DNA from: Sphingomonas sp.
GTDB lineage: Bacteria; Pseudomonadota; Alphaproteobacteria; Sphingomonadales; Sphingomonadaceae
DNA length: 64,000 nucleotides
Reading direction: 5' to 3'
Assembly (NCBI RefSeq): GCF_017304615.1
Contig: NZ_JAFKLZ010000003.1
Location: 248,001 to 312,000, forward strand
This document shows, in pieces, positions 1-64,000 of the stretch (position 1 is its first letter; every line of letters begins with the position of its first letter). The notes below the pieces were generated by a model. The model did not search any database. It was not told where the DNA came from and saw nothing but the letters and a program-made list of their open reading frames with translations. Position numbers and translations under genes: made by a program.

Positions 1-1
1 C

Positions 2-718
2 GCGAAACAGGTGTCCCTCGCGCCGGATAGATTTATTGGCGCCGCGCAATTACCGCAAAATGCAGACGCGGACGATCTGGCCCATTGCCTTCCCGAACTG
101 GAAAGATGCGTCCACGAACTAGGTTTCAAGGCGGTCTACCTTAGCCCCGACCCAACCGGCGATCGCCGGTCTCCTGGAATGGACAAGCCATACTGGCATC
201 CCGTGTACAAAAAGTGCCAAGAACTTGGTCTGCCAATTATTGTCCATGGAACAAACTGTCTTGATCATCGGCTGGACATTATTCCACATAACTATCAGAT
301 CGGATTCGTTTGGGAGCAATATCTAGCTACCCAGTTATTCAGTCATGGTGATGTATTTGAGCGATTTCCTGAGCTCAAAGTTCTGATCTGTCACTGCGGC
401 GGTGCCCTCGATAGATTTATCAAGACCGACTATCATCTTGCCCAGAAAGATCTGTCTAAGAACTTATTTTTTGATACTAACGCGCCAGAACTTAACTTTC
501 TCGAGGCAGCGATCAAGCAACGAACGCCTGAACGAATTTGTTTCGGCACCGAAGCGCCCGGGTCTGGTGCATCTGTTCGACCAGAAACGGGAAGGCCCGG
601 CGACGACCTAGTTCCCGTCATTGGCGCCTTCGACTTTCTAAGCGAGCACCAGAAAGTCTTGATCTTCAATACAAATCCAAAGCACGTATGCCCGGCGTTC
701 GGGCAACTCGACCACTGA
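2..718 (+). CDS. Amidohydrolase-2 family protein, LigJ-like, 5' end missing
   Basis: The frame is open to the first base of the window, so the N-terminus lies outside; a GTG at 11 is probably internal. The visible 235 residues are the C-terminal part of a metal-dependent amidohydrolase_2 (COG2159) TIM barrel: a PIIVHGT strand, LICHCGGALDRF, and a FGTEAPGSG...PETGR segment near residue 180. That last segment resembles 4-oxalomesaconate hydratase (LigJ) type enzymes of meta-cleavage pathways. The next gene is an RraA/LigK-fold protein and a ring-cleavage dioxygenase follows, so hydration of the ring-cleavage product is the likely role. A decarboxylase of the ACMSD type is the main alternative. 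Confidence 0.8.
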   Translation, partial: AKQVSLAPDRFIGAAQLPQNADADDLAHCLPELERCVHELGFKAVYLSPDPTGDRRSPGMDKPYWHPVYKKCQELGLPIIVHGTNCLDHRLDIIPHNYQIGFVWEQYLATQLFSHGDVFERFPELKVLICHCGGALDRFIKTDYHLAQKDLSKNLFFDTNAPELNFLEAAIKQRTPERICFGTEAPGSGASVRPETGRPGDDLVPVIGAFDFLSEHQKVLIFNTNPKHVCPAFGQLDH

Positions 719-742
719 GATCATAGCGGCCGGAGTTAGTCG

Positions 743-1360
743 ATGATCGACGCTGCACTGATTGAGCGAGCGAGCAAGCTCTCGTCGGCAACGATGCATG
801 AGGCGTCGGGGCGGAGGGGTGCGCTTCCAGCCAGTATTCGCCCGATCGATCGCGCGATGCGCCTAGCTGGTGTTGCGCTGCCGGTGCGGTGTCCGCTCGG
901 CGACAATCTTTGGATCCACCGCGCTCTCGCAGTTGCCGAGCCCTGGGACGTTTTGGTGATCGAAGCCGGTGGAGGCACGGACTTCGGCTATTGGGGAGAG
1001 ATAATGGCGACGATGGCCGTTGCTCGAAGGTTAGCAGGCATCGTGATTTCGGGGGGTGTTCGCGACACACAGCAGTTGATTTCCCTAGGCTTGCCGACGT
1101 TCTCGAGCGGTGTGGCCATCCGAGGAACCGAGAAAGATCCCACCGGCGCTGGTGCCGTCGGCGAGCCTGTCAGAATGGGCGAAACGGTCGTCAAACGAGG
1201 CGATTTAATAGTCGGTGATGCTGACGGGGTAGCCTGCTTCGACGCGGCCACCGCTGCCAACTTGATCGCGAAATCTGAGGAGCGAGACCTAACGGAAGCC
1301 CTAATCATGGACGAGCTTCGAGGAGGAGCAAGCACGCTCGAAATATATCGGCTTGAGTAG
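743..1360 (+). CDS. RraA-like / LigK-type aldolase family protein (paralogue 1)
   Basis: A 205-aa protein of the RraA/HMG-CHA aldolase fold. The signature is YWGEIMATMA (about residue 90) followed by GIVISGGVRD, whose Arg-Asp pair is the substrate and metal site of 4-carboxy-4-hydroxy-2-oxoadipate aldolases. In gallate and protocatechuate 4,5-cleavage such an enzyme splits the hydrated ring-cleavage product into pyruvate and oxaloacetate, which fits the LigJ-like gene 24 bases upstream and the dioxygenase downstream. The C-terminus is slightly shorter than in typical LigK. RraA itself (RNase E inhibitor) is unlikely in this context. It is the first of three non-identical members of the family in the cluster. 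Confidence 0.8.
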   Translation: MIDAALIERASKLSSATMHEASGRRGALPASIRPIDRAMRLAGVALPVRCPLGDNLWIHRALAVAEPWDVLVIEAGGGTDFGYWGEIMATMAVARRLAGIVISGGVRDTQQLISLGLPTFSSGVAIRGTEKDPTGAGAVGEPVRMGETVVKRGDLIVGDADGVACFDAATAANLIAKSEERDLTEALIMDELRGGASTLEIYRLE

Positions 1361-1430
1361 CTCTATCGAGAGCAATTTATCGGCAGGGTTCACCTGCAAA
1401 CGTGGTTCAACGAACAACGGGAGCACCGCA

Positions 1431-2420
1431 ATGGCGAAGGTCGTACTAGGAATAGGAACATCTCACAGCCCACTCTTAACGATTGCTGGCGGAGATTGGC
1501 ACGCGCGCGCCGAGGCCGATAGGCGTAACGGGAGCCTCACCCTGGCAGACGGCAGAATGCTATCTTACGATCAACTCGTCCAAGAAAGGGGTGAGCCGTA
1601 CACGGCTGTTGCAACCTCCGAGAAATTTTCGGAGCTCGCACAGGTTAGCCAGGCCGAGCTCGACAAGCTTGGTGAAGCGATTGCAGAGGCGCAGCCCGAT
1701 GTCGTTGTGATCGTCGGTGACGATCAGGACGAGCTGTACTCACCGGGTAACATGCCTGCGCTGGCCATTTTTTGGGGTCAGAAAGTAATTATGCATGCAA
1801 TGCCTGATGACTTGCCGCCTTGGATGAAGTCGATGGCCAAGGGTTACGCGATGGATGCGCGGCACGAATTTGCTGGCCACCCCGAATTGGCGCTCGACAT
1901 CATCAAGGGAATGATGGACCGTGGTGCAGACCTCGCGATCTGTAAGGATGTTCCGGACACCAATGAAGCTGGCTTTGGCCATGCATTCGGCTTTCCCGTC
2001 CAGCGCCTGTTCGGCGGAAAGAAAATCCCGATCATTCCTGTTATGCTCAATACCTATTTTCCGCCCAACGTTTTGTCGGCCAATCGCTGTTTCGACATTG
2101 GCGTCATGCTCCGCGAGGCGATCGAGGCGAGCAAGCTCGACCTCCGCGTTGCCATAATAGCGTCCGGAGGCCTGAGTCATTTTGTTGTTGAGGAAGAGCT
2201 GGACCGTTCCGTGGTGGAAGGGCTCAAGGATCCGACCGGAGCGGCGCTGCGCGCTTTGCCCCGAGAAGCACTACTCCAAGGATCTTCGGAAATCCTCAAC
2301 TGGGTGGTAACCGCAGGCGCCGTCGCCCACCTCCCCCTGCGCTCAGCAACTTACACGCCAGTTCGCCGCACTCCAGCCGGAACGGGGATCGGCCTTGCAT
2401 TTGCTACCTGGAAGAAATGA
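1431..2420 (+). CDS. Class III extradiol ring-cleavage dioxygenase, LigB/DesZ-like
   Basis: A 329-aa protein starting at the ATG at 1431. It begins AKVVLGIGTSHSPLL, whose histidine is the conserved first iron ligand of LigB-type (class III) extradiol dioxygenases; VVVIVGDDQDE, GGLSHFVVEE and HAFGFPVQR follow in the order seen in the LigB superfamily. These Fe(II) enzymes open catecholic rings beside the hydroxyl pair. There is no LigA-type small-subunit domain or gene, so it resembles the single-chain DesZ or PhnC-like group more than LigAB or DesB. Neighbours suggest a gallate, methylgallate or protocatechuate-type substrate; the exact substrate cannot be read from sequence. The next gene starts two bases after the stop. 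Confidence 0.85.
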   Translation: MAKVVLGIGTSHSPLLTIAGGDWHARAEADRRNGSLTLADGRMLSYDQLVQERGEPYTAVATSEKFSELAQVSQAELDKLGEAIAEAQPDVVVIVGDDQDELYSPGNMPALAIFWGQKVIMHAMPDDLPPWMKSMAKGYAMDARHEFAGHPELALDIIKGMMDRGADLAICKDVPDTNEAGFGHAFGFPVQRLFGGKKIPIIPVMLNTYFPPNVLSANRCFDIGVMLREAIEASKLDLRVAIIASGGLSHFVVEEELDRSVVEGLKDPTGAALRALPREALLQGSSEILNWVVTAGAVAHLPLRSATYTPVRRTPAGTGIGLAFATWKK

Positions 2421-2421
2421 C

Positions 2422-2808
2422 ATGGTGAGGCAAAGCATCGACGTCGAGGGCTTTGGCCACGGCGGACTGCCTATTCCGGCGGCATCGCGTGTTGGCCCGA
2501 TGATCATGACCGGTGGAGTTCACGGACTTGACTTAGACAACGGAGATCACGGGGACGCAGCACGGCAGATTGGGCGAATGTTCGACAACCTCGCGCGCAT
2601 TCTCGCGGCGGGTGGGGCAACATTTGCCGCCGTGGTTCACATGACCATTTATCTCCGAAGTCCCGCGACACGAGCGGCGCTCAGCGAGGAATGGCTCAAA
2701 GCTTTTCCTGACGCCCACTCGCGGCCTGCACGACATACTCTGGTCTATGACCACCTGCCTGAGCCGATGCAAGTGCAGTGCAGCGCCACTGCTTACGTCG
2801 AGGACTAA
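2422..2808 (+). CDS. RidA (YjgF/YER057c/UK114) family protein
   Basis: A 128-aa protein starting at ATG 2422, one base after the dioxygenase stop, so probably translationally coupled. It has the chorismate-mutase-like RidA layout: MTGGVHGLD near residue 40, DNLARILAAGGATFAAVVHMTIYL in the middle, and ARHTLVYDHLP near the end in place of the usual R-x-x-V region. The classical RidA arginine that binds the imine is not obvious in its usual context, so it may belong to a pathway-specific subgroup that acts on enamine or oxo-acid intermediates. Such proteins are common in aromatic catabolic operons. Its specific reaction is unknown. Confidence 0.8.
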   Translation: MVRQSIDVEGFGHGGLPIPAASRVGPMIMTGGVHGLDLDNGDHGDAARQIGRMFDNLARILAAGGATFAAVVHMTIYLRSPATRAALSEEWLKAFPDAHSRPARHTLVYDHLPEPMQVQCSATAYVED

Positions 2809-2813
2809 CGGTC

Positions 2814-3467
2814 GTGAAAGCAGTCGTCGCGCGACTTTTGGCGCTTGATACGCCGAGTGTATCTGATGCTCTCGACAAGCTTGGTCTGCCGGGAGCGATC
2901 TTCGGTGTCGGCCCCATGACCGTTCAATCAGCGATCGCTGGGCCGGTCGTAACGGTAAAGCTCGGCGCCCCGCTCGCAAATCTGCCCAAGCGGCACCTTG
3001 GTGCCGGCGCCATAATGTCGGCGGAAGATGGCGACATCATCGTCGTCGAGCATCGGGGCCGTATTGACGTATCGGGGTGGGGCGGGCTGCTGTCGCGAGG
3101 TGCCCTAGCTAAAGGCGTCGCAGGCGTCCTGATCGATGGCGCTTTTCGGGATGTCGATGAGGCGCGCTCGCTTGGCTTGGCGATCTATGCTCGCGCTGTG
3201 GTTCCCATAACAGCACGCGGACGAGTTGCGGAGCACGGCTTCTCCGTGCCGATTACCTTCGCCGGGATCGCCGTTAGTCCGGGTGATTACGTGCTCGCTG
3301 ATGGCAGCGGTGTCGTCTTTCTAGCTCGCGACAACGTCACGTCGATCCTCGCGGAAGCTGAGGCGATCTACAAGCGGGAGCAATTGATGGCTCGGTCGAT
3401 CGAGCAGGGAGAACCGATCGGCGACGTATTGGGAGCTAATTACGAAGACATGCTCAAAAGGGATTGA
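2814..3467 (+). CDS. RraA-like / LigK-type aldolase family protein (paralogue 2)
   Basis: A 217-aa protein with a GTG start at 2814, five bases after the RidA stop. It shows the full RraA/CHA-aldolase pattern: a TPSVSDALDKLGL N-terminus, GDIIVVEHRG, a WGGLLSRGA segment and GVLIDGAFRD with the Arg-Asp pair, then SPGDYVLADGSGVVF. The second paralogue has GHA-type glycine/aspartate features closer to 4-hydroxy-4-methyl-2-oxoglutarate aldolases than paralogue 1. It probably acts as a divalent-metal aldolase or decarboxylase on a dicarboxylic keto-acid. Which of the three paralogues is the true pathway aldolase cannot be decided here. Confidence 0.8.
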   Translation: MKAVVARLLALDTPSVSDALDKLGLPGAIFGVGPMTVQSAIAGPVVTVKLGAPLANLPKRHLGAGAIMSAEDGDIIVVEHRGRIDVSGWGGLLSRGALAKGVAGVLIDGAFRDVDEARSLGLAIYARAVVPITARGRVAEHGFSVPITFAGIAVSPGDYVLADGSGVVFLARDNVTSILAEAEAIYKREQLMARSIEQGEPIGDVLGANYEDMLKRD

Positions 3468-3474
3468 AATAGAC

Positions 3475-4122
3475 ATGCAGAATATTGCCGAGAGATTGCG
3501 TGATGCGGGGACGACCGCCTTGTCCGACGCACTGGATCGGTTCGGTATTGCGGGCCAAGCTATCGGCATCCTTCCCGTCGCTAGATCCATGCGGTTTGCC
3601 GGCAGGGCATTCACGATACGGATGCTCCCAGTTGGCACCAGCGGCGGCTCCGTCGGTGATTACATCGACGACGTCGCAGCGGGCGATGTGGTCGTAATCG
3701 ATAATGATGGAAATATGGGAGCGACGGTTTGGGGCGACATTCTCACCTGGGTTGCGAGTGAGCGCGGAATCGCTGGAACCGTTATCGACGGTGTGTGTCG
3801 CGATTCTGATCGTTGCGTCGAGCTGGGCTATCCTGTGTTCGCGCGCGCCAACACAATGCGAACAGGCAAAGATCGTGTCACTGCGGACGCCTACAATGTC
3901 GCCGTCCAGATTGCCGGTGTCAGGGTCAGTCCTGGCGATTGGATCGTCGGAGATTCCGACGGCGTGGTCGTAATTCCCGCGAAAAAAGTCGAAAAAATTG
4001 TTCAAGTCGCTGAGGAAATAGAAAAAGTAGAGGCGATGATAAGGCAGAAGGTGAGTCAAGGCCTGACACTCGCACAAGCGAGAAAAGATCTTGGTTATCA
4101 CTCGCTCCAAACGAAGCGTTAA
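3475..4122 (+). CDS. RraA-like / LigK-type aldolase family protein (paralogue 3)
   Basis: A 215-aa protein starting seven bases after paralogue 2. It has GDVVVIDNDGNMGATVWGD, then GTVIDGVCRDSDRC with the Arg-Asp pair and PVFARANT, then SPGDWIVGDSDGVVVIP. This is the best match of the three to the classic HMG/CHA aldolase layout, so it is the favoured LigK-equivalent. The C-terminus is a charged helix rich in Lys and Glu (KKVEKIVQVAEEIEKVE). It closes the enzyme block of the operon; the TonB receptor starts 32 bases later. Confidence 0.82.
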   Translation: MQNIAERLRDAGTTALSDALDRFGIAGQAIGILPVARSMRFAGRAFTIRMLPVGTSGGSVGDYIDDVAAGDVVVIDNDGNMGATVWGDILTWVASERGIAGTVIDGVCRDSDRCVELGYPVFARANTMRTGKDRVTADAYNVAVQIAGVRVSPGDWIVGDSDGVVVIPAKKVEKIVQVAEEIEKVEAMIRQKVSQGLTLAQARKDLGYHSLQTKR

Positions 4123-4153
4123 CAACAGGAATATCAATAAGGGGAGAGGAACG

Positions 4154-6385
4154 ATGAAAGGTGCTCTGCTAACTACGGTTCTTCTAGCTACTTGCTCGAC
4201 GGCAACGCTAGGCAACTCCGCATTCGCACAGGACGCCCCGCCGCTGCCTCAAGCGCAACCAGACGATTCCCAAGCGGACATCGTTGTGACGGCGCGAAAG
4301 CAAGGCGAAACCGTCCTGCGGGCGCCCGCTTCGATCACCGTACTAACTTCCGACAATCTGAATTCTAGTAACATCTCTAAGGCAAATGAACTGACTGGCA
4401 TCGTTCCCGGATTAGTACAAACCAATGGCAATGGCAGCCTGCCGGCGACGACTTTTCGTGGCTTAGGGACGAATTCGTCTGTACCAAGCGCCGAGCCTTC
4501 AGTCGCATATTTTGTGGACGGAATATACTTCAGTCATCTCCGCGACTACACTTCTCCTGTATATGATATTCAACAAGTCGAGCTTATAAAAGGAACTCAA
4601 TCGACACTTCTTGGCAAGAATACTAGCGTCGGCGCGATTAGTATCGTCACAAATAGGCCAACGAAGGACTTCGCGAGCACCCTAAAATACACGCATAGCT
4701 TTGAGATAAATGGCAATCGACTTGAAGGGTTCGTCAATATTCCGCTTGGCTCCAGCGTTCAGGTGAGGGCTTCCTTTCTCGCAAATAACGAAGAAGGGAT
4801 GGTGTACAATCTATTTCGTCGCCAAAATGAACCAAGGCTCCGTGACATTTCTGGGCGGCTGGCCATTGCCTGGCAGCCAAGCGATGGCGTAGACATACTA
4901 TTGAGATACCAGCACGACGATCGCGATCAAAAAGGCTTTCAATGGGAGCTACTGCAGGATCCTAGCGGGACTGTTTCTCGCTGGGCTGCTACATTCGGAC
5001 AAATTCTGAACACAATACCAGATCGCATTAGTAATTCCGGTTCGGCTGCCCTCGGGGGAACAACAGCTGGCCCCGAGGAATTCGAGAAGCAGCACACGAA
5101 TAGAATTAATCTGCTTGCGACATTCGATATTGCTGACTTCAAGCTGACTCTCCAGTCAGGCTATCATGCTTGGAGGAACCCTCGGTATACAGACCTCGAT
5201 CAGACAGCGGCGAACCTCTTTGGTGTTCAGGAGAATGAATACACAAAATCGTTTACACAAGAAATTCGGTTAAACTCGCCGTCTGGCGGTAGGTTTAGCT
5301 ATTTAGCTGGTGCTTTCTATTATTGGAATAATTGGGGCAACAATCCTATTTCTGGCGGCTCTAATAGTAATACCGCTGGCTTTCCGATTACCGGTATTGC
5401 TAATACGCAGTTAACGCAAAATACGAAGGCAATCTCAGCGTTCGCGTCTGGCAGCTACGACATACTTACACAGCTGACGGTCGATGTGGGCGTGCGCTAC
5501 ACTAATGAGCGTAAGTCCGGAACCATGGCGAGGCAGTCAACCGGAGTATTAGGGTTAGTATCCTTACCGTCTCTTCCGTTGACCGAACTGCAGAGGCTGG
5601 AAACGAATAACGTCGATTATAGTTTTGGAGTTCGCTACAAGCCCAGCAATGATTTATTGTTATACGCGACTTATTCGCGAGGTAGCAAAAGCGGAGGCTA
5701 TCAGGATGGAGCGGCGCTTCCAAGTTTAGCTCCATATGCGCCTGAAACAGCTCTTTCCACGGAAGTGGGCATGAAGCTGTCGTTCAATGGAGGTTTCTTC
5801 GCTGCAGCGCTATTCAATACTGAGGTCAAGGACTTCCAGAATAACTACACTGCTACCATCGGAGGCGTTTCACGTGCGCTGATAGGCAACGCGGATATCA
5901 GATCGCGCGGCTTCGAGATTTCCGGTTCGAAGCGCATTGTTACGGGTTTACGCGTAAACGGCAGTCTTGTTTACGCGGACGGTACTTATTTGAAAAATTT
6001 CCCCGCAGATGGCTCGGTGGCTCTAAAGGGGCAACCGCTTACGCGAAATCCAAAATGGTCTGGACAGGTCGAACTAACTTATGATCGCAAGGCTTCTGAA
6101 AAGGTGGATATCTTCGGTTCGATAAAGTTCGATTTCGCGAGCAAAGCAATATTGCAGTCTTTGATCACTCAAGCAATTGCACCTGTGATGAAAGCGCATC
6201 AGACGCTCAATGCCAGCTTCGGCTTACGCCTCTTCGATGGATTGGAGATCAGCGCGATTGGAACGAACCTGACCGACGCGAAATACGTGACCTTTGCAAC
6301 AGGCATCAGTGGGTCTGGCGGAGCCTATGCAGGATCGGTCATCCGCGGACGTGTGATAGCCCTTCAGATCGCCCACAAATTTTGA
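4154..6385 (+). CDS. TonB-dependent outer-membrane receptor
   Basis: A 743-aa precursor. The ATG at 4154 is preceded by GGGGAGAGG and gives a signal peptide ending near AFA-QD (residue 24). A TonB box (DIVVTARK, about residue 40) and plug domain (APASITVL, LRDYTSP..DIQQVELIKG, NTSVGAISIVTNRP) follow, then a long beta-barrel that ends in the aromatic residue expected of outer-membrane proteins (IAHKF). In sphingomonads such receptors take up aromatic acids as well as siderophores. Its place between the ring-cleavage enzymes and the reductase suggests uptake of the pathway substrate. Base composition is clearly more AT-rich than in the surrounding chromosome, which hints at horizontal origin. 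Confidence 0.9.
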   Translation: MKGALLTTVLLATCSTATLGNSAFAQDAPPLPQAQPDDSQADIVVTARKQGETVLRAPASITVLTSDNLNSSNISKANELTGIVPGLVQTNGNGSLPATTFRGLGTNSSVPSAEPSVAYFVDGIYFSHLRDYTSPVYDIQQVELIKGTQSTLLGKNTSVGAISIVTNRPTKDFASTLKYTHSFEINGNRLEGFVNIPLGSSVQVRASFLANNEEGMVYNLFRRQNEPRLRDISGRLAIAWQPSDGVDILLRYQHDDRDQKGFQWELLQDPSGTVSRWAATFGQILNTIPDRISNSGSAALGGTTAGPEEFEKQHTNRINLLATFDIADFKLTLQSGYHAWRNPRYTDLDQTAANLFGVQENEYTKSFTQEIRLNSPSGGRFSYLAGAFYYWNNWGNNPISGGSNSNTAGFPITGIANTQLTQNTKAISAFASGSYDILTQLTVDVGVRYTNERKSGTMARQSTGVLGLVSLPSLPLTELQRLETNNVDYSFGVRYKPSNDLLLYATYSRGSKSGGYQDGAALPSLAPYAPETALSTEVGMKLSFNGGFFAAALFNTEVKDFQNNYTATIGGVSRALIGNADIRSRGFEISGSKRIVTGLRVNGSLVYADGTYLKNFPADGSVALKGQPLTRNPKWSGQVELTYDRKASEKVDIFGSIKFDFASKAILQSLITQAIAPVMKAHQTLNASFGLRLFDGLEISAIGTNLTDAKYVTFATGISGSGGAYAGSVIRGRVIALQIAHKF

Positions 6386-6504
6386 AGATGTCGGTTGGCG
6401 TTATCTACTTGCGGACGTTTGTGCTTTATTCGCGGCCGCATTTAGTCATGCGCTGACAGAGATAACCTCGAATCAGGGTAGCACTAGGCTATCGAGACGA
6501 AAGG

Positions 6505-7488
6505 ATGTGCCGTACGGTGACAATGCGTGACGTATTTTCGCTGGTTGTGGATGACATCCGCCAAGAGGCGGAAGATGTAAAATCATTCTACTTAAGGAAT
6601 AATGCTTCGGCACCTCTACCAGATGTAGATCCTGGCGCGCATGTCGAGCTGATTCTTCCAGATGGCAGACTGCGGAGTTACTCACTATCGAATATGCCAG
6701 ATCATAGGGGCTTGTACAGACTTACGGTGGCACGTGACCGGGGAGGTAGTGGCGGTTCAATTTACATGCATGATAAAGTGCGAGTTGGTGATGTCGTTCA
6801 AGCCAGCTCGCAGGTGAATAATTTTAAGTTGAATGTTGATGCCCCCAGTTCGTTGTTTATCGCCGGAGGCATAGGCATAACGCCGTTCGTCCCGATGATT
6901 GCGTCGTTGAACGAGTTGAGGCGGCCATGGCGGCTAATATATAGTGCGCGTACCCGTCACCGCGCGGCGTTGTTGAATGATCTTTCCCAGCTAGAGGCCG
7001 CCGGCGTTGGCCAAGTAGAGTTGAACTTCAACGAAGAACCCGGCGGTGTCCTGTTGAATATCGCGAAAATCATAACCGAGCTGCAGCCGGAGCAGCACGT
7101 ATATTGCTGCGGCCCTGAGCCAATGCTTGATTCATTTCGGTCGGAGGTATCGGCCAAGGGGATCGCGGACAGCAGAGTACATTACGAGTATTTTAAAGGC
7201 AACGTTGATGCAGCAACAGACGGCAACTTCGATGTATTATGCTCACGTAGCAACCTTACAGTTCATGTGAAAGCGGGCCAGACGATACTTAACGCCCTTA
7301 CCTCAGCAGGCATCGACATTCCATTTGCTTGCTCTGAAGGTATATGCGGCTCGTGTAAAACCAAGGTAATTGAGGGAATTCCAGATCATCGCGACCTGAT
7401 ATTGAGCTCTACTGAACGGAATAAGAATAATGTAATGTACGTATGTTGCTCGGGCTCGAGAAGTCAGCGTCTAGTGTTGGATTGCTAG
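6505..7488 (+). CDS. PDR/VanB-family ferredoxin reductase (FMN, NAD, 2Fe-2S)
   Basis: A 327-aa phthalate-dioxygenase-reductase type electron-transfer protein. Order of domains: FMN-binding barrel (RSYSLSN near 70), NAD-binding domain (GGIGITPFVPM near 120, CCGPEPMLD near 210) and a C-terminal plant-type ferredoxin (CSEGICGSC with a final Cys near residue 315). It would pass electrons from NADH to a Rieske-type oxygenase such as a vanillate or syringate O-demethylase. No oxygenase subunit is visible in the window. The start is uncertain: an ATG at 6505 (AAAGG directly upstream) or one at 6523. Low GC is shared with the TonB receptor before it. Confidence 0.88.
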   Translation: MCRTVTMRDVFSLVVDDIRQEAEDVKSFYLRNNASAPLPDVDPGAHVELILPDGRLRSYSLSNMPDHRGLYRLTVARDRGGSGGSIYMHDKVRVGDVVQASSQVNNFKLNVDAPSSLFIAGGIGITPFVPMIASLNELRRPWRLIYSARTRHRAALLNDLSQLEAAGVGQVELNFNEEPGGVLLNIAKIITELQPEQHVYCCGPEPMLDSFRSEVSAKGIADSRVHYEYFKGNVDAATDGNFDVLCSRSNLTVHVKAGQTILNALTSAGIDIPFACSEGICGSCKTKVIEGIPDHRDLILSSTERNKNNVMYVCCSGSRSQRLVLDC

Positions 7489-7535
7489 GTGGCCATTGCG
7501 ATTTGCCCCAAGCCCAGAATGCGCACCCGCATACC

Positions 7536-8960
7536 CTACTGGTCGCGCCAACCGAGGCCCAGAGCTTTTTGAAGGGCCACATAGGATCGCACAAATTGCC
7601 CTTGGGCCTCTATGCGCGTCCCCTCAGCCGCGACAGCCGCGCGTTGCGCTTCTATCGAGGAGGTCATCGGTACGACGCCGCGGTCGTATCGTTCTGCTGC
7701 AAACCGTGCCGATCGCCGCGCGCCCTCGACGTTGCGATATGCCGATAGCAGATTTGCGCGCAGATTGCCGAACCGAGAAAGGCTCGTCTCGGCATCGGAC
7801 AGCGCGGCCAGGACCGCCTTGCGGTATTGAGATTCCGCTTCATCGCGCCCAGCCCGCGATTGATCGACCCGCGCCCGGTTACGGCCGAAGTCGAGGAAGC
7901 TCCAGTTGATGCGCGGCAGGAGCAACGTGGAGACGCTGTCCGTATCAACCACATCGCCAATGTTGGGCCCGCCGAGCCCGATGATCCCCATGATACTGAC
8001 CGATGGAAACTGACGGGCGACGTCGACGCCGATTTGCGCTGTGGCTGCGGCGAGCTGCCTTTCGGCGGCACGGACATCCGGTCGACGACGCAGCATAGCC
8101 GCCGGGTCGCCGATCGTGACGCTGGCGGGGATCGTCGGGATTGCGCTAGGCGCAGCGAGCGCCGCATCATGCGCGCCAGGCTCGTCGCCGGTGAGTAGTG
8201 CCAACTGGTCCAGCGTCACCGCGATCTGACCTTCGAGCGGCAGCAGGCTTCCCTGCGTCCGGTTCAGTTCCGTTCGCAAGCGGACGACGTCGTCGACCGA
8301 CGAGGCACCTCGGCTCTCACGCTGCTCCAGCAGTGTAAGAGCGCTGGCCTGCAGCGCTGCGGATTGACGGGCGAGGCCAAGCCGTTGCTGCAGTTCACGG
8401 AGTGTCACGTAATTGCTGGCGATCTCGGCGGAAAGCCGCACTTGGGCGTCGGCGAGCTGCGCCTCGGCCGCGTCTGCCTGCGCGGCCGCGCTCTGGGCGG
8501 CCCGGCGACGGCCGCCGAAAAAGTCTATCTCCCAGGACGCGTCTAGTCCGACGTTGTAGAATTCCGCTTTGATGCGGTCATCCTGCTGTCCTTGAGTTGG
8601 AAGTGCTAGCGATCCAGGCGGCAGGTCGGCGACGATGGCGGTTCCCGTCGCCGAGACGGAGGGAAGCCGGTTGGCGCGCTGTTCCCGAACGGCGGCGCGT
8701 GCTTTTCGGACGCGCGACTCGGCGGCAGCGACGTCGGGGCTCGCAGCCAGGCCGCGTTCGATCAGCGTGGTGAGCAGCGGGTCGGACATCGCCTCCCACC
8801 ACTTGGCCAAGGGAGGCTGCGGTGAGGTCAGCAGAGGGTCGGCGCGGCGAAATGTCGCGTCTGGACGCTCGGCGCTCGCGACGGGTCTGGGACCTGCATA
8901 ATCGGGACCGACAGTGCAGCCTGTGAGTGCGAGGGAAGCTAGGATCAGGTAACGGGTCAT
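7536..8960 (-). CDS. NodT-family outer-membrane efflux lipoprotein (TolC-like)
   Basis: A 474-aa outer-membrane factor. The N-terminus carries a lipobox (LALTGC, Cys at about 15), followed by two OEP repeats of long helices with the NodT-type PSVSATGTAI and QFPSVSIMG motifs. It is the last gene of an efflux operon read right to left: EmrA-like adaptor, EmrB-like transporter, NodT channel, with overlapping stop and start codons. It would form the outer-membrane exit duct of the tripartite pump. It converges with the catabolic operon, leaving only 47 bases between them. Confidence 0.9.
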   Translation of the reverse strand: MTRYLILASLALTGCTVGPDYAGPRPVASAERPDATFRRADPLLTSPQPPLAKWWEAMSDPLLTTLIERGLAASPDVAAAESRVRKARAAVREQRANRLPSVSATGTAIVADLPPGSLALPTQGQQDDRIKAEFYNVGLDASWEIDFFGGRRRAAQSAAAQADAAEAQLADAQVRLSAEIASNYVTLRELQQRLGLARQSAALQASALTLLEQRESRGASSVDDVVRLRTELNRTQGSLLPLEGQIAVTLDQLALLTGDEPGAHDAALAAPSAIPTIPASVTIGDPAAMLRRRPDVRAAERQLAAATAQIGVDVARQFPSVSIMGIIGLGGPNIGDVVDTDSVSTLLLPRINWSFLDFGRNRARVDQSRAGRDEAESQYRKAVLAALSDAETSLSRFGNLRANLLSAYRNVEGARRSARFAAERYDRGVVPMTSSIEAQRAAVAAEGTRIEAQGQFVRSYVALQKALGLGWRDQ

Positions 8961-10486
8961 CAGTGCATCGCCATCTGGGTGCCGGAAGGAATCGGCCGGA
9001 GGAAGAGCGCCAGTGGTGTGGTGATGGCGATTGCGACACCCAGCACGAAGTAGAGGTCATTGTAGGCCATCACCGTTGCCTGCCGAAGCATCTGGCCGGC
9101 CAGCTGCCGATATGCCCCGGCTTCGCCGCCCGAGCTCGCCATCGCGCGGGCGAACCACTCCTGCGTCGTGACGGCGTTCGTCGACATCGTTTCCGCGAGG
9201 CGGTTGAAGTGGAGAAATGTTTGCCGGTCCTGCAGCGTCGCCATCAGCGCAAGTCCAATAGAACCGCCGAGATTGCGGCCGGCGTTGAACAGTGCCGAAG
9301 CGTCGCCGGCATCTTCCTTGGACACAGCGCTGATCGCCGCCTGATTCAGAAACATCATAGCAAAAATCTGACCGAACCCGCGGACTAATTGGGAGGCGAT
9401 CATATCGCCTCCAGACGTGTCCGCAGTCATGCTCCAATCCATGACGCAGCTTATGGCGATCAGAACCATGCCAACGATTACGGCGAGCCTGACGTCAAGA
9501 TATTTGAACGCCAATGGCAGAAACGGCATCAGGAGGAGAGCGGGCACCCCCAGGAAGAATACAACTTCGCCAGATTGTAGAGCGCTATAGCCGGCCATCA
9601 CCGCTAAGAACTGCGGAATAAGGAATGTGACGCCATAGAGTACCACTCCAATGACGAGGCTGAGTACGAACACACTGCCAAAGGCGCGGCTGAAGATCAG
9701 CGTCAGTTTCAGAACGGGCTGACTAGCCCTTACTTGACCGAATGCGATCAGCGCGAACCCAAAGGCAGTAGCAACGGCCAGCTTGACGATCATGGCTGAT
9801 TCGAACCACATCTCACGCTGGCCCTCCTCGAGCATAACAGTGAGCGAGCCGAGGCCGATTGCTAGGCCGGCGATGCCGAGCCAATCAGCGTTCCACAGCT
9901 GGTCGAGCCTCATCCGCTCGTGGCCGAGTCCGAACAGGAGCAGGATCGCGAGGCCGGCGCAGACGGGCACATTCAGGAAGAAGGCGTAATGCCAGCTGTA
10001 ATTGTCGGTAAGCCAGCCGCCGATGATTGGCCCCAGCACCGGACCGAGGATCGCAGTCCCGCCGAACGCGGCAGTGCCGATCGGCTGTTGCGATGGCGGC
10101 AACCGGGTGGCGATAATGGTCATGGCGGTGGGGATCAGGGCGCCGCCTGTGAACCCCTGGCCGACGCGCCCGGCGATCATCATTGGCAGGGATATCGACA
10201 GACCGCAGACGATCGAGAAGCCGGTGAACGACACAGCAGCCGCGAGGAGGAAGTTCCTAAGGCCAAGCAGGCGAACGAGGAAAGGACTGAGCGGGATCAT
10301 TACGATCTCGGCGACAAGATAGGAGGTCGCCACCCATGTGCCTTCTGTGCCGCTGGCGCCGATCTCGCCCTGAATTGTCGGCAATGCCGCGTTCACGATC
10401 GAGATGTCCAGCAGCGCCATGAACGATCCGATCGTGCCCGCTGCGACCGCGAGCCAGTCGCGCGCGCTCGCGCGTTCGCGCGTCAT
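8960..10486 (-). CDS. DHA2-family MFS multidrug transporter, EmrB-like
   Basis: A 508-aa membrane protein with 14 predicted hydrophobic segments of the DHA2 drug:H+ antiporter family. Visible signatures include FMALLDISIVNAALPTI in TM1, EGTWVATSYL, GRVGQGFTGGALIP and GTAILGPVLGPIIGGWL (motif C). It works with the membrane-fusion protein encoded just upstream (four-base overlap) and the NodT channel downstream as a tripartite exporter of hydrophobic drugs or uncouplers. The substrate is not predictable from sequence. Confidence 0.92.
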   Translation of the reverse strand: MTRERASARDWLAVAAGTIGSFMALLDISIVNAALPTIQGEIGASGTEGTWVATSYLVAEIVMIPLSPFLVRLLGLRNFLLAAAVSFTGFSIVCGLSISLPMMIAGRVGQGFTGGALIPTAMTIIATRLPPSQQPIGTAAFGGTAILGPVLGPIIGGWLTDNYSWHYAFFLNVPVCAGLAILLLFGLGHERMRLDQLWNADWLGIAGLAIGLGSLTVMLEEGQREMWFESAMIVKLAVATAFGFALIAFGQVRASQPVLKLTLIFSRAFGSVFVLSLVIGVVLYGVTFLIPQFLAVMAGYSALQSGEVVFFLGVPALLLMPFLPLAFKYLDVRLAVIVGMVLIAISCVMDWSMTADTSGGDMIASQLVRGFGQIFAMMFLNQAAISAVSKEDAGDASALFNAGRNLGGSIGLALMATLQDRQTFLHFNRLAETMSTNAVTTQEWFARAMASSGGEAGAYRQLAGQMLRQATVMAYNDLYFVLGVAIAITTPLALFLRPIPSGTQMAMH

Positions 10487-11709
10487 TGTCGGCTGACCTG
10501 CGCCCCGACGCGCCTCATTCGTTCCCCCTCCTCCTCGATGCGCTTGCGGCTGCCCTTCGCACTGATGGTGTCTACGGTTACTTCGACTGATAGGCCGGGA
10601 CGCAGCACCTTGCGCGCTTCTGGTCCAGCCTCGATGCCAATGCGAACGGGAACGCGCTGCACGATCTTCGTGAAGTTCCCGGTCGCGTTCTCTGGCGGCA
10701 GCACGGAGAACTGAGCGCCGGTTCCGGGCGCAAAGCTCTCGATCCGGCCGCGCAGTTCGGCACCGTCCAGCGCGTCGACCTTGATGGTGACAGGCTGGCC
10801 AACTCGCATTAACGCGACTTGAGTCTCCTTGAAATTCGCCTCGACGTAGAGCTGGTTCTCGGGAACGATCGACATGAGCTTGGTCGCCGGTTGCACGAAC
10901 TGGCCGACTCGGACCGACTTGTCGGCGACAACCCCGTCGATGCTGCTGCGAATCTCCACCGCGCCGAGGTCGGTCGAGGCGCGGTCTAGCTGTGCCCTCG
11001 CGGTCTCGCGTTGGGCGACCGCTTGACCAATCCGCGCGCCCTGCGTGTCAAGCGCCCGTTTCGCAGCCACCAACGCCGCGCGCTGGGCGCGAAGGTTCGC
11101 AAGTGCCCGGTCGCGCTCAAGCACCAGACCCGCCAAGCGCTCGCGTGATTCCGCGCCGGAGCGGGCGAGCGGCTCGTAGCGCCTGACCTCTGTCTCCGCG
11201 GCATCAACGGCGACCTTGGCGGCAGTAACCTGGGCGTCCGACTGCGCCATGGCGGCACGCTGCTCATCCAGCGCGCTGCGGGCGGTGCGGATGCCCGCAT
11301 CGGCGGCGGCGACCTGCGCCCGCGCCTGGTCGACGCTGGCGCGGTAGTCCCGCGAGTCGAGCACGGCGAGCAGCTGCCCTCGCCTCACTGGCTGGTTGTC
11401 ACTGACCAATACCCGCTCGATGTAGCCGCCGAGTTTCGGAGCCACGGTAACGAAGTCGGCGCGCACATAGGCGTTGTTCGTCGACTGGCGATACTGGCCG
11501 CGTTCGCGGTAGTCCGCATACCAGAGCGCCGCCACGACAACGCCCGCGATGAGCGCCGCAATGAGAATATATCGGATCAGCGGCTGCTGCTTCAGGAGGC
11601 CGGGCTTCTCCACGGCGGGTTCGCCGACACCACCGTCTTCGCCTCTTATCGCACCGTCTTTCCGGTCGGTCGCGTGGTCGTCAGCTTCGATGTCATCGGG
11701 ATTAGCCAC
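10483..11709 (-). CDS. HlyD/EmrA-family membrane-fusion protein
   Basis: A 408-aa periplasmic adaptor, first gene of the efflux operon. It has an acidic cytoplasmic N-terminus, one transmembrane helix (IRYILIAALIAGVVVAALWYA, approx. 46-66), a lipoyl half-motif (VTVAPKLGGYIERVLV), long alternating coiled-coil helices rich in Ala, Arg and Gln, and the second lipoyl and beta-barrel part (SSIDGVVADKSVRVGQFV). It connects the inner-membrane transporter to the outer-membrane channel. The promoter lies in the 86-base gap shared with the divergent MipA gene. Confidence 0.92.
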   Translation of the reverse strand: MANPDDIEADDHATDRKDGAIRGEDGGVGEPAVEKPGLLKQQPLIRYILIAALIAGVVVAALWYADYRERGQYRQSTNNAYVRADFVTVAPKLGGYIERVLVSDNQPVRRGQLLAVLDSRDYRASVDQARAQVAAADAGIRTARSALDEQRAAMAQSDAQVTAAKVAVDAAETEVRRYEPLARSGAESRERLAGLVLERDRALANLRAQRAALVAAKRALDTQGARIGQAVAQRETARAQLDRASTDLGAVEIRSSIDGVVADKSVRVGQFVQPATKLMSIVPENQLYVEANFKETQVALMRVGQPVTIKVDALDGAELRGRIESFAPGTGAQFSVLPPENATGNFTKIVQRVPVRIGIEAGPEARKVLRPGLSVEVTVDTISAKGSRKRIEEEGERMRRVGAQVSRQ

Positions 11710-11795
11710 TAATCGCTCTTGAGATATGTAAACCGAACCGTATCATAGCCGTTCGGGCGGCAGGACGCCAGCCCACAATCTTTCGGAGTTAGCCA
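11710..11795. promoter_or_regulatory. Divergent promoter region between efflux operon and MipA gene
   Basis: An 86-base gap separates the start of the EmrA-like gene (minus strand) from the MipA/OmpV gene (plus strand), so both promoters must lie here. No clear operator palindrome was found by eye, and no regulator gene adjoins it. The call rests on gene geometry only. Confidence 0.5.
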
Positions 11796-12665
11796 ATGCC
11801 GCCGGAAAGTATTTTCGCAACGCTCCACCGCGCGGTCGCTCACGCGACATGCACCGTGTGCATCCTCGCGCAGACACCTGCGGCAGCGCAGTCCGCCGAG
11901 CGTGGAGACGACGACCGCTCGCGGGTCACGATCGGCGTAGGCGCAGCCACGCTGCCCGACTATGAGGGCGCGGATCGGAACAGCGTCACGCCTGGAGCCG
12001 TCATCGTCGGTCGCCTCGATGGCCACGACTTTTTCACGCGTGGAACGCAGCTCTACGTCAATCTCGTTTCCAGCGGCTCGGGTCCGGGAACCAATCTCGA
12101 AGTTGGCGTGATCGGTGCGGTGCGGCTCGATCGTACCAACAGGGTCGCCAATCCACAGGTCCGCGCGCTGGGCAAGATCGGAACTGCCTGGGAAGCCGGC
12201 GGCTACGTCGGAGTCAGCCGGACCGGGGTCGTCACCAGCGAGTACGACACACTCACGATGCGCGTCGCCTATGTGCATGATCTCTCTGGTGTCTATGACA
12301 GTTACGTCGTTACGCCGCAGGTCAATTACACGACACCGCTTTCACGCCGGACGCTCGTATATGTCGGGGCGTCCGCCGACTATGTCGGCAAGGGGTATGG
12401 CCAGACCTACTTCGGGGTCACTCCCTCAGCAGCGGTGGCCAGCGGACTGCGGCCTTACTCCGTCGGCGACGGGGGCTGGAAGCGCTATGACCTGACCGCC
12501 TTCGCGATCCAGAGCATCACGGGCGATCTGCGACGCGGCCTCGGCGTTGGCGTCGGTGTTCTCTATGGCAGGATGCTCGGCCGATTTAAGCGCAGTCCGA
12601 TCGTATCCGACATCGGCGACGCGAACCAGCTCGCCGCGGCAGCCGGATTAACATACACCTTCTGA
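11796..12665 (+). CDS. MipA/OmpV-family outer-membrane protein
   Basis: A 289-aa protein with an Ala-rich signal sequence ending near residue 31 (AAAQS). The MipA/OmpV beta-barrel signature follows: IGVGAATLPDYEGADRN at the mature N-terminus and alternating amphipathic strands, ending in a C-terminal Phe (LTYTF). MipA members are linked to scaffolding of murein synthesis or to resistance and signalling; the precise role is uncertain. It is divergent from the efflux operon and may be co-regulated with it. Confidence 0.85.
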   Translation: MPPESIFATLHRAVAHATCTVCILAQTPAAAQSAERGDDDRSRVTIGVGAATLPDYEGADRNSVTPGAVIVGRLDGHDFFTRGTQLYVNLVSSGSGPGTNLEVGVIGAVRLDRTNRVANPQVRALGKIGTAWEAGGYVGVSRTGVVTSEYDTLTMRVAYVHDLSGVYDSYVVTPQVNYTTPLSRRTLVYVGASADYVGKGYGQTYFGVTPSAAVASGLRPYSVGDGGWKRYDLTAFAIQSITGDLRRGLGVGVGVLYGRMLGRFKRSPIVSDIGDANQLAAAAGLTYTF

Positions 12666-12699
12666 AGTGCCGCGCGGCGGTGTGCGGCGCCGTCCTCTG

Positions 12700-13110
12700 T
12701 CATGTCGGCGCGACAAAGAATTCGAACTGTGCGGCGCAGACGACGGTCGCGGGGTGGCCCTGCGAGGCCTGGATATGGACCACCGCCACGCGACGCCCGA
12801 CCCTGACAACTCGCGGAAAGGCGATCAGTCGCTCCAGGCGCATCGACGCGAGAAATTGGACGTTCGCGCTAATCAGGCGTGGAAGGTCGTCACGTTCGAG
12901 GCGTCGAGCGAGCTCGATCCCGCTCGCGAGCTCAAGGAAGGCTGTGACGGCACCGCCGTGGAGCGCCGGGACGATTGGGTTGCCGATCAGTTCTGGCGTT
13001 GGGGATAGTGTCCACGCCGCACCCGCTTCGGCAACGTCGATCATCGCGCCGAGCTTGGCCGAGAAGCCCGACGTCGTCATGCAGGCGGCGCTGTGCGGGT
13101 CCAGCGTCAT
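12700..13110 (-). CDS. PaaI/hotdog-fold thioesterase
   Basis: A 136-aa hotdog-fold protein of the PaaI/YdiI group. The central helix segment PALHGGAVTAFLELASG carries the HGG motif used for acyl-CoA thioester hydrolysis, and the strand AVVHIQASQGHPATVV lies near the C-terminus. The start at 13110 is chosen because it overlaps the stop of the upstream homologous gene by four bases (ATGA). The two genes form a pair that may act as a heteromeric thioesterase; the substrate is unknown. Confidence 0.8.
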   Translation of the reverse strand: MTLDPHSAACMTTSGFSAKLGAMIDVAEAGAAWTLSPTPELIGNPIVPALHGGAVTAFLELASGIELARRLERDDLPRLISANVQFLASMRLERLIAFPRVVRVGRRVAVVHIQASQGHPATVVCAAQFEFFVAPT

Positions 13111-13493
13111 CTCGCAACCGGCCTGTTCATTGCGAAAACCCCCTGCGCCGCGGCGAAAATGTCTGCGGGCCCACGGTCCCACGCCTCGGCCCGGACGAAC
13201 GCCATCGTCTCCGACACTTTGTAGCAATGGGCCCAGGCCGTCACGGCGCAGGTCGCGAACGGAGCTCTCACGTGGTCGATCTTCAGATTCAGGGTGGAGA
13301 TCGACAGGCCTTGTGATCGCGACATGATCGCTCCACCGCAGGCATGATCGATCAGGCTCGCAACGACGCCAGCGGCGATCGCGCCGCCGCCGTCCGTGAG
13401 GTCCGGGCGGCACGAGAGCCGCATCGAGCAGAGGCCGTCACCGAGGGAAAGGGTCTCCAGGCCGAGCTCTTTGCTCCAGGGGATGGCGGGCAT
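13107..13493 (-). CDS. PaaI/hotdog-fold thioesterase (partner gene)
   Basis: A 128-aa second member of the hotdog family, first gene of the pair. It has DLTDGGGAIAAGVVASLIDHACGGA as the central helix region, where the usual HGG is replaced by DGG, so the active site may be completed by the partner protein. The start used is the ATG at 13493 (MPAIPWSKELG); upstream in-frame ATGs exist up to 13589 but give a sequence with no family resemblance. It is divergent from the MlaD-domain gene. Confidence 0.75.
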   Translation of the reverse strand: MPAIPWSKELGLETLSLGDGLCSMRLSCRPDLTDGGGAIAAGVVASLIDHACGGAIMSRSQGLSISTLNLKIDHVRAPFATCAVTAWAHCYKVSETMAFVRAEAWDRGPADIFAAAQGVFAMNRPVAR

Positions 13494-13636
13494 TGCGTTT
13501 TCGGGGACCAATGCATTCTCCTGCCAGTGCGAAGCAGACACATTCCATCGGAACGAACACTCGGTCAACATCAGCCATCGAAAACGCAACTAATCGGTTT
13601 ACATATTTGTATCCGCACGGTAGTTCGAACCAGTCC

Positions 13637-14614
13637 ATGGAGACTAGCTCGAACCGACTGCTCGTGTTTGCCGTGGTGGGCGTATTACTGTTCACGCTGG
13701 TGGTCTTCACGCTCTGGATCGTCTCTGCCCGCAATCCCGACGGACGAGATTACCTGATCCGGTTCGACCAGAGCGTCGCTGGCATAAAGAAGGGATCCTC
13801 CGTAACCTATTCCGGAGTGCCCGCCGGGTCGGTGACGTCGATCCGCCTAGACGCGCGGGAGCCGTCAATGGTGCTCGTGACGGTCCGCCTCGACCGGAAC
13901 ATTCCGGTCCTGCAAGGCGTCAGGGCGTCGATCTCGCGCTCGTTTTTCAGCGGCGACGCGACCGTGACTCTCGACGGCGCAACGAAGGGCGCCCCGCCGA
14001 TCGTCCAGGCCGCTGGCCAGGACTTACCTGAAATCCCCTCTAAGAAAGGAGGTTTGCTCGGATCGGGCGGCGACCCGATGGCACTCGTCGCCAAGATCAG
14101 CCGGACGGTGGACGACGTGTCGCGCAATCTCGACCCGAAGGGGCAGGAACGGCTGAGCCGCCGATTGGCGGCGCTCGCGGACAGTTCCGCCGATTGGCCG
14201 AGGCGAGCCGCGCGCGTAACTGATCGCCTGACAGGCGTGGACGGACGCGTCGCGCGTTTTGGCGAAGCGGCTGCTGGTGTCGGTCTGGGCGCGGAGCGCT
14301 TGCGAAAACGACTTGCGTCCGGGCGGGAGAAGGGGGTCGCGGGGGTGAACGACCGGTTGGTTGGCGCCCGGCGCGGCATTGAGAAGTTCGGCGACAATGT
14401 TGCTGCGACACGGCCGAAGATCCGGGCGTTCGATGATCGGCGTCGCGCCATCACCGACCGCATTCGCTCGTTCCGCTCGACGGCGCGGAATCTGCGGGAG
14501 AAGGCGGAGGACATCGATCGCGGTGGTGTCAGGCTCGGGTCACCCCGCCTACCCGATTATCGTCCCCGCGTCGGTCCGATCACCCGGCCCAGCGTCCAGC
14601 AGCCCAACCGATGA
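13637..14614 (+). CDS. MlaD/MCE-domain membrane-anchored protein
   Basis: A 325-aa protein with one N-terminal transmembrane helix (LLVFAVVGVLLFTLVVFTLW, residues 7-26) and an MCE domain (about 38-125; YLIRFDQSVAGIKKGSSVTY, GVPAGSVTSI). A long Arg- and Ala-rich helical C-terminus follows. MCE proteins bind lipids in the periplasm and usually partner an MlaE/MlaF ABC transporter. No mlaE or mlaF gene lies nearby, so its permease would be encoded elsewhere. The ATG at 13637 is preferred because it places the helix at the N-terminus. The last 35 bases overlap the 3' end of the convergent gene. Confidence 0.82.
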   Translation: METSSNRLLVFAVVGVLLFTLVVFTLWIVSARNPDGRDYLIRFDQSVAGIKKGSSVTYSGVPAGSVTSIRLDAREPSMVLVTVRLDRNIPVLQGVRASISRSFFSGDATVTLDGATKGAPPIVQAAGQDLPEIPSKKGGLLGSGGDPMALVAKISRTVDDVSRNLDPKGQERLSRRLAALADSSADWPRRAARVTDRLTGVDGRVARFGEAAAGVGLGAERLRKRLASGREKGVAGVNDRLVGARRGIEKFGDNVAATRPKIRAFDDRRRAITDRIRSFRSTARNLREKAEDIDRGGVRLGSPRLPDYRPRVGPITRPSVQQPNR

Positions 14615-14888
14615 GCAAGCCGCCGATCAGGCCGGTGCCAAGCACGGGCACGAAAGCCTTGGTAATCACGGCGTCCGGCAGACTTACGAGGGTTCCGACG
14701 ATTGCCCCGACCGCCCAGGTCGGCAGCGGCATCTTGACCAACGGGATGAGGAAGCCGATCGCAAATCTGCTTACGAAGGCCCCGGTTAGCGCGGCCCGCT
14801 TGTCGGCGAATGCCAAGGGCAGCATGAGGGCCACGTCGATCGCTCCGAAGACCATTCCGGCCACCACGCCAAACACCAGTGGATTCAT
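14580..14888 (-). CDS. Small four-helix membrane protein of unknown function
   Basis: A 102-aa very hydrophobic protein with about four membrane segments, rich in Gly and Ala (FGVVAGMVFGAIDVALMLPLA, WAVGAIVGTLVSLP, GTGLIGGLLIGWAAG). No family was recognised with confidence. It is divergent from the TetR gene at 15060, and the palindromic operator at 15011-15028 lies between them, so it is a likely target of that repressor. Confidence 0.65.
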   Translation of the reverse strand: MNPLVFGVVAGMVFGAIDVALMLPLAFADKRAALTGAFVSRFAIGFLIPLVKMPLPTWAVGAIVGTLVSLPDAVITKAFVPVLGTGLIGGLLIGWAAGRWAG

Positions 14889-14921
14889 AATTCCCCTCTG
14901 AGCGGCTTTGAGCACGGCCAA

Positions 14922-14941
14922 CTATCGTCAGCGCGTAGATC
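14922..14941. promoter_or_regulatory. Imperfect second copy of the TetR operator
   Basis: The sequence ACTATCGTCAGCGCGTAGAT resembles the perfect palindrome at 15011-15028, with left half CTATCGTCA intact and right half CGCGTAG degenerate. It lies about 35 bases upstream of the small membrane protein start, a position suited to repression of that gene. Confidence 0.4.
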
Positions 14942-15010
14942 TTGGGATCTTCAGCTTGTGACCGCCTCGGCGGATGCGGATTTCCGATTAATAGCGTATC
15001 GTGCGACTCT

Positions 15011-15028
15011 TCTATCGTCAACGATAGA
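15011..15028. promoter_or_regulatory. Perfect palindromic operator for the adjacent TetR regulator
   Basis: TCTATCGTCAACGATAGA is an 8-bp perfect inverted repeat around a CA centre. It sits between the divergent membrane-protein gene and the TetR gene, 32 bases before the TetR start codon. That is the usual place for a self-regulating TetR operator. Confidence 0.7.
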
Positions 15029-15059
15029 CCTGGCGCTATGGTAGTTAGAGGAGGCGAGG

Positions 15060-15746
15060 TTGGCGGGCCAGGCGGAGAGGATAGGGTTGGCGCGCGCGCG
15101 GCGAACCGGAAGGCCGACCGCCGCCGATGCGGTCCGGCTCACAGGTCATATTCTGAAATGCGCCCGGGACGTCTTCTTCGAACACGGCTTCGACGAGGCA
15201 AGCGCCGACATGATCGCCGCGCGCGCGCGCATCTCGAAGCGTACGCTCTACGCGAGGTTCGGCAGCAAGGCGCGGGTGTTCGAAGCCGTCATCCTGGATG
15301 AGATCGACACGCAGCTAAGGGCGCTGGAGCCCGCCGTCGACAGCAGTCTCGACGTGGTCGCTCGGCTGCAGTCAATCGCAGACGTTCTGCTGGAGTGGCT
15401 GTTGACGCCGCGGATCGTGTCGATGGAGCGTGTCGTGACTGCCCAAGCAGTCCGGTTTCCGGCGCTTGCGGCCAACATCCACGAATTCGGCTTCCAACGG
15501 GCCGTCCAGTGGGTAGGTAGCATCCTCGCGCACGCCACTGCAAAGGGAGAACTCGCACTGGCCGATCCGGTGTTCGCGGCCGAGCAGTTCGTCAATCTGG
15601 TGGTCGTCGCACCCATGCGCCGGTCGGCGCTCGGACTCGCACCTGCCGGCTACGACGCCAGCGCACGAGACCGCATCCGCCGGGGGATCGGGCTGTTCGT
15701 CGGCGGCTGCCTGCCTCCGGGGGCTCGCGAGGCGAGTGGCGGGTGA
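15060..15746 (+). CDS. TetR/AcrR-family transcriptional regulator
   Basis: A 228-aa regulator with a TTG start supported by AGAGGAGGCGAGG six bases upstream. The helix-turn-helix occupies about residues 28-75 (ARDVFFEHGFDEASADMIAARARISKRTLYARF split over helices 1-4), and the C-terminal ligand domain resembles the TetR_C AefR group. It overlaps the following kinase gene by four bases, so the two are one operon. It probably represses its own operon and the divergent membrane gene through the palindrome at 15011. Confidence 0.88.
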   Translation: MAGQAERIGLARARRTGRPTAADAVRLTGHILKCARDVFFEHGFDEASADMIAARARISKRTLYARFGSKARVFEAVILDEIDTQLRALEPAVDSSLDVVARLQSIADVLLEWLLTPRIVSMERVVTAQAVRFPALAANIHEFGFQRAVQWVGSILAHATAKGELALADPVFAAEQFVNLVVVAPMRRSALGLAPAGYDASARDRIRRGIGLFVGGCLPPGAREASGG

Positions 15747-17341
15747 GCCGCGTGATCGACGATATCCCGCTAGGCGAGCGGGCGAGGCTGGCCGAACTCG
15801 CCCGCATCTTCGCTCGCCATGGGCTCGTTGGCCTGGCCGTTCGGATAGGACTGGAACCCGGTCGTGTCGGCGCGCCCGTGGCGCCCGACGCGCCCACGCG
15901 CGTAGTCGCCTTGCTCCGCGATCTGGGGCCGGTCGCAGTGAAGCTCGGTCAGCTGCTGGCAACGCGGGGAGATCTGCTCGGCCCGGAATGGGTCGCGGCC
16001 CTTTCAACCCTGCAGGACCAGGCGGCGCCGCTGCCGTTCGATCAGATCGAGCCGGAGCTGGTCGTGGCGCTCGGTTCACCAATCGACGACGTTTTTGCGC
16101 GTTTCGACCGCGAACCGTTGGCTGCGGCGTCCATCGCGCAGGTTCATGCGGCGACGCTGCCGGACGGCACCGAGGTGGTCGTCAAGATCCGACGCCCTGG
16201 GATCGCCGCCCGAATTGACGCAGATCTACGGCTGCTGCGCCGCCTCGCTCGATTGGCCGAACGGAGCTCGCCCGAACTGGGTCGCCTTAAGATCGACGAC
16301 TTGCTGCGCTTCTTCGCCGAAAGTCTGTCGCAGGAGTTGGACTTGAGTGCGGAAGCGGCGGCGTGCGAAGACATGGGATCGTTTCTTGGCGCGTTGGGTG
16401 TGCGGACGCCCCGGTTCTTCTGGAGTCATGTCGGTCGCCGCGTGAATGTGCAGGAACGGCTGCAGGGTGGCTCAGTGCGGAGCCTTGTCAATGAAATGGA
16501 GCAAGATCAGGCATCGGCGGTGGCGCGCCAGTACGCCGACGCGGTGCTGCGGATGATTATCTTCAACGGCCGGTTTCATGCCGACCCCCATCCCGGCAAC
16601 GTTTTCGTGCTGAAGGACGACCTGATCGCATTCATCGATTTCGGCGCAATCGGCACGCTGACACCCGCTCGCCGATCGGAACTCGTCGCCTTGGTCCTGG
16701 CGATTGCCGGTGACGATCCGCGAGCCGTGGCACGCCTTCTCCTGCGCTGGTCCGGGGATTATTCCGTCGATGCGGGCGCGTTGGAGCGTGAGCTAGAGGC
16801 CCTGATCGGTCAGTTCCGGGGTGCGGTGCTTGAACAGATCGACTTGTCCGACATTTTCAGCCGGGTCTTCGCCCTGTTGCGGCAATACCGGCTTGCTTTG
16901 CCGCCAGACCTGGCGCTCCTCCTCCGCACCCTGCTCACGGCGGAAGGCTTCGTGCGCAGTCTCGATCCTCAGTTCGACATTGCCGCCAGAGCGATGCCGA
17001 TCGCTCGCGAACTCGCTCGTGAAAGGTTGAGCCCGGCCGAACTCGGCAGAAGCGGGCGCAGGCTTGCGGCAGGTCTCGGACGATTGGCAGCCGCTTCTCC
17101 CGAATTGCTGGACCTGGTTGAGAAGATAGCCCGGTCTGGAGCGATACCAGTCCAGGTATCGATGGATCTCCCAAGCTCGGCTAGCAGCCGGCGGCGCCCC
17201 GTGTCGGACGTCCTGGTCGCGGGTCTGCTCGTTTCCGGCGCCATAATGTCCGAGAGAAGCCCGCAAGTGGCAACGGCCATGTTCGCGTTTGCCGGGGCCG
17301 GCTTGGCGGCAAATTGGCTGGTTCGAGCCCGTAGTCGCTGA
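15743..17341 (+). CDS. ABC1/UbiB-family atypical kinase
   Basis: A 532-aa protein of the AarF/UbiB/COQ8 family with all diagnostic motifs: KxGQ (KLGQLLATRGDLLG, about residue 72), the alanine-rich loop (AAASIAQVHA), HADPHPGN near 278 and the metal-binding IDFGAIG near 298. Two C-terminal membrane helices follow (VLVAGLLVSGAIM and AMFAFAGAGLAANWL). UbiB proteins are ATPases that help ubiquinone biosynthesis. This copy starts with GTG inside the stop of a TetR gene, an unusual context for a housekeeping ubiB, so it may be a secondary, regulated paralogue. Confidence 0.88.
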   Translation: MSRVIDDIPLGERARLAELARIFARHGLVGLAVRIGLEPGRVGAPVAPDAPTRVVALLRDLGPVAVKLGQLLATRGDLLGPEWVAALSTLQDQAAPLPFDQIEPELVVALGSPIDDVFARFDREPLAAASIAQVHAATLPDGTEVVVKIRRPGIAARIDADLRLLRRLARLAERSSPELGRLKIDDLLRFFAESLSQELDLSAEAAACEDMGSFLGALGVRTPRFFWSHVGRRVNVQERLQGGSVRSLVNEMEQDQASAVARQYADAVLRMIIFNGRFHADPHPGNVFVLKDDLIAFIDFGAIGTLTPARRSELVALVLAIAGDDPRAVARLLLRWSGDYSVDAGALERELEALIGQFRGAVLEQIDLSDIFSRVFALLRQYRLALPPDLALLLRTLLTAEGFVRSLDPQFDIAARAMPIARELARERLSPAELGRSGRRLAAGLGRLAAASPELLDLVEKIARSGAIPVQVSMDLPSSASSRRRPVSDVLVAGLLVSGAIMSERSPQVATAMFAFAGAGLAANWLVRARSR

Positions 17342-17394
17342 GTGGCAACTGCGCTGTAAGAAATATCGTAGGACGACATCAGCTTTGCGCCTTC

Positions 17395-17871
17395 CGGCAT
17401 GCGCGCGCGAGACGGTCGTACAGCGCCTCTACCGGCTTCGTCTCAGCCCTATGCCTGAGGGTCGTATATATCGAGCGGGTGCTGACGATAAATCCGCTAC
17501 GCGGATCCTTGCGGGAAGGATGGCGTGTGCCGGCTTCGTTCACCGCTGCTGGGAAAGTCGTTCTTGCATATCACCCTGATCGTAGGATATTGCTCGAACG
17601 GATAATAAAAAATGTACCGGAGGCACACGATCTGGATTTGATGGCGCTGCTCGACGAATTTGCCGCAATCCGCGACCGAGGATTCGCTTTCAGCCGAAGC
17701 GGATGGACTCGTGGCATTAATAGCATCGCATGCCCTATCGGCAATGAAAATGCCCCCCCTTTAGGTGCTTTGGCCTTAATCGTTCCTTCCGAGCGTCTCA
17801 CAGACGAGGCGGTTCCGAAGGCCGCATTGTCGGTAATGAAGGCGACAGCGCAAATTAACGATGTGCTGTAA
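17395..17871 (+). pseudogene. IclR-family regulator remnant (effector domain only)
   Basis: The open part from GTG 17479 encodes 130 residues that match the C-terminal effector-binding domain of IclR regulators: REGWRVPASFTAAGKVVLAY, RDRGFAFSRSGW..GINSIACPI and ALALIVPSERLT. Reading can be followed upstream a short way (VVYIERVLTIN), but no helix-turn-helix domain is present before the UbiB-like gene ends. It is therefore a 5'-truncated gene. Its low GC differs from the kinase gene next to it. It may be debris from a catabolic cluster like that at 1-7488. Confidence 0.7.
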
Positions 17872-18029
17872 GACCTGTGAGCGACTGCCTCAGTAAGGTA
17901 TAGCTAGCCCACGCACCGCAAGATGAAGATTGCGTATGATAAGGTAAATCAGTTCTGGAATTATCGCGTCGATCCCCCGCATCCCTGTGCCCCAACCGTC
18001 GCGCCGGGGTCGGATCAAAGCGCTGCTTA

Positions 18030-18120
18030 TCGCGATTATCCGCCGGACGTCGTAAGCCAAGCCCGGCATTCGGCGGCAATGCCGCGTTGCTTGGCGCTCT
18101 GTAGCCACGCGACCTGCGGC
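18030..18120 (-). pseudogene. Relaxase (MobA/MobL-like) C-terminal fragment
   Basis: On the minus strand, about 30 codons encode QPQVAWLQSAKQRG and end with a tail similar to that of the intact MobA/MobL-like protein at 19742-20392 (QPQPAWLQSVKQRT...LTMSG). The DNA similarity includes the downstream CGTAAGCC sequence. It stops abruptly at 18120, where the MFS fragment begins. It appears to be a remnant of a second copy of the same mobilisation gene. Confidence 0.6.
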
Positions 18121-18122
18121 TG

Positions 18123-18408
18123 GTGGACCGCCTGTTCGCGCGGGGGGTCAAGGACGCGCATCTGCGTGTGTTCATGACCTGCCTGATCATCGGCGCGCCC
18201 TGCGGGATCGCCGCGTTCCTGGTGTCCAGTCCCTACGTGTTCCTCGCGCTGATCACCCTGACCCATTTTTTCGCCTTCTCGTTCAATGGCTACGCGGCGG
18301 CAATGGTTCAGCTGGTTTCGCCGCCCGCCCTGCGGGGCCGGATGGCGGGACTGTTTGTCCTGATGCTCATCATCTGCGGCAATGGTTTCGGTCCGCTCAG
18401 CGTCGGTA
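18123..18408 (+). pseudogene. MFS transporter fragment
   Basis: An open frame of about 95 codons contains three membrane segments of a major facilitator protein: VFMTCLIIGAPCGIAAFLV, YVFLALITLTHFFAFSFNG and PPALRGRMAGLFVLMLIICG. The last has the RG(R/Q)M..L loop typical of the C-terminal half. Both ends are missing: the left end abuts the relaxase remnant and the right end joins a TonB receptor fragment in reverse orientation at about 18408. It is not expected to be functional. Confidence 0.65.
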
Positions 18409-18822
18409 CAGCTGCGCGCCACCGAGGTACGATGCGCCGATGTAGACTTCGTCAGCGAACACGCCGGTCGGCGAGATCGCGTTGAGGTTGAATTCCGGCG
18501 TCGAAATCCCGCGCAACGAGAATTTGGGTTGCGACTCATCGCCCAGGTTGGACACGCGCAGGTTCGGCGTCTGGCGGGCGATTTCCGTGCCGGTCTCAAT
18601 CTTGGCAGCCGACAGCGCCGAATTGCTCAGCACGGTCACCGACACCGGCACGTCCTGCAACCGTTCGGTACGCTTCTGCGCGGTGACGACGACTTCCCCG
18701 CTGGCCGGCTAATCGTTCGCTGTCGAAGGTACTTGCCCGGGCGGCGCCGTTTGCGCTCGCGCGATCGTCGCGGTGGAAACGCCGGCCAGCAGAACGCCAG
18801 CGATCATCACACGACACAGCAT
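18406..18822 (-). pseudogene. TonB-dependent receptor N-terminal fragment with in-frame stop
   Basis: The minus strand encodes a signal peptide (MLCRVMIAGVLLAG...ARAQ), then a TAG stop at 18709-18711. The same frame then continues with the TonB box (GEVVVTAQKRTERLQD) and a plug-domain start (VPVSVTVLSN, EIARQTPNLRVSN, GVFADEVYIG). The frame ends at GGAQLY, exactly where such receptors continue with the VEVLRGPQG plug segment, because the gene is cut at the junction with the MFS fragment. Truncation plus a nonsense codon makes this a clear pseudogene. It is divergent from an intact TetR gene. Confidence 0.75.
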
Positions 18823-18962
18823 ACCATGTCCTCCCCAAGCGACTTTCTTTGTCGTCCAGCCTATCCTCTCTGATGCGATCTGCAAGTATTTATTGGTCAA
18901 TCGGCCAAATAATGTGTTGCGCCTCTAGACATGGCTTAGACAGCCACGCCACAACCGCGCGC

Positions 18963-19637
18963 ATGACTGAAGCCGCGCTAGACCTCGACGCTCCCGACCG
19001 TTCCAGCCGCTCGAGGCGCGGGCGACCCAAAGACGCCGACCCGCAGGCCGCGCGGATGCTGCTGGAAGCGACTGCCGCGCTGATGCGGGAGCGGGACACG
19101 CTGGACGTATCGTTTGCCGACATCGGGCGCCGGGCCAAGCTGCCCCCCGGTCTGATCGGCTATCATTTCGGGAACAAGGAAGGGCTGCTCCTCGCCCTCT
19201 TGGAGCGTGACGTACAATGGGCGCTGTCGCGCGGAGACGCGCTGGCTCGAACGGCTTGCTCGCCGGACGAAAAGTTCAAGCGGCATTTGACCGGGATGGC
19301 GACAGCTTTCTTGCACACGCCTTACTATAGCCGCCTGCTCAATGCGATGACCCGCGACACCCCGCCGGAGCGGGTCCGCGAAATTGCCAACCGCCTGATC
19401 CGCCCGCTCGTCGATGCGCAAAGCGCCATCATCGATGAAGGCGTTGCAGCCGGAATTTTCCGACCGGTCGATAAAATGCTGACCTATTTCGCTGTCCTCG
19501 GTGCCGTGGAAGCGCTGTATTGCTCACGTTTTATTCTTGGATCAGTATTCGGCATACAAAACATCGATCGGGCCTTGCATGAGGAAAATGCTAGGGAGAT
19601 CGGTGGATTGTTACTGACCGGCCTCTTGAAAGTTTAA
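18963..19637 (+). CDS. TetR-family transcriptional regulator
   Basis: A 224-aa regulator from the ATG at 18963. It has an N-terminal HTH (about 25-70; MLLEATAALMRERDTLDVSF, KLPPGLIGYHFGNKEGLL) and a C-terminal helical domain close to the TetR_C of BetI or AcrR-like proteins. It is divergent from the broken TonB receptor gene, suggesting it once controlled that receptor and a lost catabolic cluster. It is the last gene before the mobile-element genes and looks intact. Confidence 0.85.
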   Translation: MTEAALDLDAPDRSSRSRRGRPKDADPQAARMLLEATAALMRERDTLDVSFADIGRRAKLPPGLIGYHFGNKEGLLLALLERDVQWALSRGDALARTACSPDEKFKRHLTGMATAFLHTPYYSRLLNAMTRDTPPERVREIANRLIRPLVDAQSAIIDEGVAAGIFRPVDKMLTYFAVLGAVEALYCSRFILGSVFGIQNIDRALHEENAREIGGLLLTGLLKV

Positions 19638-19741
19638 AGAAAAGAGAATTGAGGCCCAGTTGATAACTTCCATTGGGCGACACATTGGAATTGTTACGTT
19701 TTCCGCTGGCAGGTGGTCGCCCCGCACCGATCTCCGTTCAA

Positions 19742-20392
19742 CTATCCCGACATCGTAAGCCGGATCCAACAGTCTTCCACGACCGTGCGCTGCTTTACGC
19801 TCTGCAGCCAAGCCGGTTGCGGCTGCCCGATCCTCGATCCTTTCCAAAATCGACCGGTCAGGACCGCGTGCACATGCGGTTTCTTGACCCACCCGCCCCG
19901 CTCGTCGGCAAGCGCGTGGATCGCATAGTCGGCGATCATGCCGTTCGCGACGATCGCCCGATCGAGCCATTCGAGCACGGTCTCGTTCCAGACTTCGCGG
20001 CGGACGTTGGTCGGCAGCCATCCCACCGCGTGGAACGCGACCGGTGCCGTCGGACGATCGCGGGCCGCAGCCGCATCGGCGGCCCGCCATAGCTGGAGCC
20101 CCGCGAGCGCGTCCGCCTCGCAACCGATCGGCCCCCGCCTTCCGTGCTCGACCAAGTCGGGACATGACGCCAGCTTGCCGGCGAAATCGGGTGTAGCTCC
20201 AAAAATGTCCTCGCCGTTGCGGCGAACGATGTAGAGCGCGTTCGCGGTCGCGGACCAGAATGTACGGCTGGCGTCGGCATGGACGCCATTCGACGGATGA
20301 ATGATCGGCGTGATATCCATGCCGAGCGGCTCGACCGCATCGAATGCGGCGAGCGGCGTCGCCTTTGGCAGCTTGATTGCTTCGTGGATCAT
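19742..20392 (-). CDS. MobA/MobL-like protein, short
   Basis: A 216-aa protein. The ATG at 20392 has AGGAG upstream. The C-terminal half matches the MobA/MobL core: GMIADYAIHALADE, then KKPHVHAVLTGR with the paired histidines of the relaxase metal site, then WLQSVKQR. The N-terminal half (MIHEAIKLPKATPL) does not show the usual relaxase start with its catalytic tyrosine region, so it may be a divergent or accessory relaxase rather than a complete one. A fragment of a second copy lies at 18030-18120. It is the last gene of a minus-strand group with the two genes upstream. Confidence 0.65.
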   Translation of the reverse strand: MIHEAIKLPKATPLAAFDAVEPLGMDITPIIHPSNGVHADASRTFWSATANALYIVRRNGEDIFGATPDFAGKLASCPDLVEHGRRGPIGCEADALAGLQLWRAADAAAARDRPTAPVAFHAVGWLPTNVRREVWNETVLEWLDRAIVANGMIADYAIHALADERGGWVKKPHVHAVLTGRFWKGSRIGQPQPAWLQSVKQRTVVEDCWIRLTMSG

Positions 20393-20460
20393 GGTGGTTT
20401 CTCCTAAGAACTTGAACATTGCTGTCGGCGGGATCGGCCGGCGGTGCTTTGGTTTGGAAA

Positions 20461-21075
20461 TCAACTACGGTTCGCCAGCCACGTCGCGAATGCCGCGCTT
20501 GCAGCCTCTGTCGTGCCGTTGCCGTCGGCGAGCCACAGCTTCCAGGCGGCGATGACCTGCGCGCTGACGTAGTCGCGCAACCACGCCGTGTTGCCGAACG
20601 CCCATGCACTCTCGACATCGGCATCGCCGATCGCGGCACACTCGATGTCGCGAGCGCCAAGGATCTCCGCCAGCGGCGGTGCTCCGGCGCCGCCATACGG
20701 TGCCGCGAGTTCGACGCTGAGCGCGGTCGTCAGCTTCGTCAGCCGATCGAGGAAGACGCGACCGAGCTCGGGATCGCCGCTTGCCCCCGCGTCGAGGAGC
20801 GGGGCGATGACCGCATCGGCAAGCTGCCAGCCGATCACGATGCCGGTATCGGGCATCGCCGTCGCCGCCCAGCGCAGCAGCACATCCTCGCTGTCGCCGG
20901 CGCCGATCGCGCCGGTCTCGATCGTAAAATGCCATTCGTGGTCGGGGCCACGCTCGGCGATCAGCATCCCGATGGCGGCGAGGTGCGTGCCGGCCGGGCA
21001 GGTGCCGGCGCGGCTGGCCGGAACGGTGACGCTCGCGACCGCAAGGGTAACGAAGCGGCAGATGTCGTTGGTCAT
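20461..21075 (-). CDS. Hypothetical protein of mobile element, 204 aa
   Basis: No family was recognised. The protein has an all-alpha-looking C-terminal half rich in Ala and Leu and a segment WAATAMPDTGIVIGWQLADAVIAPLL near the middle that weakly resembles the VTYNGRGFDLPVL strand-helix of the neighbouring exonuclease. It has an ATG start at 21075 with GGACCTGATCC before it. It lies between the exonuclease gene and the MobA/MobL-like gene on the same strand and is probably part of the same DNA-processing operon. Confidence 0.6.
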   Translation of the reverse strand: MTNDICRFVTLAVASVTVPASRAGTCPAGTHLAAIGMLIAERGPDHEWHFTIETGAIGAGDSEDVLLRWAATAMPDTGIVIGWQLADAVIAPLLDAGASGDPELGRVFLDRLTKLTTALSVELAAPYGGAGAPPLAEILGARDIECAAIGDADVESAWAFGNTAWLRDYVSAQVIAAWKLWLADGNGTTEAASAAFATWLANRS

Positions 21076-21182
21076 GGATCAGGTCCTTCGATGGACGCGC
21101 GGAAATGCGCCGCCGACCGGAGTCGGCGACGACAGCGCGCCAGGTTGTCTGGAGTGGGCCGCGCGGCGGCCGTGTCAGCGGA

Positions 21183-22022
21183 TCAGAAGATCGGACGGTC
21201 GCAAGCGAAAGCGCGTTCGTCGGCCGCGATTTGCACGCGCCGCTCAGCTGCCGCGAGCGCGTGGCTGACGGCGAGATGAATCGCGCGCGGACGTGCCCAA
21301 AGCGACGGTCGGCAGACAGCGAACGGCATCAGGTGAGCCAGATGCGGCGTGGTCTCGATCCAGGTCGCGAGATCGGCGAGCGGTCGAGCGATGAGGCGTT
21401 CGTCGCTTGCTCGCCCTGCCGCCCAGTGCAGCCACAGAACGTAGGTGGCCAGCACGTCCTCCTCGACATAGCGGACGATCGTATCGATGTCGCCCGCACG
21501 CCACAGGCTCGCGACGTCCGAGCCGTGGACCGAAGTCTTCACCGGAATACCAAGCCGCTCGCACAGTTCGGCCAGCGGCACGCGGCGGGTGCCGCCGTAG
21601 CCGCTGAACTGGTCGGCGAGATCGCAGTGCCGCGCGCCGTAGCGCGGCGCATGCGTGTGTGCCGCTAGCCCCGCGAGTTCGAACTGCTGCGCCGCGAGCG
21701 CACCGATCTGTAGGACCGGAAGGTCGAACCCGCGGCCATTGTATGTGACGCTGGTCACGCCATCGGGCAGCAGCCGATCGACCGCTGCATAGAAGTCCTC
21801 TTCTTCTCCCGCTCGGCAGACCAGCGTTTCCAGCGCGAAGCTGTGATGCCCGCCGCTGGCCCAGTCCGCACGGAGGAATGATGCGGCCACGGGTTTGTGC
21901 CGTGGCCACGGTGGGAAGCTGCCGTCCTCCGGTTCGACATCGACGACGGTCTCGATGTCGAACGCGACGACATGCTCGGTGGCATGATCGTCGCTCGGAC
22001 GTTTGGGGTAGAAAGATCGCAT
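21183..22022 (-). CDS. DEDD-family 3'-5' exonuclease, PolB-related
   Basis: A 279-aa nuclease. Three Exo motifs are visible: VVAFDIETVV (Exo I, acid pair, about residue 20), VTYNGRGFDLPVL (Exo II, about 92) and YVEEDVLATYVLW (Exo III, about 200). This is the layout of the predicted 3'-5' exonucleases related to the PolB exonuclease domain, which often occur on plasmids and conjugative elements. It probably trims DNA during transfer or repair. The start at 22022 (MRSFYPKRP) is chosen because residues upstream are low-complexity and unlike the family. Confidence 0.78.
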   Translation of the reverse strand: MRSFYPKRPSDDHATEHVVAFDIETVVDVEPEDGSFPPWPRHKPVAASFLRADWASGGHHSFALETLVCRAGEEEDFYAAVDRLLPDGVTSVTYNGRGFDLPVLQIGALAAQQFELAGLAAHTHAPRYGARHCDLADQFSGYGGTRRVPLAELCERLGIPVKTSVHGSDVASLWRAGDIDTIVRYVEEDVLATYVLWLHWAAGRASDERLIARPLADLATWIETTPHLAHLMPFAVCRPSLWARPRAIHLAVSHALAAAERRVQIAADERAFACDRPIF

Positions 22023-22283
22023 GCAAAGTCCTTTGCCGAAGGACGTGCGCACCTGCGTGCGCACGAATCGAAAGGTTCGAGAGCGAGGAGCGCGGGAACC
22101 CGCGTCTCCATTTTCCTCTCTTCCCTTCCGATCACTTCTGCTGTTCCTGTCTCCTCTGCTTCTGCGGAGCGGCCTGGCCGCGTCCGCCCACCCCGCCTGC
22201 GGGGCCGCTTTTCCCGCGCCGGCCACAAACTGGCCGGTCCGCGGGGTCGGGTGCAGCCGGTCCGGATCATTCGTTTCTCCTGT

Positions 22284-25200
22284 TTAGCGCGTCGGTCCCG
22301 TGCTCCAGTCGATCGGCGCCCGGCTGGCCGGCGATCGAAGAGCGATGTGGTCTCGAACCGACGAGGCGATCGGCTCGGGCCAGGTAGGCCTGCCCTGCTC
22401 GCGGCTGAGTTTCACCGTCTCGGTCACCAGGTCGGCGACCCGGTTGTTACCGCGCCAGCCGTGCAGCAGCGGTGCCATCAGCGCCGGAGCGCCGGCGTTC
22501 GCCATCAAACGGCCGTCCGCGGCGAGTTCGATCGCGCGCGGGTGATGCGCGGCCAGGTCCAGCAGCATGAGCAATTGGGCGGTCGGTTTGCCGCTCGCTC
22601 GATCGAAGGCGACGATCCGCACATCCGGCAACTCGCCGTTGAATAGCGGCGCCGGCGTGTCGCGCAGACCACCGAACCCGTCGGGGACAGGTTCGGAATA
22701 CTCGGTGCGACGGTCTTGACGCGCCGCGTCCCGCGTCGGCCGCGACCGGCGATTGGCGTCGTGTGACGCCTGCACCTGCTGCTCGATCACGGACACGTCG
22801 CGTCTGAATCCGTCGTCCATGGCCCAACGATCGAGACGTTTGAGCAAATCCGTCTCAAGGTCGCTTGGCCAGAAGCGCGACCCAGTACGCGAGAAATCCA
22901 GCGGCCGCTTCATCGCCGTCTCCGCCAGCGCCGCGATTGCTCGCTGCTGTGAGCCGCGAATGCCGCCCAGCTCGCGCTGGATATCCGGTCGGGCGAGCCA
23001 GCCGTCGGTCAGACCCAAGGCATGGGCCTTGGCGCCGTCGATCTCGAGCGGCACGCCACCGCCATAATCGGCGACATAGAGATCGAGCGACTGGATCCGG
23101 TCGAGCCGCTGACGATCAACCGGGTTGAGCGGCGCGTCGCGCGGCTCGGATGGCACGGAACGTGGGTTGGCCTCGTACCAGCTCCGGGTTTCAAGCGCTC
23201 TCCGCGTGGACCAGCCGGTCATCGACAGAGGTAAGATGCGACGCTCGTGACGACCGCCCCGGGCACTTGCAGGCGACTTGGCGAGACCGCCAGTCGGGCG
23301 GATGCCTTCGCATGCTTGATCCGCCGGCAGGATGGTCCTGTGCAATCGCTTTCGCTCGCGCGCCTTATCCGCCGCGGCGCGCTCGCGCGCTCGGTGTGCG
23401 GCCGCCAGCGCGTCGAGCATTCGCGCAAGCTGGTCGCCGAATGGATCGGCCGCGGCCGTGGTCGGCGCACGTTCGAGGCGAGGCCATTCTTTGTCTTCCT
23501 TCGCTGCTTGCGACCGACGGGCAGGTGTGATGATGGCGCCGCCGACTCGCTCCAGTTGCGGCACCGCGGCGATAGCCTGGGAAACGACCAGCGGTATTGA
23601 TGCGGTGAGGCGCGACATTGGCGAAGGCAACGCATGGTAGCCGGGGGTCTGCGAATGAGCGAGGCGCGGTGCAACCGGGATGCTCGTCGAAACCGCCAGG
23701 CGGACTTGGGTTTCTGCGACACGCACGTTGTCCGCCGCCGTGGCGAGCGCCTTTGGCGACAGCGACCCCCTGCCGGAAGGTGTCGCAAGACGTCGGATTG
23801 GCTCGTCAGCCCCCACACGACTGGACGGGACATACAGGCGCTTGGCGGCAATAAGCTCCGAGTTCGATGTGGCCGCCACGACCGGATCGAGCGAGCGTGT
23901 CGTCGAGAGTGGCGCAGGCGGAGGTGATAGTCGAGACGGAGCCAGGTGCCCCCGTGCTTGGTGGTCAGCGATGGCGACCAGCTTGGCCGATGCTGAGAGC
24001 GCAGACGCGTTTACCCCCATCCGGTTAGCCGCCCTGTCGCGAACATCGACGTTTGCAAGGATCAGCCGCTGCGACGTGCGATAACTGTCGCGCGGCACGG
24101 CAGGTGCGAGGAGTCTCTCGACGTTAAGAGGGACCGGTCGCGCCGCAAGCAACCTTCGCGCTGGCACGCTGCGCTTGGCCGAGCGCGCCACTGCGGCCAG
24201 CGCGGCATCGCGGACCTTGGTCAATGCCTCGATCTTCTTTTCGGCATCGCGGACCGCGCGGCGCGCGGCGTTGCGCACGCTCTTGATACGGTTGCGCTCG
24301 TGCGCCCAGACATACTCGCCGCGCTTGAGCATAGCTGCCCGAGCTTCGCCGAGATGTTCACCTGCCTCGAGATTGAGGCCACGCGCGCCGTAGCCCAGAC
24401 CCGTGTAGGCGCGATTGCTGCGCGCCTGCTCGGCCGCTGCCGTCATCGAGTGCGCCCAAAGATGTCTGAGCAGCTGCACGCCGTCCTTGCCGTCGAGCTC
24501 GCCCCGAACCTCGTCGGCGATCTCCCATTCGTAGATAGCGACGCGCCGCATCGGCCGTAGCGAGAAGCTGATGTGCGGATGAAAATTGCGCTGGTCGCCA
24601 TCGGGTGACGGTTTGTGCAGGACCGCGGAATACGGCAGCCCGAGCGGCTCAAGGACCGTCTCGCAGAAATGCCGGACCGCGAAGGCCATCTCCTCGATGC
24701 TCATATCGGCGTCGAACGGAGCGATCGCACGGATCTGGATCTTGGCGTTTTTCCGGACGCTGGCATCCTCCAGCGCCTGCCAGCCGGCACCGACCTCCAC
24801 CCAGTCATCGCCCATGTTGGTGATGATGATCGGCTCGCCGCTCGCGTCGAGCAACACCGCCTCGTCGCGCACGTCATATTCCCAGTTGTCGCGCGCGGCG
24901 CCGCGGTAGAAGCCCGGCGACTTGCGCCCGAGATAGCTCTGCTGCCAGATGATGCCGCGCATGCCGTGGTCGTCGATGACCCACGACGACGCTGTGGTGA
25001 TAGAAACCGGTCGCCGCGATTGTTCCTTCACCGGCGTTGCCGTGACACGTTTCTCGACCGGCGACGTATGCGTGCTCGGCTTGTCAGGCCGCACCCGTAC
25101 CTTGAATCGGGCGGCATAGCGGATGAGATCGCGATCAAGCTCGGCAAGTTCCTGCATCAACCGCCGCGCCGCGGCGCGATCCTCGATCGCCATCTGGACC

Positions 25201-25394
25201 TCCACCGCCTTCTCATGTCGCCTGATCCGGGCCTGCTTGCGCGCTTCGTCGCGCGCTTGTTTCAGCACGATCCTGACCGATTTCGGCGTTGCAGGGGTGC
25301 AACTGCCGTCGGGCAGGACGAGGAAGAACTCATACGGGGGCGGGGGTAGGACGGGACTGCGGGAGGCGCCCGAATTCGACGAAGGCGAATTCAT
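22284..25394 (-). CDS. MobA/MobL-type relaxase, 1036 aa
   Basis: A large mobilisation nuclease. The N-terminal domain (to about 330) has GFYRGAARDNWEYD and the metal-binding histidine cluster H260, H272 and H274 (NFHPHISFSLRP), the hallmark of MobA/MobL relaxases that nick at oriT. The middle is a long Arg/Ala-rich coiled region, and the C-terminal 250 residues hold an uncharacterised domain (LLKRLDRWAMDDGF, LMLLDLAAHHPRAIEL). No helicase or primase motif was seen. It starts directly after the TAA of a small upstream gene and its operon carries the GGTTACATCGTC motif. It would start DNA transfer of the element. Confidence 0.8.
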   Translation of the reverse strand: MNSPSSNSGASRSPVLPPPPYEFFLVLPDGSCTPATPKSVRIVLKQARDEARKQARIRRHEKAVEVQMAIEDRAAARRLMQELAELDRDLIRYAARFKVRVRPDKPSTHTSPVEKRVTATPVKEQSRRPVSITTASSWVIDDHGMRGIIWQQSYLGRKSPGFYRGAARDNWEYDVRDEAVLLDASGEPIIITNMGDDWVEVGAGWQALEDASVRKNAKIQIRAIAPFDADMSIEEMAFAVRHFCETVLEPLGLPYSAVLHKPSPDGDQRNFHPHISFSLRPMRRVAIYEWEIADEVRGELDGKDGVQLLRHLWAHSMTAAAEQARSNRAYTGLGYGARGLNLEAGEHLGEARAAMLKRGEYVWAHERNRIKSVRNAARRAVRDAEKKIEALTKVRDAALAAVARSAKRSVPARRLLAARPVPLNVERLLAPAVPRDSYRTSQRLILANVDVRDRAANRMGVNASALSASAKLVAIADHQARGHLAPSRLSPPPAPLSTTRSLDPVVAATSNSELIAAKRLYVPSSRVGADEPIRRLATPSGRGSLSPKALATAADNVRVAETQVRLAVSTSIPVAPRLAHSQTPGYHALPSPMSRLTASIPLVVSQAIAAVPQLERVGGAIITPARRSQAAKEDKEWPRLERAPTTAAADPFGDQLARMLDALAAAHRARERAAADKARERKRLHRTILPADQACEGIRPTGGLAKSPASARGGRHERRILPLSMTGWSTRRALETRSWYEANPRSVPSEPRDAPLNPVDRQRLDRIQSLDLYVADYGGGVPLEIDGAKAHALGLTDGWLARPDIQRELGGIRGSQQRAIAALAETAMKRPLDFSRTGSRFWPSDLETDLLKRLDRWAMDDGFRRDVSVIEQQVQASHDANRRSRPTRDAARQDRRTEYSEPVPDGFGGLRDTPAPLFNGELPDVRIVAFDRASGKPTAQLLMLLDLAAHHPRAIELAADGRLMANAGAPALMAPLLHGWRGNNRVADLVTETVKLSREQGRPTWPEPIASSVRDHIALRSPASRAPIDWSTGPTR

Positions 25395-25622
25395 TTAATG
25401 CGCCCCCCGCCCTAAATCTGAAAACCTTCCACTCAAGAAAACGATCGTCGGCCTGTCTTCGCCGATAATGTTCGCTTGACCGTCTCCCTCCAGCGCCTTT
25501 TCCACGGCCGGCTCAAAAAAGATCCTTTCGGACGGTCGCGCGACCTTGCCGAATTCCCACGCACGCGGGCAGGTCGGCCTGAGGCAACGATCTGCCGGGC
25601 AAGAGTGGATTCCAACGATCAT
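25395..25622 (-). CDS. Small protein upstream of relaxase, 75 aa
   Basis: The frame ends with TAA immediately before the relaxase ATG, implying coupled translation. Of the possible starts, the ATG at 25622 (MIVGIHSCPADRC) is preferred because the shared GGTTACATCGTC element ends 31 bases upstream, as in other operons of the element. The protein has four clustered cysteines near the N-terminus (SCPADRCLRPTC) that may bind a metal, then IFFEPAVEKALEG and TIVFLSGRFSDLG. No family was recognised; a relaxosome accessory role is a guess from position. Confidence 0.55.
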   Translation of the reverse strand: MIVGIHSCPADRCLRPTCPRAWEFGKVARPSERIFFEPAVEKALEGDGQANIIGEDRPTIVFLSGRFSDLGRGAH

Positions 25623-25649
25623 CTCGCGAGGATGCCGCGTCCCGATCTC

Positions 25650-25664
25650 GGCGACGATGTAACC
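25650..25664 (-). promoter_or_regulatory. Shared motif GGTTACATCGTC, copy 1 (relaxase operon)
   Basis: The minus strand reads GGTTACATCGTCGCC, starting 42 bases before the small gene that precedes the relaxase. After 13 further bases comes GGCATCCTCG, and the same pair with the same 13-base spacing is found at the parB copy (43988). Similar placement before four operons of the element argues for an operator or promoter element. Confidence 0.6.
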
Positions 25665-25832
25665 GGCCGGTTCGTTGAGAGATGATGCGCGCGATCTTCG
25701 TCGTTCGACACGCGGAATACATCCGATTTGGCGCTGATGGTGCAATCTCGCCAAGCCGCGTCTATGTAACATGGTGTAAACAGGTTAGTTTGGCGCGAAG
25801 ACGTCGGAGGCAAAGCGACGATACGGGGGCGG

Positions 25833-27791
25833 ATGTTTCTAGCTGATAGCGAGACCAAGATCGATCTCCTCAACAACGAGGCGATCGCTCAATCGATCAT
25901 CGCCCTGCTGAGGGAGAGACCCGGTCGTCCGGTGACGATCGGCGTGCACGGCGACTGGGGCGCCGGCAAATCGAGCATCCTGGAAATGATCGAGGCCGGG
26001 ATGGTGAGCCACGATCGCGCGCTCTGCATCAAGTTCAACGGCTGGCGGTTCCAGGGGTTCGAGGACGCGAAGATCGCGTTGATCGAGGGCATCGTGACCG
26101 CGCTCGTCGAGAGCCGATCGCTGCTCGCCAAGGCCGGCGAGACGGTCAAGGAGGTCTTCAAACGGATCGACTGGTTGAAGGTCGCGCGCCACGCGGGCGG
26201 CCTCGCCGTCACCGCTGTCACAGGGTTGCCGACACCCGATCAGATCGGCACGATCGTCTCTACCTTGAAGGGCTTCGCGAGCGACCCGATGAAACTCGCG
26301 ACGAAGGAGAATTACGACGGTGTCATCGACAGCGTCGAAGGCCTGCTCAAGCCCGCGAAGTCGAAACACGTGCCCGAGGAAATCGAGGAATTCCGCAAGG
26401 CGTTCGATGACCTGCTGGAGAAGGCGGGGATCGACCAGCTCGTCGTCCTGATCGACGATCTGGACCGCTGCCTGCCGGACACGGCCATCGAGACGCTCGA
26501 GGCGATCCGTCTGTTCGTGTTCACTGACAACACCGCGTTCGTCGTCGCGGCCGACGAGGCGATGATCGAATATTCGGTTCGCAAGCACTTCCCCGATCTG
26601 CCGGACACGACAGGGCCGCGCGATTACGCGCGCAATTACCTCGAGAAGCTCATCCAGGTGCCGTTCCGCATCCCGGCCTTGGGCGAGGCCGAAACGCGCA
26701 TCTACGTCACCCTGCTGTTGGTCGGCACCGAGCTCGGGGAGGACGATGAAGGTTTCACGGAACTGATCAACGCGGCGCGCGACCTGCTGCGTCGTCCGTG
26801 GACCAATGCGGGCCTGGATGCAGAGACGGTCAAGAAGGCGCTGGGCGATAAAGCCGGTGCAGCGCAGAACGCGATCACGCTGAGCGACCAGATCGGGCCG
26901 CTGCTGGCGAGCGGGACGCAGGGTAATCCACGGCAGATCAAGCGGTTCCTCAACGCGCTGCTGCTGCGCCAGCACATCGCGGGAACGCGCGGGTTCGGCA
27001 AGGACATCGGGCTGCCGGTGCTCGCCAAGCTGATGCTCGCCGAGCGTTTCATCCCGCGGTTCTTCGACCAGATCGCAAGCGCCGCCGCCCGCGATCCCGA
27101 CGGCAAGTGCGAGGATCTGGCGGCCCTGGAAAAGACGCCGGAAGAGCCGCCGTCCGCCGTGGCCGAGGCCGGTCCGAAGATCAGGGTCGTCGATCCCAAG
27201 CCGGCATCCCGCGACAAGCCGAAGGCCGACAGCGAGCAGGTGATCGAATGGCGCGGCTCGGAGGCGATCCGAGATTGGGCGAAGCTGACTCCCGGCCTAG
27301 CTGGCGTCGATCTCCGGCCTTACTTGTTCGTCGCCAAGGATCGGAAGGACTATTTCGGCGCGACCTCCGCGCTAGGCCGATTGACTGCCGTCGTCGACAA
27401 GCTGTTGGGGCCGAAAATCCTCGTCCAGGGTCTCGAGCCCGAGTTGAAACAACTCGCGCCCGCAGAGGCCGGGCAGGTCTTCGAAGCACTACGGTCGCGG
27501 ATCATGGGTAGCGATGCGTTCGATACCGCGCCGGCCGGGATCGACGGCGTGGGCGTGCTGGTCAGGGCGCATCCTACCCTGCAAGGAAACTTGGTCGATA
27601 TGCTGGAGGCGCTTCCCGCCGCGCGCTGCGGACCCTGGCCGGCGCAGGGCTGGACCGGCGTGATCGTCTCGACCGAGGCGAAGACGCGGTTCGACGCGTT
27701 GGTGAAGGTTTGGTCGCAGTTGGACGGTAAGTCCGGTCTCAAGACGACGGCGACGGCGGCGCTGCGCACACCCACGCGGAGGGGCGGCTGA
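25833..27791 (+). CDS. qatA: QatA: KAP-family P-loop NTPase of Qat defence system
   Basis: A 652-aa KAP NTPase, the ATPase of the four-gene Qat anti-phage system. Walker A is HGDWGAGKSS (Lys at residue 46) and Walker B is VVLIDDLDR (about 205-212), with a hydrophobic insertion between them (around residues 120-145) as in other KAP proteins. The C-terminal 200 residues are family-specific. The stop overlaps the next ATG by one base (TGATG). The order ATPase, unknown protein, QueC-like, TatD-like fits qatABCD exactly. How the NTPase senses infection is not known. Confidence 0.92.
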   Translation: MFLADSETKIDLLNNEAIAQSIIALLRERPGRPVTIGVHGDWGAGKSSILEMIEAGMVSHDRALCIKFNGWRFQGFEDAKIALIEGIVTALVESRSLLAKAGETVKEVFKRIDWLKVARHAGGLAVTAVTGLPTPDQIGTIVSTLKGFASDPMKLATKENYDGVIDSVEGLLKPAKSKHVPEEIEEFRKAFDDLLEKAGIDQLVVLIDDLDRCLPDTAIETLEAIRLFVFTDNTAFVVAADEAMIEYSVRKHFPDLPDTTGPRDYARNYLEKLIQVPFRIPALGEAETRIYVTLLLVGTELGEDDEGFTELINAARDLLRRPWTNAGLDAETVKKALGDKAGAAQNAITLSDQIGPLLASGTQGNPRQIKRFLNALLLRQHIAGTRGFGKDIGLPVLAKLMLAERFIPRFFDQIASAAARDPDGKCEDLAALEKTPEEPPSAVAEAGPKIRVVDPKPASRDKPKADSEQVIEWRGSEAIRDWAKLTPGLAGVDLRPYLFVAKDRKDYFGATSALGRLTAVVDKLLGPKILVQGLEPELKQLAPAEAGQVFEALRSRIMGSDAFDTAPAGIDGVGVLVRAHPTLQGNLVDMLEALPAARCGPWPAQGWTGVIVSTEAKTRFDALVKVWSQLDGKSGLKTTATAALRTPTRRGG

Positions 27792-28672
27792 TGGGAACGT
27801 CGAGCGCATTCGGCGGCGCCGGCGGGGGCACGCCTCTCGTCCCGAGCTGGGTCGATGGTGGCGGCGCCGCGCCGGCCACGCCGGCGTCCACACCAGCCGC
27901 TCCGACCGCGCCGGCACCGGCGCCGGTTCAGACCCCGGCCGCCCCGGCGGCTCGGCCGGCCCCGACCGCGGCGCCGGGCGGCGCTCGACGGTTCAGTGAC
28001 GCGCGCCGGAACTTCTCGTCCTTCACCGGCTCCGGCGGGTCGGACCGACGCAGCCTCGGCAGGGCGGTATCGCAATACGTCTCGCGAAGTTCGGGCGGAG
28101 CGGGAAACGCCGCGCGCAAGATGGGATCGTCCCGCGCGTCGGCGGCCAGGCTCGCGGGTTTCCTCGGCGACGTCCGCCGCGGCGGGCTCGTGCAGGCGCT
28201 CCGCTCGCTCGATCTCGGCGCGTTAGCCGGGCAGCCGATCGAGCGCGTCTTCGCGGATCTCGCCGACTATATCTGCCCGGAAGGCGGATCGATCGACGAG
28301 GGCATCGCGCGCGAGGCGTTCATCGAAACCGTCGCCGAACTGGCCTCGGCCGGTATCCACGATCTCGACACGCTGACGCCGGCGCAGACGCAGACGGTGT
28401 TCGAGCTCTACGCCGCGCATACGATCGAGGCCCGGATCTGCAACGACATCGGCACGAAGATGGTGACTCTGCCGACGAGCGCGGCGGCAGCCGAGCGGGT
28501 GCAGGCGCAGCTGCACGACTTCATCCTGCGCGGCGTGAGCGACGCATTGGCGACAATCGGAACGGACATCGGTACGCTGACGCCGGATCGCGTCAACGAC
28601 TTCGTCGGCGGCGTCTACCAATCCGCATTCGAGGTTCTCGAAGCGCTCGGCGAGGCGGAGGCGGAACGATGA
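27791..28672 (+). CDS. qatB: QatB: Qat system protein of unknown function
   Basis: A 293-aa protein in the qatB position. The first 80 residues are low-complexity, rich in Pro, Ala and Gly (GGAGGGTPLVPSW, APTAPAPAPVQT), probably a flexible linker. The remainder is helical (LAGFLGDVRRGGLVQALRSL, AFIETVAELASAGIHDLDTL). Sequence alone gives no enzyme motif. It overlaps the qatC start by four bases, indicating tight coupling. Assignment rests on length, the disordered N-terminus and gene order. Confidence 0.85.
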   Translation: MGTSSAFGGAGGGTPLVPSWVDGGGAAPATPASTPAAPTAPAPAPVQTPAAPAARPAPTAAPGGARRFSDARRNFSSFTGSGGSDRRSLGRAVSQYVSRSSGGAGNAARKMGSSRASAARLAGFLGDVRRGGLVQALRSLDLGALAGQPIERVFADLADYICPEGGSIDEGIAREAFIETVAELASAGIHDLDTLTPAQTQTVFELYAAHTIEARICNDIGTKMVTLPTSAAAAERVQAQLHDFILRGVSDALATIGTDIGTLTPDRVNDFVGGVYQSAFEVLEALGEAEAER

Positions 28673-30018
28673 ACCGGCATGTGATCATAGGGCGGTTCGG
28701 GGATGAAGATCGGCAGCGAGTTCCGTCAGCCAGGGACGAGGTCGTAACGAGCCTACAACTCGCGGCCGGCAAGACGATCCGTTACGGGATCGGCCACGCG
28801 TTGAACGATCTGCGGGCTCTCGGTTTGGTACCGAGCGATATCGGCATCGATTTCATGGTGCTGGCCGCCCACGTCCACGCCGCCGACACCCGCCTGTCGC
28901 GTGCGTCCGAATCCCAGGACGGCTGGACACGCGAGATCAGGCTCGTCGTGCCCGTCAGCGACCCCGCGCGCTGGACGGCCGCCGCCGAGATCGTCCGTCG
29001 CGCGCTCGACTTCCTGACCGGCGACAGGTGGACGATTGGGTTCAGGGCGCGGCCAAAACCATTCCAAGACATCGCGCTGCCGCTCCCACCGGCTTTGCTC
29101 GACAGCCCTTATGATGGCATCAGCCTGTTCTCCGGCGGTCTGGACAGCCTCATCGGGGCGATCGACCGCCTCGAAGACAGCAAGACGCCGCTGCTCGTCA
29201 GCCACGCCGCCGAAGGCGCGGTGAGCAAGTCGCAGGACGATTGCTACAAGGCGCTGAAACAGGCTTACAATGCCAACCCCTTCGAACGGCTTCGGGTGTG
29301 GATGAGCTTCGACGGCAACCTGGTCGACGGTGTCGCCGCCGAACACACCACGCGAGGGAGGTCGTTCCTGTTCTTCGCGCTCGGCGTCTGTGCCGGCACC
29401 GCGCTCGGCAAACCGTTCACGCTGCAGGTGCCCGAGAATGGCCTGATCGCGCTGAACGTGCCGCTCGATCCACTCCGGCTCGGCGCGCTCAGCACGCGCA
29501 CCACGCATCCGTTCCACATCGCGCGGTGGAACGAATTGCTCGGCGCGATCGGCGTGCCAGGTAAACTCCACAATCCATATTGGGACAAAACCAAGGGCGA
29601 GATGGTTGGCGGATGCGCCAACCAGGCGCTGCTCGATTCGATCTCGGCCGCTTCGCTGTCCTGCTCGTCGCCGGCCAAGGCGCGCTGGCAGGGTCTACCG
29701 CAAGGTCATTGCGGATATTGCCTGCCCTGCTTGATCCGCCGCGCGTCGCTATTTGGCCGCGACAAGACCACCTACAGCTTGCTGGACTTGAACGCGCGCA
29801 AGCTCGACACCGGCCAGGCCGAAGGCCAACAGGTCCGCTCGTTCCAGATCGCGATCGATCGTCTCGCCAAGCGGCCGGAACTCGCGTCGCTCCTGATTCA
29901 TAAGTCCGGTAGCTTGCGCGATGTGGCGGCGAATGTGGACGCACTCGCCGGCGTCTACGGCCGCGGGTTGGCCGAGGTCGGCCGATTGCTGGCTGGCGTC
30001 ACGGCGGGTCCGCGCTAA
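28669..30018 (+). CDS. qatC: QatC: QueC-like PP-loop protein of Qat system
   Basis: A 449-aa protein with a QueC-like domain. The PP-loop ATP pyrophosphatase motif SGGLDS is at residues 155-160, and a four-cysteine zinc site is formed by C332 and the CGYC-x2-C group (C348, C351, C354). QueC makes 7-cyano-7-deazaguanine in tRNA modification; here, with the KAP ATPase and TatD-like nuclease genes, it belongs to the Qat defence system, where a deazaguanine or nucleotide-modifying step is inferred. The 150-residue N-terminal extension is specific to the defence family. Confidence 0.92.
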   Translation: MNRHVIIGRFGDEDRQRVPSARDEVVTSLQLAAGKTIRYGIGHALNDLRALGLVPSDIGIDFMVLAAHVHAADTRLSRASESQDGWTREIRLVVPVSDPARWTAAAEIVRRALDFLTGDRWTIGFRARPKPFQDIALPLPPALLDSPYDGISLFSGGLDSLIGAIDRLEDSKTPLLVSHAAEGAVSKSQDDCYKALKQAYNANPFERLRVWMSFDGNLVDGVAAEHTTRGRSFLFFALGVCAGTALGKPFTLQVPENGLIALNVPLDPLRLGALSTRTTHPFHIARWNELLGAIGVPGKLHNPYWDKTKGEMVGGCANQALLDSISAASLSCSSPAKARWQGLPQGHCGYCLPCLIRRASLFGRDKTTYSLLDLNARKLDTGQAEGQQVRSFQIAIDRLAKRPELASLLIHKSGSLRDVAANVDALAGVYGRGLAEVGRLLAGVTAGPR

Positions 30019-30026
30019 CAAGCGGC

Positions 30027-30776
30027 ATGCCTGACACCGCCCTCGTCGATTTCCATTGCCATCTCGACCTCTACCCCGACTTCGAAGCGGCGGTCGCCGC
30101 GTGCGAACGCGAGGGCGTCTATACGCTGACTGTGACGACGACGCCGAAGGCTTGGTCTCGCAACCACGCCGTCACGTCGAAGACCAAGTACGTGCGCGCG
30201 GCGCTCGGACTTCACCCCCAGTTGGTCGGCGAGCGAGCATCGGAGATCGCGTTGTGGGAAGCGCTGCTACCATCCACTCGTTATGTCGGCGAGGTCGGCC
30301 TGGACGCGGGACCGCGCTTCTACAAAACCTTCGACGCTCAGCAGCGCGTGTTCGAGCGGGTGCTGCTGGCGTGCGCCGCCGCGGGGAACAAGATTCTCAC
30401 CATCCATAGCGTTCGGGCGGCGAGGCAGGTGCTGGACATGATCGAGGAGCATCTTCCGCGCGGGGCCGGCACACCGGTCCTGCACTGGTTCACCGGCACG
30501 GTGGCCGAGGCGCGCCGGGCGACCGAGCTCGGATGTTATTTCTCGGTCAACGCCGCGATGATGACCGACGAGAAACGGCGGGCATTGGTGGCGGCATTGC
30601 CGGTCGACCGGTTGCTTACTGAGACCGACGGCCCTTTCACGAAGAAAGGCGAGCGCCCATCGGCGCCAGTGAACGTCATCGACGCGGTTTTCGGGTTGGC
30701 GGAGCTCTTGAATGTTCCACCAGTCGAGATGGCCAGGATGATCCGCGCGAATCTGCGAAGAATGCTTGGAGAATGA
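30027..30776 (+). CDS. qatD: QatD: TatD-like metal-dependent hydrolase of Qat system
   Basis: A 249-aa TatD-family nuclease. Metal ligands are visible in order: FHCHLD (H10, H12), the GEVGLD glutamate near residue 90, ILTIHS, VLHWFTG and LTETDGPF with its aspartate. It starts eight bases after qatC. TatD enzymes cut DNA from the 3' end; in Qat it is a required fourth component. A TIR gene follows on the same strand, 82 bases downstream, and could be read from the same transcript. Confidence 0.92.
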   Translation: MPDTALVDFHCHLDLYPDFEAAVAACEREGVYTLTVTTTPKAWSRNHAVTSKTKYVRAALGLHPQLVGERASEIALWEALLPSTRYVGEVGLDAGPRFYKTFDAQQRVFERVLLACAAAGNKILTIHSVRAARQVLDMIEEHLPRGAGTPVLHWFTGTVAEARRATELGCYFSVNAAMMTDEKRRALVAALPVDRLLTETDGPFTKKGERPSAPVNVIDAVFGLAELLNVPPVEMARMIRANLRRMLGE

Positions 30777-30858
30777 AGGCACGCACCCCGATGTTGAAAT
30801 GCTATTTCGGCGATCTTGCGCCTTATGATGGCGAGCAAGCCAGGGACAAGGATGTTTG

Positions 30859-31407
30859 ATGGCAAGGTATGTAACCAGAGAAGAGTTGCGCGGTTTTGCG
30901 GCGAACATGCCGATTTCCGAGCAAGCGAGCCTCCGAAAGTCGATGGCATCGCGTAGTCTCGCCGGATCGACCTTCTTGTCGCATTCGAGCAAGGATGAGG
31001 ATCTGGTCATCGGCGCTACTAAGGTGCTCGAGAACCATGGGGCCACGGTCTATGTCGACGAGATCGATCCGGCGATGCCGCCCTATACAAGCGAGAAGAC
31101 TGCGAACTTGCTCAAGCGACGAATCGCGCAGACGCAGCGCTTCGTGTTGTTGGCCAGCCCCAACAGCAAGGAGAGTAAGTGGGTGCCATGGGAACTGGGC
31201 ATCGCGGACGGCGAGAAAGGGCTAGAGCGTATCGCGCTGTTCCCGGCTTCGGACTCGAGCGATGGCTGGGCGAACTGGGAATATCTTGGTCTCTATCGTC
31301 GGATTGCCTGGGGCAAGATGGAAGGCAAGGCCGACTACCTCTGGATGGTCCTGGACGAAAAGCGCAATGAGGCGGTACCGCTCCGAGCTTGGCTCACGGG
31401 AGCGTGA
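30859..31407 (+). CDS. TIR-domain protein, probable Thoeris ThsB-type sensor
   Basis: A 182-aa protein from the ATG at 30859. After a 35-residue leader it has a canonical TIR domain: STFLSHSSKDEDLVI, YVDEID and SKWVPWELG, with the catalytic-position glutamate at residue 112. TIR proteins in Thoeris make a cyclic ADP-ribose signal from NAD+ on infection. The downstream SIR2-SLOG gene supports this role. Unlike the two later TIR genes it belongs to the TIR_2 rather than the MTH538/DUF1863 type. A link to the Qat genes upstream is possible but less likely. Confidence 0.8.
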   Translation: MARYVTREELRGFAANMPISEQASLRKSMASRSLAGSTFLSHSSKDEDLVIGATKVLENHGATVYVDEIDPAMPPYTSEKTANLLKRRIAQTQRFVLLASPNSKESKWVPWELGIADGEKGLERIALFPASDSSDGWANWEYLGLYRRIAWGKMEGKADYLWMVLDEKRNEAVPLRAWLTGA

Positions 31408-31494
31408 TAAGCGTTTAATATTGAACCGGATTGGCGTCGGTCATTCTGGTAACGATGACGTCGCGCCATTATTGCGGACGGAAAGGGGACATCT

Positions 31495-32936
31495 GTGAAA
31501 CCGCACGTCATACGCTTCATCGACGACTATTTCCGCGATCTTGAAACCGGCGATGCCGGAATCTTTGCCGGTGCCGGCCTGTCTGTACCTGCCGGTTTCG
31601 TGGATTGGCGCGATCTGCTGCGCCCGCTTGCCAATGAGATCGACCTCGACATCGCGCGCGAAACCGACATGGTGGCCATCGCGCAGTTCCATGTAAACGC
31701 CAACGGCATGAATCGCGCGCGGTTGCACCGGGCGGTTGTGGAAGCGTTTTCGAGCGATGCGCCGCCGACTGCCAATCATCGGTTGCTCGCGCAACTGCCG
31801 GTCACGACGTGGTGGACGACGAATTACGACAAGCTGATCGAAACAGCGCTTCGAGATGCCGGCAAGATCGTCGACGTGAAATATACGGTGCCGCAGCTTG
31901 CCATCACGGCCCCGCGTCGCGACGCCATCGTCTACAAGATGCACGGCGATGTCGAGCACCCCAATCAGGCCGTGGCAACGCGTGATGACTACGAAGGCTA
32001 TTCGACAACGCGCGGCGCATTCATCAATGCGCTGGCCGGTGATCTTGTGTCGAAAACGTTCTTGTTCCTCGGCTTCAGCTTCACCGATCCCAACCTCGAA
32101 CAGGTGCTATCGCGGATCAGGCTGACATTCCGCCAGGATCAGCGTCGCCACTACGCCATCTTCCGCAACTGCAAGCGGGGGCCTGACGATGACGATGCGA
32201 CCTTCGCCCATGCTCGCGTGCGCCAGGAACTCGTGCTCAAGGATCTCGAACGCTAAATATCAAGGCTGTCCTGGTCGACGAATATGACGAGGTCACCGAG
32301 ATCCTCGAAGAACTCGTACGCCGATACCGACGCCGCACGGTATTCGTATCCGCCAGCGCGGCCGATTTCTCACCTTGGGGTGAGGAGGAGGTCACACAGT
32401 TCATGCGATCGCTTGGCGCCGCTTTGGCGACCGCAGGCCTACGGATCGCGACCGGGCTAGGTTTGGGCGTCGGCAACGCCCTGTTTACCGGAGCGGTCGA
32501 GGAGGTCATCCGCCGTAGGCTCGGGCACATTGAAGACTTGATCGTGGCGCGGCCCTTTCCGCAGGCGATCCCTGAAGCCGAGCGGCAAGCGATGTGGGAC
32601 GCTTATCGGCGCAGCATCATCGGTCAGTCTGGCGTGTCGATCTTCCTGTTCGGCAACAAGGATGTCGGCGGGTCGGTGGTGACCGCCGACGGGATGCGTG
32701 CCGAGTTCAAGATCGCGCAGGAGTTAGGATCGGTAACGATCCCGGTCGGAGCGACGGGCTCGATGGCGGAAACGCTCGCCGCCGAAACACTTGCCGCGCC
32801 CGACGATGTGGTTGCGCTGCTCGGTGACGCGGGTGCGGCTGCCATCAAGAAGCTGGCCGAGCCGACCGATTACTTGCAGTCGTTGGTGAAGCCGATCGTC
32901 GAGTTGGTTGGCACGCTGAAGGCGGGTCAGCGATGA
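31495..32936 (+). pseudogene. thsA: ThsA-type SIR2-SLOG NADase, split by a one-base frameshift
   Basis: Frame 1 from GTG 31495 encodes 253 residues of a SIR2 NADase with FAGAGLSVPAG, TTNYD (N110) and KMHGD (H150), the residues needed for NAD+ cleavage in Thoeris ThsA, and stops at TAA 32254-32256. From about 32256, the next frame continues at once with NIKAVLVDEYDE and a SLOG domain (TVFVSASAADFSPW, GLRIATGLGLGVGN), the sensor of the cyclic signal, ending at 32936. The two halves fit one ~480-aa ThsA if one base is restored near 32254. The SLOG half has no in-frame start before ATG 32403, which lies inside the domain. So the gene is either dead in this strain or carries a sequencing error. 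Confidence 0.82.
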
Positions 32937-33042
32937 CGACCGGGTGCGGCGTAAAACGACATTGGCGTTCCTAGCGCGTCCGCTTTGAACGCGTGCGCAC
33001 CCACAGGTTAGCAACCATCAACAAGGCGATAGGATCGAAGAC

Positions 33043-33522
33043 ATGGCCAAGAAATGCTTTCTGAGTTTCCACTACAAGCCGGATAATTGGCGCGTATCTC
33101 AGGTGCGCAATATGGGCGCGATCGAGGAACAGCCGCTGCTCGCCGCGAACGAGTGGGAGGAGATCGAAAAAAAGGGCGACAAGGCGATCGAGGACTGGAT
33201 CGAGAAGCATATGAAGGACAAGCAGTGTCTTGTCGTGCTGGTTGGCGAGAAGACCGCCGGGCGCCCCTGGGTCAAATACGAAATCAAGAAGGCTTGGAAA
33301 GATGGTAAGGGCGTCGTGGGCATTCGCATTCACGGGCTGAAAGATGCGGCGGGCAATCAGGCGAAGATCGGTGGTGATCCGTTCGCCGGCCTGACCGTCG
33401 ACGGAGGCCCCATCGTGGGTGTCGTGCACGACACGCCGTACTCGACGAGCAAATATGTCTATGATCATATCAAGGACAATATCGACGACTGGGTCGATGC
33501 CGCGATCAAGGCGCGTAAGTGA
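33043..33522 (+). CDS. thsB: TIR-like (MTH538/DUF1863) protein, ThsB-type
   Basis: A 159-aa protein of the ThsB family. It opens with AKKCFLSFHYKPDNWR and VRNMGAIE, the signature of the MTH538 TIR-like domain, then QCLVVLVGEKTAGRPWVKYEI with the conserved glutamate at residue 80. ThsB converts NAD+ to the cyclic signal that activates the SIR2-SLOG effector encoded just upstream. It lacks membrane segments and is the size of a bare domain. It is one of three TIR-fold genes around a single thsA, a known arrangement that widens the range of phages sensed. Confidence 0.85.
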   Translation: MAKKCFLSFHYKPDNWRVSQVRNMGAIEEQPLLAANEWEEIEKKGDKAIEDWIEKHMKDKQCLVVLVGEKTAGRPWVKYEIKKAWKDGKGVVGIRIHGLKDAAGNQAKIGGDPFAGLTVDGGPIVGVVHDTPYSTSKYVYDHIKDNIDDWVDAAIKARK

Positions 33523-33577
33523 AGGGAGTCGTTATGTTTGGGCGCGACGATCATGACGTCAAAGGGACAGGCATACG

Positions 33578-34183
33578 TTGACCGTGCGGCGGACCTTCTT
33601 CTCCTTTCATTATCAGCCCGACTGCAGGCGGGCATGGAATGTTCGTAACAGCTGGGTCGTGAGACCGGCGGACGAGGAGAGCCGCGGTTTCTTCGACGCG
33701 AGCGTGTTCGAGAAGTCGAAGCGCGAAGGCGAACAGGCGCTGAAGACCTTCCTCAGGAAGGGCCTTGAAAACACGTCCGTCACCTGTGTGCTCGCGGGCA
33801 CGGAGACTTGGAGCCGGCGCTGGGTGCGCTACGAAATCGCGCGAAGTGTGTTGAAGGGAAATGGCCTGCTGACCGTGCATATTCATGGCGTCCGCGACAT
33901 GAACAATGGGACGTGTGCGAAAGGGCCAGATCCGCTCACAGCTATGGGGCTATACCGGACCGCAAACGGCATTTTCTTTGCCGAGTGGAGCGGCGGCAAG
34001 TGGGTTCGTTACGCCGATCACAGCGCGGCTGTGCCGGAAACCGATCTGTGGTTTGCCGCGCCGCCGGACAATCACGTCGTGGCGCTGTCAGTGCATTGCT
34101 CGGCTCACGATTTTGCGACGGATGACGGTCGGAACAGAATCAGTGCCTGGATCGAGGCGGCTGCGACGCGGGCCGGCAGGTAA
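33578..34183 (+). CDS. TIR-like (MTH538/DUF1863) protein with C-terminal extension
   Basis: A 201-aa second ThsB-type protein starting at TTG 33578 (an in-frame GTG at 33584 is possible). The TIR-like domain is clear: RRTFFSFHYQPD, NVRNSW, SVTCVLAGTETWSRRWVRYEI with glutamate at about residue 86, and VHIHGVRD. After it come about 90 residues not found in the shorter paralogue (GIFFAEWSGGKWVRYADHS, HVVALSVHCSAHDF), which could be a recognition module. It is a diverged paralogue, not a recent copy. Confidence 0.8.
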   Translation: MTVRRTFFSFHYQPDCRRAWNVRNSWVVRPADEESRGFFDASVFEKSKREGEQALKTFLRKGLENTSVTCVLAGTETWSRRWVRYEIARSVLKGNGLLTVHIHGVRDMNNGTCAKGPDPLTAMGLYRTANGIFFAEWSGGKWVRYADHSAAVPETDLWFAAPPDNHVVALSVHCSAHDFATDDGRNRISAWIEAAATRAGR

Positions 34184-34248
34184 GATGGTGCGAAAACGGG
34201 GGGCTGCAATTGACCTCGTCTGGCAAACAAGGTTGTCGCGCTCCCGCG

Positions 34249-34902
34249 CTACTCCTCGACGAACCTGAGCCGATCGAGCTCTGCGCTCACTTCGGTTTCC
34301 GTTGCTGACAATCGCTCGGCCCACTGGCGAACGATCGTTGGCATGTACATCGCGCTATCGAGCACCAGCCCTGCGCCCCCTGCGGCAGCGGCCGTAGCCG
34401 CGGCTCGCCTCTCGTCGATCACGCGCACCGTTCCGAGTGGTTCGACATAGCGTTCGTCATGACGATGTCGCTTGCCCATCTGGGCAAGCGCGTTCGATCC
34501 GAACACTGCAAAGCTCTCGGAGGGGATAGACCGTCGGGCCAGATAGCCCGCCGGTAGCGCATTTTTCGCTCCAGCCAGCATGCACGGCGCTAGTTCGGGC
34601 CAGCGCTCGACCACGTATCGTGCCGCCAGGGCCGGGACCATGAACGCGTCCATCAACTTCGTCGCCGTCGCAAACGCGGCGAGTTCGGCGATGCCATAGC
34701 GTATCCGGCTCGTGGCGTCGTCCCTCACAGGTACGCCATGGCGCTGCAACTGCCGCAGCCGCGCATCGAACGCCGTCCGCGCGCTTACTGGCAGACCACA
34801 CGCATCCATTAAGACTGTCACGCTGTCGGCGAACGTCAGGCTGAGGTGGGAGCTCGGGCTAGACACCGCAGCCTCATGACTCGCTCCCACTGCCCCACGC
34901 AA
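34249..34902 (-). CDS. Hypothetical protein with possible MerR-like HTH
   Basis: A 217-aa protein on the opposite strand to its neighbours. The segment ARLRQLQRHGVPVRDD...IRYGIAELAAFA near residues 45-75 looks like a MerR-type winged helix (a recognition turn followed by a YxxxEL helix), so a transcriptional regulator is possible. The rest is helical with an Ala-rich run. It is divergent from the gene group starting at 34951. The start is uncertain: 34902 gives the longest form, while the ATG at 34806 lacks part of the N-terminal segment. Support is moderate. Confidence 0.55.
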   Translation of the reverse strand: MRGAVGASHEAAVSSPSSHLSLTFADSVTVLMDACGLPVSARTAFDARLRQLQRHGVPVRDDATSRIRYGIAELAAFATATKLMDAFMVPALAARYVVERWPELAPCMLAGAKNALPAGYLARRSIPSESFAVFGSNALAQMGKRHRHDERYVEPLGTVRVIDERRAAATAAAAGGAGLVLDSAMYMPTIVRQWAERLSATETEVSAELDRLRFVEE

Positions 34903-34911
34903 GTATCCCCG

Positions 34912-34941
34912 TTGACTCAGACAACAACACGGACGTATAGG
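34912..34941 (+). promoter_or_regulatory. Sigma-70-like promoter for the 34951 operon
   Basis: TTGACT (34912-34917) and TATAGG (34936-34941) are separated by 18 bases, close to housekeeping consensus. Transcription would begin near 34948, only a few bases before the ATG at 34951, so the mRNA would be nearly leaderless; no ribosome-binding site is visible. Confidence 0.5.
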
Positions 34942-34950
34942 AATGACGCC

Positions 34951-35607
34951 ATGTCACTCCACCCGATGCCTTTCACGCCGATTGCGCCTGCATCGCTCAT
35001 TCACCAAGCAGATGGGGTGTTCTCGATCGAGATGAGCAAGGCCGACCCCCACGTCATGCACCTGGTGATGGCATGGAAAGGGACACGTATGCTGTGGACC
35101 AGACACTTCGGCGACCTCGCTGACCGCGACGCAGTGCTCGGCCGATTCGTCAACGGCGGGTTCGATCTGGTTTTTCTTGGGCGCGTCACCGCCATCTTCG
35201 GACCGACCACGATCAACGCCGCCGTCGACAAGCTCGTCGAAGAGGCCAGCGAATCCCGACGCGAGGCGGCTGAGGCCGCTGCGCGGCGGCAGCGTGACCG
35301 GCACATCATCAATCTGTACGCGCCCAATACCAAGCGCGGCTATAAACTCGAGCTCCGGCGCAAGGGCGAGCCGGACGCCGAATGGTCGGTGCGTTACGAC
35401 CGCGCTATCGAGCGCGATCGCCTGTGCGATTGGGTGCGGTGGCAGGTGCCGCGCTTTGCCGAGTTTCTCAAACATGCCGAGAAGCGTGGCGGCGAAGCGC
35501 TGACCCGCCTGTTGACCGACGAGATGTTCGAGACCGAGCGGCGCGTAAAGAAGGAAGGTCGCGGCGCCGGTGGCATGCGGCCGTTGCGGATGTGGCGAGG
35601 CGACTGA
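34951..35607 (+). CDS. Hypothetical protein heading the AAA-UBL-E1 operon
   Basis: A 218-aa protein of no recognised family. Features seen: an N-terminal globular part (PADPHVMHLVMAWKGTRML-like strands), a charged helix near residue 90 (EEASESRREAAEAAARRQRDR) and a beta-rich segment (INLYAPNTKRGYKLELRRKG). Its stop overlaps the ATG of the ATPase gene by one base, so it belongs with the ATPase, ubiquitin-like and E1 genes that follow. Confidence 0.65.
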   Translation: MSLHPMPFTPIAPASLIHQADGVFSIEMSKADPHVMHLVMAWKGTRMLWTRHFGDLADRDAVLGRFVNGGFDLVFLGRVTAIFGPTTINAAVDKLVEEASESRREAAEAAARRQRDRHIINLYAPNTKRGYKLELRRKGEPDAEWSVRYDRAIERDRLCDWVRWQVPRFAEFLKHAEKRGGEALTRLLTDEMFETERRVKKEGRGAGGMRPLRMWRGD

Positions 35608-36488
35608 TGAACGATCTCACGCCCTTCCGCCCCGCCACCCCCGCGATGATCGTCGGCCGTTCAATCGACGATGGCCCGGCACCCTTGGGCTTGAGCGAGC
35701 CGTTCGCGTTGCTCGGCGGCGACCGGCTGGGCCCAGACGGCATTCCGTTCGAACTCATGCACGAGCATCAGCCGGCGTTCCTGCGCTCGGTGACCGCGAC
35801 GTGCCAAGCGCTCGTCGCTTCAGGCGGTACTTGGTTCCGTGCTGCACCGATGTTACTCACCGGCCCGCAAGGGTCGGGCCGGACCCATGCCGCACGCTGG
35901 TTGGCGCAGAAGGCGGGTGTGCCGCACGTCGTGCTCAACCTGAGCGACCCGCTCATCGCGGGCAGCATCGCGTCGTCCGGCGACGTCGGCGAGGCGCTAT
36001 GGGCGACGCCAGTCACCGTCGCGATGGCGGCGACACGTTGTGCCAATCCGGTCGCCACCGTCATCGGCCTCGACCGGGTCGGCGACGATGTCGCCAACGG
36101 GTTCGCCGCGATGGTCGATCCGGCGACCTGCCGATCGTGGAGCGAGGACCAGCTCGAGATCATGATGGATTACGGTGAGGTCAGTTGGGTCATCCAGTGC
36201 GATAGTCTCACCAAGGTGCCGCCATCCTTGTGCGAACAAGCGGCGCACATCGCCTTCACGAACTTCCCACGCGGGACAGCGACCACGGCCGCGCTGTCGA
36301 TCATGCTCGAAGTGGTCCATGATCTCGGACTCGACCCGGCCAATCCGGCGCTCAACTGGCCGCAGGTCGAGCGGCGTCTTGGCGGTTATCACGGCAGCGC
36401 CAAGCAACTCTACCGGGAGATGACCGACGCCGTTCGCTGGGCCGCGCGCGGCGAAGAACCCGACCCCGATTTCGACGTACCGTACTGA
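35607..36488 (+). CDS. AAA-like ATPase with altered Walker A
   Basis: A 293-aa protein resembling AAA+ ATPases. The P-loop is GPQGSGRT at residues 86-93, with arginine in place of the nucleotide-binding lysine, and the expected Walker B is reduced to VIGLDRVGD, without a catalytic glutamate. Sensor-like segments (VSWVIQCDSLTKVP, an AHIAFTNFPRG run) remain. It may bind ATP weakly or act as a structural subunit. It sits one base from the upstream gene and 21 bases before the ubiquitin-like gene, so it is probably part of the same system. No peptidase domain is fused to it. Confidence 0.65.
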   Translation: MNDLTPFRPATPAMIVGRSIDDGPAPLGLSEPFALLGGDRLGPDGIPFELMHEHQPAFLRSVTATCQALVASGGTWFRAAPMLLTGPQGSGRTHAARWLAQKAGVPHVVLNLSDPLIAGSIASSGDVGEALWATPVTVAMAATRCANPVATVIGLDRVGDDVANGFAAMVDPATCRSWSEDQLEIMMDYGEVSWVIQCDSLTKVPPSLCEQAAHIAFTNFPRGTATTAALSIMLEVVHDLGLDPANPALNWPQVERRLGGYHGSAKQLYREMTDAVRWAARGEEPDPDFDVPY

Positions 36489-36509
36489 TCAACTCGAAGG
36501 AGAACAACG

Positions 36510-36886
36510 ATGACGACGCTTGCCAAATCCCTCGCCGACCATCGCCTGTCTGCTGACCGTCCCATGCACGATCCGGTGCCCCGCACGCGTCGAATCTCTA
36601 TCTCGTCGGCGAAGCCGAACGCTCCACCCAGGCGCCGGCCGCGCCGGCCGGACGGACCTCGATCCAGATCAACGGGCAATGGCATGCGCTGCGCGGCCGC
36701 ACTGCGACGTTCGAGCAACTGTTGCGATTGGCATTCCCGACCCGCCCGCTGGCGACGCCCGGTGCGGCCACCGTGTCGTTCCGCAGCGGGATCGGCCTGC
36801 GCCGGAGCGGGCTGATGACCCCGGGCGATGTTATCGAGATTGCCGATGGCCTCGTGGTCAACGCCGACGCGACCTACGCCAGCTGA
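36510..36886 (+). pseudogene. Ubiquitin-like (multiubiquitin-type) protein, frameshifted
   Basis: The ATG at 36510 (AAGGAG upstream) opens MTTLAKSLADHRLSADRPMH, and the frame is lost at the CCCC run 36579-36582. In the frame one base back, coding continues with HASNLYLVGEAERS and a beta-grasp domain: SIQINGQWHALRGR, TFEQLLRLAFP, VSFRSG, MTPGDVIEIADGLVVNADAT, ending at TGA 36884-36886. The ending pattern G-x-L-x-PG(D/Q)-x-(I/V)-x-(I/V)-x-DG-x-(I/V)-x-N-x-x-x-T is typical of bacterial multiubiquitin-type proteins. A fifth C would restore one protein of about 125 aa. The E1 gene starts two bases after. Confidence 0.72.
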
Positions 36887-36887
36887 T

Positions 36888-37658
36888 ATGGCCGCCGATA
36901 ACATCCAGACCGTCGTGACGAGTCCATTCGTCTACGAGGACACTGCCGCGACCCGGGCCGGGATCGCGGCGGTGTCGGCGCGGCTTGCGGGCGGGAGGAT
37001 CGCGATCATCGGGTTGGGCGGCACCGGCTCCGAAGTGCTCGACCTGATCAGCAAGACGCCGTGCGAACGCATCCTGCTATTCGATAGCGACCGCGTCGAA
37101 CAACACACTGCGTGGCGCGCGCCCGGCGCGATGTCGTACATCGATACCGTGGCCGAACGGCACAAGGTCGAACACTACGCCGAAGTGTACGGTCGTATGC
37201 ACAAAGGCATCCGCCGATATGCGGAAGATCTCAACCCGGATAACGCCTATTTGCTCGACGACGTGGATTTCGTGTTCGTCTGCGTCGACAGCGTCCGCGC
37301 CCGCGCGGTCATCATCCCCGAGCTCGAGCAACGCGATCTGCCGTTCATCGACTGCGGCCTCGGGCTCCGGTTGGTCGACGATCGCATATTGGGACAGGTT
37401 CGCGTGACGACCAGCACGCCGACGATGCGCGCGCACGTCCGCGACAACGGACGCATCCCGATGACGGGCAGCGACGACGATGAACTCTATCGCAGCAACA
37501 TCCAGGTCGCCTGCCTCAACCGGCTTGCAGCCACGCTGGCGGTCATTCAGTACAAGCAATTGAGAGGCTTCTACGCCGACACGCAGGCTGAATATACCTG
37601 CGTTTATTCGGTCGACGGTAACACCATCGTCAACGCGGACCAGTCGGCGCCGCGATGA
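36888..37658 (+). CDS. ThiF/E1-like adenylyltransferase for the ubiquitin-like protein
   Basis: A 256-aa E1-type enzyme. The nucleotide-binding Rossmann motif is IIGLGGTGSE (residues 40-49), followed by the acidic ILLFDSDRVE (D66, D68) and VFVCVDSVRAR and FIDCGLGLRL; cysteines at 132 and 156 are candidates for the thioester-forming residue. ThiF/E1 enzymes adenylate the C-terminus of a ubiquitin-like protein, and the coding of one just upstream strongly supports that pairing. No E2 or JAB peptidase gene was found beside it, so conjugation could be minimal or finished by unrecognised neighbours. Confidence 0.85.
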   Translation: MAADNIQTVVTSPFVYEDTAATRAGIAAVSARLAGGRIAIIGLGGTGSEVLDLISKTPCERILLFDSDRVEQHTAWRAPGAMSYIDTVAERHKVEHYAEVYGRMHKGIRRYAEDLNPDNAYLLDDVDFVFVCVDSVRARAVIIPELEQRDLPFIDCGLGLRLVDDRILGQVRVTTSTPTMRAHVRDNGRIPMTGSDDDELYRSNIQVACLNRLAATLAVIQYKQLRGFYADTQAEYTCVYSVDGNTIVNADQSAPR

Positions 37659-37668
37659 CGATGCGATG

Positions 37669-38502
37669 CTACCGCTGTTGCAACAGGAGCGCACCGCTGG
37701 CGGCGAGACGGTAGATGTCGGCGACCTCGCGTTCCGTCGCGCGCCACGGGAACCGAGGATCGGCGCCGCGTGGCACGGAGGCCCAGGCGGCTTCTGGGAC
37801 CGGCGCGAGCGGCTGCCAGACGGTTTCGAGTTTGACGATCGCGTCGTCGCCGTCGTTGCGCACCCCTTCGACCATGACATCGAAGTCTGCCAAGAACGGA
37901 TGTTCGATGATCTCTGCGGCGCGCCGGCGATCGTTCCGGGTCGGGTCTTTTTCCAGCGCGGTGACGATCGTCTCCGGCAAATGCTGCCGCCGGAGCCTAA
38001 TCGTCGCTTTGTCTCCCAGCACCGCGACGGCTGGCACCCGATGCGACAGCTCGATCCGTTCGGCCACGGCCTGGCCCCCACTTACGCGGATCTTGACCGC
38101 CATGTGACCGAGTTCGCGCCGCGCCCGCCGCGCGAAACGGCCGAAGATCGGGGCGGTGCCCACTTGATCAGTGAGGCTCAAGGTCTTGGCCAGGGCGCGG
38201 TCGGTCCGCGACCAGGCGAGCCATTTGGCGAGCACCGACGATCCCGATACCAGCCACAGCGGCACGCCGGTCTCGCCCGCGGCGTCGACCATCGCGGTGG
38301 CGCGCTCGAACGCGATACGCGCTTCGATCGCCGAAGCGAGTTGCTCGAAGGCGTGAGGCGATCCGTCGCTAATCGCGATGGTCGTGCCGCCGATGCTTGC
38401 GTCAATACGGTCTTGATCGTCAATGATCGCGACGCCCGTCGGATCGACCATCGCTATCATCGCCTCGACGATCGCGTGCGGCGTCTCGGGTTTGCCGCTC
38501 AT
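37669..38502 (-). CDS. Hypothetical protein, convergent with E1
   Basis: A 277-aa protein of no recognised family, read towards the E1 gene (ten bases between stops). It has two regions: an N-terminal one with VAIIDDQDRID and WLVSGSSVLAKWLAW, and a C-terminal one with IIEHPFLADFDVMVEGVRND. The start at 38502 is preferred for its upstream GAGG, but ATGs at 38529 and 38535 are also in frame. It is divergent from the operon starting at 38644, and the shared motif copy 2 lies between. It may be a substrate or regulator of the adjacent system; this is a guess. Confidence 0.6.
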   Translation of the reverse strand: MSGKPETPHAIVEAMIAMVDPTGVAIIDDQDRIDASIGGTTIAISDGSPHAFEQLASAIEARIAFERATAMVDAAGETGVPLWLVSGSSVLAKWLAWSRTDRALAKTLSLTDQVGTAPIFGRFARRARRELGHMAVKIRVSGGQAVAERIELSHRVPAVAVLGDKATIRLRRQHLPETIVTALEKDPTRNDRRRAAEIIEHPFLADFDVMVEGVRNDGDDAIVKLETVWQPLAPVPEAAWASVPRGADPRFPWRATEREVADIYRLAASGALLLQQR

Positions 38503-38590
38503 TTCGGGGTGACCTCGGCCATCGCGCATGGCCATAGCGCGGTCGCACGGTCGTTGCCCACCATCGTCGGATATTTGCCGAAATCGACGC

Positions 38591-38602
38591 GGTTACATCG
38601 TC
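38591..38602 (+). promoter_or_regulatory. Shared motif GGTTACATCGTC, copy 2 (operon at 38644)
   Basis: A perfect 12-base copy beginning 53 bases before the ATG at 38644. The divergent gene at 37669-38502 also starts nearby, so either or both could be controlled. Flanks differ from the other copies, so the conserved core itself appears to be selected. Confidence 0.6.
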
Positions 38603-38643
38603 ACGGCAGTTTTGCCGCGTCACGCTGTCTTTCGGAGGCAGCC

Positions 38644-39504
38644 ATGGCAGATGACGTTCCTAAAAACTATCCAGCATTGATCGCGGCGATCGACGACGAA
38701 ATCGCCCAGGCGCGCGGACTCGTTGCCGGTGCGAAAGCGCAAATCCTCGCGCTCGATGACGAACAGGCGGCGCTCGGGCATCACCCTCATTATGCGATCT
38801 ATCGTCATGGCGGCATCGCCGCCGTGCGCGACATGGGTGTCGCGCACATTTTCGCGCATGCCGGCTTCTACCGGCTGCCATATGAAGAGGCGATCGCGCG
38901 ACTGGCCGATGCGCGCCACGAAGTCGATCACGACTGTCTGATCATCGCATTGAAGTACGTCTGCGAGAGTGATCCATTGCTTGAGATCACGGGCCTCGCC
39001 TGGCTGGAAGAACAGGATCTGCTCAAACGCGGTGGTCTCGACCCGTTTTGGGTCAAGCGGCCTAAATTAGGCTTGGGATATCCGGCGAAGCTCCATGCGC
39101 TGACCGCAGCGGACGCTGAGCCGCATCGTGGCCTCTATACGCTGACCCCGTCCGACCTGCGCGATCGCTTCGCCGCGGCCACCGATACGCCCGACGACAC
39201 GTTCGGTGATCTGCTACCGATGGTGATCGCGGCCGGCGGCGCGGCGCTGGCGGCGATCGGTGGCGCGGCGAGTGAAGCGGACGCCGCCGATCGCTATCGG
39301 GCAAACTGCGCCAGCTTCGCCGCACACCAGCGCGCGACCGGTGATCGCCGCTGGCGGTGGAAACCGCCTCTCTCGCGCCAGGGGCACCACGCCCGGACCA
39401 TCGCTGACCTCAACGAAGTTCCCATGCCCGCCGAGCGCACCCGCGGCCACGCGGCCAACTGGCTCGACGACAACGGCGCCAACCCACGGTTCCGGGAACG
39501 CTGA
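38644..39504 (+). CDS. Hypothetical protein, first gene of unknown operon
   Basis: A 286-aa protein starting at the ATG at 38644 behind CGGAGGCAGCC. Residues 1-60 form a charged helical start (LIAAIDDEIAQARGLV, DDEQAALGHHPHYAIYRHGG); a His-rich stretch follows (GVAHIFAHAGFYRLPYEEA), which could bind metal but matches no known catalytic pattern. The C-terminus is basic. No family was recognised. It is the first of a same-strand run of five or six genes carrying the shared motif upstream. Confidence 0.6.
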   Translation: MADDVPKNYPALIAAIDDEIAQARGLVAGAKAQILALDDEQAALGHHPHYAIYRHGGIAAVRDMGVAHIFAHAGFYRLPYEEAIARLADARHEVDHDCLIIALKYVCESDPLLEITGLAWLEEQDLLKRGGLDPFWVKRPKLGLGYPAKLHALTAADAEPHRGLYTLTPSDLRDRFAAATDTPDDTFGDLLPMVIAAGGAALAAIGGAASEADAADRYRANCASFAAHQRATGDRRWRWKPPLSRQGHHARTIADLNEVPMPAERTRGHAANWLDDNGANPRFRER

Positions 39505-39506
39505 TC

Positions 39507-39797
39507 GTGGCGCGCATCATCATCACCGAGGACGGCCGTGAGAAGATCGTTACCGACATCGCACCGTACCGCGCCGAGCGCAAGGCGGTGTTGGCGAAGC
39601 TCGCACCCATCTACGACGGGTTCGAAAAGGGTCCGGTCGACGCACTCGCATCGCGCGAGGAGGAAATCGTCGATCTCGCCAATCGTTACAACGAACTCAC
39701 CGACCTCATCGAGCGGTTCGACGAGGCGACAACGCGCCGCGCCAACATCCTTGCCGGCTGGGAGATCGTGAAGCAGCACCGGGCTGACGGCGCATGA
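39507..39797 (+). CDS. Hypothetical coiled-coil-like protein, 96 aa
   Basis: A 96-aa, charged, mostly helical protein (AERKAVLAKLAPIYDGF, ANRYNELTDLIERFDEAT) that begins two bases after the upstream stop and overlaps the next gene by four bases. It has no recognised family. Coupling on both sides makes it likely to be a subunit or antitoxin-sized partner of the large protein that follows. Confidence 0.55.
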   Translation: MARIIITEDGREKIVTDIAPYRAERKAVLAKLAPIYDGFEKGPVDALASREEEIVDLANRYNELTDLIERFDEATTRRANILAGWEIVKQHRADGA

Positions 39798-42172
39798 TCC
39801 GCGCCCTGCTCGACGCCGACGTCCGTATGCTGAGCGCCGCGCTGATCGCCAACGAGGCGATCGGTCGACCTCATCTGATCACCGCGACCGGCCGCTCCGC
39901 GCCGAGCCGGTACGCGATTGTGCCACCCGGGATCGGCGCCCGGTTCGCCCTGATGCCCGGCGTCGACTTCGACGACGTGACCGACGAGCGCCCCGGTGGC
40001 GGGTTCGTCGGGGGACGCTTGTCACGGTTCGCGCCCTTCCTCGACGCGGACGCGTCCGCGTCGATCGGCCCGTTACAGGTCACGTTGCGTCCGATCCCGA
40101 TGACCCGCGACGCGATCCTGCGCGAACTGCGTATGTCGGCTGGTCTCGCCTGGGCGCCGGGTGCGCTATACGCATTGGTCGGCTGGGAGGACGAGTGGGT
40201 CGCGGCGTGGGCCGACCGGTTGCGCGAAGACGGGCTCGAGGCGCGGCTGATCATCGCGCACGCGCAAGCGATGCTGGCATTGCGCAAGATGTGGCTGGCG
40301 GTGGTCTGGAACGCACCCAGCCGCCCGGTATCCGGCCATCTCGCAGCGACATCGGGCGCCGTCGCCGTCGGCCGGGCGCTGATCGACGTGATCGCGGTCA
40401 TCGAGCGCCTGCGCCGCGCCGCCCGGGACGACGGCGGGACCACGACATACACCGACCAGGCGATCGCCCGGCTGGTCGCCGGGCTGCAGCACGTCCTGCG
40501 CCATCTGAAGGCAGCCGACAACAGCAATTCGCCCGACACCATCGGGCGCAAGCTGCGGCGGACGATAAAATGGGCGAAAATCCTGCTCGACGCCGTCGCG
40601 GTGTTTTCGGTCGGTCCCGAGCCGCTTCGCCAGCGCTGGTATCGGCTGAACGCGGCGTTGAAGAAGGTCACACCGAGTGACCATGCGGGGCCGCTCGAGC
40701 CCCTGCTCGCCCGGATCGCCGCCGATCTCGAAGAACTCGGCTGTGCCAATTTGGGGTCGCGGCTGCAGGCGACTGGATGGCGTGCGCACATCCGGCGCAC
40801 GCTCCACCGGCTCGGCGAACCCGACGTCGCCGTCCGGATGGCGCGGCTCGACCGTGTCCGCGGCGACCTCATCTACACCCTCGCGATCACCGGGCGGCTC
40901 GAGCGACTATACGATCTGTTCCCGTGGTTGGCAGCGCCGCACGGCGCGTTCTCGGGTTGTGCCGGCGGCGCGCTCGGTGCGCTCGCATCGCTGTTCGAAT
41001 GCGGCCGGATGATGCAGCTAGCGCGCGACCTCAAACGGCGACTGAACGATGCCGAGGCCGGTTGCTCCACGGTCGCGCGGCTGACGTTTAGCGAGATGCG
41101 CGTCATCCTCGCCTCGTCCACCGCGACGTTCGTCGCGGTCGATCGCGGCCACGCGGCGGGCGCCGAATTGGTGCGACAAGGATTCAGCCACGCCACCGTC
41201 CAGAGCGCGCTCGCCGGCTCGATTTTTGGCCCGCATGCCGCGCTGACCCACGCGCAGCAGGCGCGCCTCGGCTGGAACGACGCTGCCGCCTATCGCGATT
41301 GCGCCCGCACCGTCACCGCGACGGAGGCGGTCGGTGACAGCCTGCCGTTCGCCCGCCGGGACCATGACGACGACGTATCCCGTCACATGGGGATGACGGT
41401 CTTGCGCCTGATCAATGCCGGTATCTGCTCGATCTTCCCGACGATGGCGCTCGAGCCGCATCGTGCGCTCGCCGAGGATGCGGCGCGCAAGGCGGGCCGT
41501 CCTCGCGCCTTTACGATCAAGCCGGATGAAGCACGTGTCGCGATGCAGGACGCGATGCTCGCAAGCCTCGATCGCGATCCCGCGCCGGACGCACCGCTTC
41601 ACGACGGCATCGCCGATAACGCGATCCCCGACGACGATCGCTTCCACGAAGTGGTCCGAGCGCAAAATCTACAATCGGGGCCGACGCGCACATCGTCCGC
41701 ATTCGACGGCCATCACGTCGGTCAGGGGCGCCGGCGCGTCGCGTTCAACGAACCCGTCAACAGCGATCCGCGCGGCGAATTGCTGCGCGCGTTGATCGAC
41801 GAGACCCGACGCTGGAGCGAGCCCGACAAGCGCAGCGACCGTCGCGCCCCTTGCGACGATCTGCTCGAGGACGTCCTGCGCGGGCGGGCGCCGCACCCGC
41901 TCGCACAACCGGTCTCGGACCTGTTCCTGCCGATATTGTGGTTTGCGCCATACATAGACCAGCCGTTGCTCGGCTGGATCGGAGCGGGTGCGCCGGCCGC
42001 GCGTGGCTGGTGTGGCGGCCATGCCGCGGTCAGCGTCGAGGTCGGACGTGCCCATGCTTGGGCGCCGTCGCTTTACGCTTATCCGTTCCTGCACGGTCGC
42101 GACGACCGGATCGCCTGCCACCTGTTCACCGGCAGCTCCCCGATCACCTGGGATCTCGGTCATGCCCGATAA
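39794..42172 (+). CDS. Large unknown protein, 792 aa
   Basis: The largest unassigned protein of the element. It is Arg- and Ala-rich throughout, with an N-terminal strand region (ALYALVGWEDEWVAAWADRL), a long helical middle and C-terminal segments WFAPYIDQPLLGWIG and GRAHAWAPSLYAYPFLHG that look folded. No Walker, nuclease, protease or membrane motif could be identified, and it is not repetitive. It overlaps the small gene before it, suggesting that both function together. It deserves structure prediction; no function is proposed. Confidence 0.6.
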   Translation: MIRALLDADVRMLSAALIANEAIGRPHLITATGRSAPSRYAIVPPGIGARFALMPGVDFDDVTDERPGGGFVGGRLSRFAPFLDADASASIGPLQVTLRPIPMTRDAILRELRMSAGLAWAPGALYALVGWEDEWVAAWADRLREDGLEARLIIAHAQAMLALRKMWLAVVWNAPSRPVSGHLAATSGAVAVGRALIDVIAVIERLRRAARDDGGTTTYTDQAIARLVAGLQHVLRHLKAADNSNSPDTIGRKLRRTIKWAKILLDAVAVFSVGPEPLRQRWYRLNAALKKVTPSDHAGPLEPLLARIAADLEELGCANLGSRLQATGWRAHIRRTLHRLGEPDVAVRMARLDRVRGDLIYTLAITGRLERLYDLFPWLAAPHGAFSGCAGGALGALASLFECGRMMQLARDLKRRLNDAEAGCSTVARLTFSEMRVILASSTATFVAVDRGHAAGAELVRQGFSHATVQSALAGSIFGPHAALTHAQQARLGWNDAAAYRDCARTVTATEAVGDSLPFARRDHDDDVSRHMGMTVLRLINAGICSIFPTMALEPHRALAEDAARKAGRPRAFTIKPDEARVAMQDAMLASLDRDPAPDAPLHDGIADNAIPDDDRFHEVVRAQNLQSGPTRTSSAFDGHHVGQGRRRVAFNEPVNSDPRGELLRALIDETRRWSEPDKRSDRRAPCDDLLEDVLRGRAPHPLAQPVSDLFLPILWFAPYIDQPLLGWIGAGAPAARGWCGGHAAVSVEVGRAHAWAPSLYAYPFLHGRDDRIACHLFTGSSPITWDLGHAR

Positions 42173-42225
42173 GAAGGCGCGAGCCCACACCCTTTCCAAC
42201 CAACCGACCGATGGAGGCTTGCACC

Positions 42226-42762
42226 ATGTACGCGATTTGCGATGAGATGTGGAACAGCGTGGACATCTACGGTCCGCAAGGCGAAATCGATCGCTTCAAG
42301 CGGCTCTTCATTGGGCCGGCACCCGCCGGCAATCGGTCGCGCAGCACGATGGCGTTCAAGCTGGAAGACCTCAGCGCCGAGTATGCCTGGAACTTCAGGG
42401 AGCTGGGGCCGCATGAGCACGGCATGTACTCGTTCGCGTTCGATACCCTGGCGAATTTCCCGGATTATGCTTTCGAGGAGCTGACCGGGATCTTCCCGAG
42501 GCTGCATTTCGACTGCGAGTGCATCGCCGATGACGATCACCGCATGGGATATGGCTGGTTCAACACGCCGCCGGGCGGCCAGGATTTCCGCGACGATTAC
42601 AACGTGCCCGAAGACTATTGGAACGGTGGTATCGGTAAGCGCGCCGAGCCCGAACTGCGGCGGCACATGATGGTGGTCGACGCGCTCCGGCAGCGGCTGC
42701 GCGACGAAGAACGTGGCGGGCGCGGGGCGACACTGCGAAACGTGGCTGACGACCCGCGCTGA
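42226..42762 (+). CDS. Api92/DUF1281-like protein (paralogue 1)
   Basis: A 178-aa protein from the ATG at 42226 (GGAGG upstream). The layout WNSVDIYGPQGEIDRFKRLF at the N-terminus, then FP.LHFDCEC and MGYGWFNTPPGG, matches the Api92-like ferredoxin-fold family (DUF1281), often carried by plasmids and phages. The function is unknown; the fold suggests nucleic-acid or protein binding. A second, clearly related gene lies at 43439. Confidence 0.7.
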   Translation: MYAICDEMWNSVDIYGPQGEIDRFKRLFIGPAPAGNRSRSTMAFKLEDLSAEYAWNFRELGPHEHGMYSFAFDTLANFPDYAFEELTGIFPRLHFDCECIADDDHRMGYGWFNTPPGGQDFRDDYNVPEDYWNGGIGKRAEPELRRHMMVVDALRQRLRDEERGGRGATLRNVADDPR

Positions 42763-42809
42763 TCACCGCACTCCAGCACCGTTTACCAATCGACGAACAA
42801 GGACCAAGT

Positions 42810-43442
42810 ATGTGGCTTTGGGACGGCACCGACTGGCAAGAGAGCAACGGGGAAGCCGCATTCGCGGATGCGGTCAGACGTGCGTTCATCAGCGCGAATC
42901 CCGTGCTGACCACGCAGATGCAGAAGTTCGTTGCTGCCATCTCGATCGCGCTCACGAACCGCAAGAGCAGCGATCTGATCGCCCCCGAGCCGTTTATCGA
43001 GGGCGGGTTCACGCCGTCCGATGACGAACGCGACCTCATTTGCGAAACCGTGCGCCGTGACGGGCGCGATATCGTCCATATCTGCTTCCGCACCAGGGAG
43101 CCGTTCACGCCTACGGGCTTGATCGTGGTCGCTTATCGGGATGGCGATACGGTCCGGCTGCATTCGCGCACTTCGCTGGTCTGGGTCGCGAAAGACCGTT
43201 GCGTCAGATTGTACGGGGTCGAGGACGAGCCCGACCTGAACTGTCATTTCACGTTCCGGCCGGGCGTGAAACTGAGGCGGGGTGATGGCTTTCCCACGCC
43301 CGCCGGCTCGGATGAACTGCGGCAGGCTGCAGACCGGGTCGAGGCTTTGATCACACGCGGTGTGCTCGGCGACGTACGCGACGAACCGCTGGCCTTCTCC
43401 CCCCGACTCGGGCGCTGCGTAGGCGGAAGGCTGCGTCGATGA
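42810..43442 (+). CDS. Hypothetical protein, 210 aa
   Basis: A 210-aa protein lying between the two Api92-like paralogues and overlapping the second by four bases. It has a mixed alpha/beta look: WLWDGTDWQESNGEAAFADAV, DLICETVRRDGRDIVHICFR and VVAYRDGDTVRLHSR. No family was recognised. Its position suggests it is co-expressed with the paralogues. Confidence 0.6.
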   Translation: MWLWDGTDWQESNGEAAFADAVRRAFISANPVLTTQMQKFVAAISIALTNRKSSDLIAPEPFIEGGFTPSDDERDLICETVRRDGRDIVHICFRTREPFTPTGLIVVAYRDGDTVRLHSRTSLVWVAKDRCVRLYGVEDEPDLNCHFTFRPGVKLRRGDGFPTPAGSDELRQAADRVEALITRGVLGDVRDEPLAFSPRLGRCVGGRLRR

Positions 43443-43963
43443 GCGAGGTCTGGAACAGCGTGAGGGTGTACGGTCCGTCGTCGGAGATCGCACGCTTCAA
43501 GCGGCTCTGCATCGAACCGTCCCAGGCTAGCAATACCTGCGATCACGACGGGTGGAACGGATGTGATTGCGTTATCAACGTCCCGGCGAACGAGCAGAGC
43601 CGCAATCAACATTCTGGCTATGTCTGGAATTTCCATCATGAGGATGTCCCGGGGAGCAACCGCTACTCGTTCAACTTCGACACGGAAATCGGATTTCCGG
43701 TCGATCTGTTCGAGCGCATCGCGACCGCGTTCCCGGCGCTCGCATTCGACTGCGACTGCATCCACGGCATGGACGAGTTCATGGGGTATGGTTGGTTCAA
43801 CACGCCGGCCGGTGGCGAGGATTTCAGCCAGCATTACCCCGGCCCGGCGGATCATTGGACGTCGGGAAGCGGGCACAAACGCGACCATGCCGCCCAACTG
43901 AAGCACGAGGCCCTCATTGCCGAACTCGAACGAGCCGCGCGCGCGGCGGATGGTCGATCGTAA
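43439..43963 (+). CDS. Api92/DUF1281-like protein (paralogue 2)
   Basis: A 174-aa paralogue of the protein at 42226. It shares WNSVRVYGPSSEIARFKRLC, the FPALAFDCDC strand and MGYGWFNTPAGGEDFS near residue 120, but has an insertion with extra cysteines (NTCDHDGWNGCDCVI, about residues 38-52) that could bind a metal. The two copies have diverged well below close identity, so the duplication is old. Confidence 0.7.
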   Translation: MSEVWNSVRVYGPSSEIARFKRLCIEPSQASNTCDHDGWNGCDCVINVPANEQSRNQHSGYVWNFHHEDVPGSNRYSFNFDTEIGFPVDLFERIATAFPALAFDCDCIHGMDEFMGYGWFNTPAGGEDFSQHYPGPADHWTSGSGHKRDHAAQLKHEALIAELERAARAADGRS

Positions 43964-43987
43964 GTTCTTTGTTCAAGACATAACGGC

Positions 43988-43999
43988 GGTTACATCGTC
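43988..43999 (+). promoter_or_regulatory. Shared motif GGTTACATCGTC, copy 3 (parB)
   Basis: A perfect copy beginning 65 bases before parB. It extends to GGTTACATCGTCGCC, is followed after 13 bases by GGCATCCTCG, and so matches the relaxase copy in both halves and spacing. An inverted repeat CATCCTCGATT...AATCGAGGATG lies just after it (about 44019-44045), which could be a separate operator or hairpin before parB. Confidence 0.6.
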
Positions 44000-44052
44000 G
44001 CCGCACTTTGTCGTCGGCATCCTCGATTCGTCAGTAATCGAGGATGTGACGC

Positions 44053-44940
44053 ATGGACCCGACCGAACTGCCACTGGACAGCGCCGCTCCCTCCAAGCGC
44101 GGCCAGAAGGCGCAATATGTCGTCGAGCTGCTTGCCTACGACCAGACGACGGTCTCGCCCAAGAACCCGCGGTTCGGCTATATTATCACGGACGAGAGCG
44201 TCGCGCCGCTCGTCGCCGAATTAAAGGCGGTCGGTCAGGCGCACGATGCGATCGGCGAACGAGGACCGGGCGGTATCGTCGAGATCCTCGCCGGCTCGCG
44301 CCGTCGTGAAGGCTGTCGCATCCTTGGTACCCCGTTGCGCGCGCGCGTGTATGACGAAGGTTCCCTGACCCCCGAGCAGGCACTGAAGATCGCCAACCGC
44401 GAGGATCGTGGCGCGCTCGAGGTCAGCCTGTGGGATCGGTCGGCATCATGGGCCAGAATGCTCGACGGCAAGATCGTCACGAACGAGGCGCGCCTCGCCG
44501 ACGCGGTCGGCGAAGACAAGTCGGCGATCAATCGCGGACTGGCGTTGCAGAAAGCGCCAGCCGTCATCCTCGATCTCGTCGCCGACAAACGCGCGATCTC
44601 AATGAGCCAGTGGGCATTGGTCGCCCCATTGCTCGAGGATGACGAATCACGCGCGCGCGTGCTCGAATGCGCGGCGCTCCATGCGGGCCAGACGTTTGGT
44701 TTTACCGCGCTGACCAAAAAGCTCACGGCTGCCGCGGCGGGTAAGGACGAAATCAGGCCGGTCGAAGTCAGGAACCGACATGGCAGGGTCATCGCCACCG
44801 TCGCGCCCGACCACCGCGGGGCGTTCGTGATCCGCGTGAAATCGATGGCCGAGCAGCACCCGAGCTTCCGCCTCGATCACGCCAAGCTGATCCACACGGT
44901 CTTCGTCGACGTCCTCAAGGATTGGTTCGGTGATGGCTGA
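44053..44940 (+). CDS. ParB-family partition protein or ParB-like regulator
   Basis: A 295-aa protein. The N-terminal ParB/Srx-like domain has NPRFGY and LAGSRRREGCRIL (about residues 83-95), and LKIANREDRGALEVSLWDRSASW resembles the ParB box and following helix. A KorB-like helix-turn-helix follows around residues 155-185 (DAVGEDKSAINRGLAL). Such proteins bind centromere-like sites to stabilise elements or act as transcriptional regulators. No ParA gene was seen nearby. It is the best candidate reader of the shared motif, but that is inference. Its stop overlaps the next gene. Confidence 0.78.
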   Translation: MDPTELPLDSAAPSKRGQKAQYVVELLAYDQTTVSPKNPRFGYIITDESVAPLVAELKAVGQAHDAIGERGPGGIVEILAGSRRREGCRILGTPLRARVYDEGSLTPEQALKIANREDRGALEVSLWDRSASWARMLDGKIVTNEARLADAVGEDKSAINRGLALQKAPAVILDLVADKRAISMSQWALVAPLLEDDESRARVLECAALHAGQTFGFTALTKKLTAAAAGKDEIRPVEVRNRHGRVIATVAPDHRGAFVIRVKSMAEQHPSFRLDHAKLIHTVFVDVLKDWFGDG

Positions 44941-45277
44941 GCATTCGCTGTTCGACCGCTCAAACCCCACGGAATTTAGGAGCAAGCAAATGCTTGAATA
45001 TGAAACGCTGACCTTCGGGTCCCTCAAGGTGAAACGCATCCACGCGGCCGTCACGAGTCCGACCCTGCTCGCGCTGCCGGAAGCGGCACGGCCCGTGCCG
45101 CTCCTCGGCTGCACGACCTGCCCACTAGGCAGTTGGTATCTCGACGAGGAGGAGCGCCCCTTCTGCCATTGTGAAGCACGGCGCTACGTATCATGGACGA
45201 CCAACCAGAAGATGATCACGCTGTGCGACGACCGCGAGGTCGCACTGATGGAACAGGCGACGGAACCGGATAACTGA
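44933..45277 (+). CDS. Small cysteine-containing protein, 114 aa
   Basis: It begins inside the last codons of parB (ATG 44933; a GTG at 44930 is also possible). The centre has GCTTCPLGSWYLDEEERPFC, where four cysteines including HCEARRY could bind zinc. No family was recognised. It is probably co-translated with ParB. Confidence 0.65.
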   Translation: MAEHSLFDRSNPTEFRSKQMLEYETLTFGSLKVKRIHAAVTSPTLLALPEAARPVPLLGCTTCPLGSWYLDEEERPFCHCEARRYVSWTTNQKMITLCDDREVALMEQATEPDN

Positions 45278-45283
45278 TGGTCG

Positions 45284-45613
45284 TCAAGCCGGGTTGGTCA
45301 TGAGCGCGTCTGCGATGGCGTAGCCGCGGTGGCTTGAGGCGGGAAACAGGCTGTAATGCGTGGTCATCGCGACCGACAGCCGCAGATGACGCGCCATCAG
45401 TCGTCGCACGCGGCGAGACGGAGCACAGAAAGCCATGTCGTTTGTAGAACCGGGCACCGGGCGTGCCGCCAGCAGTTCGCGGCTGATGCGCAGCGAACAC
45501 CAGCGATAATAAGCGGCCATCATGGTCGCGAGTCCGTCGACCAGCAAGATGACCAGCAATTGGCCGATCTTCAGAGCGGCCAGCGAGCATAGCAGCAACG
45601 TGATTGCGAGCAC
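45284..45613 (-). CDS. Putative small membrane protein, 109 aa
   Basis: The N-terminus is strongly hydrophobic (LAITLLLCSLAALKIGQLLVILLVDGLATMM, about residues 2-32), consistent with one or two membrane helices; the remainder is basic and soluble. It is convergent with the preceding gene. There is no recognised family or ribosome-binding site, so it could be spurious. It is kept because its composition is that of a membrane protein and no other gene explains this stretch. Confidence 0.4.
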   Translation of the reverse strand: MLAITLLLCSLAALKIGQLLVILLVDGLATMMAAYYRWCSLRISRELLAARPVPGSTNDMAFCAPSRRVRRLMARHLRLSVAMTTHYSLFPASSHRGYAIADALMTNPA

Positions 45614-45684
45614 CTTCAGTCTCCCTATTTTTCACCAGCTCAAGCTGGCCCATCTCTCCACTTCTCAGTCTGATTTTTTGCGAC

Positions 45685-45696
45685 GGTTACATCGTC
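45685..45696 (+). promoter_or_regulatory. Shared motif GGTTACATCGTC, copy 4 (recombinase operon)
   Basis: A perfect copy beginning 43 bases before the GTG of the small gene at 45728. Here the surrounding bases form GCGACG-GTTACAT-CGTCGC, a 6-bp inverted repeat around the core. A T-rich stretch (GATTTTTTGCG) lies just upstream. Confidence 0.6.
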
Positions 45697-45727
45697 GCGC
45701 CGGTTCGCCCGCGGCACACGCTGGTCG

Positions 45728-45949
45728 GTGGACCATTTCGATCCCCTCCCGCGCGACACTTCTGGCGACTCGCTCGCTGCCCGCGCGGCGGTGCCAACCG
45801 CAGCACCGAGCGAACGAACGATCGTCGATCGTCTCGCGGACTCTTTCCCGCTCGAACGATCGGAGTCAGAGTGGTTGCTCACCCTCTTGAGCGCGGATGA
45901 ACTGCGCTACATCTTCGAAGGCCTCAGCAATGGCGAAAACTCGGATTGA
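45728..45949 (+). CDS. Small protein before the serine recombinase, 73 aa
   Basis: A GTG-started frame overlapping the recombinase start by 20 bases. It encodes an acidic protein (FPLERSESEWLLTLLSADELRYIFEG), predicted mostly helical. No family was recognised. Its overlap with the recombinase and the shared motif upstream suggest a directionality factor or regulator, but nothing in the sequence proves it. Confidence 0.5.
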   Translation: MDHFDPLPRDTSGDSLAARAAVPTAAPSERTIVDRLADSFPLERSESEWLLTLLSADELRYIFEGLSNGENSD

Positions 45950-47627
45950 ACGCGCGCTGGGATACGTCCGGGTCTCTACACAACGACAGGCGGAAGGCGG
46001 GATCAGCCTCGACAATCAGGAAGACCGGCTAACCGCTCACTATGCGCAACGAGGCGTCGAGTATGTGGACACCTACCGCGATGGGGGGCTCAGCGGTACG
46101 ACCGATGCTCGGCCTGGGCTCCAGGCATTGTTCGAGCATGCGTTACGGCCGGGCGCCGGCATCACCGAGATCGGCGTCTACAGCTTCTCACGTCTCTTCA
46201 GAGACCATTATCTGCTAGAACATTACCGCCGCAAGCTGAAGCGCGCCGGCGTCCGACTGGTCGCCATCACGCAGGAGGTCGGTCACGACGCCGAGGGCGA
46301 TCTCGTCCGCTCGGTGCTCTCCAACTTCGACGAGTATCAGTCGCGCCAGACCGCGAAATTCACGCGCGATACGATGAAGCGTAACGCACAAGCCGGCTTC
46401 TGGAATGGCGGGATTCCGCCGATCGGCTACACGACCGAGATCGCCGAAATGCGCGGGTCCAAAGCCAAGATGCGGCTGGTGATAGAACCGTCCGAGGCAT
46501 TGCTGGTCCAGCAGATCTACCGGATGAAGCGGATCGGCATCGGCCGCGGTCCGATGGGTTACAAGAAGATCGTCCTGCACCTCAATGCCAGCGGTGCGAC
46601 CTACCGCGGACGTAAGTTCCACGTGTCCAACGTCCGCGACATCCTGACCCGCTCGACCTATCGTGGGAAGCATCTCTACGGCGTCCATGATATTCGCAAC
46701 GGCATCAAGCGACCCGAAGAAGAGTGGCAGGAAATTCCGGCACCCGTCATCATCCCGGAAGCAGAATGGCTCCAGGTGCAGGCCGGCATCGCGCGGAACG
46801 CCAGTCACATAACGCCGCCGACGTTCGTATCGGGCCCGACGATGCTGGCCGGTATCGCTAAGTGCGGGCATCCCGAATGTGGTCATGCCCTAACCATCGC
46901 TACCGGCAAAGGGGGACGGTATCGCTACTACCGCTGCTCACGCAATCTGCGCCGGGGCGAATCGGCGTGCCAGGGCACTAGTATTCGCGACCAAAAGCTC
47001 GAGGCGATCGTCATCGACGCGATGGCCGCGCGATTGTTGCAGCCGGCGCGGTTGCAAGCGCTACTTGCCAATCTTCTCGACGATAGCTCGGCCGCCGTGC
47101 GCGAACGGCAGGCGCATCTCAAGGCACTTCGTACAGAGCGCACGCGGATCGAAGGCGCGATCCAGAACATGTTCGATTTTATCGAGCAGGGCATCGTCAG
47201 TCCGCGCGATACCGACTTCACCGCCCGCCTGGCCGCGCAGCGCACGCGCCGCGCCGACCTCGAACAGGAAATCCTGCTGGTCGAGCGGCAGCTGTCCGCG
47301 GCCGACCGCCGCGTGACCGCGGAAGCAGTCGACCGGCTTGGCCAAGTCATCCTGGAAAAGCTGCGATCCAAGGACTCGGCTACGCGGCAGGGCTATGCTC
47401 GCCGATTCGTTACCAAGGTTGTCGTGGCGCCCAACCTCATTACGATCACCGGCCCGGTCAAAGCGCTGGAATTAGCCGCTGGCGGCGCTCCCGATCAATC
47501 GGCACCGATGGTGCCCTCTCTTGATCGGGAGTGGTGCGGCCGAGAAGACTCGAACTTCCACGGGCTTTCGCCCACAACGACCTCAACGTTGCGCGTCTAC
47601 CAGTTCCGCCACGGCCGCACGCTGTGA
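45930..47627 (+). CDS. Large serine recombinase (integrase)
   Basis: A 565-aa site-specific recombinase. The resolvase domain starts at ALGYVRVST with the catalytic serine at residue 16; a recombinase domain follows, then a zinc ribbon (CGHPECGHAL...YYRCSRN) and a coiled coil (about 385-480). It probably integrates and excises the element. The last ~30 codons (from CGREDSNFHG) are encoded by the strand opposite to tRNA-Leu(GAG), so the reading frame runs through the tRNA gene into flanking DNA. Such tails are typical when an integrase gene adjoins its tRNA attachment site. Confidence 0.92.
   Translation: MAKTRIERALGYVRVSTQRQAEGGISLDNQEDRLTAHYAQRGVEYVDTYRDGGLSGTTDARPGLQALFEHALRPGAGITEIGVYSFSRLFRDHYLLEHYRRKLKRAGVRLVAITQEVGHDAEGDLVRSVLSNFDEYQSRQTAKFTRDTMKRNAQAGFWNGGIPPIGYTTEIAEMRGSKAKMRLVIEPSEALLVQQIYRMKRIGIGRGPMGYKKIVLHLNASGATYRGRKFHVSNVRDILTRSTYRGKHLYGVHDIRNGIKRPEEEWQEIPAPVIIPEAEWLQVQAGIARNASHITPPTFVSGPTMLAGIAKCGHPECGHALTIATGKGGRYRYYRCSRNLRRGESACQGTSIRDQKLEAIVIDAMAARLLQPARLQALLANLLDDSSAAVRERQAHLKALRTERTRIEGAIQNMFDFIEQGIVSPRDTDFTARLAAQRTRRADLEQEILLVERQLSAADRRVTAEAVDRLGQVILEKLRSKDSATRQGYARRFVTKVVVAPNLITITGPVKALELAAGGAPDQSAPMVPSLDREWCGREDSNFHGLSPTTTSTLRVYQFRHGRTL
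47532..47618 (-). tRNA. tRNA-Leu (GAG)
   Basis: On the minus strand the gene folds as a complete class II tRNA: a 7-bp acceptor stem GCGGCCG/CGGCCGC, D-arm GGCGGAACTGGTAGACGC, anticodon stem CAACG/CGTTG with loop TTGAGGT (anticodon GAG), a long variable arm GGGCGAAAGCCC and a T-arm with TTCGAGT. The discriminator A is followed by encoded CCA. It is antisense to the 3' end of the recombinase gene and marks the right border of the mobile element. Confidence 0.93.
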
Positions 47628-47707
47628 GAGATGCCGCAGGGCGAGGCCGGCGGCTGGCAGGCGAGCGCCCCTAGCAGTGGGTTTCCCCGAACGCAAATGG
47701 TTGTTGA

Positions 47708-48403
47708 TCAGTTGGCGGGCGACGTCGCGGTGAAGCTGAGCTTCACTGTCTTGGAACTGCTCGGCACGTCCAGCTTGGCGCTGTCGAAGTTCATCGTGCC
47801 GCCGGGCGCGAGCGTGCGCTGGTCGGGCTTGATCGTCCAGCTGTAAACCAGCCGGTCGGACGCATCGCGCAATTCGGCGCGGATGTCGGGCACCGACTGG
47901 CGCTGCGCGGTCGGATTCCTGATCTGCCCGCCGATCGCGAACAATTCGCTGCCGTTGGGCAAGTCGCGACGATCGGGCTTCTTCAAGTTGACGAACTTGA
48001 GCGGCGTGTCGCCGCCGCCGAGCGGGATTCCGAGCATCGTCGCGAAATTGGGCAGATTGCCGAACACCAAAGCAAGCGTCGCGATCAGCATCAGCGCGCC
48101 AGCGGTGATCGCGGCGATCGTCCAGCGTCGCGCGGGATTGCGGCGCGGGCGGAACGGCGGCTCGTGCGCGAAGGCGTCGTAATCGTGATCTGCCCCGGCA
48201 TAAGCGGGCGCCGGTTCGGGCTTCGGGATGGCGACTGGCGTGGACACCGCAAGCGACGTATCGCGTTCGACTGGCGGTGCGCCGGCAGGCTGCTGGAACC
48301 AGCTATGACGGCAATTGGCGCAGCGCACGGTGCGCCCGGTCGGCCCGACCGCTGTGTCGGGAACGAGGTAACGCGTGTGGCACTGGCTGCATTCGAGGAT
48401 CAT
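47708..48403 (-). CDS. MJ0042-type zinc-ribbon membrane protein
   Basis: A 231-aa protein beginning MILECSQCHTRYLVP, a zinc ribbon with two CxxC pairs (CSQC and CANC). A proline-rich linker, one transmembrane helix (RWTIAAITAGALMLIATLALVF, about 93-114) and a periplasmic DUF3426-like domain follow (VNLKKPDRRDLPNGSELFAIGGQIRNPT). It is divergent from ftsE, a common arrangement in sphingomonads. The function is unknown. Confidence 0.82.
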   Translation of the reverse strand: MILECSQCHTRYLVPDTAVGPTGRTVRCANCRHSWFQQPAGAPPVERDTSLAVSTPVAIPKPEPAPAYAGADHDYDAFAHEPPFRPRRNPARRWTIAAITAGALMLIATLALVFGNLPNFATMLGIPLGGGDTPLKFVNLKKPDRRDLPNGSELFAIGGQIRNPTAQRQSVPDIRAELRDASDRLVYSWTIKPDQRTLAPGGTMNFDSAKLDVPSSSKTVKLSFTATSPAN

Positions 48404-48525
48404 GTCGGCATCCCGGTCGGGCCGCTTCCCCTAGGGCCCGTTTACCAAGTCCTAGGCAAGCCGCCGACTCGCGGCAAGTGTCCTGCCTTGATGTACCGCC
48501 GGGTTACATGCGATGGCTTCGCGCG

Positions 48526-49236
48526 ATGGCCAATATCGTGCAGTTCGAGGATGTGGGGCTGCGCTATCCCAACAGCGAGGGCGAGACGCTGTCGGGCGTC
48601 CATTTCACCTTGGTGTCGGGCGGGTTCTATTTCCTGACCGGGGCCAGCGGGGCGGGAAAGACGTCGCTGCTCAAGCTGCTTTATCTGGCGCAGCGCCCGA
48701 CGTCCGGGACGATCCGCTTGTTCGGTGAAGATGCCGGGACGTTGCCGCGCGTACGGCTGCCCGGGTTCCGGCGGCGGATTGGCGTGGTGTTCCAGGATTT
48801 CCGGCTGGTCCCGCATCTGTCGGTGTTCGACAATATCGCGCTGCCGCTGCGGCTGTCGGGCGTCCCCGAGGGCGACATCGAGACGCCGGTGCGCGAGATG
48901 CTCGAATGGGTCGGGCTGGCGGAGCGCGGTGATTCGACCCCGCCGACCTTGTCGGGCGGCGAGCAGCAACGCGTCGCGATCGCCCGCGCGGTGATCGGCC
49001 GACCCGAAATCCTGGTCGCCGACGAACCGACCGGCAACGTCGATCCCGACATGGCGGCGCGGTTGCTGCATCTGTTCGAGTCCTTGAATCGGCTCGGTAC
49101 GACGGTGGTGGTAGCGACGCACGATTTCCACCTGCTCGGCCGCATCCAGAACGCGCACATGATGCGGCTGGAGGCGGGGCGGCTGATGGATCCGACGGGC
49201 GCATTGCGTAACCCGCCGGCAAGGCCGCAGGCATGA
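48526..49236 (+). CDS. ftsE: FtsE cell-division ABC transporter ATPase
   Basis: A 236-aa ATPase with Walker A GASGAGKTS (about residue 40), Q-loop, the ABC signature LSGGEQQR (about 143), Walker B ILVADEPTGN and the switch histidine ATHDF. It pairs with FtsX, encoded four bases later by overlap, to control cell-wall hydrolases at division. The ATG at 48526 fits the usual FtsE N-terminus. Confidence 0.93.
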   Translation: MANIVQFEDVGLRYPNSEGETLSGVHFTLVSGGFYFLTGASGAGKTSLLKLLYLAQRPTSGTIRLFGEDAGTLPRVRLPGFRRRIGVVFQDFRLVPHLSVFDNIALPLRLSGVPEGDIETPVREMLEWVGLAERGDSTPPTLSGGEQQRVAIARAVIGRPEILVADEPTGNVDPDMAARLLHLFESLNRLGTTVVVATHDFHLLGRIQNAHMMRLEAGRLMDPTGALRNPPARPQA

Positions 49237-50126
49237 GCATGGGTGTCGTCACCGGCGCCGCCGACCGCCGCATCCTCGATGAGCGCGGCGGCACGCGCGC
49301 GATGACATGGATCATGGCGATCATGCTGTTCCTGACCGTGCTCGCCGCCGCGCTGGGGCTGGGCATGGTCAATGCGGCGGGCGCGCTGGACCGCCAGCTC
49401 GCCGGGCGGCTTACGGTGCAGATCGTAACCGCAGACGCCGCGCAACGTGATCGCGATACGGCGGCGGTGATGGCGGCGCTCAACAACATGCCGGCGGTCA
49501 GGCGTGCCGTGCCGGTCGATGCCGAGCGGCTCGGCGAACTGCTCAAGCCGTGGCTCGGCGACACGTCGAGCGACGCCGACGTGCCGATTCCGACCTTGAT
49601 CGACGTCGATATGAGCGTGCCGAGCGAAGAATCGGCGGCTTTGGTGGCGAAGGGCGTGCGCGGCGCGGCGGCGAGCGCGCGAGTCGATTCGCAGTCGAGA
49701 TGGCTGTCGCCGGTGGCGAGCTTCATGCGGACGATGATCGCGGGGGCGGCGGCGCTGGTGGTCCTGATGGCACTGGCGACCACCGCCGTGGTACTGCTGG
49801 CGGCGCGCGCCGGGCTGGAAACGCATCGCGACACGATCGCGATCCTGCACATGCTGGGGTCGACTGACGTGCAGGTGGCGCGATTGTTCCAGCGGCGAAT
49901 CGCGCTCGATACGGTGATCGGCGGCGCGGGCGGCGCGGTGGCGGCGATCATCGTGGTGTGGCTGATCACGCGCGAAGTGAACGGGCTGGGGTCCGAACTG
50001 GTTGGCGGCGCGGCACTGGGCCTGCGCGACTGGCTGATCCTCGCGCTGTTGCCGTTGTTGTTTGCCGTCGTCGCGACCGGGGCGGCACGGCTCGCGGTGC
50101 TGCGGCGGCTGAGGCAAGTGCAATGA
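49233..50126 (+). CDS. ftsX: FtsX cell-division protein
   Basis: A 297-aa membrane protein with the FtsX layout: an N-terminal TM helix (TWIMAIMLFLTVLAAALGLG), a periplasmic loop, and three C-terminal TM helices (IAGAAALVVLMALATTAVVLL, a central one, and LILALLPLLFAVVATGAARL). The coding frame starts in ATGA overlap with ftsE. With FtsE it forms the divisome ABC complex. Confidence 0.92.
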   Translation: MSMGVVTGAADRRILDERGGTRAMTWIMAIMLFLTVLAAALGLGMVNAAGALDRQLAGRLTVQIVTADAAQRDRDTAAVMAALNNMPAVRRAVPVDAERLGELLKPWLGDTSSDADVPIPTLIDVDMSVPSEESAALVAKGVRGAAASARVDSQSRWLSPVASFMRTMIAGAAALVVLMALATTAVVLLAARAGLETHRDTIAILHMLGSTDVQVARLFQRRIALDTVIGGAGGAVAAIIVVWLITREVNGLGSELVGGAALGLRDWLILALLPLLFAVVATGAARLAVLRRLRQVQ

Positions 50127-50662
50127 TCTTCCGTCGTCTGATCGGTTTTCTGGTGCTTGCCTATATCCTGGGCTTTGCGGTGTTCATGTTGTTGCTGCCG
50201 CGCCCGGTCGAGGGCGTCGCGACCGACGCGATCGTGGTGCCGACCGGCGGGCCGGGGCGGATCGACCGCGGGCTCGATCTGATCGCGAAGCACCAGGCCA
50301 AACGCATGCTAATCACCGGTGTCGGGCCGAACGTGCGGCCGATCGAGCTGGCGAAGACCAACCGCGCGCCGATCGCCTTGTTCGCGTGCTGCGTCGACCT
50401 CGGCCACGAAGCGGTCGATACGCGATCCAACGCCATGGAAACCGCCGACTGGGTCAAGGTCCACGGCTACAAATCGGTGCGGCTGGTGACGTCCGACTGG
50501 CACATGGCGCGCGCGTCGATGGAATTGCGCGCGGCGCTCGACAACGACGTAACGATCGTCGCGGACGGCGTGACCAGCGAAGCGCCGCTCGGCCTGCTGA
50601 TCGTCGAATATAACAAACTGCTGCTGCGCCGCGTTGCGTTGTGGACCGGGATCGGCGTGTGA
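50123..50662 (+). CDS. YdcF/ElyC-family DUF218 protein
   Basis: A 179-aa protein with one N-terminal membrane helix (LIGFLVLAYILGFAVFML) and a DUF218 domain (DAIVVPTGGPGRIDRGLDL, RMLITGVGP, LVTSDWHMARA). DUF218 proteins affect cell-envelope polysaccharide or peptidoglycan precursors. It overlaps ftsX by four bases and plsC by four bases, so it is part of the ftsEX operon. Confidence 0.88.
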   Translation: MIFRRLIGFLVLAYILGFAVFMLLLPRPVEGVATDAIVVPTGGPGRIDRGLDLIAKHQAKRMLITGVGPNVRPIELAKTNRAPIALFACCVDLGHEAVDTRSNAMETADWVKVHGYKSVRLVTSDWHMARASMELRAALDNDVTIVADGVTSEAPLGLLIVEYNKLLLRRVALWTGIGV

Positions 50663-51354
50663 CTTTCCTGCGCAACGTTGCGTTCGTGCTGGTGTTTTAC
50701 GGCCTGACCGTCCCGATCGTGCTGTTCGTGCCGCTTTCGGCGTTTTTCGGGCAGCGCGCGCTGATCGCCTATGCGGTCGGGTGGGCGAGATTCCACCGCT
50801 GGTGCGTCCGCTGGCTGCTCGGCATCCGCACTCGCTACGAAGGGCCACGGCCGGAGGGGCAGGTGTTCTATGCCGCCAAGCACCAGTCGATGTTCGAGAC
50901 GCTCGACCTGATCGTCGAGATCGAATCGCCGGTCGTCATCATGCGTCGCGAGTTCGCACGCATCCCGATCTGGGGGTGGGCGACGCAAGTCTATGGCATC
51001 ATCCTGGTCGATCGCGCGGCGTCGGCGACGGCGCTTCGCACGCTGATGCGCGAGACCAGGGCGGCGCGCGAGACCGGGCGGTCGGTGATCCTGTTCCCCG
51101 AAGGCACGCGCGTGAAGCCGGGCGAGACGCCGCCGCTCAAGTCGGGGTTTGCCGGCCTCTACAAGATGCTCGATTTGCCCGTGGTGCCGATCGCGACCGA
51201 TGTCGGACGGTTATGGCCGAAGGGCGGGTGGAAGCGCGCGGGCGTCGCGACCTTCCGCTTCGGCGAGCCGATCGCCCCGGGCCTGCCGCGCGCCGAGATC
51301 GAGGCGCGCGTCCACGCGGCGATCAACGCGCTGGAGCGCGATCCCGCTTACTGA
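50659..51354 (+). CDS. plsC: 1-acyl-sn-glycerol-3-phosphate acyltransferase
   Basis: A 231-aa membrane acyltransferase. The GTG start at 50659 overlaps the upstream stop. Motifs: AAKHQSMFET (HX4D-like block with His), FPEGTRVKPGE (block III) and LPVVPIATD. The N-terminal hydrophobic helix is FVLVFYGLTVPIVLFV. It makes phosphatidic acid from lysophosphatidic acid in phospholipid synthesis. Confidence 0.9.
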   Translation: MTFLRNVAFVLVFYGLTVPIVLFVPLSAFFGQRALIAYAVGWARFHRWCVRWLLGIRTRYEGPRPEGQVFYAAKHQSMFETLDLIVEIESPVVIMRREFARIPIWGWATQVYGIILVDRAASATALRTLMRETRAARETGRSVILFPEGTRVKPGETPPLKSGFAGLYKMLDLPVVPIATDVGRLWPKGGWKRAGVATFRFGEPIAPGLPRAEIEARVHAAINALERDPAY

Positions 51355-51812
51355 TCGAAGTCGCTGCGACCCTTATCCGTGCCGTGGAGTTGCGACCACA
51401 GCCCCTGCGTCCCCGCTTCCTGCGCGCGGTTGACGAATTGCGACGCGACCAGCCAGCCCTTGATCGGGCGCAGCGGCGCGAGCGTGCCGGCGATCATCAA
51501 CGGCACCGACGTCACCAGATGCACCCAGATCGGCGGATCGAACGCGACCTGCAGCCACACCACTATTGCGATCAGCGGCAGCGCGATGATGCACAATGAG
51601 AAGAAGGCCGGGCCGTCGTCGGGGGCGGCAAAGCGGTAGTCGAGCCCGCAATGATCGCAGGTATCGACGATCTTGAGCCACGACTTGAACATCTTGCCCT
51701 TGCCGCAGCGCGGGCACAGTCCGTTCCAGCCGCAATGCATGATCCAGCGGAACTTCTCCTGCCCGGTGGCGGGGACGGGGGCGGTTGGCATGTCGCTCGT
51801 CATAGCGGACAT
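51348..51812 (-). CDS. DUF983 family protein
   Basis: A 154-aa protein with a zinc-ribbon-like N-terminus (LCPRCGKGKMFKSW, CDHCGLDYRF) and two membrane helices (FFSLCIIALPLIAIVVWLQV and HLVTSVPLMIAGTLAP). It is typical of DUF983, found in alphaproteobacteria near cytochrome or envelope genes. The start at 51812 or 51803 fits; the upstream frame to 51884 is less like a protein. It converges with plsC, overlapping by seven bases. Confidence 0.85.
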   Translation of the reverse strand: MSAMTSDMPTAPVPATGQEKFRWIMHCGWNGLCPRCGKGKMFKSWLKIVDTCDHCGLDYRFAAPDDGPAFFSLCIIALPLIAIVVWLQVAFDPPIWVHLVTSVPLMIAGTLAPLRPIKGWLVASQFVNRAQEAGTQGLWSQLHGTDKGRSDFDQ

Positions 51813-51876
51813 ATGGGGAGGCGGCGTAACGATTCCCAACGAACAAGGGCGATGACGGTGATCGCTTTGCCCCCGA

Positions 51877-52785
51877 TCAGTCATGCGTGCGGCCGAAATC
51901 GGGCGCGGCGTCGTCCTGGCCCTGTTCGATGATCGACCGGCGCACGGCGCGGGTGCGGGTGAACAGGTCGAACAATTCGTCGCCCTTGCCCCAGCGGATC
52001 GCGCGCTGGAGCGCGGTCAGGTCTTCCGAGAAGCGCTGGAGCATGTCGAGCACGGCTTCCTTGTTCGACAGGAACACGTCGCGCCACATCGTCGGGTCGG
52101 AGGCGGCGATGCGGGTGAAGTCGCGGAAGCCGCCGGCGGAGTATTTGATCACTTCGGAACGCGTGACCTCTTCCATGTCGCTCGCGGTGCCGACGATCGT
52201 GTAGGCGATCAGGTGGGGGAGGTGGCTGGTGATCGCGAGCACGCGGTCGTGGTGGTCGGCGGCCATCGTCTCGACGTCTGCGCCCAGCCGTCGCCAGAAT
52301 TCGGCGACGCGTTCGACCGCGGCTTCGGGCGCGTCGGCGGGCGGGGTCAGGATGCACCAGCGGCCGTGGAACAAACTCGCGAAGCCCGCCTCGGGGCCGC
52401 TGCGTTCGGTGCCGGCGACGGGGTGCGCGGGGACGATCGTGACGCCAGGGAGAGCTGCCTGAAGCGCGGCCAGCACGCTGCCCTTGGACGACCCGACATC
52501 GCTGACGATCGCATCGGTCGGCAGGTCCACCGCGATCGCGTCCGCCGCCATGCCCATCGCGCCGACCGGCACGCACAGGATGGCGAAGTCGGCGTCGGTG
52601 ACGGCGGCGCCGGGCGTGTCGGTCACGTCGTCGCAGAAGCCTAGCGCGGTCGCCGCCGCGCGCACGCCCGGATCGGCGTCGTGGCCGGTGACGCGGACGC
52701 TCGGCATCTGCGCCTTCACCGCGCGCGCGATCGACGAGCCGATCAGGCCCAGCCCGATGATCGCGACGCGCGCGAAGGGCAGCAT
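51877..52785 (-). CDS. tyrC: Prephenate/arogenate dehydrogenase
   Basis: A 302-aa enzyme beginning ARVAIIGLGLIGSSIARAVK, the NAD(P) Rossmann motif (GxGxxG) of the TyrA/TyrC family. VSDVGSSKG, VPAHPVAGTERSG and ITSHLPHLIAY (substrate site His and Arg) follow. It makes 4-hydroxyphenylpyruvate or tyrosine. It shares a one-base overlap with hisC, a pairing conserved in sphingomonads. Confidence 0.92.
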   Translation of the reverse strand: MLPFARVAIIGLGLIGSSIARAVKAQMPSVRVTGHDADPGVRAAATALGFCDDVTDTPGAAVTDADFAILCVPVGAMGMAADAIAVDLPTDAIVSDVGSSKGSVLAALQAALPGVTIVPAHPVAGTERSGPEAGFASLFHGRWCILTPPADAPEAAVERVAEFWRRLGADVETMAADHHDRVLAITSHLPHLIAYTIVGTASDMEEVTRSEVIKYSAGGFRDFTRIAASDPTMWRDVFLSNKEAVLDMLQRFSEDLTALQRAIRWGKGDELFDLFTRTRAVRRSIIEQGQDDAAPDFGRTHD

Positions 52786-53885
52786 CAGCCGGCCTTCTCG
52801 ATTAGCGCGCGCAAAGCGGCGATGACGCCCCGGCACTCGTCGGCGGTGCCGATCGTGATGCGCAGGCCATGCGGCAGCCCCTGGCCCGGCAGCCAGCGGA
52901 CGATGTAGCCTGCGTCCATCAGGCCCTTGTACGCCGCCTCGGCGGTCAGTGCGCCTTCGAACAGCACCAGCACGAAGTTCGCCTGGCTGGGTACGGCGCG
53001 CAGGCTCGCGTTCCCCATCTTGGCGATCTCGGCTGTGAACCAGGCGCGCCACTCGGCGTTGTGGGCCCGCGTGTGCTCGACAAAGTCGGTGTCGCCCAGC
53101 GCCGCGATCGCCGCCGCCGTGCCGGCGATGGTGATCGAGAAGGGCAGGCGGATTCGGTGCATCGCGGCGACGATCTCCGCCGACGCATATCCCCAGCCGA
53201 TCCGTTCGGCGGCTAGCCCGTACATCTTGGAGAAGGTGCGGGTGACCAGCACGTTAGGGGCGGTTTCGGCCAGTGCCATGCCGCCGTCCTCGGCATCGCC
53301 CTCGATATATTCGGCATAGGCATGATCGAGGACGAGCAGGATGTCGGACCGCAATCCTGCGTGCAACCGCGCGATCTCCTCGCGGCTGGCATAAGTGCCG
53401 GTCGGATTGTTGGGGTTGGCGATATAGACGATCTTCGTCCGATCAGTGACGCAGGCGAGGATCGCATCGATGTCGGTCGCATAGTCGTTATCGGGGGCGA
53501 TCACTGGGACCGCGCCGACCCGCCGCGCCGCGATCTCGTATACCGCGAAGCCGTACTTTACGAAGATCACCTCGTCGCCCGACCCGGCGAACGCGCCGGC
53601 GGCCAGATGGAGCACTTCGTCCGAACCGTTGCCGTAGATGATCCGTGCGGGGTCGAGGCCATGCTTGGCGGCGAGCACGTCGCGCAGTTCGGTGCCGCTC
53701 GCGTCGGGATAGCGTTCCAGGTTGGTCGCGGCGGTCAGGAACGCGTCGCGCGCCTTCTGGCTGGTGCCGAGCGGGTTCTCGTTCGACGAGAGTTTCGCGA
53801 CCTTACGGCCGTCGTCGGTCGTCGAGCGCCCCGGCACATAGGGGGCGATCGCCATGATCCAGGGCTTGGGTTCTGGTGCGGACAT
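52785..53885 (-). CDS. hisC: Histidinol-phosphate aminotransferase
   Basis: A 366-aa PLP enzyme with the HisC signatures SSNENPLG, GNGSDEVLHL, NPNNPTGT, and TRTFSKMYGLAAERIGWG containing the PLP-binding lysine, plus a C-terminal GLRITIGT. It acts in histidine biosynthesis and, with TyrC, in aromatic amino-acid transamination. The ATG at 53885 is chosen; an upstream frame to 53987 does not resemble the family. Confidence 0.93.
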   Translation of the reverse strand: MSAPEPKPWIMAIAPYVPGRSTTDDGRKVAKLSSNENPLGTSQKARDAFLTAATNLERYPDASGTELRDVLAAKHGLDPARIIYGNGSDEVLHLAAGAFAGSGDEVIFVKYGFAVYEIAARRVGAVPVIAPDNDYATDIDAILACVTDRTKIVYIANPNNPTGTYASREEIARLHAGLRSDILLVLDHAYAEYIEGDAEDGGMALAETAPNVLVTRTFSKMYGLAAERIGWGYASAEIVAAMHRIRLPFSITIAGTAAAIAALGDTDFVEHTRAHNAEWRAWFTAEIAKMGNASLRAVPSQANFVLVLFEGALTAEAAYKGLMDAGYIVRWLPGQGLPHGLRITIGTADECRGVIAALRALIEKAG

Positions 53886-53985
53886 GCGCGCGCCTATTGC
53901 TGGCGGCGCTCGGCTTGGCAAGTTATCCAACGTTGGGGGAGCGTGAAGAGTTGATGCGCCGCAAATTTCCTCTAACCGCGTTCGC

Positions 53986-55089
53986 ATGACCGACGATCAG
54001 CGCTTCGGCCTGTCGCGCCACGTGAGCTTGCCGGGCCCGCTCCGCCTCGACGGGGGTGCGCTGCTGTCGCCGGTCGATATCGCCTACGAAACCTATGGCG
54101 ATCCGGCCAATCCGGCGATCCTGATCTGCCACGCGCTGACCGGCGACCAGCATGTCGCGAGCGAGCATCCCGTCACCGGCAAGCCCGGCTGGTGGGAGCG
54201 AATGGTGGGCCCAGGCAAGCCGATCGACCCCGCGCGGTATTTCATCGTGTGCGCGAACGTGCTCGGCAGCTGCATGGGTTCGTCGGGGCCGGCGACGGTC
54301 AATCCGATGACCGCATGTCCCTATGCGATGGCGTTTCCCGTCATCACGATCCGCGACATGGTGCGTGCGCAGGCGATGCTGCTCGACCATCTCGGCGTGG
54401 GCAAGGTCATCGTCGTGGGCGGGTCGATGGGCGGGATGCAGGCGCTGAGCTGGGCCGCGACCTATCCGGAGCGCGTGACCAAGGCGGTCATCATCGCCTC
54501 GACCGCGCGCCACACGGCGCAGAACATCGCGTTCCACGAGGTCGGGCGCCAGGCGATCATGGCCGATCCGAAATGGGCGGGCGGCGACTATTACGGCAAG
54601 GGCGAGCCGCCCGCGGCGGGCCTGGCGGTGGCGCGGATGGCGGCGCACATCACCTATCTGTCGGAGGCCGGACTCACCGAGAAGTTCGGGCGGCGGCTGC
54701 AGGCGCGCGAGGCGAAGTCGTTCGGGTTCGACGCCGATTTCCAGGTCGAAAGCTATCTGCGGCACCAGGGGCTGAGCTTCACCGACCGGTTCGACGCAAA
54801 CAGCTACCTCTATATCACGCGCGCAATGGACTATTTTGACCTCGCTGAGGAGCATGGCGGGCTGCTGGCGAACGCGTTCCAGGGCACAGCGACGCGTTTC
54901 GCCCTGGTCAGCTTCGATACCGACTGGCTCTATCCGACCGCGGAATCACGGATCATCGTCCATGCGCTCAACGCGGCCGGCGCTGCGGTCAGCTTCGTCG
55001 AACTCAAGTCACCGTTCGGCCATGACGCGTTCCTGCTCGATTCGCCCGACCTGAACCGGGTGGTCGACGGTTTTCTGAGGGCGGCATGA
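53986..55089 (+). CDS. metX: Homoserine O-acetyltransferase (MetX)
   Basis: A 367-aa alpha/beta-hydrolase-fold enzyme. The nucleophile region is [13 protein letters not shown], preceded by [12 protein letters not shown]. The later FDTDWLYPT and the catalytic His in [11 protein letters not shown] complete the set. It makes O-acetyl- or O-succinylhomoserine for methionine synthesis. It forms an operon with the GNAT and metW genes. The 100-base upstream gap holds no recognisable SAM riboswitch. Confidence 0.93.
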
Positions 55090-55517
55090 TCGAGCTAGAC
55101 GACGACAAGGCACGGCTGCAGATCGATCGCGTTCACCAGTGGCTCGCGTCGAGCTACTGGTCGCCGGGGATCGACCGCGACACCGTCGAGCGCGCGATCT
55201 TCGGGTCGCATTGCCTGGGCGCGTATGACGGCGCGGAGCAGGTCGGCTTCGCGCGGATGATCACCGACCACGCGACTTTCGCGTGGCTGGCGGACGTGTG
55301 GGTCGAGGAAAATGTGCGCGGGCAGGGGATCGGGCACAAGCTCGTCGGCTGGTTCCTCGACCATCCCGATTTTCAGGGCTTGCGTCGGATGGCGTTGGTC
55401 ACGGCGGACGCGCATGGGGTTTACGAGAGTCTGGGGTTCCACACGTTATTGCGACCCGAACGCTACATGGAGCGGTTGTCGTCGGACTTCGCGCAGATGC
55501 TAAAGGTCGCACCGTGA
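55086..55517 (+). CDS. GNAT-family N-acetyltransferase
   Basis: A 143-aa GNAT protein. The acetyl-CoA loop is [13 protein letters not shown] (residues about 77-89), and [17 protein letters not shown] contains the usual tyrosine-bearing helix. It is inserted between metX and metW with four-base overlaps on both sides. The substrate is unknown; an acceptor in amino-acid metabolism is a plausible guess from position. Confidence 0.9.
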
Positions 55518-56101
55518 GTCTGCGTCCCGACCTCGCGGTGATCGCCGCCAACGTCGCCAGGGGCAGTCGTGTGCTTGACGTGGGCTGCGGCGACGGCGCG
55601 CTGATGGCGGCGTTGCGCGACGAGAAAGGCGTGGATGCACGCGGACTCGAACTGGATCCCGATGATGTCGCGAGCGCGGTTGGACGCGGCCTGTCGGTCG
55701 TGCAGGGCGACGCCGACGTCGATCTGGCGGGCTATCCCGACCAGAGCTTCGATTATGCGATCCTCAGCCAGACGCTGCAGACCACACGCGCGCCCGATGT
55801 GGTGCTCGAACATCTGCTCAGGATCGGCCGGCGCGCCTTCGTGTCGTTTCCCAACTTCGCGCATTGGCGCGTGCGCGCGTCGCTGCTGTGGGGCGGGCGG
55901 ATGCCGGTTACGCGATTGTTGCCGGTGGCATGGTATGCGACCCCCAACATTCACCATGTCACGATCGACGATTTCCGCGCCTTGCTGAAAGAGCGGGGGA
56001 TCACGATCGAAGGCGCCTGGTTCCTCTCTGGCGACAAACAGACCAGCGAATTGATGGCGAACCTGCTTGGCGAACATGCGGTATTCCTGTTGCGCAGGTG
56101 A
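55514..56101 (+). CDS. metW: MetW methionine biosynthesis protein
   Basis: A 195-aa SAM-dependent methyltransferase-fold protein: SRVLDVGCGDGALMAAL (SAM motif I), DQSFDYAILSQTLQT and FVSFPNFAHWRVR typical of MetW. The GTG start at 55514 overlaps the GNAT stop. MetW is required for MetX activity in many proteobacteria. Confidence 0.92.
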   Translation: MSLRPDLAVIAANVARGSRVLDVGCGDGALMAALRDEKGVDARGLELDPDDVASAVGRGLSVVQGDADVDLAGYPDQSFDYAILSQTLQTTRAPDVVLEHLLRIGRRAFVSFPNFAHWRVRASLLWGGRMPVTRLLPVAWYATPNIHHVTIDDFRALLKERGITIEGAWFLSGDKQTSELMANLLGEHAVFLLRR

Positions 56102-56207
56102 CTCGTTGCCAATCAGCCACACACCGCCCATTTTGGGTGAACGGGTATTGGAACCGAATCGGACAACACCGAGTTTTTTGACCGACATTGATATGGGTTA
56201 GATTAAA

Positions 56208-56609
56208 TTGCCAAATGCATTGATCGTCGAAGATGAGATCTTCGTCGCACTAGATTTGGAAAGAATACTCACCGACGCCGGCTACCAGGTGACGGCGATC
56301 GCGGCCGATCGTGCGAGCGCGCTGTCCGCCGCGAGCGAGGCTGAATTTGCGTTCGTCGACATCAATCTGCGCGATGGACCGACCGGGCCGGAGATCGGCG
56401 CGGTGCTGACGCGCGATTATGGGGTAAAGGTCGTGTTCGTTACTGCCAATCCGGCGCAGATCGGCATTCCTTGCGATGCGCTCGGATATATCCGCAAACC
56501 GTTCAGCGAGCGGGCAATCCTCGCGGCGGCTGCGCTGGCTATTGGGCAGGAGCATCCGGCTGCCGCGAACGACGACTTGGTGCTGTTGAACCGCGTCAGC
56601 GACGCCTGA
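56208..56609 (+). CDS. Single-domain response regulator
   Basis: A 133-aa receiver domain with no output domain. It has ALIVEDE (acid pocket), FAFVDINLRDG with the phosphorylation Asp at residue 51, VFVTA and YIRKPF with the conserved Lys. It starts at TTG 56208; weak spacing to any ribosome-binding site was seen. A possible EcfG-like promoter, GGAAC-N18-GTT, lies at 56151-56176. It converges with, and overlaps by 14 bases, the kinase gene, its likely partner. Confidence 0.85.
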   Translation: MPNALIVEDEIFVALDLERILTDAGYQVTAIAADRASALSAASEAEFAFVDINLRDGPTGPEIGAVLTRDYGVKVVFVTANPAQIGIPCDALGYIRKPFSERAILAAAALAIGQEHPAAANDDLVLLNRVSDA

Positions 56610-58134
56610 ACGCCGCCAGCGGCACCGTCACTTTCACGTTGAGTCCGTCGGTTTTCCAGTCGCGCGCAATTGCTCCGCCGAGTTGACGCACGGCGCTCAG
56701 CTCCATCAATTGCGTGCCGAACCCGCTACCGTGGGGCGGCGTGACTGCAGGGCCGCCTTGCTCTTGCCAGTCCAGCATCACCGCATGACCGTCGCTGTTC
56801 ATGGTGACGGTGACCCAGCCGTCCTGTACCGACAGCGCGCCGTACTTGGTCGCATTGGTCGCGAGTTCGTGGAACAGCAGTGCCAAGGGAGTCGCCGAGC
56901 GATCGTCGATCGCAATGTCGTCGCCCGTCACCGCGACGCGCGCCAGCCCTTCGACTTGATACGGTTCGAACAGTTCGCTGAGCAGTCCGGTAAGGCTGTT
57001 CGGTTGAGTCGTCGGCATTGACGCCGGACTGTGCGGACGGACGAAATCGTGGGCGCGGCCGAGCGCGGTGATACGGTCGCGCAGGTCGGCGGCGATGTCG
57101 CGGAATTCCGGATGCGCGCGCGCTGAAAATGCGACGAGGCCGGACACGACCGAGAAGATGTTCTTGATCCGGTGGCTCAGCTCCTGGCTGATCACCTCGC
57201 GCTCCTCGATCGTCAGTTTCTGCTCGTGAATGTCGGTGCAGGTGCCGAACCAGCGGACGATCCGGCCCTCCTCATCGCGGATCGGCAGAGCGCGGCCGAG
57301 CACCCAGCGATAGGTGCCGTCGCGATAGCGCAAGCGATATTCGATCTCATACGGGTCGCCGCTGGTCAGGGATTGCCGCCATCGTGCCCAGGCACGATCC
57401 TGATCGTCGGGGTGAAACATGCCGTTCCAGCCCTCGCCGTCCGTCGATCCGTCTGGCACACCCGTGAATTCGTACCAGCGCGCATTGTAGTAATCATGGT
57501 AGCCGTCCGGCAGCGTCGACCACACCATCTGGGGCATGGTGTCGGCAAGCGTGCGGAATCGGCCCTCGCTGTCGGTCAGCGCGCGGCGGGCGTCGCCCTC
57601 GGCACTGCGCCACGCGGCGGCATCCCGATTTTCGCGTAGACGCGCCATGACGTTGTCCGCCAGCGTCTCGAGCCCCTGGCGCTGCAGGTCGCTGAGTCCC
57701 TCCGGATGCGGCACGGTGTCGATCACGCACAGCGCGCCGAGCGGCACGCCATTATCGGCCTTCAGCGGCGCGCCAGCGTAGAAGCGAATATTCTCCTCGC
57801 CGGTCACCAGCGCGTTGCAGGCGAAGCGCGAGTCTTCCGTGGCGTCCGGCACCACCATGACCTTATCGCCGAGCATCGCGTGGGCGCAGAACGAGACGTC
57901 GCGCGGTGTCTCAGTCGCGTCGAACCCGCTGCGCGAAATGAAGGTCTGGCGCTTTTCCTCGACCAGGCTGACGAGGGAAACCGGGCACCCGCATAAGGCC
58001 GCGGCGAAATCGGTGATCTTTTTCAGCGCGATAGTGTCGCGCAGTGTTTCCGGCTCATACGCCGCGATGATCGCGGCGCGCGTTGCCTCATCCACCTTCC
58101 GGTCGGAATCGGCGTGTATCGGCGTGTCAGTCAC
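56596..58134 (-). CDS. Histidine kinase with GAF, PAS and HisKA_2/HWE domains
   Basis: A 512-aa sensor kinase without membrane helices. A GAF domain covers about residues 30-165 (CGCPVSLVSLVEEKRQTF), a PAS/PAC domain 185-305 (YYNARWYEFTG, DGTYRWVLGRALPI), then the phosphorylation site ELSHRIKNIFS (His 321) and a C-terminal ATPase (LALLFHELATNATKYG, GSGFGTQLMEL) of the HisKA_2 or HWE type. Such kinases often feed the general stress response. Its partner is probably the convergent receiver at 56208. Confidence 0.9.
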   Translation of the reverse strand: MTDTPIHADSDRKVDEATRAAIIAAYEPETLRDTIALKKITDFAAALCGCPVSLVSLVEEKRQTFISRSGFDATETPRDVSFCAHAMLGDKVMVVPDATEDSRFACNALVTGEENIRFYAGAPLKADNGVPLGALCVIDTVPHPEGLSDLQRQGLETLADNVMARLRENRDAAAWRSAEGDARRALTDSEGRFRTLADTMPQMVWSTLPDGYHDYYNARWYEFTGVPDGSTDGEGWNGMFHPDDQDRAWARWRQSLTSGDPYEIEYRLRYRDGTYRWVLGRALPIRDEEGRIVRWFGTCTDIHEQKLTIEEREVISQELSHRIKNIFSVVSGLVAFSARAHPEFRDIAADLRDRITALGRAHDFVRPHSPASMPTTQPNSLTGLLSELFEPYQVEGLARVAVTGDDIAIDDRSATPLALLFHELATNATKYGALSVQDGWVTVTMNSDGHAVMLDWQEQGGPAVTPPHGSGFGTQLMELSAVRQLGGAIARDWKTDGLNVKVTVPLAAFRRR

Positions 58135-58167
58135 GTCGGGATAACGGGCGGGAACTGGTTTCGCTCC

Positions 58168-58692
58168 CTAGAACGGCACGTCGTCGTCGAGATCGTCCGA
58201 ATAGCCCCCGCCGAAGCCGCCCTTGCTTCCGCCGCCGCTAGACGCACCGGCGAACTCGTCACGGCCGCCGCCTGACGACCCGCCCCAATCGTCGCGGCCG
58301 CTCGACACGTTGCCGCCACCGCCGCCGCCGCCCTGGCCGGGCGCGCCGTCGAGCATCGTCAGGACGGCGTTGAAGCCCTGCAGCACGATTTCGGTCGAAT
58401 AGCGGTCCTGGCCCTGCTGGTCCTGCCATTTGCGGGTCTGGAGAGCGCCCTCGATATAGACCTTGCTGCCCTTGCGCAGATAGCGCTCGGCGACGTTGGC
58501 CAGACCCTCGCTGAACACCTTTACGGTGTGCCACTCGGTGCGTTCCTTGCGCTCGCCGGTGTTGCGGTCCTTCCATGTGTCCGACGTCGCGATGCGCAAT
58601 TCGACGACCTTGCCACCGTTCTGGAAAGACCGGCTTTCGGGGTCGCGCCCCAGATTGCCGACGAGAATTACCTTGTTGACGCTGCCCGCCAT
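58168..58692 (-). CDS. ssb: Single-stranded DNA-binding protein
   Basis: A 174-aa SSB. The OB fold covers residues 1-115 ([47 protein letters not shown]). A Gly-rich linker and the acidic tip DLDDDVPF, which binds partner proteins, follow. It is a single, housekeeping-like copy on the chromosome side of the tRNA, not within the element. Confidence 0.95.
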
Positions 58693-58703
58693 ATTTCCTG
58701 TTC

Positions 58704-60566
58704 CTACAAACCGAATCCTGTTGCGATCCAGTATGTAGCGCCCGCCGCCGCGTATGCCAGCGCGAACAGGTAGGTCACCATGAATGCCGGCCATCGCCAG
58801 CCGTTCGTCTCGCGTCGCGTGATGGCGATGGTCGAAATGCATTGCGGGGCGAAAACGAACCACATCAGGAAGGCGAGCGCCGTCGCCAGGCTCCACCGGC
58901 CGCGGAGTTGCTCGCGCATCGCCTTGTCGCCGGCGTCGCCTTCGGGCGCATCGACCGCATAGGTGGTGGCGAGCGCCGATACCGCGACCTCGCGCGCCGC
59001 CATCGCCGGGATCAGCGCCAGCACGATGTCGCGGTTGAAGCCGATCGGGCGGAACACTGGCTCGATCGTGTTGGCGATGCGGCCGGCGACCGAATAATTG
59101 ACCTGGCTGACCGGCGAGTCCTTGGGCGCTTGTGGGAAGGTCAGCAGCGCCCAGAGGACCACCGTGGTCGTCGCGATGATCGTGCCCGCGCGCTTCAGGA
59201 ATATCCAGCAGCGGGTCCACAGCCCGATCGCGACATCGCGCCAGATCGGCATCTGATAGCGCGGCATTTCCATCATGAACCCGGATGAAGCGCCCTTCGT
59301 CACGGTGCGGCGCAGGACGAGCGCGACGCCATAGGCGCCGACGATCCCGGTCAGCAGGAGGCCGAACATGACCAGTCCCCGCAGCCCGATAAAGCCAAAG
59401 ACATCGCGGTTGGGAATGAACGCGCCGGTGATCAGGATATAAACCGGCCAGCGCGCCGAACAGGTCATCAGCGGCGCGATCAGGATCGTGGTCAGGCGGT
59501 CCTTCTCATCCTCGATCGTCCGCGTCGACATGATGCCGGGCACCGCGCAGGCGAAGCTCGAGAGCAGGGGAATGAACGCGCGGCCGGATAAACCGACCGT
59601 CGCCATCAGCCGGTCCATCAGGAAGGCGGCGCGGACCATGTAGCCCGACGCCTCCAGCAGCAGGATGAAGAAGAACAGGATCGCGATCTGCGGCAGGAAC
59701 ACGACGACGGCGCCGACACCCGCGAGCACGCCGTCGGTTATCAGCGAGCGAAGGATGCCGTCGGGCAGGATCGCGTTGACCTGCGCCTGCAGCCAGCCGA
59801 TTCCCGCCTCGATCGCGTCGGCCGGGATCGTCGCCCAGGTGAACACCGCCTGGAACATCAGGAACAGGATGGCGAACAGCATCACCATCCCCAACACCGG
59901 ATGCAGCGCGATCGAATCGAAGGCGTGCGTCCAGCGCCGCACGGGGTTTTCCGACACCGTCGCCGCCACCGCGATCTGGCGCGCGCGGCGTTGCAGCGTA
60001 GCGATGTCGGCGTGGAGGACGGGATCGCTCCGCCGCAGTACAGTCGCGCCGGGGCCGATCAGGCCGCCCAGCGCCTCCTTCAATTCTTCGATCCCGCGCT
60101 TGCGCACCGCGACGGTGGGGACGACCCGCACGCCGAGTTCGCGTTCCAGCACCAAGGGGTCGAGTACCAGCCCGTCGCGCTCCGCCATGTCGATCATGTT
60201 GAGCGCTACCACGACGGGCAAGCCGAGGGCGATGAGCTGGAGCGTGAAGCGCAGGTGATTGTCGAGGTTCGATGCGTCCACGACGACGACGATCGCGTCG
60301 GGCAACCGTTCGCCGTCCTGCGCGCCGGTCACGACGTCGCGGGTGACGCGTTCGTCGGGGCTGGAGGGTTCGAGGCTGTAGGTGCCGGGCAGATCAAGCA
60401 ATTCGACCGGCCGCCCATCGTTCAGCACCATCCGCCCGGCGTGCCGCTCGACGGTGACACCCGGATAATTGCCGACCTTCTGCCGCGCGCCGGTCAGCGC
60501 GTTGAACAGCGCGCTCTTGCCGGCATTGGGGTTGCCGACCAGCGCAACCAGCGGAGCGGGGTGCAT
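58704..60566 (-). CDS. feoB: Ferrous iron transport protein FeoB
   Basis: A 620-aa GTPase-membrane permease. G1 is [17 protein letters not shown]3 is DLPGTYSL and G4 is NMID; the membrane part has two Gate motifs ([30 protein letters not shown]). It imports Fe(II). It is slightly shorter than the E. coli protein because it lacks a long C-terminal cytosolic tail. Confidence 0.94.
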
Positions 60567-60567
60567 C

Positions 60568-60828
60568 CTATTCGGCGGGTTGCACGATGGAGACGTGAAC
60601 CGCGCCGGCGACGCGGCGGCGAAGCGCGACGGTCATTCGCCCGATCCGGCACGCGATCGGCCCGCCGCCGAGCCGGGCGCGATGCAGCACCTCGACGTCC
60701 ACACCCTGATCGAAGCCGAGTTCGCGCAGTCGGCGCGCCTCGGGGACGGCAAGCTGGTCCCAGGCGATGTCGGCCACGGTCGCGTGGGTGCGGTGCGGCA
60801 ATTGTTCGAGGCTGATCGGAGTCGCCAT
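60568..60828 (-). CDS. feoA: FeoA family protein
   Basis: An 86-aa SH3-like FeoA (LRELGFDQGVDVEVLHRARLGGGPIACRIG). The gene ends one base before feoB on the same strand. FeoA helps FeoB-mediated ferrous iron uptake. Confidence 0.9.
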   Translation of the reverse strand: MATPISLEQLPHRTHATVADIAWDQLAVPEARRLRELGFDQGVDVEVLHRARLGGGPIACRIGRMTVALRRRVAGAVHVSIVQPAE

Positions 60829-60876
60829 AGCTGTCAGCTAAGCGAAATGCGACTGATTATCAATAACGCAATTGTA

Positions 60877-61533
60877 TCAAACCGCCGGGTAGCGCAGCCG
60901 CCCGACGAAGCGCGACAGGCTGGGCCGGTGGCTGGTGCGGGCGATGAACTGGCCCTTCGCCTTTTCAAACGCCATGATCCCGGCGATCCGCCGGGCGAGG
61001 AACGCGCGGGTGTCTGCCTGCCCCTCGCTTTCGTCGTCAAGGAAGACGGTAATCGTCGCCGCATAGACCGCGCCCAGCATCGCGCGCTTGGTATAGTGGT
61101 TGTAATCGGTCGCCGTGTCGCCGGCTGCGCGCCACATCGCGTCGGCGGCGCGCCATCCGAGCTTGGCACCGTGTGCGACATTCTGCGGCATGGCGAGGAT
61201 GGCGAGCGCACGGCGCAGCGTCTCACGATGCGCGGCGAGCAGGTCGAGCCGGGCTTCTATCAGGGCGGTGATCTTGTCACGGACCTTCATCGGGCCAAGT
61301 TTTTCGGGCGGCAGCGCCTCGGCCATGCTGCGGTCGATATGGGCGAACCAGGCGTCGATCATCGTCGCCGCGTCGGGCAGCGCCAGCAATGCCACGTCGC
61401 GGTCCACGCCCAGCGCGTCCGCCGCCATGTCGCGCGCCGCCGCCTTCCACCCGTCGAAGGCGGCATTGTCGGCGACCAACGGCGCCAGCGCGGCGCGGAG
61501 TTCAGGGATGGTCGGATCGGCGGGCAAGGTCAT
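60877..61533 (-). CDS. COQ9 family protein
   Basis: A 218-aa protein of the COQ9 family, with a TetR-like helical fold and lipid-binding C-terminus: DALGVDRDVALLALPDAATMIDAW, AAHRETLRRALAILAMPQN, and a terminal FVGRLRYPAV. COQ9 presents ubiquinone intermediates to COQ7. The start at 61533 gives the expected N-terminus. Confidence 0.88.
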   Translation of the reverse strand: MTLPADPTIPELRAALAPLVADNAAFDGWKAAARDMAADALGVDRDVALLALPDAATMIDAWFAHIDRSMAEALPPEKLGPMKVRDKITALIEARLDLLAAHRETLRRALAILAMPQNVAHGAKLGWRAADAMWRAAGDTATDYNHYTKRAMLGAVYAATITVFLDDESEGQADTRAFLARRIAGIMAFEKAKGQFIARTSHRPSLSRFVGRLRYPAV

Positions 61534-61540
61534 GGCGTGC

Positions 61541-62479
61541 TTATGCTCCCACCGTGCCGTCGGGGGCAAGCGGGGCGGCATCCTTCCGTTCGCGCCGCAC
61601 CAGCACCAGGGCGACCGCCACCGCGGCTGCGCCGAGCAAGTCCCAACCGTCGAGCTTCTCGTTATACCAAAGCCAGCCGACCGTAGCGGCGATCACCGGC
61701 TGGGTGAGCAGCGCAATTCCGATCACCATCGGCGAAAGCTGGCCGAGCACGAAGGTCATGAGCCCCTGCCCGAACACCTGACTCGCCAGCGCTAGCCCGA
61801 TCAACGGCCACCAATCGGTCGGCAGAATCTTTTCGCCCAGCGTCCAGGCGAAGATCAGCAGCGGCAACAGGCTGGCGAGCGTCGACATAGCGAGCGCGGG
61901 GACCGGCGCCATCGTGTCGCGGGCCTTGGCCATCGCAACGAAATAGATCGTGTAGAGGATGCCGGCGGTCAGGCAGAGCAAGTCGCCGTAGAATTGATCG
62001 GCCCGAACCTGCAGCGAGCGGCCCATCAGCAATCCCGCACCGAGCAGCGCCAGCAGCAGGGCGAACCCCTGTGACCTGGACGGCCACGCCCGCGCGAGGA
62101 GGAAGCCATAGACCGGGAAGAACAGGGTCGCGGAATTGCCGAACAGGGTGGCGTTCGCAAGTTGCGTCTTCTTGATGCCGAGGTGCCAGCTCGCCAGATC
62201 CGCCGCGAAGCACAGACCGCCGATCACGAGCGCGATCCACACCCCGCGGCCAAGACCCGCGGGTCGCCAGCCGCCGCCGAGAGCGACCGCCAACAGGATC
62301 GGCGCTGCGAGTGCGATTCGCCAGAACCCCGCCGCGACCGGTCCTACGTCGCTGATCCGCACGAATACCGGCCCGAACGCCAACAGGACGTTCGCCATCA
62401 CCAGCGCAAGGAACGCCAGCGGATGTGCGGTCACGCTTTTCCCGGAGGAAGCTTTTCTTGGGTCTCCGTCCTGGTGCAT
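61541..62479 (-). CDS. EamA/DMT-family transporter
   Basis: A protein of 312 aa (317 aa from ATG 62494) with about ten membrane helices in two EamA repeats: LAFLALVMANVLLAFGPVFVRIS, FWRIALAAPILLAVALGGG, GILYTIYFVAMAKA and LTQPVIAATVGWLWYNE. It probably exports small metabolites; the substrate is unknown. Confidence 0.88.
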   Translation of the reverse strand: MHQDGDPRKASSGKSVTAHPLAFLALVMANVLLAFGPVFVRISDVGPVAAGFWRIALAAPILLAVALGGGWRPAGLGRGVWIALVIGGLCFAADLASWHLGIKKTQLANATLFGNSATLFFPVYGFLLARAWPSRSQGFALLLALLGAGLLMGRSLQVRADQFYGDLLCLTAGILYTIYFVAMAKARDTMAPVPALAMSTLASLLPLLIFAWTLGEKILPTDWWPLIGLALASQVFGQGLMTFVLGQLSPMVIGIALLTQPVIAATVGWLWYNEKLDGWDLLGAAAVAVALVLVRRERKDAAPLAPDGTVGA

Positions 62480-62530
62480 GCCGCCCCATAACACCTATCT
62501 CCGTCGCGTCATTTACAAAGGGAGGCTCGC

Positions 62531-63601
62531 TTGCCCACGTTGTTCGATCCTATCCAGCTCGGCGACATCGCCGCGAAGAACCGCATCCTGATGGCGCCGC
62601 TCACGCGCGGCCGCTCGACGAACGAGCATGTGCCGACCGGAATCATGATCGACTATTACACGCAGCGCGCAGGAGCGGGCCTGATCATCACCGAAGGCAC
62701 GGGGGTCAGCCGGCTTGGGTTGGGCTGGCCCAATGCGCCGGGGCTGTGGACCCCCGAACAGGTCGAGGCGTGGAAGCCCGTCACCGAGTCCGTCCACAAG
62801 GCCGGCGGCAAGATCGTCGCGCAAATCTGGCATATGGGGCGGCTCGCGCGGCCCGACGTGACCGGGCTGACGCCGCTGTCGTCGTCGCAGACGCGCGCGC
62901 CCTATCACAAGCCCGAAAACCCTTATGCCGAAGCGCGCGCCGCGACGCTCGACGATATCAAGCAGGCGCAGGACGAATATGCGAGTGCCGCGCGCAACGC
63001 GATCGCCGCCGGGTTCGACGGGGTCCAGCTCCACGGCGCGAACGGCTACCTGATCGACCAGTTCCTGCGCGACAACACCAACCTGCGCGACGACGATTAT
63101 GGCGGCAGCCCGGAAAACCGCATCCGCTTCATGAAGGAAGCGGTCGCGGCGGTGATTGCGGAAATCGGCGCGGGCCGCACCGCGATCCGTCTGTCGCCCA
63201 ATGGCGAGACGCAGGGCGCCGACGACAGCAACCCAGAAGCGGTGTTCGTTCCCGCGGCGAAGGTGCTCAACGATTTGGGCATCGCGTTCCTCGAACTGCG
63301 CGAACTGGGTACCACCGGCACGTTCGGCACGAGCGACGTGCCCAAGCTCAGCCCCAAGATCCGCGAGGTGTTCAAACGCCCGCTGATCCTCAACCAGGAA
63401 TATAGCTTCGAAGCTGGCGAGGCCGATGTCGAAATCGGGCTGGCCGACGGCATCGCCTGGGGCCGCAAGTTCATCTCCAACCCCGATTTGGTCGAACGCT
63501 TCCGCACCGGGGCCGACCTGACGCCGGACAATTTCAAGACATGGTACACGCCGGGGCCGGAGGGCTATACCGACTATCCGGCGCTCGAGCCCGTCGGGTA
63601 G
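62531..63601 (+). CDS. Old yellow enzyme, NADH:flavin oxidoreductase (alkene reductase)
   Basis: A 356-aa FMN-dependent TIM-barrel enzyme. It starts at TTG 62531, with GGGAGGC eight bases upstream. Motifs: LFDPIQLGDI, APLTRGRS, IWHMGR, HGANGYLIDQFL with the substrate-binding His-Asn pair, YGGSPENR, and RTAIRLSP. It reduces electrophilic alkenes or nitro-esters with NAD(P)H. Confidence 0.93.
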   Translation: MPTLFDPIQLGDIAAKNRILMAPLTRGRSTNEHVPTGIMIDYYTQRAGAGLIITEGTGVSRLGLGWPNAPGLWTPEQVEAWKPVTESVHKAGGKIVAQIWHMGRLARPDVTGLTPLSSSQTRAPYHKPENPYAEARAATLDDIKQAQDEYASAARNAIAAGFDGVQLHGANGYLIDQFLRDNTNLRDDDYGGSPENRIRFMKEAVAAVIAEIGAGRTAIRLSPNGETQGADDSNPEAVFVPAAKVLNDLGIAFLELRELGTTGTFGTSDVPKLSPKIREVFKRPLILNQEYSFEAGEADVEIGLADGIAWGRKFISNPDLVERFRTGADLTPDNFKTWYTPGPEGYTDYPALEPVG

Positions 63602-63644
63602 GCGCGCATTTCCCGGTCGTCCGGCTTCATGCTAGGCTGACGGC

Positions 63645-64000
63645 ATGGACGCGGTGGGGATAATAGGGCTGGCGGCGAGCATCAGCCTGTTGAGCGGCTG
63701 GCGGCTGTACCTCACCGTGTTCGCGGTGGGGCTGGCGATGCGGTTCGGCTGGGTGGCGATGCCGGCGCAGCTTCACGGACTCGACGTGCTCGCCAATTGG
63801 TGGGTGATCGGCGTCGCGGGCGTCGGTGCGCTGGCCGAGTTCCTGGCCGACAAGGTGATGTGGATCGACAGCGTATGGGACGCGATCCACACGCTCGTGC
63901 GGCCGGTGGGCGGGGCGTTGCTGGCGCTCGCGATCGTCGATCCCAAGGACGGGGCGTGGCAGGTCGCGGCCCTGCTGCTCGGCGGTGGGGCGGCGATGCT
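63645..64000 (+). CDS. DUF4126-family membrane protein, 3' end missing
   Basis: The frame starts at the ATG at 63645 and is open to the end of the window (118 codons seen). It has DUF4126-like membrane segments (IIGLAASISLLSGWRLYLTVF, NWWVIGVAGVGALAEFLADKV) with a conserved Trp and Glu-Phe-Leu-Ala-Asp loop. The C-terminus is outside the window. Confidence 0.8.
   Translation, partial: MDAVGIIGLAASISLLSGWRLYLTVFAVGLAMRFGWVAMPAQLHGLDVLANWWVIGVAGVGALAEFLADKVMWIDSVWDAIHTLVRPVGGALLALAIVDPKDGAWQVAALLLGGGAAM

Follow-up and report, generated by a model that had tools for sequence, protein, structure and literature searches.

The window, a 64 kb stretch of Sphingomonas sp. DNA, contains a mobile element in which a copy of the 12-base word GGTTACATCGTC (the box) precedes each of the relaxase, orf38644, parB and recombinase operons. 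The relaxase operon is read on the minus strand. It begins with orf25622 (25395..25622), a 75-aa leader ORF whose start at +42 of the box is probably leaderless, and its stop directly precedes the start of the relaxase gene (22284..25394, 1036 aa). This relaxase was assigned to the MobA/MobL type, MobQ/TraA-like, from matches to Pfam PF03389 (2e-5, just under the cut-off) and to the NCBIfam models TraA_Ti (2e-11) and MobQ (9e-11), both below cut-off. ORFs of 50-55 aa were found at +43 or +44 of the relaxase box in 7 of 8 other elements tested. The second operon, on the plus strand, encodes three conserved core proteins: orf38644 (38644..39504), 47-72% identical in 11 other elements, orf39507 (39507..39797, 96 aa), present in 10 of these 11, and orf39794 (39794..42172, 792 aa), present in all 11. 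For orf38644, no Pfam or PHROG match was obtained, the NCBIfam match was at chance level and the predicted structure (mean pLDDT 75) gave no fold match. A T7-type RNA polymerase was considered for orf39794 because of the fixed promoters and a length of about 800 aa. This candidate was rejected: neither a family nor a credible PDB relative was found, and none of the motifs expected of such a polymerase was seen in the sequence.

The third operon, on the plus strand, consists of the gene of a ParB-like protein (44053..44940) followed directly by orf44930 (44930..45277), which encodes a small Cys-rich protein, a candidate ParB partner. A perfect inverted repeat with 11-base arms and a 7-base loop (44018..44046, plus strand) lies between the third box and the parB start, and a similar repeat is visible in the related elements G072, G541a and G541b. 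The fourth operon, also on the plus strand, begins with the 73-aa leader ORF orf45728 (45728..45949), which has a GTG at +43 of the box without a Shine-Dalgarno sequence and overlaps the frame of a large serine recombinase (45897..47627; Pfam Resolvase 3e-26, Recombinase 1e-11, Zn_ribbon_recom 2e-14). The recombinase frame extends into a tRNA-Leu(gag) gene called by ARAGORN (47532..47618, minus strand), the probable integration site. A tRNA gene follows the recombinase in 5 of 7 scanned stretches (window, G541a, G541b, G622 and G042); none was called in G072 and G082.

With a relaxase, a site-specific recombinase and integration at a tRNA gene, the element was classed as an integrative and mobilizable element (IME). 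The ORFs scanned, all from the stretch between 19.6 and 47.6 kb, include no recognisable type IV secretion system or other transfer apparatus, and the element therefore probably depends on a helper. For its left end there is one imperfect, unproven candidate, and at its right end no convincing direct repeat was found. In this Sphingomonas genome the element family carries two phage-defence gene sets. No homolog of orf38644 was found in the plasmids or viral contigs searched, and plasmid ParBs were only 27-29% identical to the element protein (4 plasmid records). The literature records retrieved held no description of this Sphingomonas element family, and among the papers listed as containing the 10-mer GGTTACATCG, titles were unrelated to Sphingomonas elements.

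The first-pass annotation had reported four perfect copies of the word, and all were recovered at the places and strands given: 25653..25664 (minus strand, relaxase operon), 38591..38602 (plus, orf38644 operon), 43988..43999 (plus, parB) and 45685..45696 (plus, recombinase operon). These are the only exact copies in the 3.34 Mb genome; a genome-wide search gave no fifth copy and the reversed-word control gave zero. Base composition predicts 0.005 copies in the window and 0.25 in the genome, and a second-order Markov model about 0.006 in the window on both strands, in line with the annotated chance expectation of far below one in 64 kb. Since the word is absent from the rest of the genome, it is not equally frequent at non-promoter positions elsewhere, the finding that had been named as fatal to the idea. 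When up to two mismatches were allowed, 14 matches were found in the window versus a mean of 4.1 after shuffling, and none of 100 shuffles reached 14. At one mismatch, six extra places were found in the genome versus four for the reversed control. Two other readings of the word were dropped. For RNA pairing, the genome offers neither another copy of the word nor one of its complement, and the four boxes share no inverted repeat, as a palindrome or parS reading would need.

Every copy is intergenic, given the genes taken as real. Longer mechanical ORFs run across each copy (25395-25772, 37666-39504, 43917-44309 and 45522-45890). Counted from the word's first base, the start codon lies at a distance of 42 bases for orf25622, 53 for orf38644, 65 for parB and 43 for orf45728, which agrees with the annotated range of 42-65. 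A second block, GGCATCCTCG, is shared by the relaxase and parB copies as had been noted, but the spacing of exactly 13 bases did not hold: the block lies 16 bases after the 12-mer, and 13 is obtained only when counting from the 15-mer GGTTACATCGTCGCC common to these two copies. The annotated view that the flanks otherwise differ was not borne out either. Across 19 sites of five elements, T19, T20 and T21 are conserved at 100, 95 and 84%, and C30 and A31 at 95 and 100%. A scoring matrix was built solely from other elements, with the window left out. It gave the four extended 41-base sites of the window 32-44 bits (25627-25667, 32.4; 38588-38628, 36.6; 43985-44025, 43.8; 45682-45722, 37.9), and the next window position 10.7.

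Box versions were found before these operons in eleven related elements, as far as each was readable. Lack of conservation in homologous elements had been named as a second ground for abandoning the idea; instead, the box or a drifted version of it is kept at the same gene starts. The pattern GGTTACATCGTC-N7-TT gave 16 matches in 9 of 295 genus genomes, 12 of them inside these elements. In another pattern search, two matches beyond the stretches first compared, chosen for their location on an element's contig, turned out to be followed by a leader ORF, then a serine recombinase and a tRNA. The four-operon layout was also found in the diverged B/C elements, and Sphingomonas adhaesiva DSM 7418 (locus L060) likewise has boxes at four operons. 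Over 7 whole genomes, the loose B/C pattern GACTNNCRTSGCTR showed no enrichment (33 matches, of which 15 in elements, versus 53 for the reversed control). With the B/C matrix, an unrelated place outscored the relaxase site in G000b (17.1 versus 12.3 bits) and G042 (18.6 versus 13.4 bits), and the recombinase site in G005 (14.2 versus 13.7 bits); in these scans it was location and spacing that identified the box. The relaxase-box comparison covers the elements other than G541a, G541b and G072, in whose compared stretches no relaxase was found, and the recombinase-box comparison leaves out G666. No box was found at the G079 orf39794, which is relocated beside its relaxase. Five distant modules without a parB homolog in the compared stretch showed no repeated box. 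In two of the distant modules, G675 and G059, a single word, GGTTTCACG, precedes orf38644; no second copy was found, and it may be a drifted box.

Sites of different genes within one element were 0.839 identical (51 pairs) and sites of the same gene between elements 0.621 identical (196 pairs), the sites compared having partly been found by similarity. This joint drift of one element's sites was reached in 0 of 5000 permutations, as would suit a single reader protein that the element itself encodes. Two elements of the same genome (window and G000:C8) carry different box versions, which argues against a host regulator. The shared operator proposed in the first-pass annotation, read by ParB or another element regulator, is supported by the same gene starts, the joint drift and the absence of genome copies elsewhere. 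From these sequence comparisons, the box is very probably a shared regulatory site read by an element-encoded protein.

The distance from box to start is nearly fixed. For orf38644, all 5 group A elements measured have 53 bases and all 6 group B/C elements have 58, and for parB it is 64-70 in 12 of 12 elements. Of 20 relaxase and recombinase sites, 19 have a start codon at +42 to +44 that lacks a Shine-Dalgarno-like word, in a check covering offsets 42-45 with about 0.08 expected per 3-base stretch; at the G079 relaxase box no start codon was found at +42 to +45. Such starts indicate that the relaxase and recombinase mRNAs are probably leaderless, which would place the box at about -43 to -32. 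A sigma-70 scan of 43900-45900 gave no promoter (0.2 expected by chance), the E. coli consensus being a weak guide here. Because the probable leaderless starts lie at an almost constant distance, the box may well be a promoter part, and an activator seems likelier than a repressor.

The window ParB belongs to the ParB/Spo0J/KorB family, with a ParB N-terminal CTPase-type domain and an HTH. It matched NCBIfam parB_part (TIGR00180) at 2.4e-10, below the curated cut-off, and gave PDB profile matches to Spo0J and Noc. Its predicted model (mean pLDDT 83.7) matched Noc, ParB and KorB structures with E down to 2e-8. With PF13614, the one ParA model used, no ParA partner such as a ParABS system would have was matched inside the compared element stretches of 8 genomes (G079 and G666 being outside this sample). 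ParB, KorB and SopB sites are palindromic, and KorB operators are repressing and lie at variable distance, whereas the box is not an inverted repeat, unlike a parS-type palindrome. The orf44930 protein has five invariant Cys across 12 aligned rows and matched no family above cut-off in Pfam, NCBIfam or PHROG. Its reading as a BisC homolog was unsupported (hhalign probability 0.2% against three DUF2857 proteins, in a weak test in which the element ParB also aligned poorly with BisD-like ParBs). PF11198 had no match in G000. The chances that ParB, orf44930 or both read the box are about even.

In ICEclc of Pseudomonas, the ParB-like BisD, encoded next to its partner BisC, is the element's master activator, and only together do the two activate a reporter (PMC7423338); the bisDC region contains parA (PMC7423338), and a 27 bp motif is common to 8 of 9 bimodal promoters (PMC9286271). 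The present element resembles ICEclc in its ParB-like gene with an adjacent candidate partner gene and in a motif common to promoters, and activation may be a further likeness. It differs in three ways: its candidate partner does not appear related to DUF2857/BisC proteins, the PF13614 search matched no ParA within the elements, and the spacing between box and starts is almost constant. SetCD and AcaCD, in SXT/R391 ICEs, IncC plasmids and follower IMEs, are similar in layout, one activator box preceding excision, mobilization and other operons. The SetCD box is described as lying immediately upstream of the -35, in class II manner (PMC4344509). In contrast to those systems, the regulator here is probably encoded by the element and not borrowed, and no FlhC- or FlhD-like domain, as expected for FlhDC, SetCD or AcaCD, was matched among the core proteins scanned.

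In the mechanism we propose, a single transcription regulator encoded by the element would bind the box, which would lie at about -43 to -32 in each of four promoters. The box would link mobilization (relaxase), orf38644-orf39507-orf39794, the regulator (parB-orf44930) and excision/integration (serine recombinase). The leaderless starts at +42 to +44 would mark the transcription start, the box would overlap the -35 region and the CA at +30/31 would lie on a weak -10. As no -35 is recognisable, the regulator would probably activate in the manner of class II activators. The least secure step is the reader itself, which may be the orphan ParB-like protein, perhaps acting together with the Cys-rich orf44930; parB would then be self-activating. 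Activation is moderately favoured over repression through the box, and activation specifically by an element-encoded regulator has slightly better than an even chance. A rather speculative extension is that an orphan ParB, with a Cys-rich partner of a new kind, has turned into a promoter-specific initiation activator: it would substitute for recognition of the -35 at boxes that are not palindromic, and the mRNAs so produced would be leaderless. Lineage-specific, insulated protein/box codes would then let two elements share a genome without cross-talk.

The comparative evidence for a shared site would fit equally well a repressor operator. A regulator of the element, either a ParB-like protein acting as KorB does or another protein, would then occupy the -35 region and hold down expression of the four operons until some signal lifts the repression, parB being self-repressed. 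The box does overlap the expected -35. KorB is a ParB relative and a repressor; in its system (KorA/KorB of IncP plasmids), as may be the case here, a ParB-family protein coordinates replication/transfer genes (PMC11790492). The spacing of its 16 bp operators varies, from 4-10 bp to between 45 bp and >1,000 bp upstream of promoters (PMC11790492), whereas the near-invariant box-to-start distance is what an activator site or part of a core promoter would show. The sigma-70 scan, a weak guide, also revealed no good core promoter apart from the box. Repression is rather unlikely.

The same nearly fixed distance, the two further conserved blocks and the lack of any other -35 would also suit a box that is itself the -35 element read by a dedicated sigma factor or another factor of initiation, the CA at +30/31 lying in the -10 and no separate activator existing. 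Against this, a -35 would not usually be as long as the 12-14 letters of the core, and no sigma factor family was found among the scanned core proteins; orf38644, orf39507, orf39794 and orf44930 are without known family and one of them could be such a factor. This reading is improbable. Less probable still is a host or helper-plasmid regulator reading the box, as AcaCD of IncC plasmids activates SGI1 promoters. The helper that the element probably needs speaks for it, and IMEs are reported to borrow helper activators (PMC4207636, PMC4605294). The word is absent from the rest of the genome, box DNA gave chance-level matches in the plasmid collection (E 0.1 or worse among the matches listed), and the differing box versions of the window and G000:C8 elements also stand against it.

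Activation by an element-encoded regulator through the box thus remains the preferred reading. Kept at matching places and distances in related elements, the boxes point to one switch, probably encoded by the element, that would govern its maintenance, its transfer and its excision. It offers a compact regulon, open to test, for an apparently undescribed Sphingomonas mobile element family. Near-constant spacing and matched drift of the sites amount to a natural experiment on the co-evolution of regulator and box. The ParB family is known mainly for DNA partition; if the ParB candidate is right, a promoter-bound role would be added to this protein family.

The first-pass annotation had claimed four copies of the 12-mer GGTTACATCGTC in the window, and all of them were found (25653-25664 on the minus strand, 38591-38602, 43988-43999 and 45685-45696). 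The rest of the genome (3,341,277 bases), where further copies would have spoken against an operator, was then searched and contained none. From base composition, 0.25 copies would be expected in the genome and 0.005 in the window, and the reversed word gave 0 matches in the genome. With one mismatch allowed, six further places were obtained, one of them within the window outside the four sites, and the reversed control gave four. Relative to the genes taken as real, every copy is intergenic, before orf25622/relaxase (minus strand), orf38644, parB and orf45728/recombinase; each is also spanned by longer mechanical ORFs.

The recombinase of the window element is a large serine recombinase whose reading frame extends into a tRNA-Leu(gag) gene. 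The relaxase is MobA/MobL-like and the parB product ParB-like, both with family scores under the curated cut-off. The cargo includes QatABCD genes with near full-length matches (25833-30776), adjoined by Thoeris-type genes (30856-33522) in which the ThsA match is divided between two ORFs (31495-32256 and 32403-32936). In the region 34846-38535, orf34846, an AAA-type ATPase and a ThiF/E1-like protein are also present in 9 of the 11 other elements, as fetched, and orf37669 in 8. A defence search returned only weak E1-E2 matches for the ThiF/E1-like protein and none for the ATPase. The left end of the element may be located some 3.1 kb beyond the left edge of the window. G+C falls to 0.49 in window 4001-6000, compared with 0.60-0.69 in 2-kb blocks from 8 kb on.

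Relatives were found through protein searches. The parB search matched 55 of 151 genus genomes at E 1e-3 or better, with only eight places in seven genomes at E below 1e-60. The orf38644 search matched 23 of 295 genus genomes (13 places at E below 1e-130), 2 of 397 family genomes, 10 of 396 order genomes and nine loci of a species-genome collection; named carriers include Sphingomonas sp. AR_OL41, 3P27F8, BK345 and S. adhaesiva DSM 7418. Neither 72,556 plasmid records nor viral contigs, the latter searched by pattern scan, yielded a homologue of orf38644. Twelve distinct elements, designated by genome, were used: group A (the window element, G541a, G541b, G072 and G079) and groups B/C (G082, G063, G000b, G622, G666, G042 and G005). 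Two near-copies were excluded from counts, G610 (of G079) and that in a Qipengyuania MAG (of G000b). All 12 elements share orf38644, orf39794, parB and orf44930; orf39507 is present in 11 (absent from G005) and the relaxase in nine; the DNA fetched for G541a, G541b and G072 contained none. G000b is a second, diverged element of the family in the genome of the window (G000:C8, about 664-680 kb; loci L044 and L045). Its copy in the Qipengyuania MAG (locus L059) has ParB and orf39794 99% identical, and this near-identity suggests that the element recently moved from one genus to another, provided that the MAG is correctly binned. Recombinase genes adjoin or extend into various tRNA genes (Leu-gag, Leu-caa, Thr-cgt and Met-cat; window 47500-47627 and relatives), so the target may be a feature that several tRNA genes share.

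A 41-position matrix was built with the window left out, on 13 sites contributed by G541a, G541b, G072 and G079. It scored the four window sites at 43.8, 37.9, 36.6 and 32.4 bits, and the next best place in the 64-kb window at 10.7 bits. When these four elements were themselves scanned in a leave-one-out manner, their own sites ranked top (21-50 bits), the best non-site place reaching 16.0 bits (G541a). These scans gave two extra sites: one in G072 precedes an orf43439-like gene (39.8 bits), the other in G079 a 260-aa ORF (22.6 bits). Over 19 group A sites, conservation falls on positions -1 to 12 (C GGTTACATCG Y C G), T19-T21 and C30-A31. The pattern GGTTACATCGTC-N7-TT had 16 matches in 9 of the 295 genus genomes, 12 of them within these elements (G610 counted), and its reversed control had one. 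Of the four outside matches, three fall within reading frames of 242-455 aa (two alike, in genomes G597 and G643); the fourth, in genome G044, belongs to a GGTTACAT word cluster and is likewise covered by open frames (146 and 217 aa). At this G044 locus (L105, about 1460-1512), outside the element family, some 50 bases hold three GGTTACAT-type words, in both orientations.

At matching places, G082 and G063 carry GGACTTACATCGCTA and the other B/C elements carry variants of GACTNNCRTSGCTG. Inspection by eye first gave the orf38644 and parB sites; the relaxase sites came from inspection or a loose pattern, and all were afterwards scanned with leave-one-out matrices. In G082, G063, G000b and G005, the matrices gave one more site, the fourth, upstream of a small ORF and the serine recombinase. 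Two whole-genome pattern matches outside the fetched DNA, chosen as lying downstream on the element's contig (G622 and G042), were followed up, and each of the two is followed directly by a leader ORF, a serine recombinase and a tRNA gene. Two results count against this: the loose pattern alone showed no enrichment in seven whole genomes (33 matches, 15 in elements, versus 53 for the reversed control), and in the matrix scans unrelated places outscored the relaxase site in G000b (17.1 versus 12.3 bits) and G042 (18.6 versus 13.4 bits) and the recombinase site in G005 (14.2 versus 13.7 bits). The box, which had been proposed for a search in homologous elements, is kept before the matching operons of groups A and B/C, as such or drifted.

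Drift was compared over 41 sites of the 12 elements, comprising neither the recombinase sites of G622, G042 and G005 nor the two extra group A sites. Mean identity was 0.839 between sites of different genes in one element and 0.621 between sites of the same gene in different elements, a result reached by 0 of 5000 label permutations. The corresponding values were 0.825 and 0.718 within B/C (0/5000), 0.781 and 0.717 within C (1/5000), and 0.860 and 0.829 within A (2/5000). These sites were partly chosen by similarity, which biases them to the general consensus and not to their own element. The window element and G000b carry differing boxes within one genome, and the window sites were absent from the six best places of the B/C matrix in the window. 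Joint drift of this kind would be expected if each element encoded a reader common to its sites. The comparison among elements supports the suggested operator as a shared regulatory site.

Start codons of orf38644 and parB were picked by homology and Shine-Dalgarno. The distance between the first base of the box and the orf38644 start is 53 in 5/5 group A elements and 58 in all six B/C elements measured (G063, with ATA at the start position, was excluded); for parB it is 64-70 in 12/12. Leader start codons were sought at offsets 42-45. An ATG or GTG without a Shine-Dalgarno-like word was found at 42-44 in 19 of 20 sites (recombinase 11/11; relaxase 8/9, the exception being G079), the chance for a 3-base stretch being about 0.08. 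The simplest explanation would be leaderless relaxase and recombinase mRNAs starting at 42-44. With such starts, the box would occupy roughly -43 to -32; the invariant A31 would come at about -12 to -11, the position at which a -10 hexamer (here CAYNCT) has its conserved A. In window 43900-45900, no E. coli-type promoter was found (0.2 expected by chance). The leader ORFs encode 44-75 aa. The relaxase frame of the window follows immediately after the stop codon of its leader; the recombinase frame of the window shares an overlap with its leader, as do those of G541a and G541b. These arrangements suggest that translation is coupled in these cases.

The Shine-Dalgarno of orf38644 lies within a hairpin (stem 7, loop GAAG) conserved through paired changes in eight B/C sequences (L040:4575-4592 and the matching place in L041, L044, L059, L098, L058, L046 and L048), with a counterpart near window 38626-38642. 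Paired cells amounted to 98.2%, with six double changes, and slid controls reached at most 62.5%. It may instead be a DNA dyad, because the predicted transcription start would cut through the hairpin. At window 44018-44046, a perfect 11-base inverted repeat overlaps the parB Shine-Dalgarno, and similar repeats occur in G072, G541a and G541b.

The window ParB has a ParB fold and an HTH, and no PF13614 (ParA-type) match was found within the elements of eight genomes. Five cysteines are invariant in the orf44930 product, which matched no known family. No repeated box was found in five distant modules (G675, G059, G031, G135 and G615) having relaxase and/or orf38644 homologues and no parB match in the 15-20 kb fetched. 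This absence slightly favours a link with ParB; the box may instead have drifted beyond recognition there, or parB may lie outside. Work on ICEclc provides a precedent, with a reporter activated only by the ParB-like BisD together with BisC (PMC7423338) and a motif common to 8/9 bimodal promoters (PMC9286271). No relative of BisC was recognised by domain search or profile comparison, so the resemblance of ParB as candidate regulator to BisDC would be one of function only. SetCD provides a precedent for activation in class II manner from a box that precedes numerous ICE operons (PMC4344509). Taken from sequence comparison, the box is strongly supported as a shared regulatory site of the element operons, and a reader encoded by the element is well supported. 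We infer that this reader would act by activation, ParB being the candidate.
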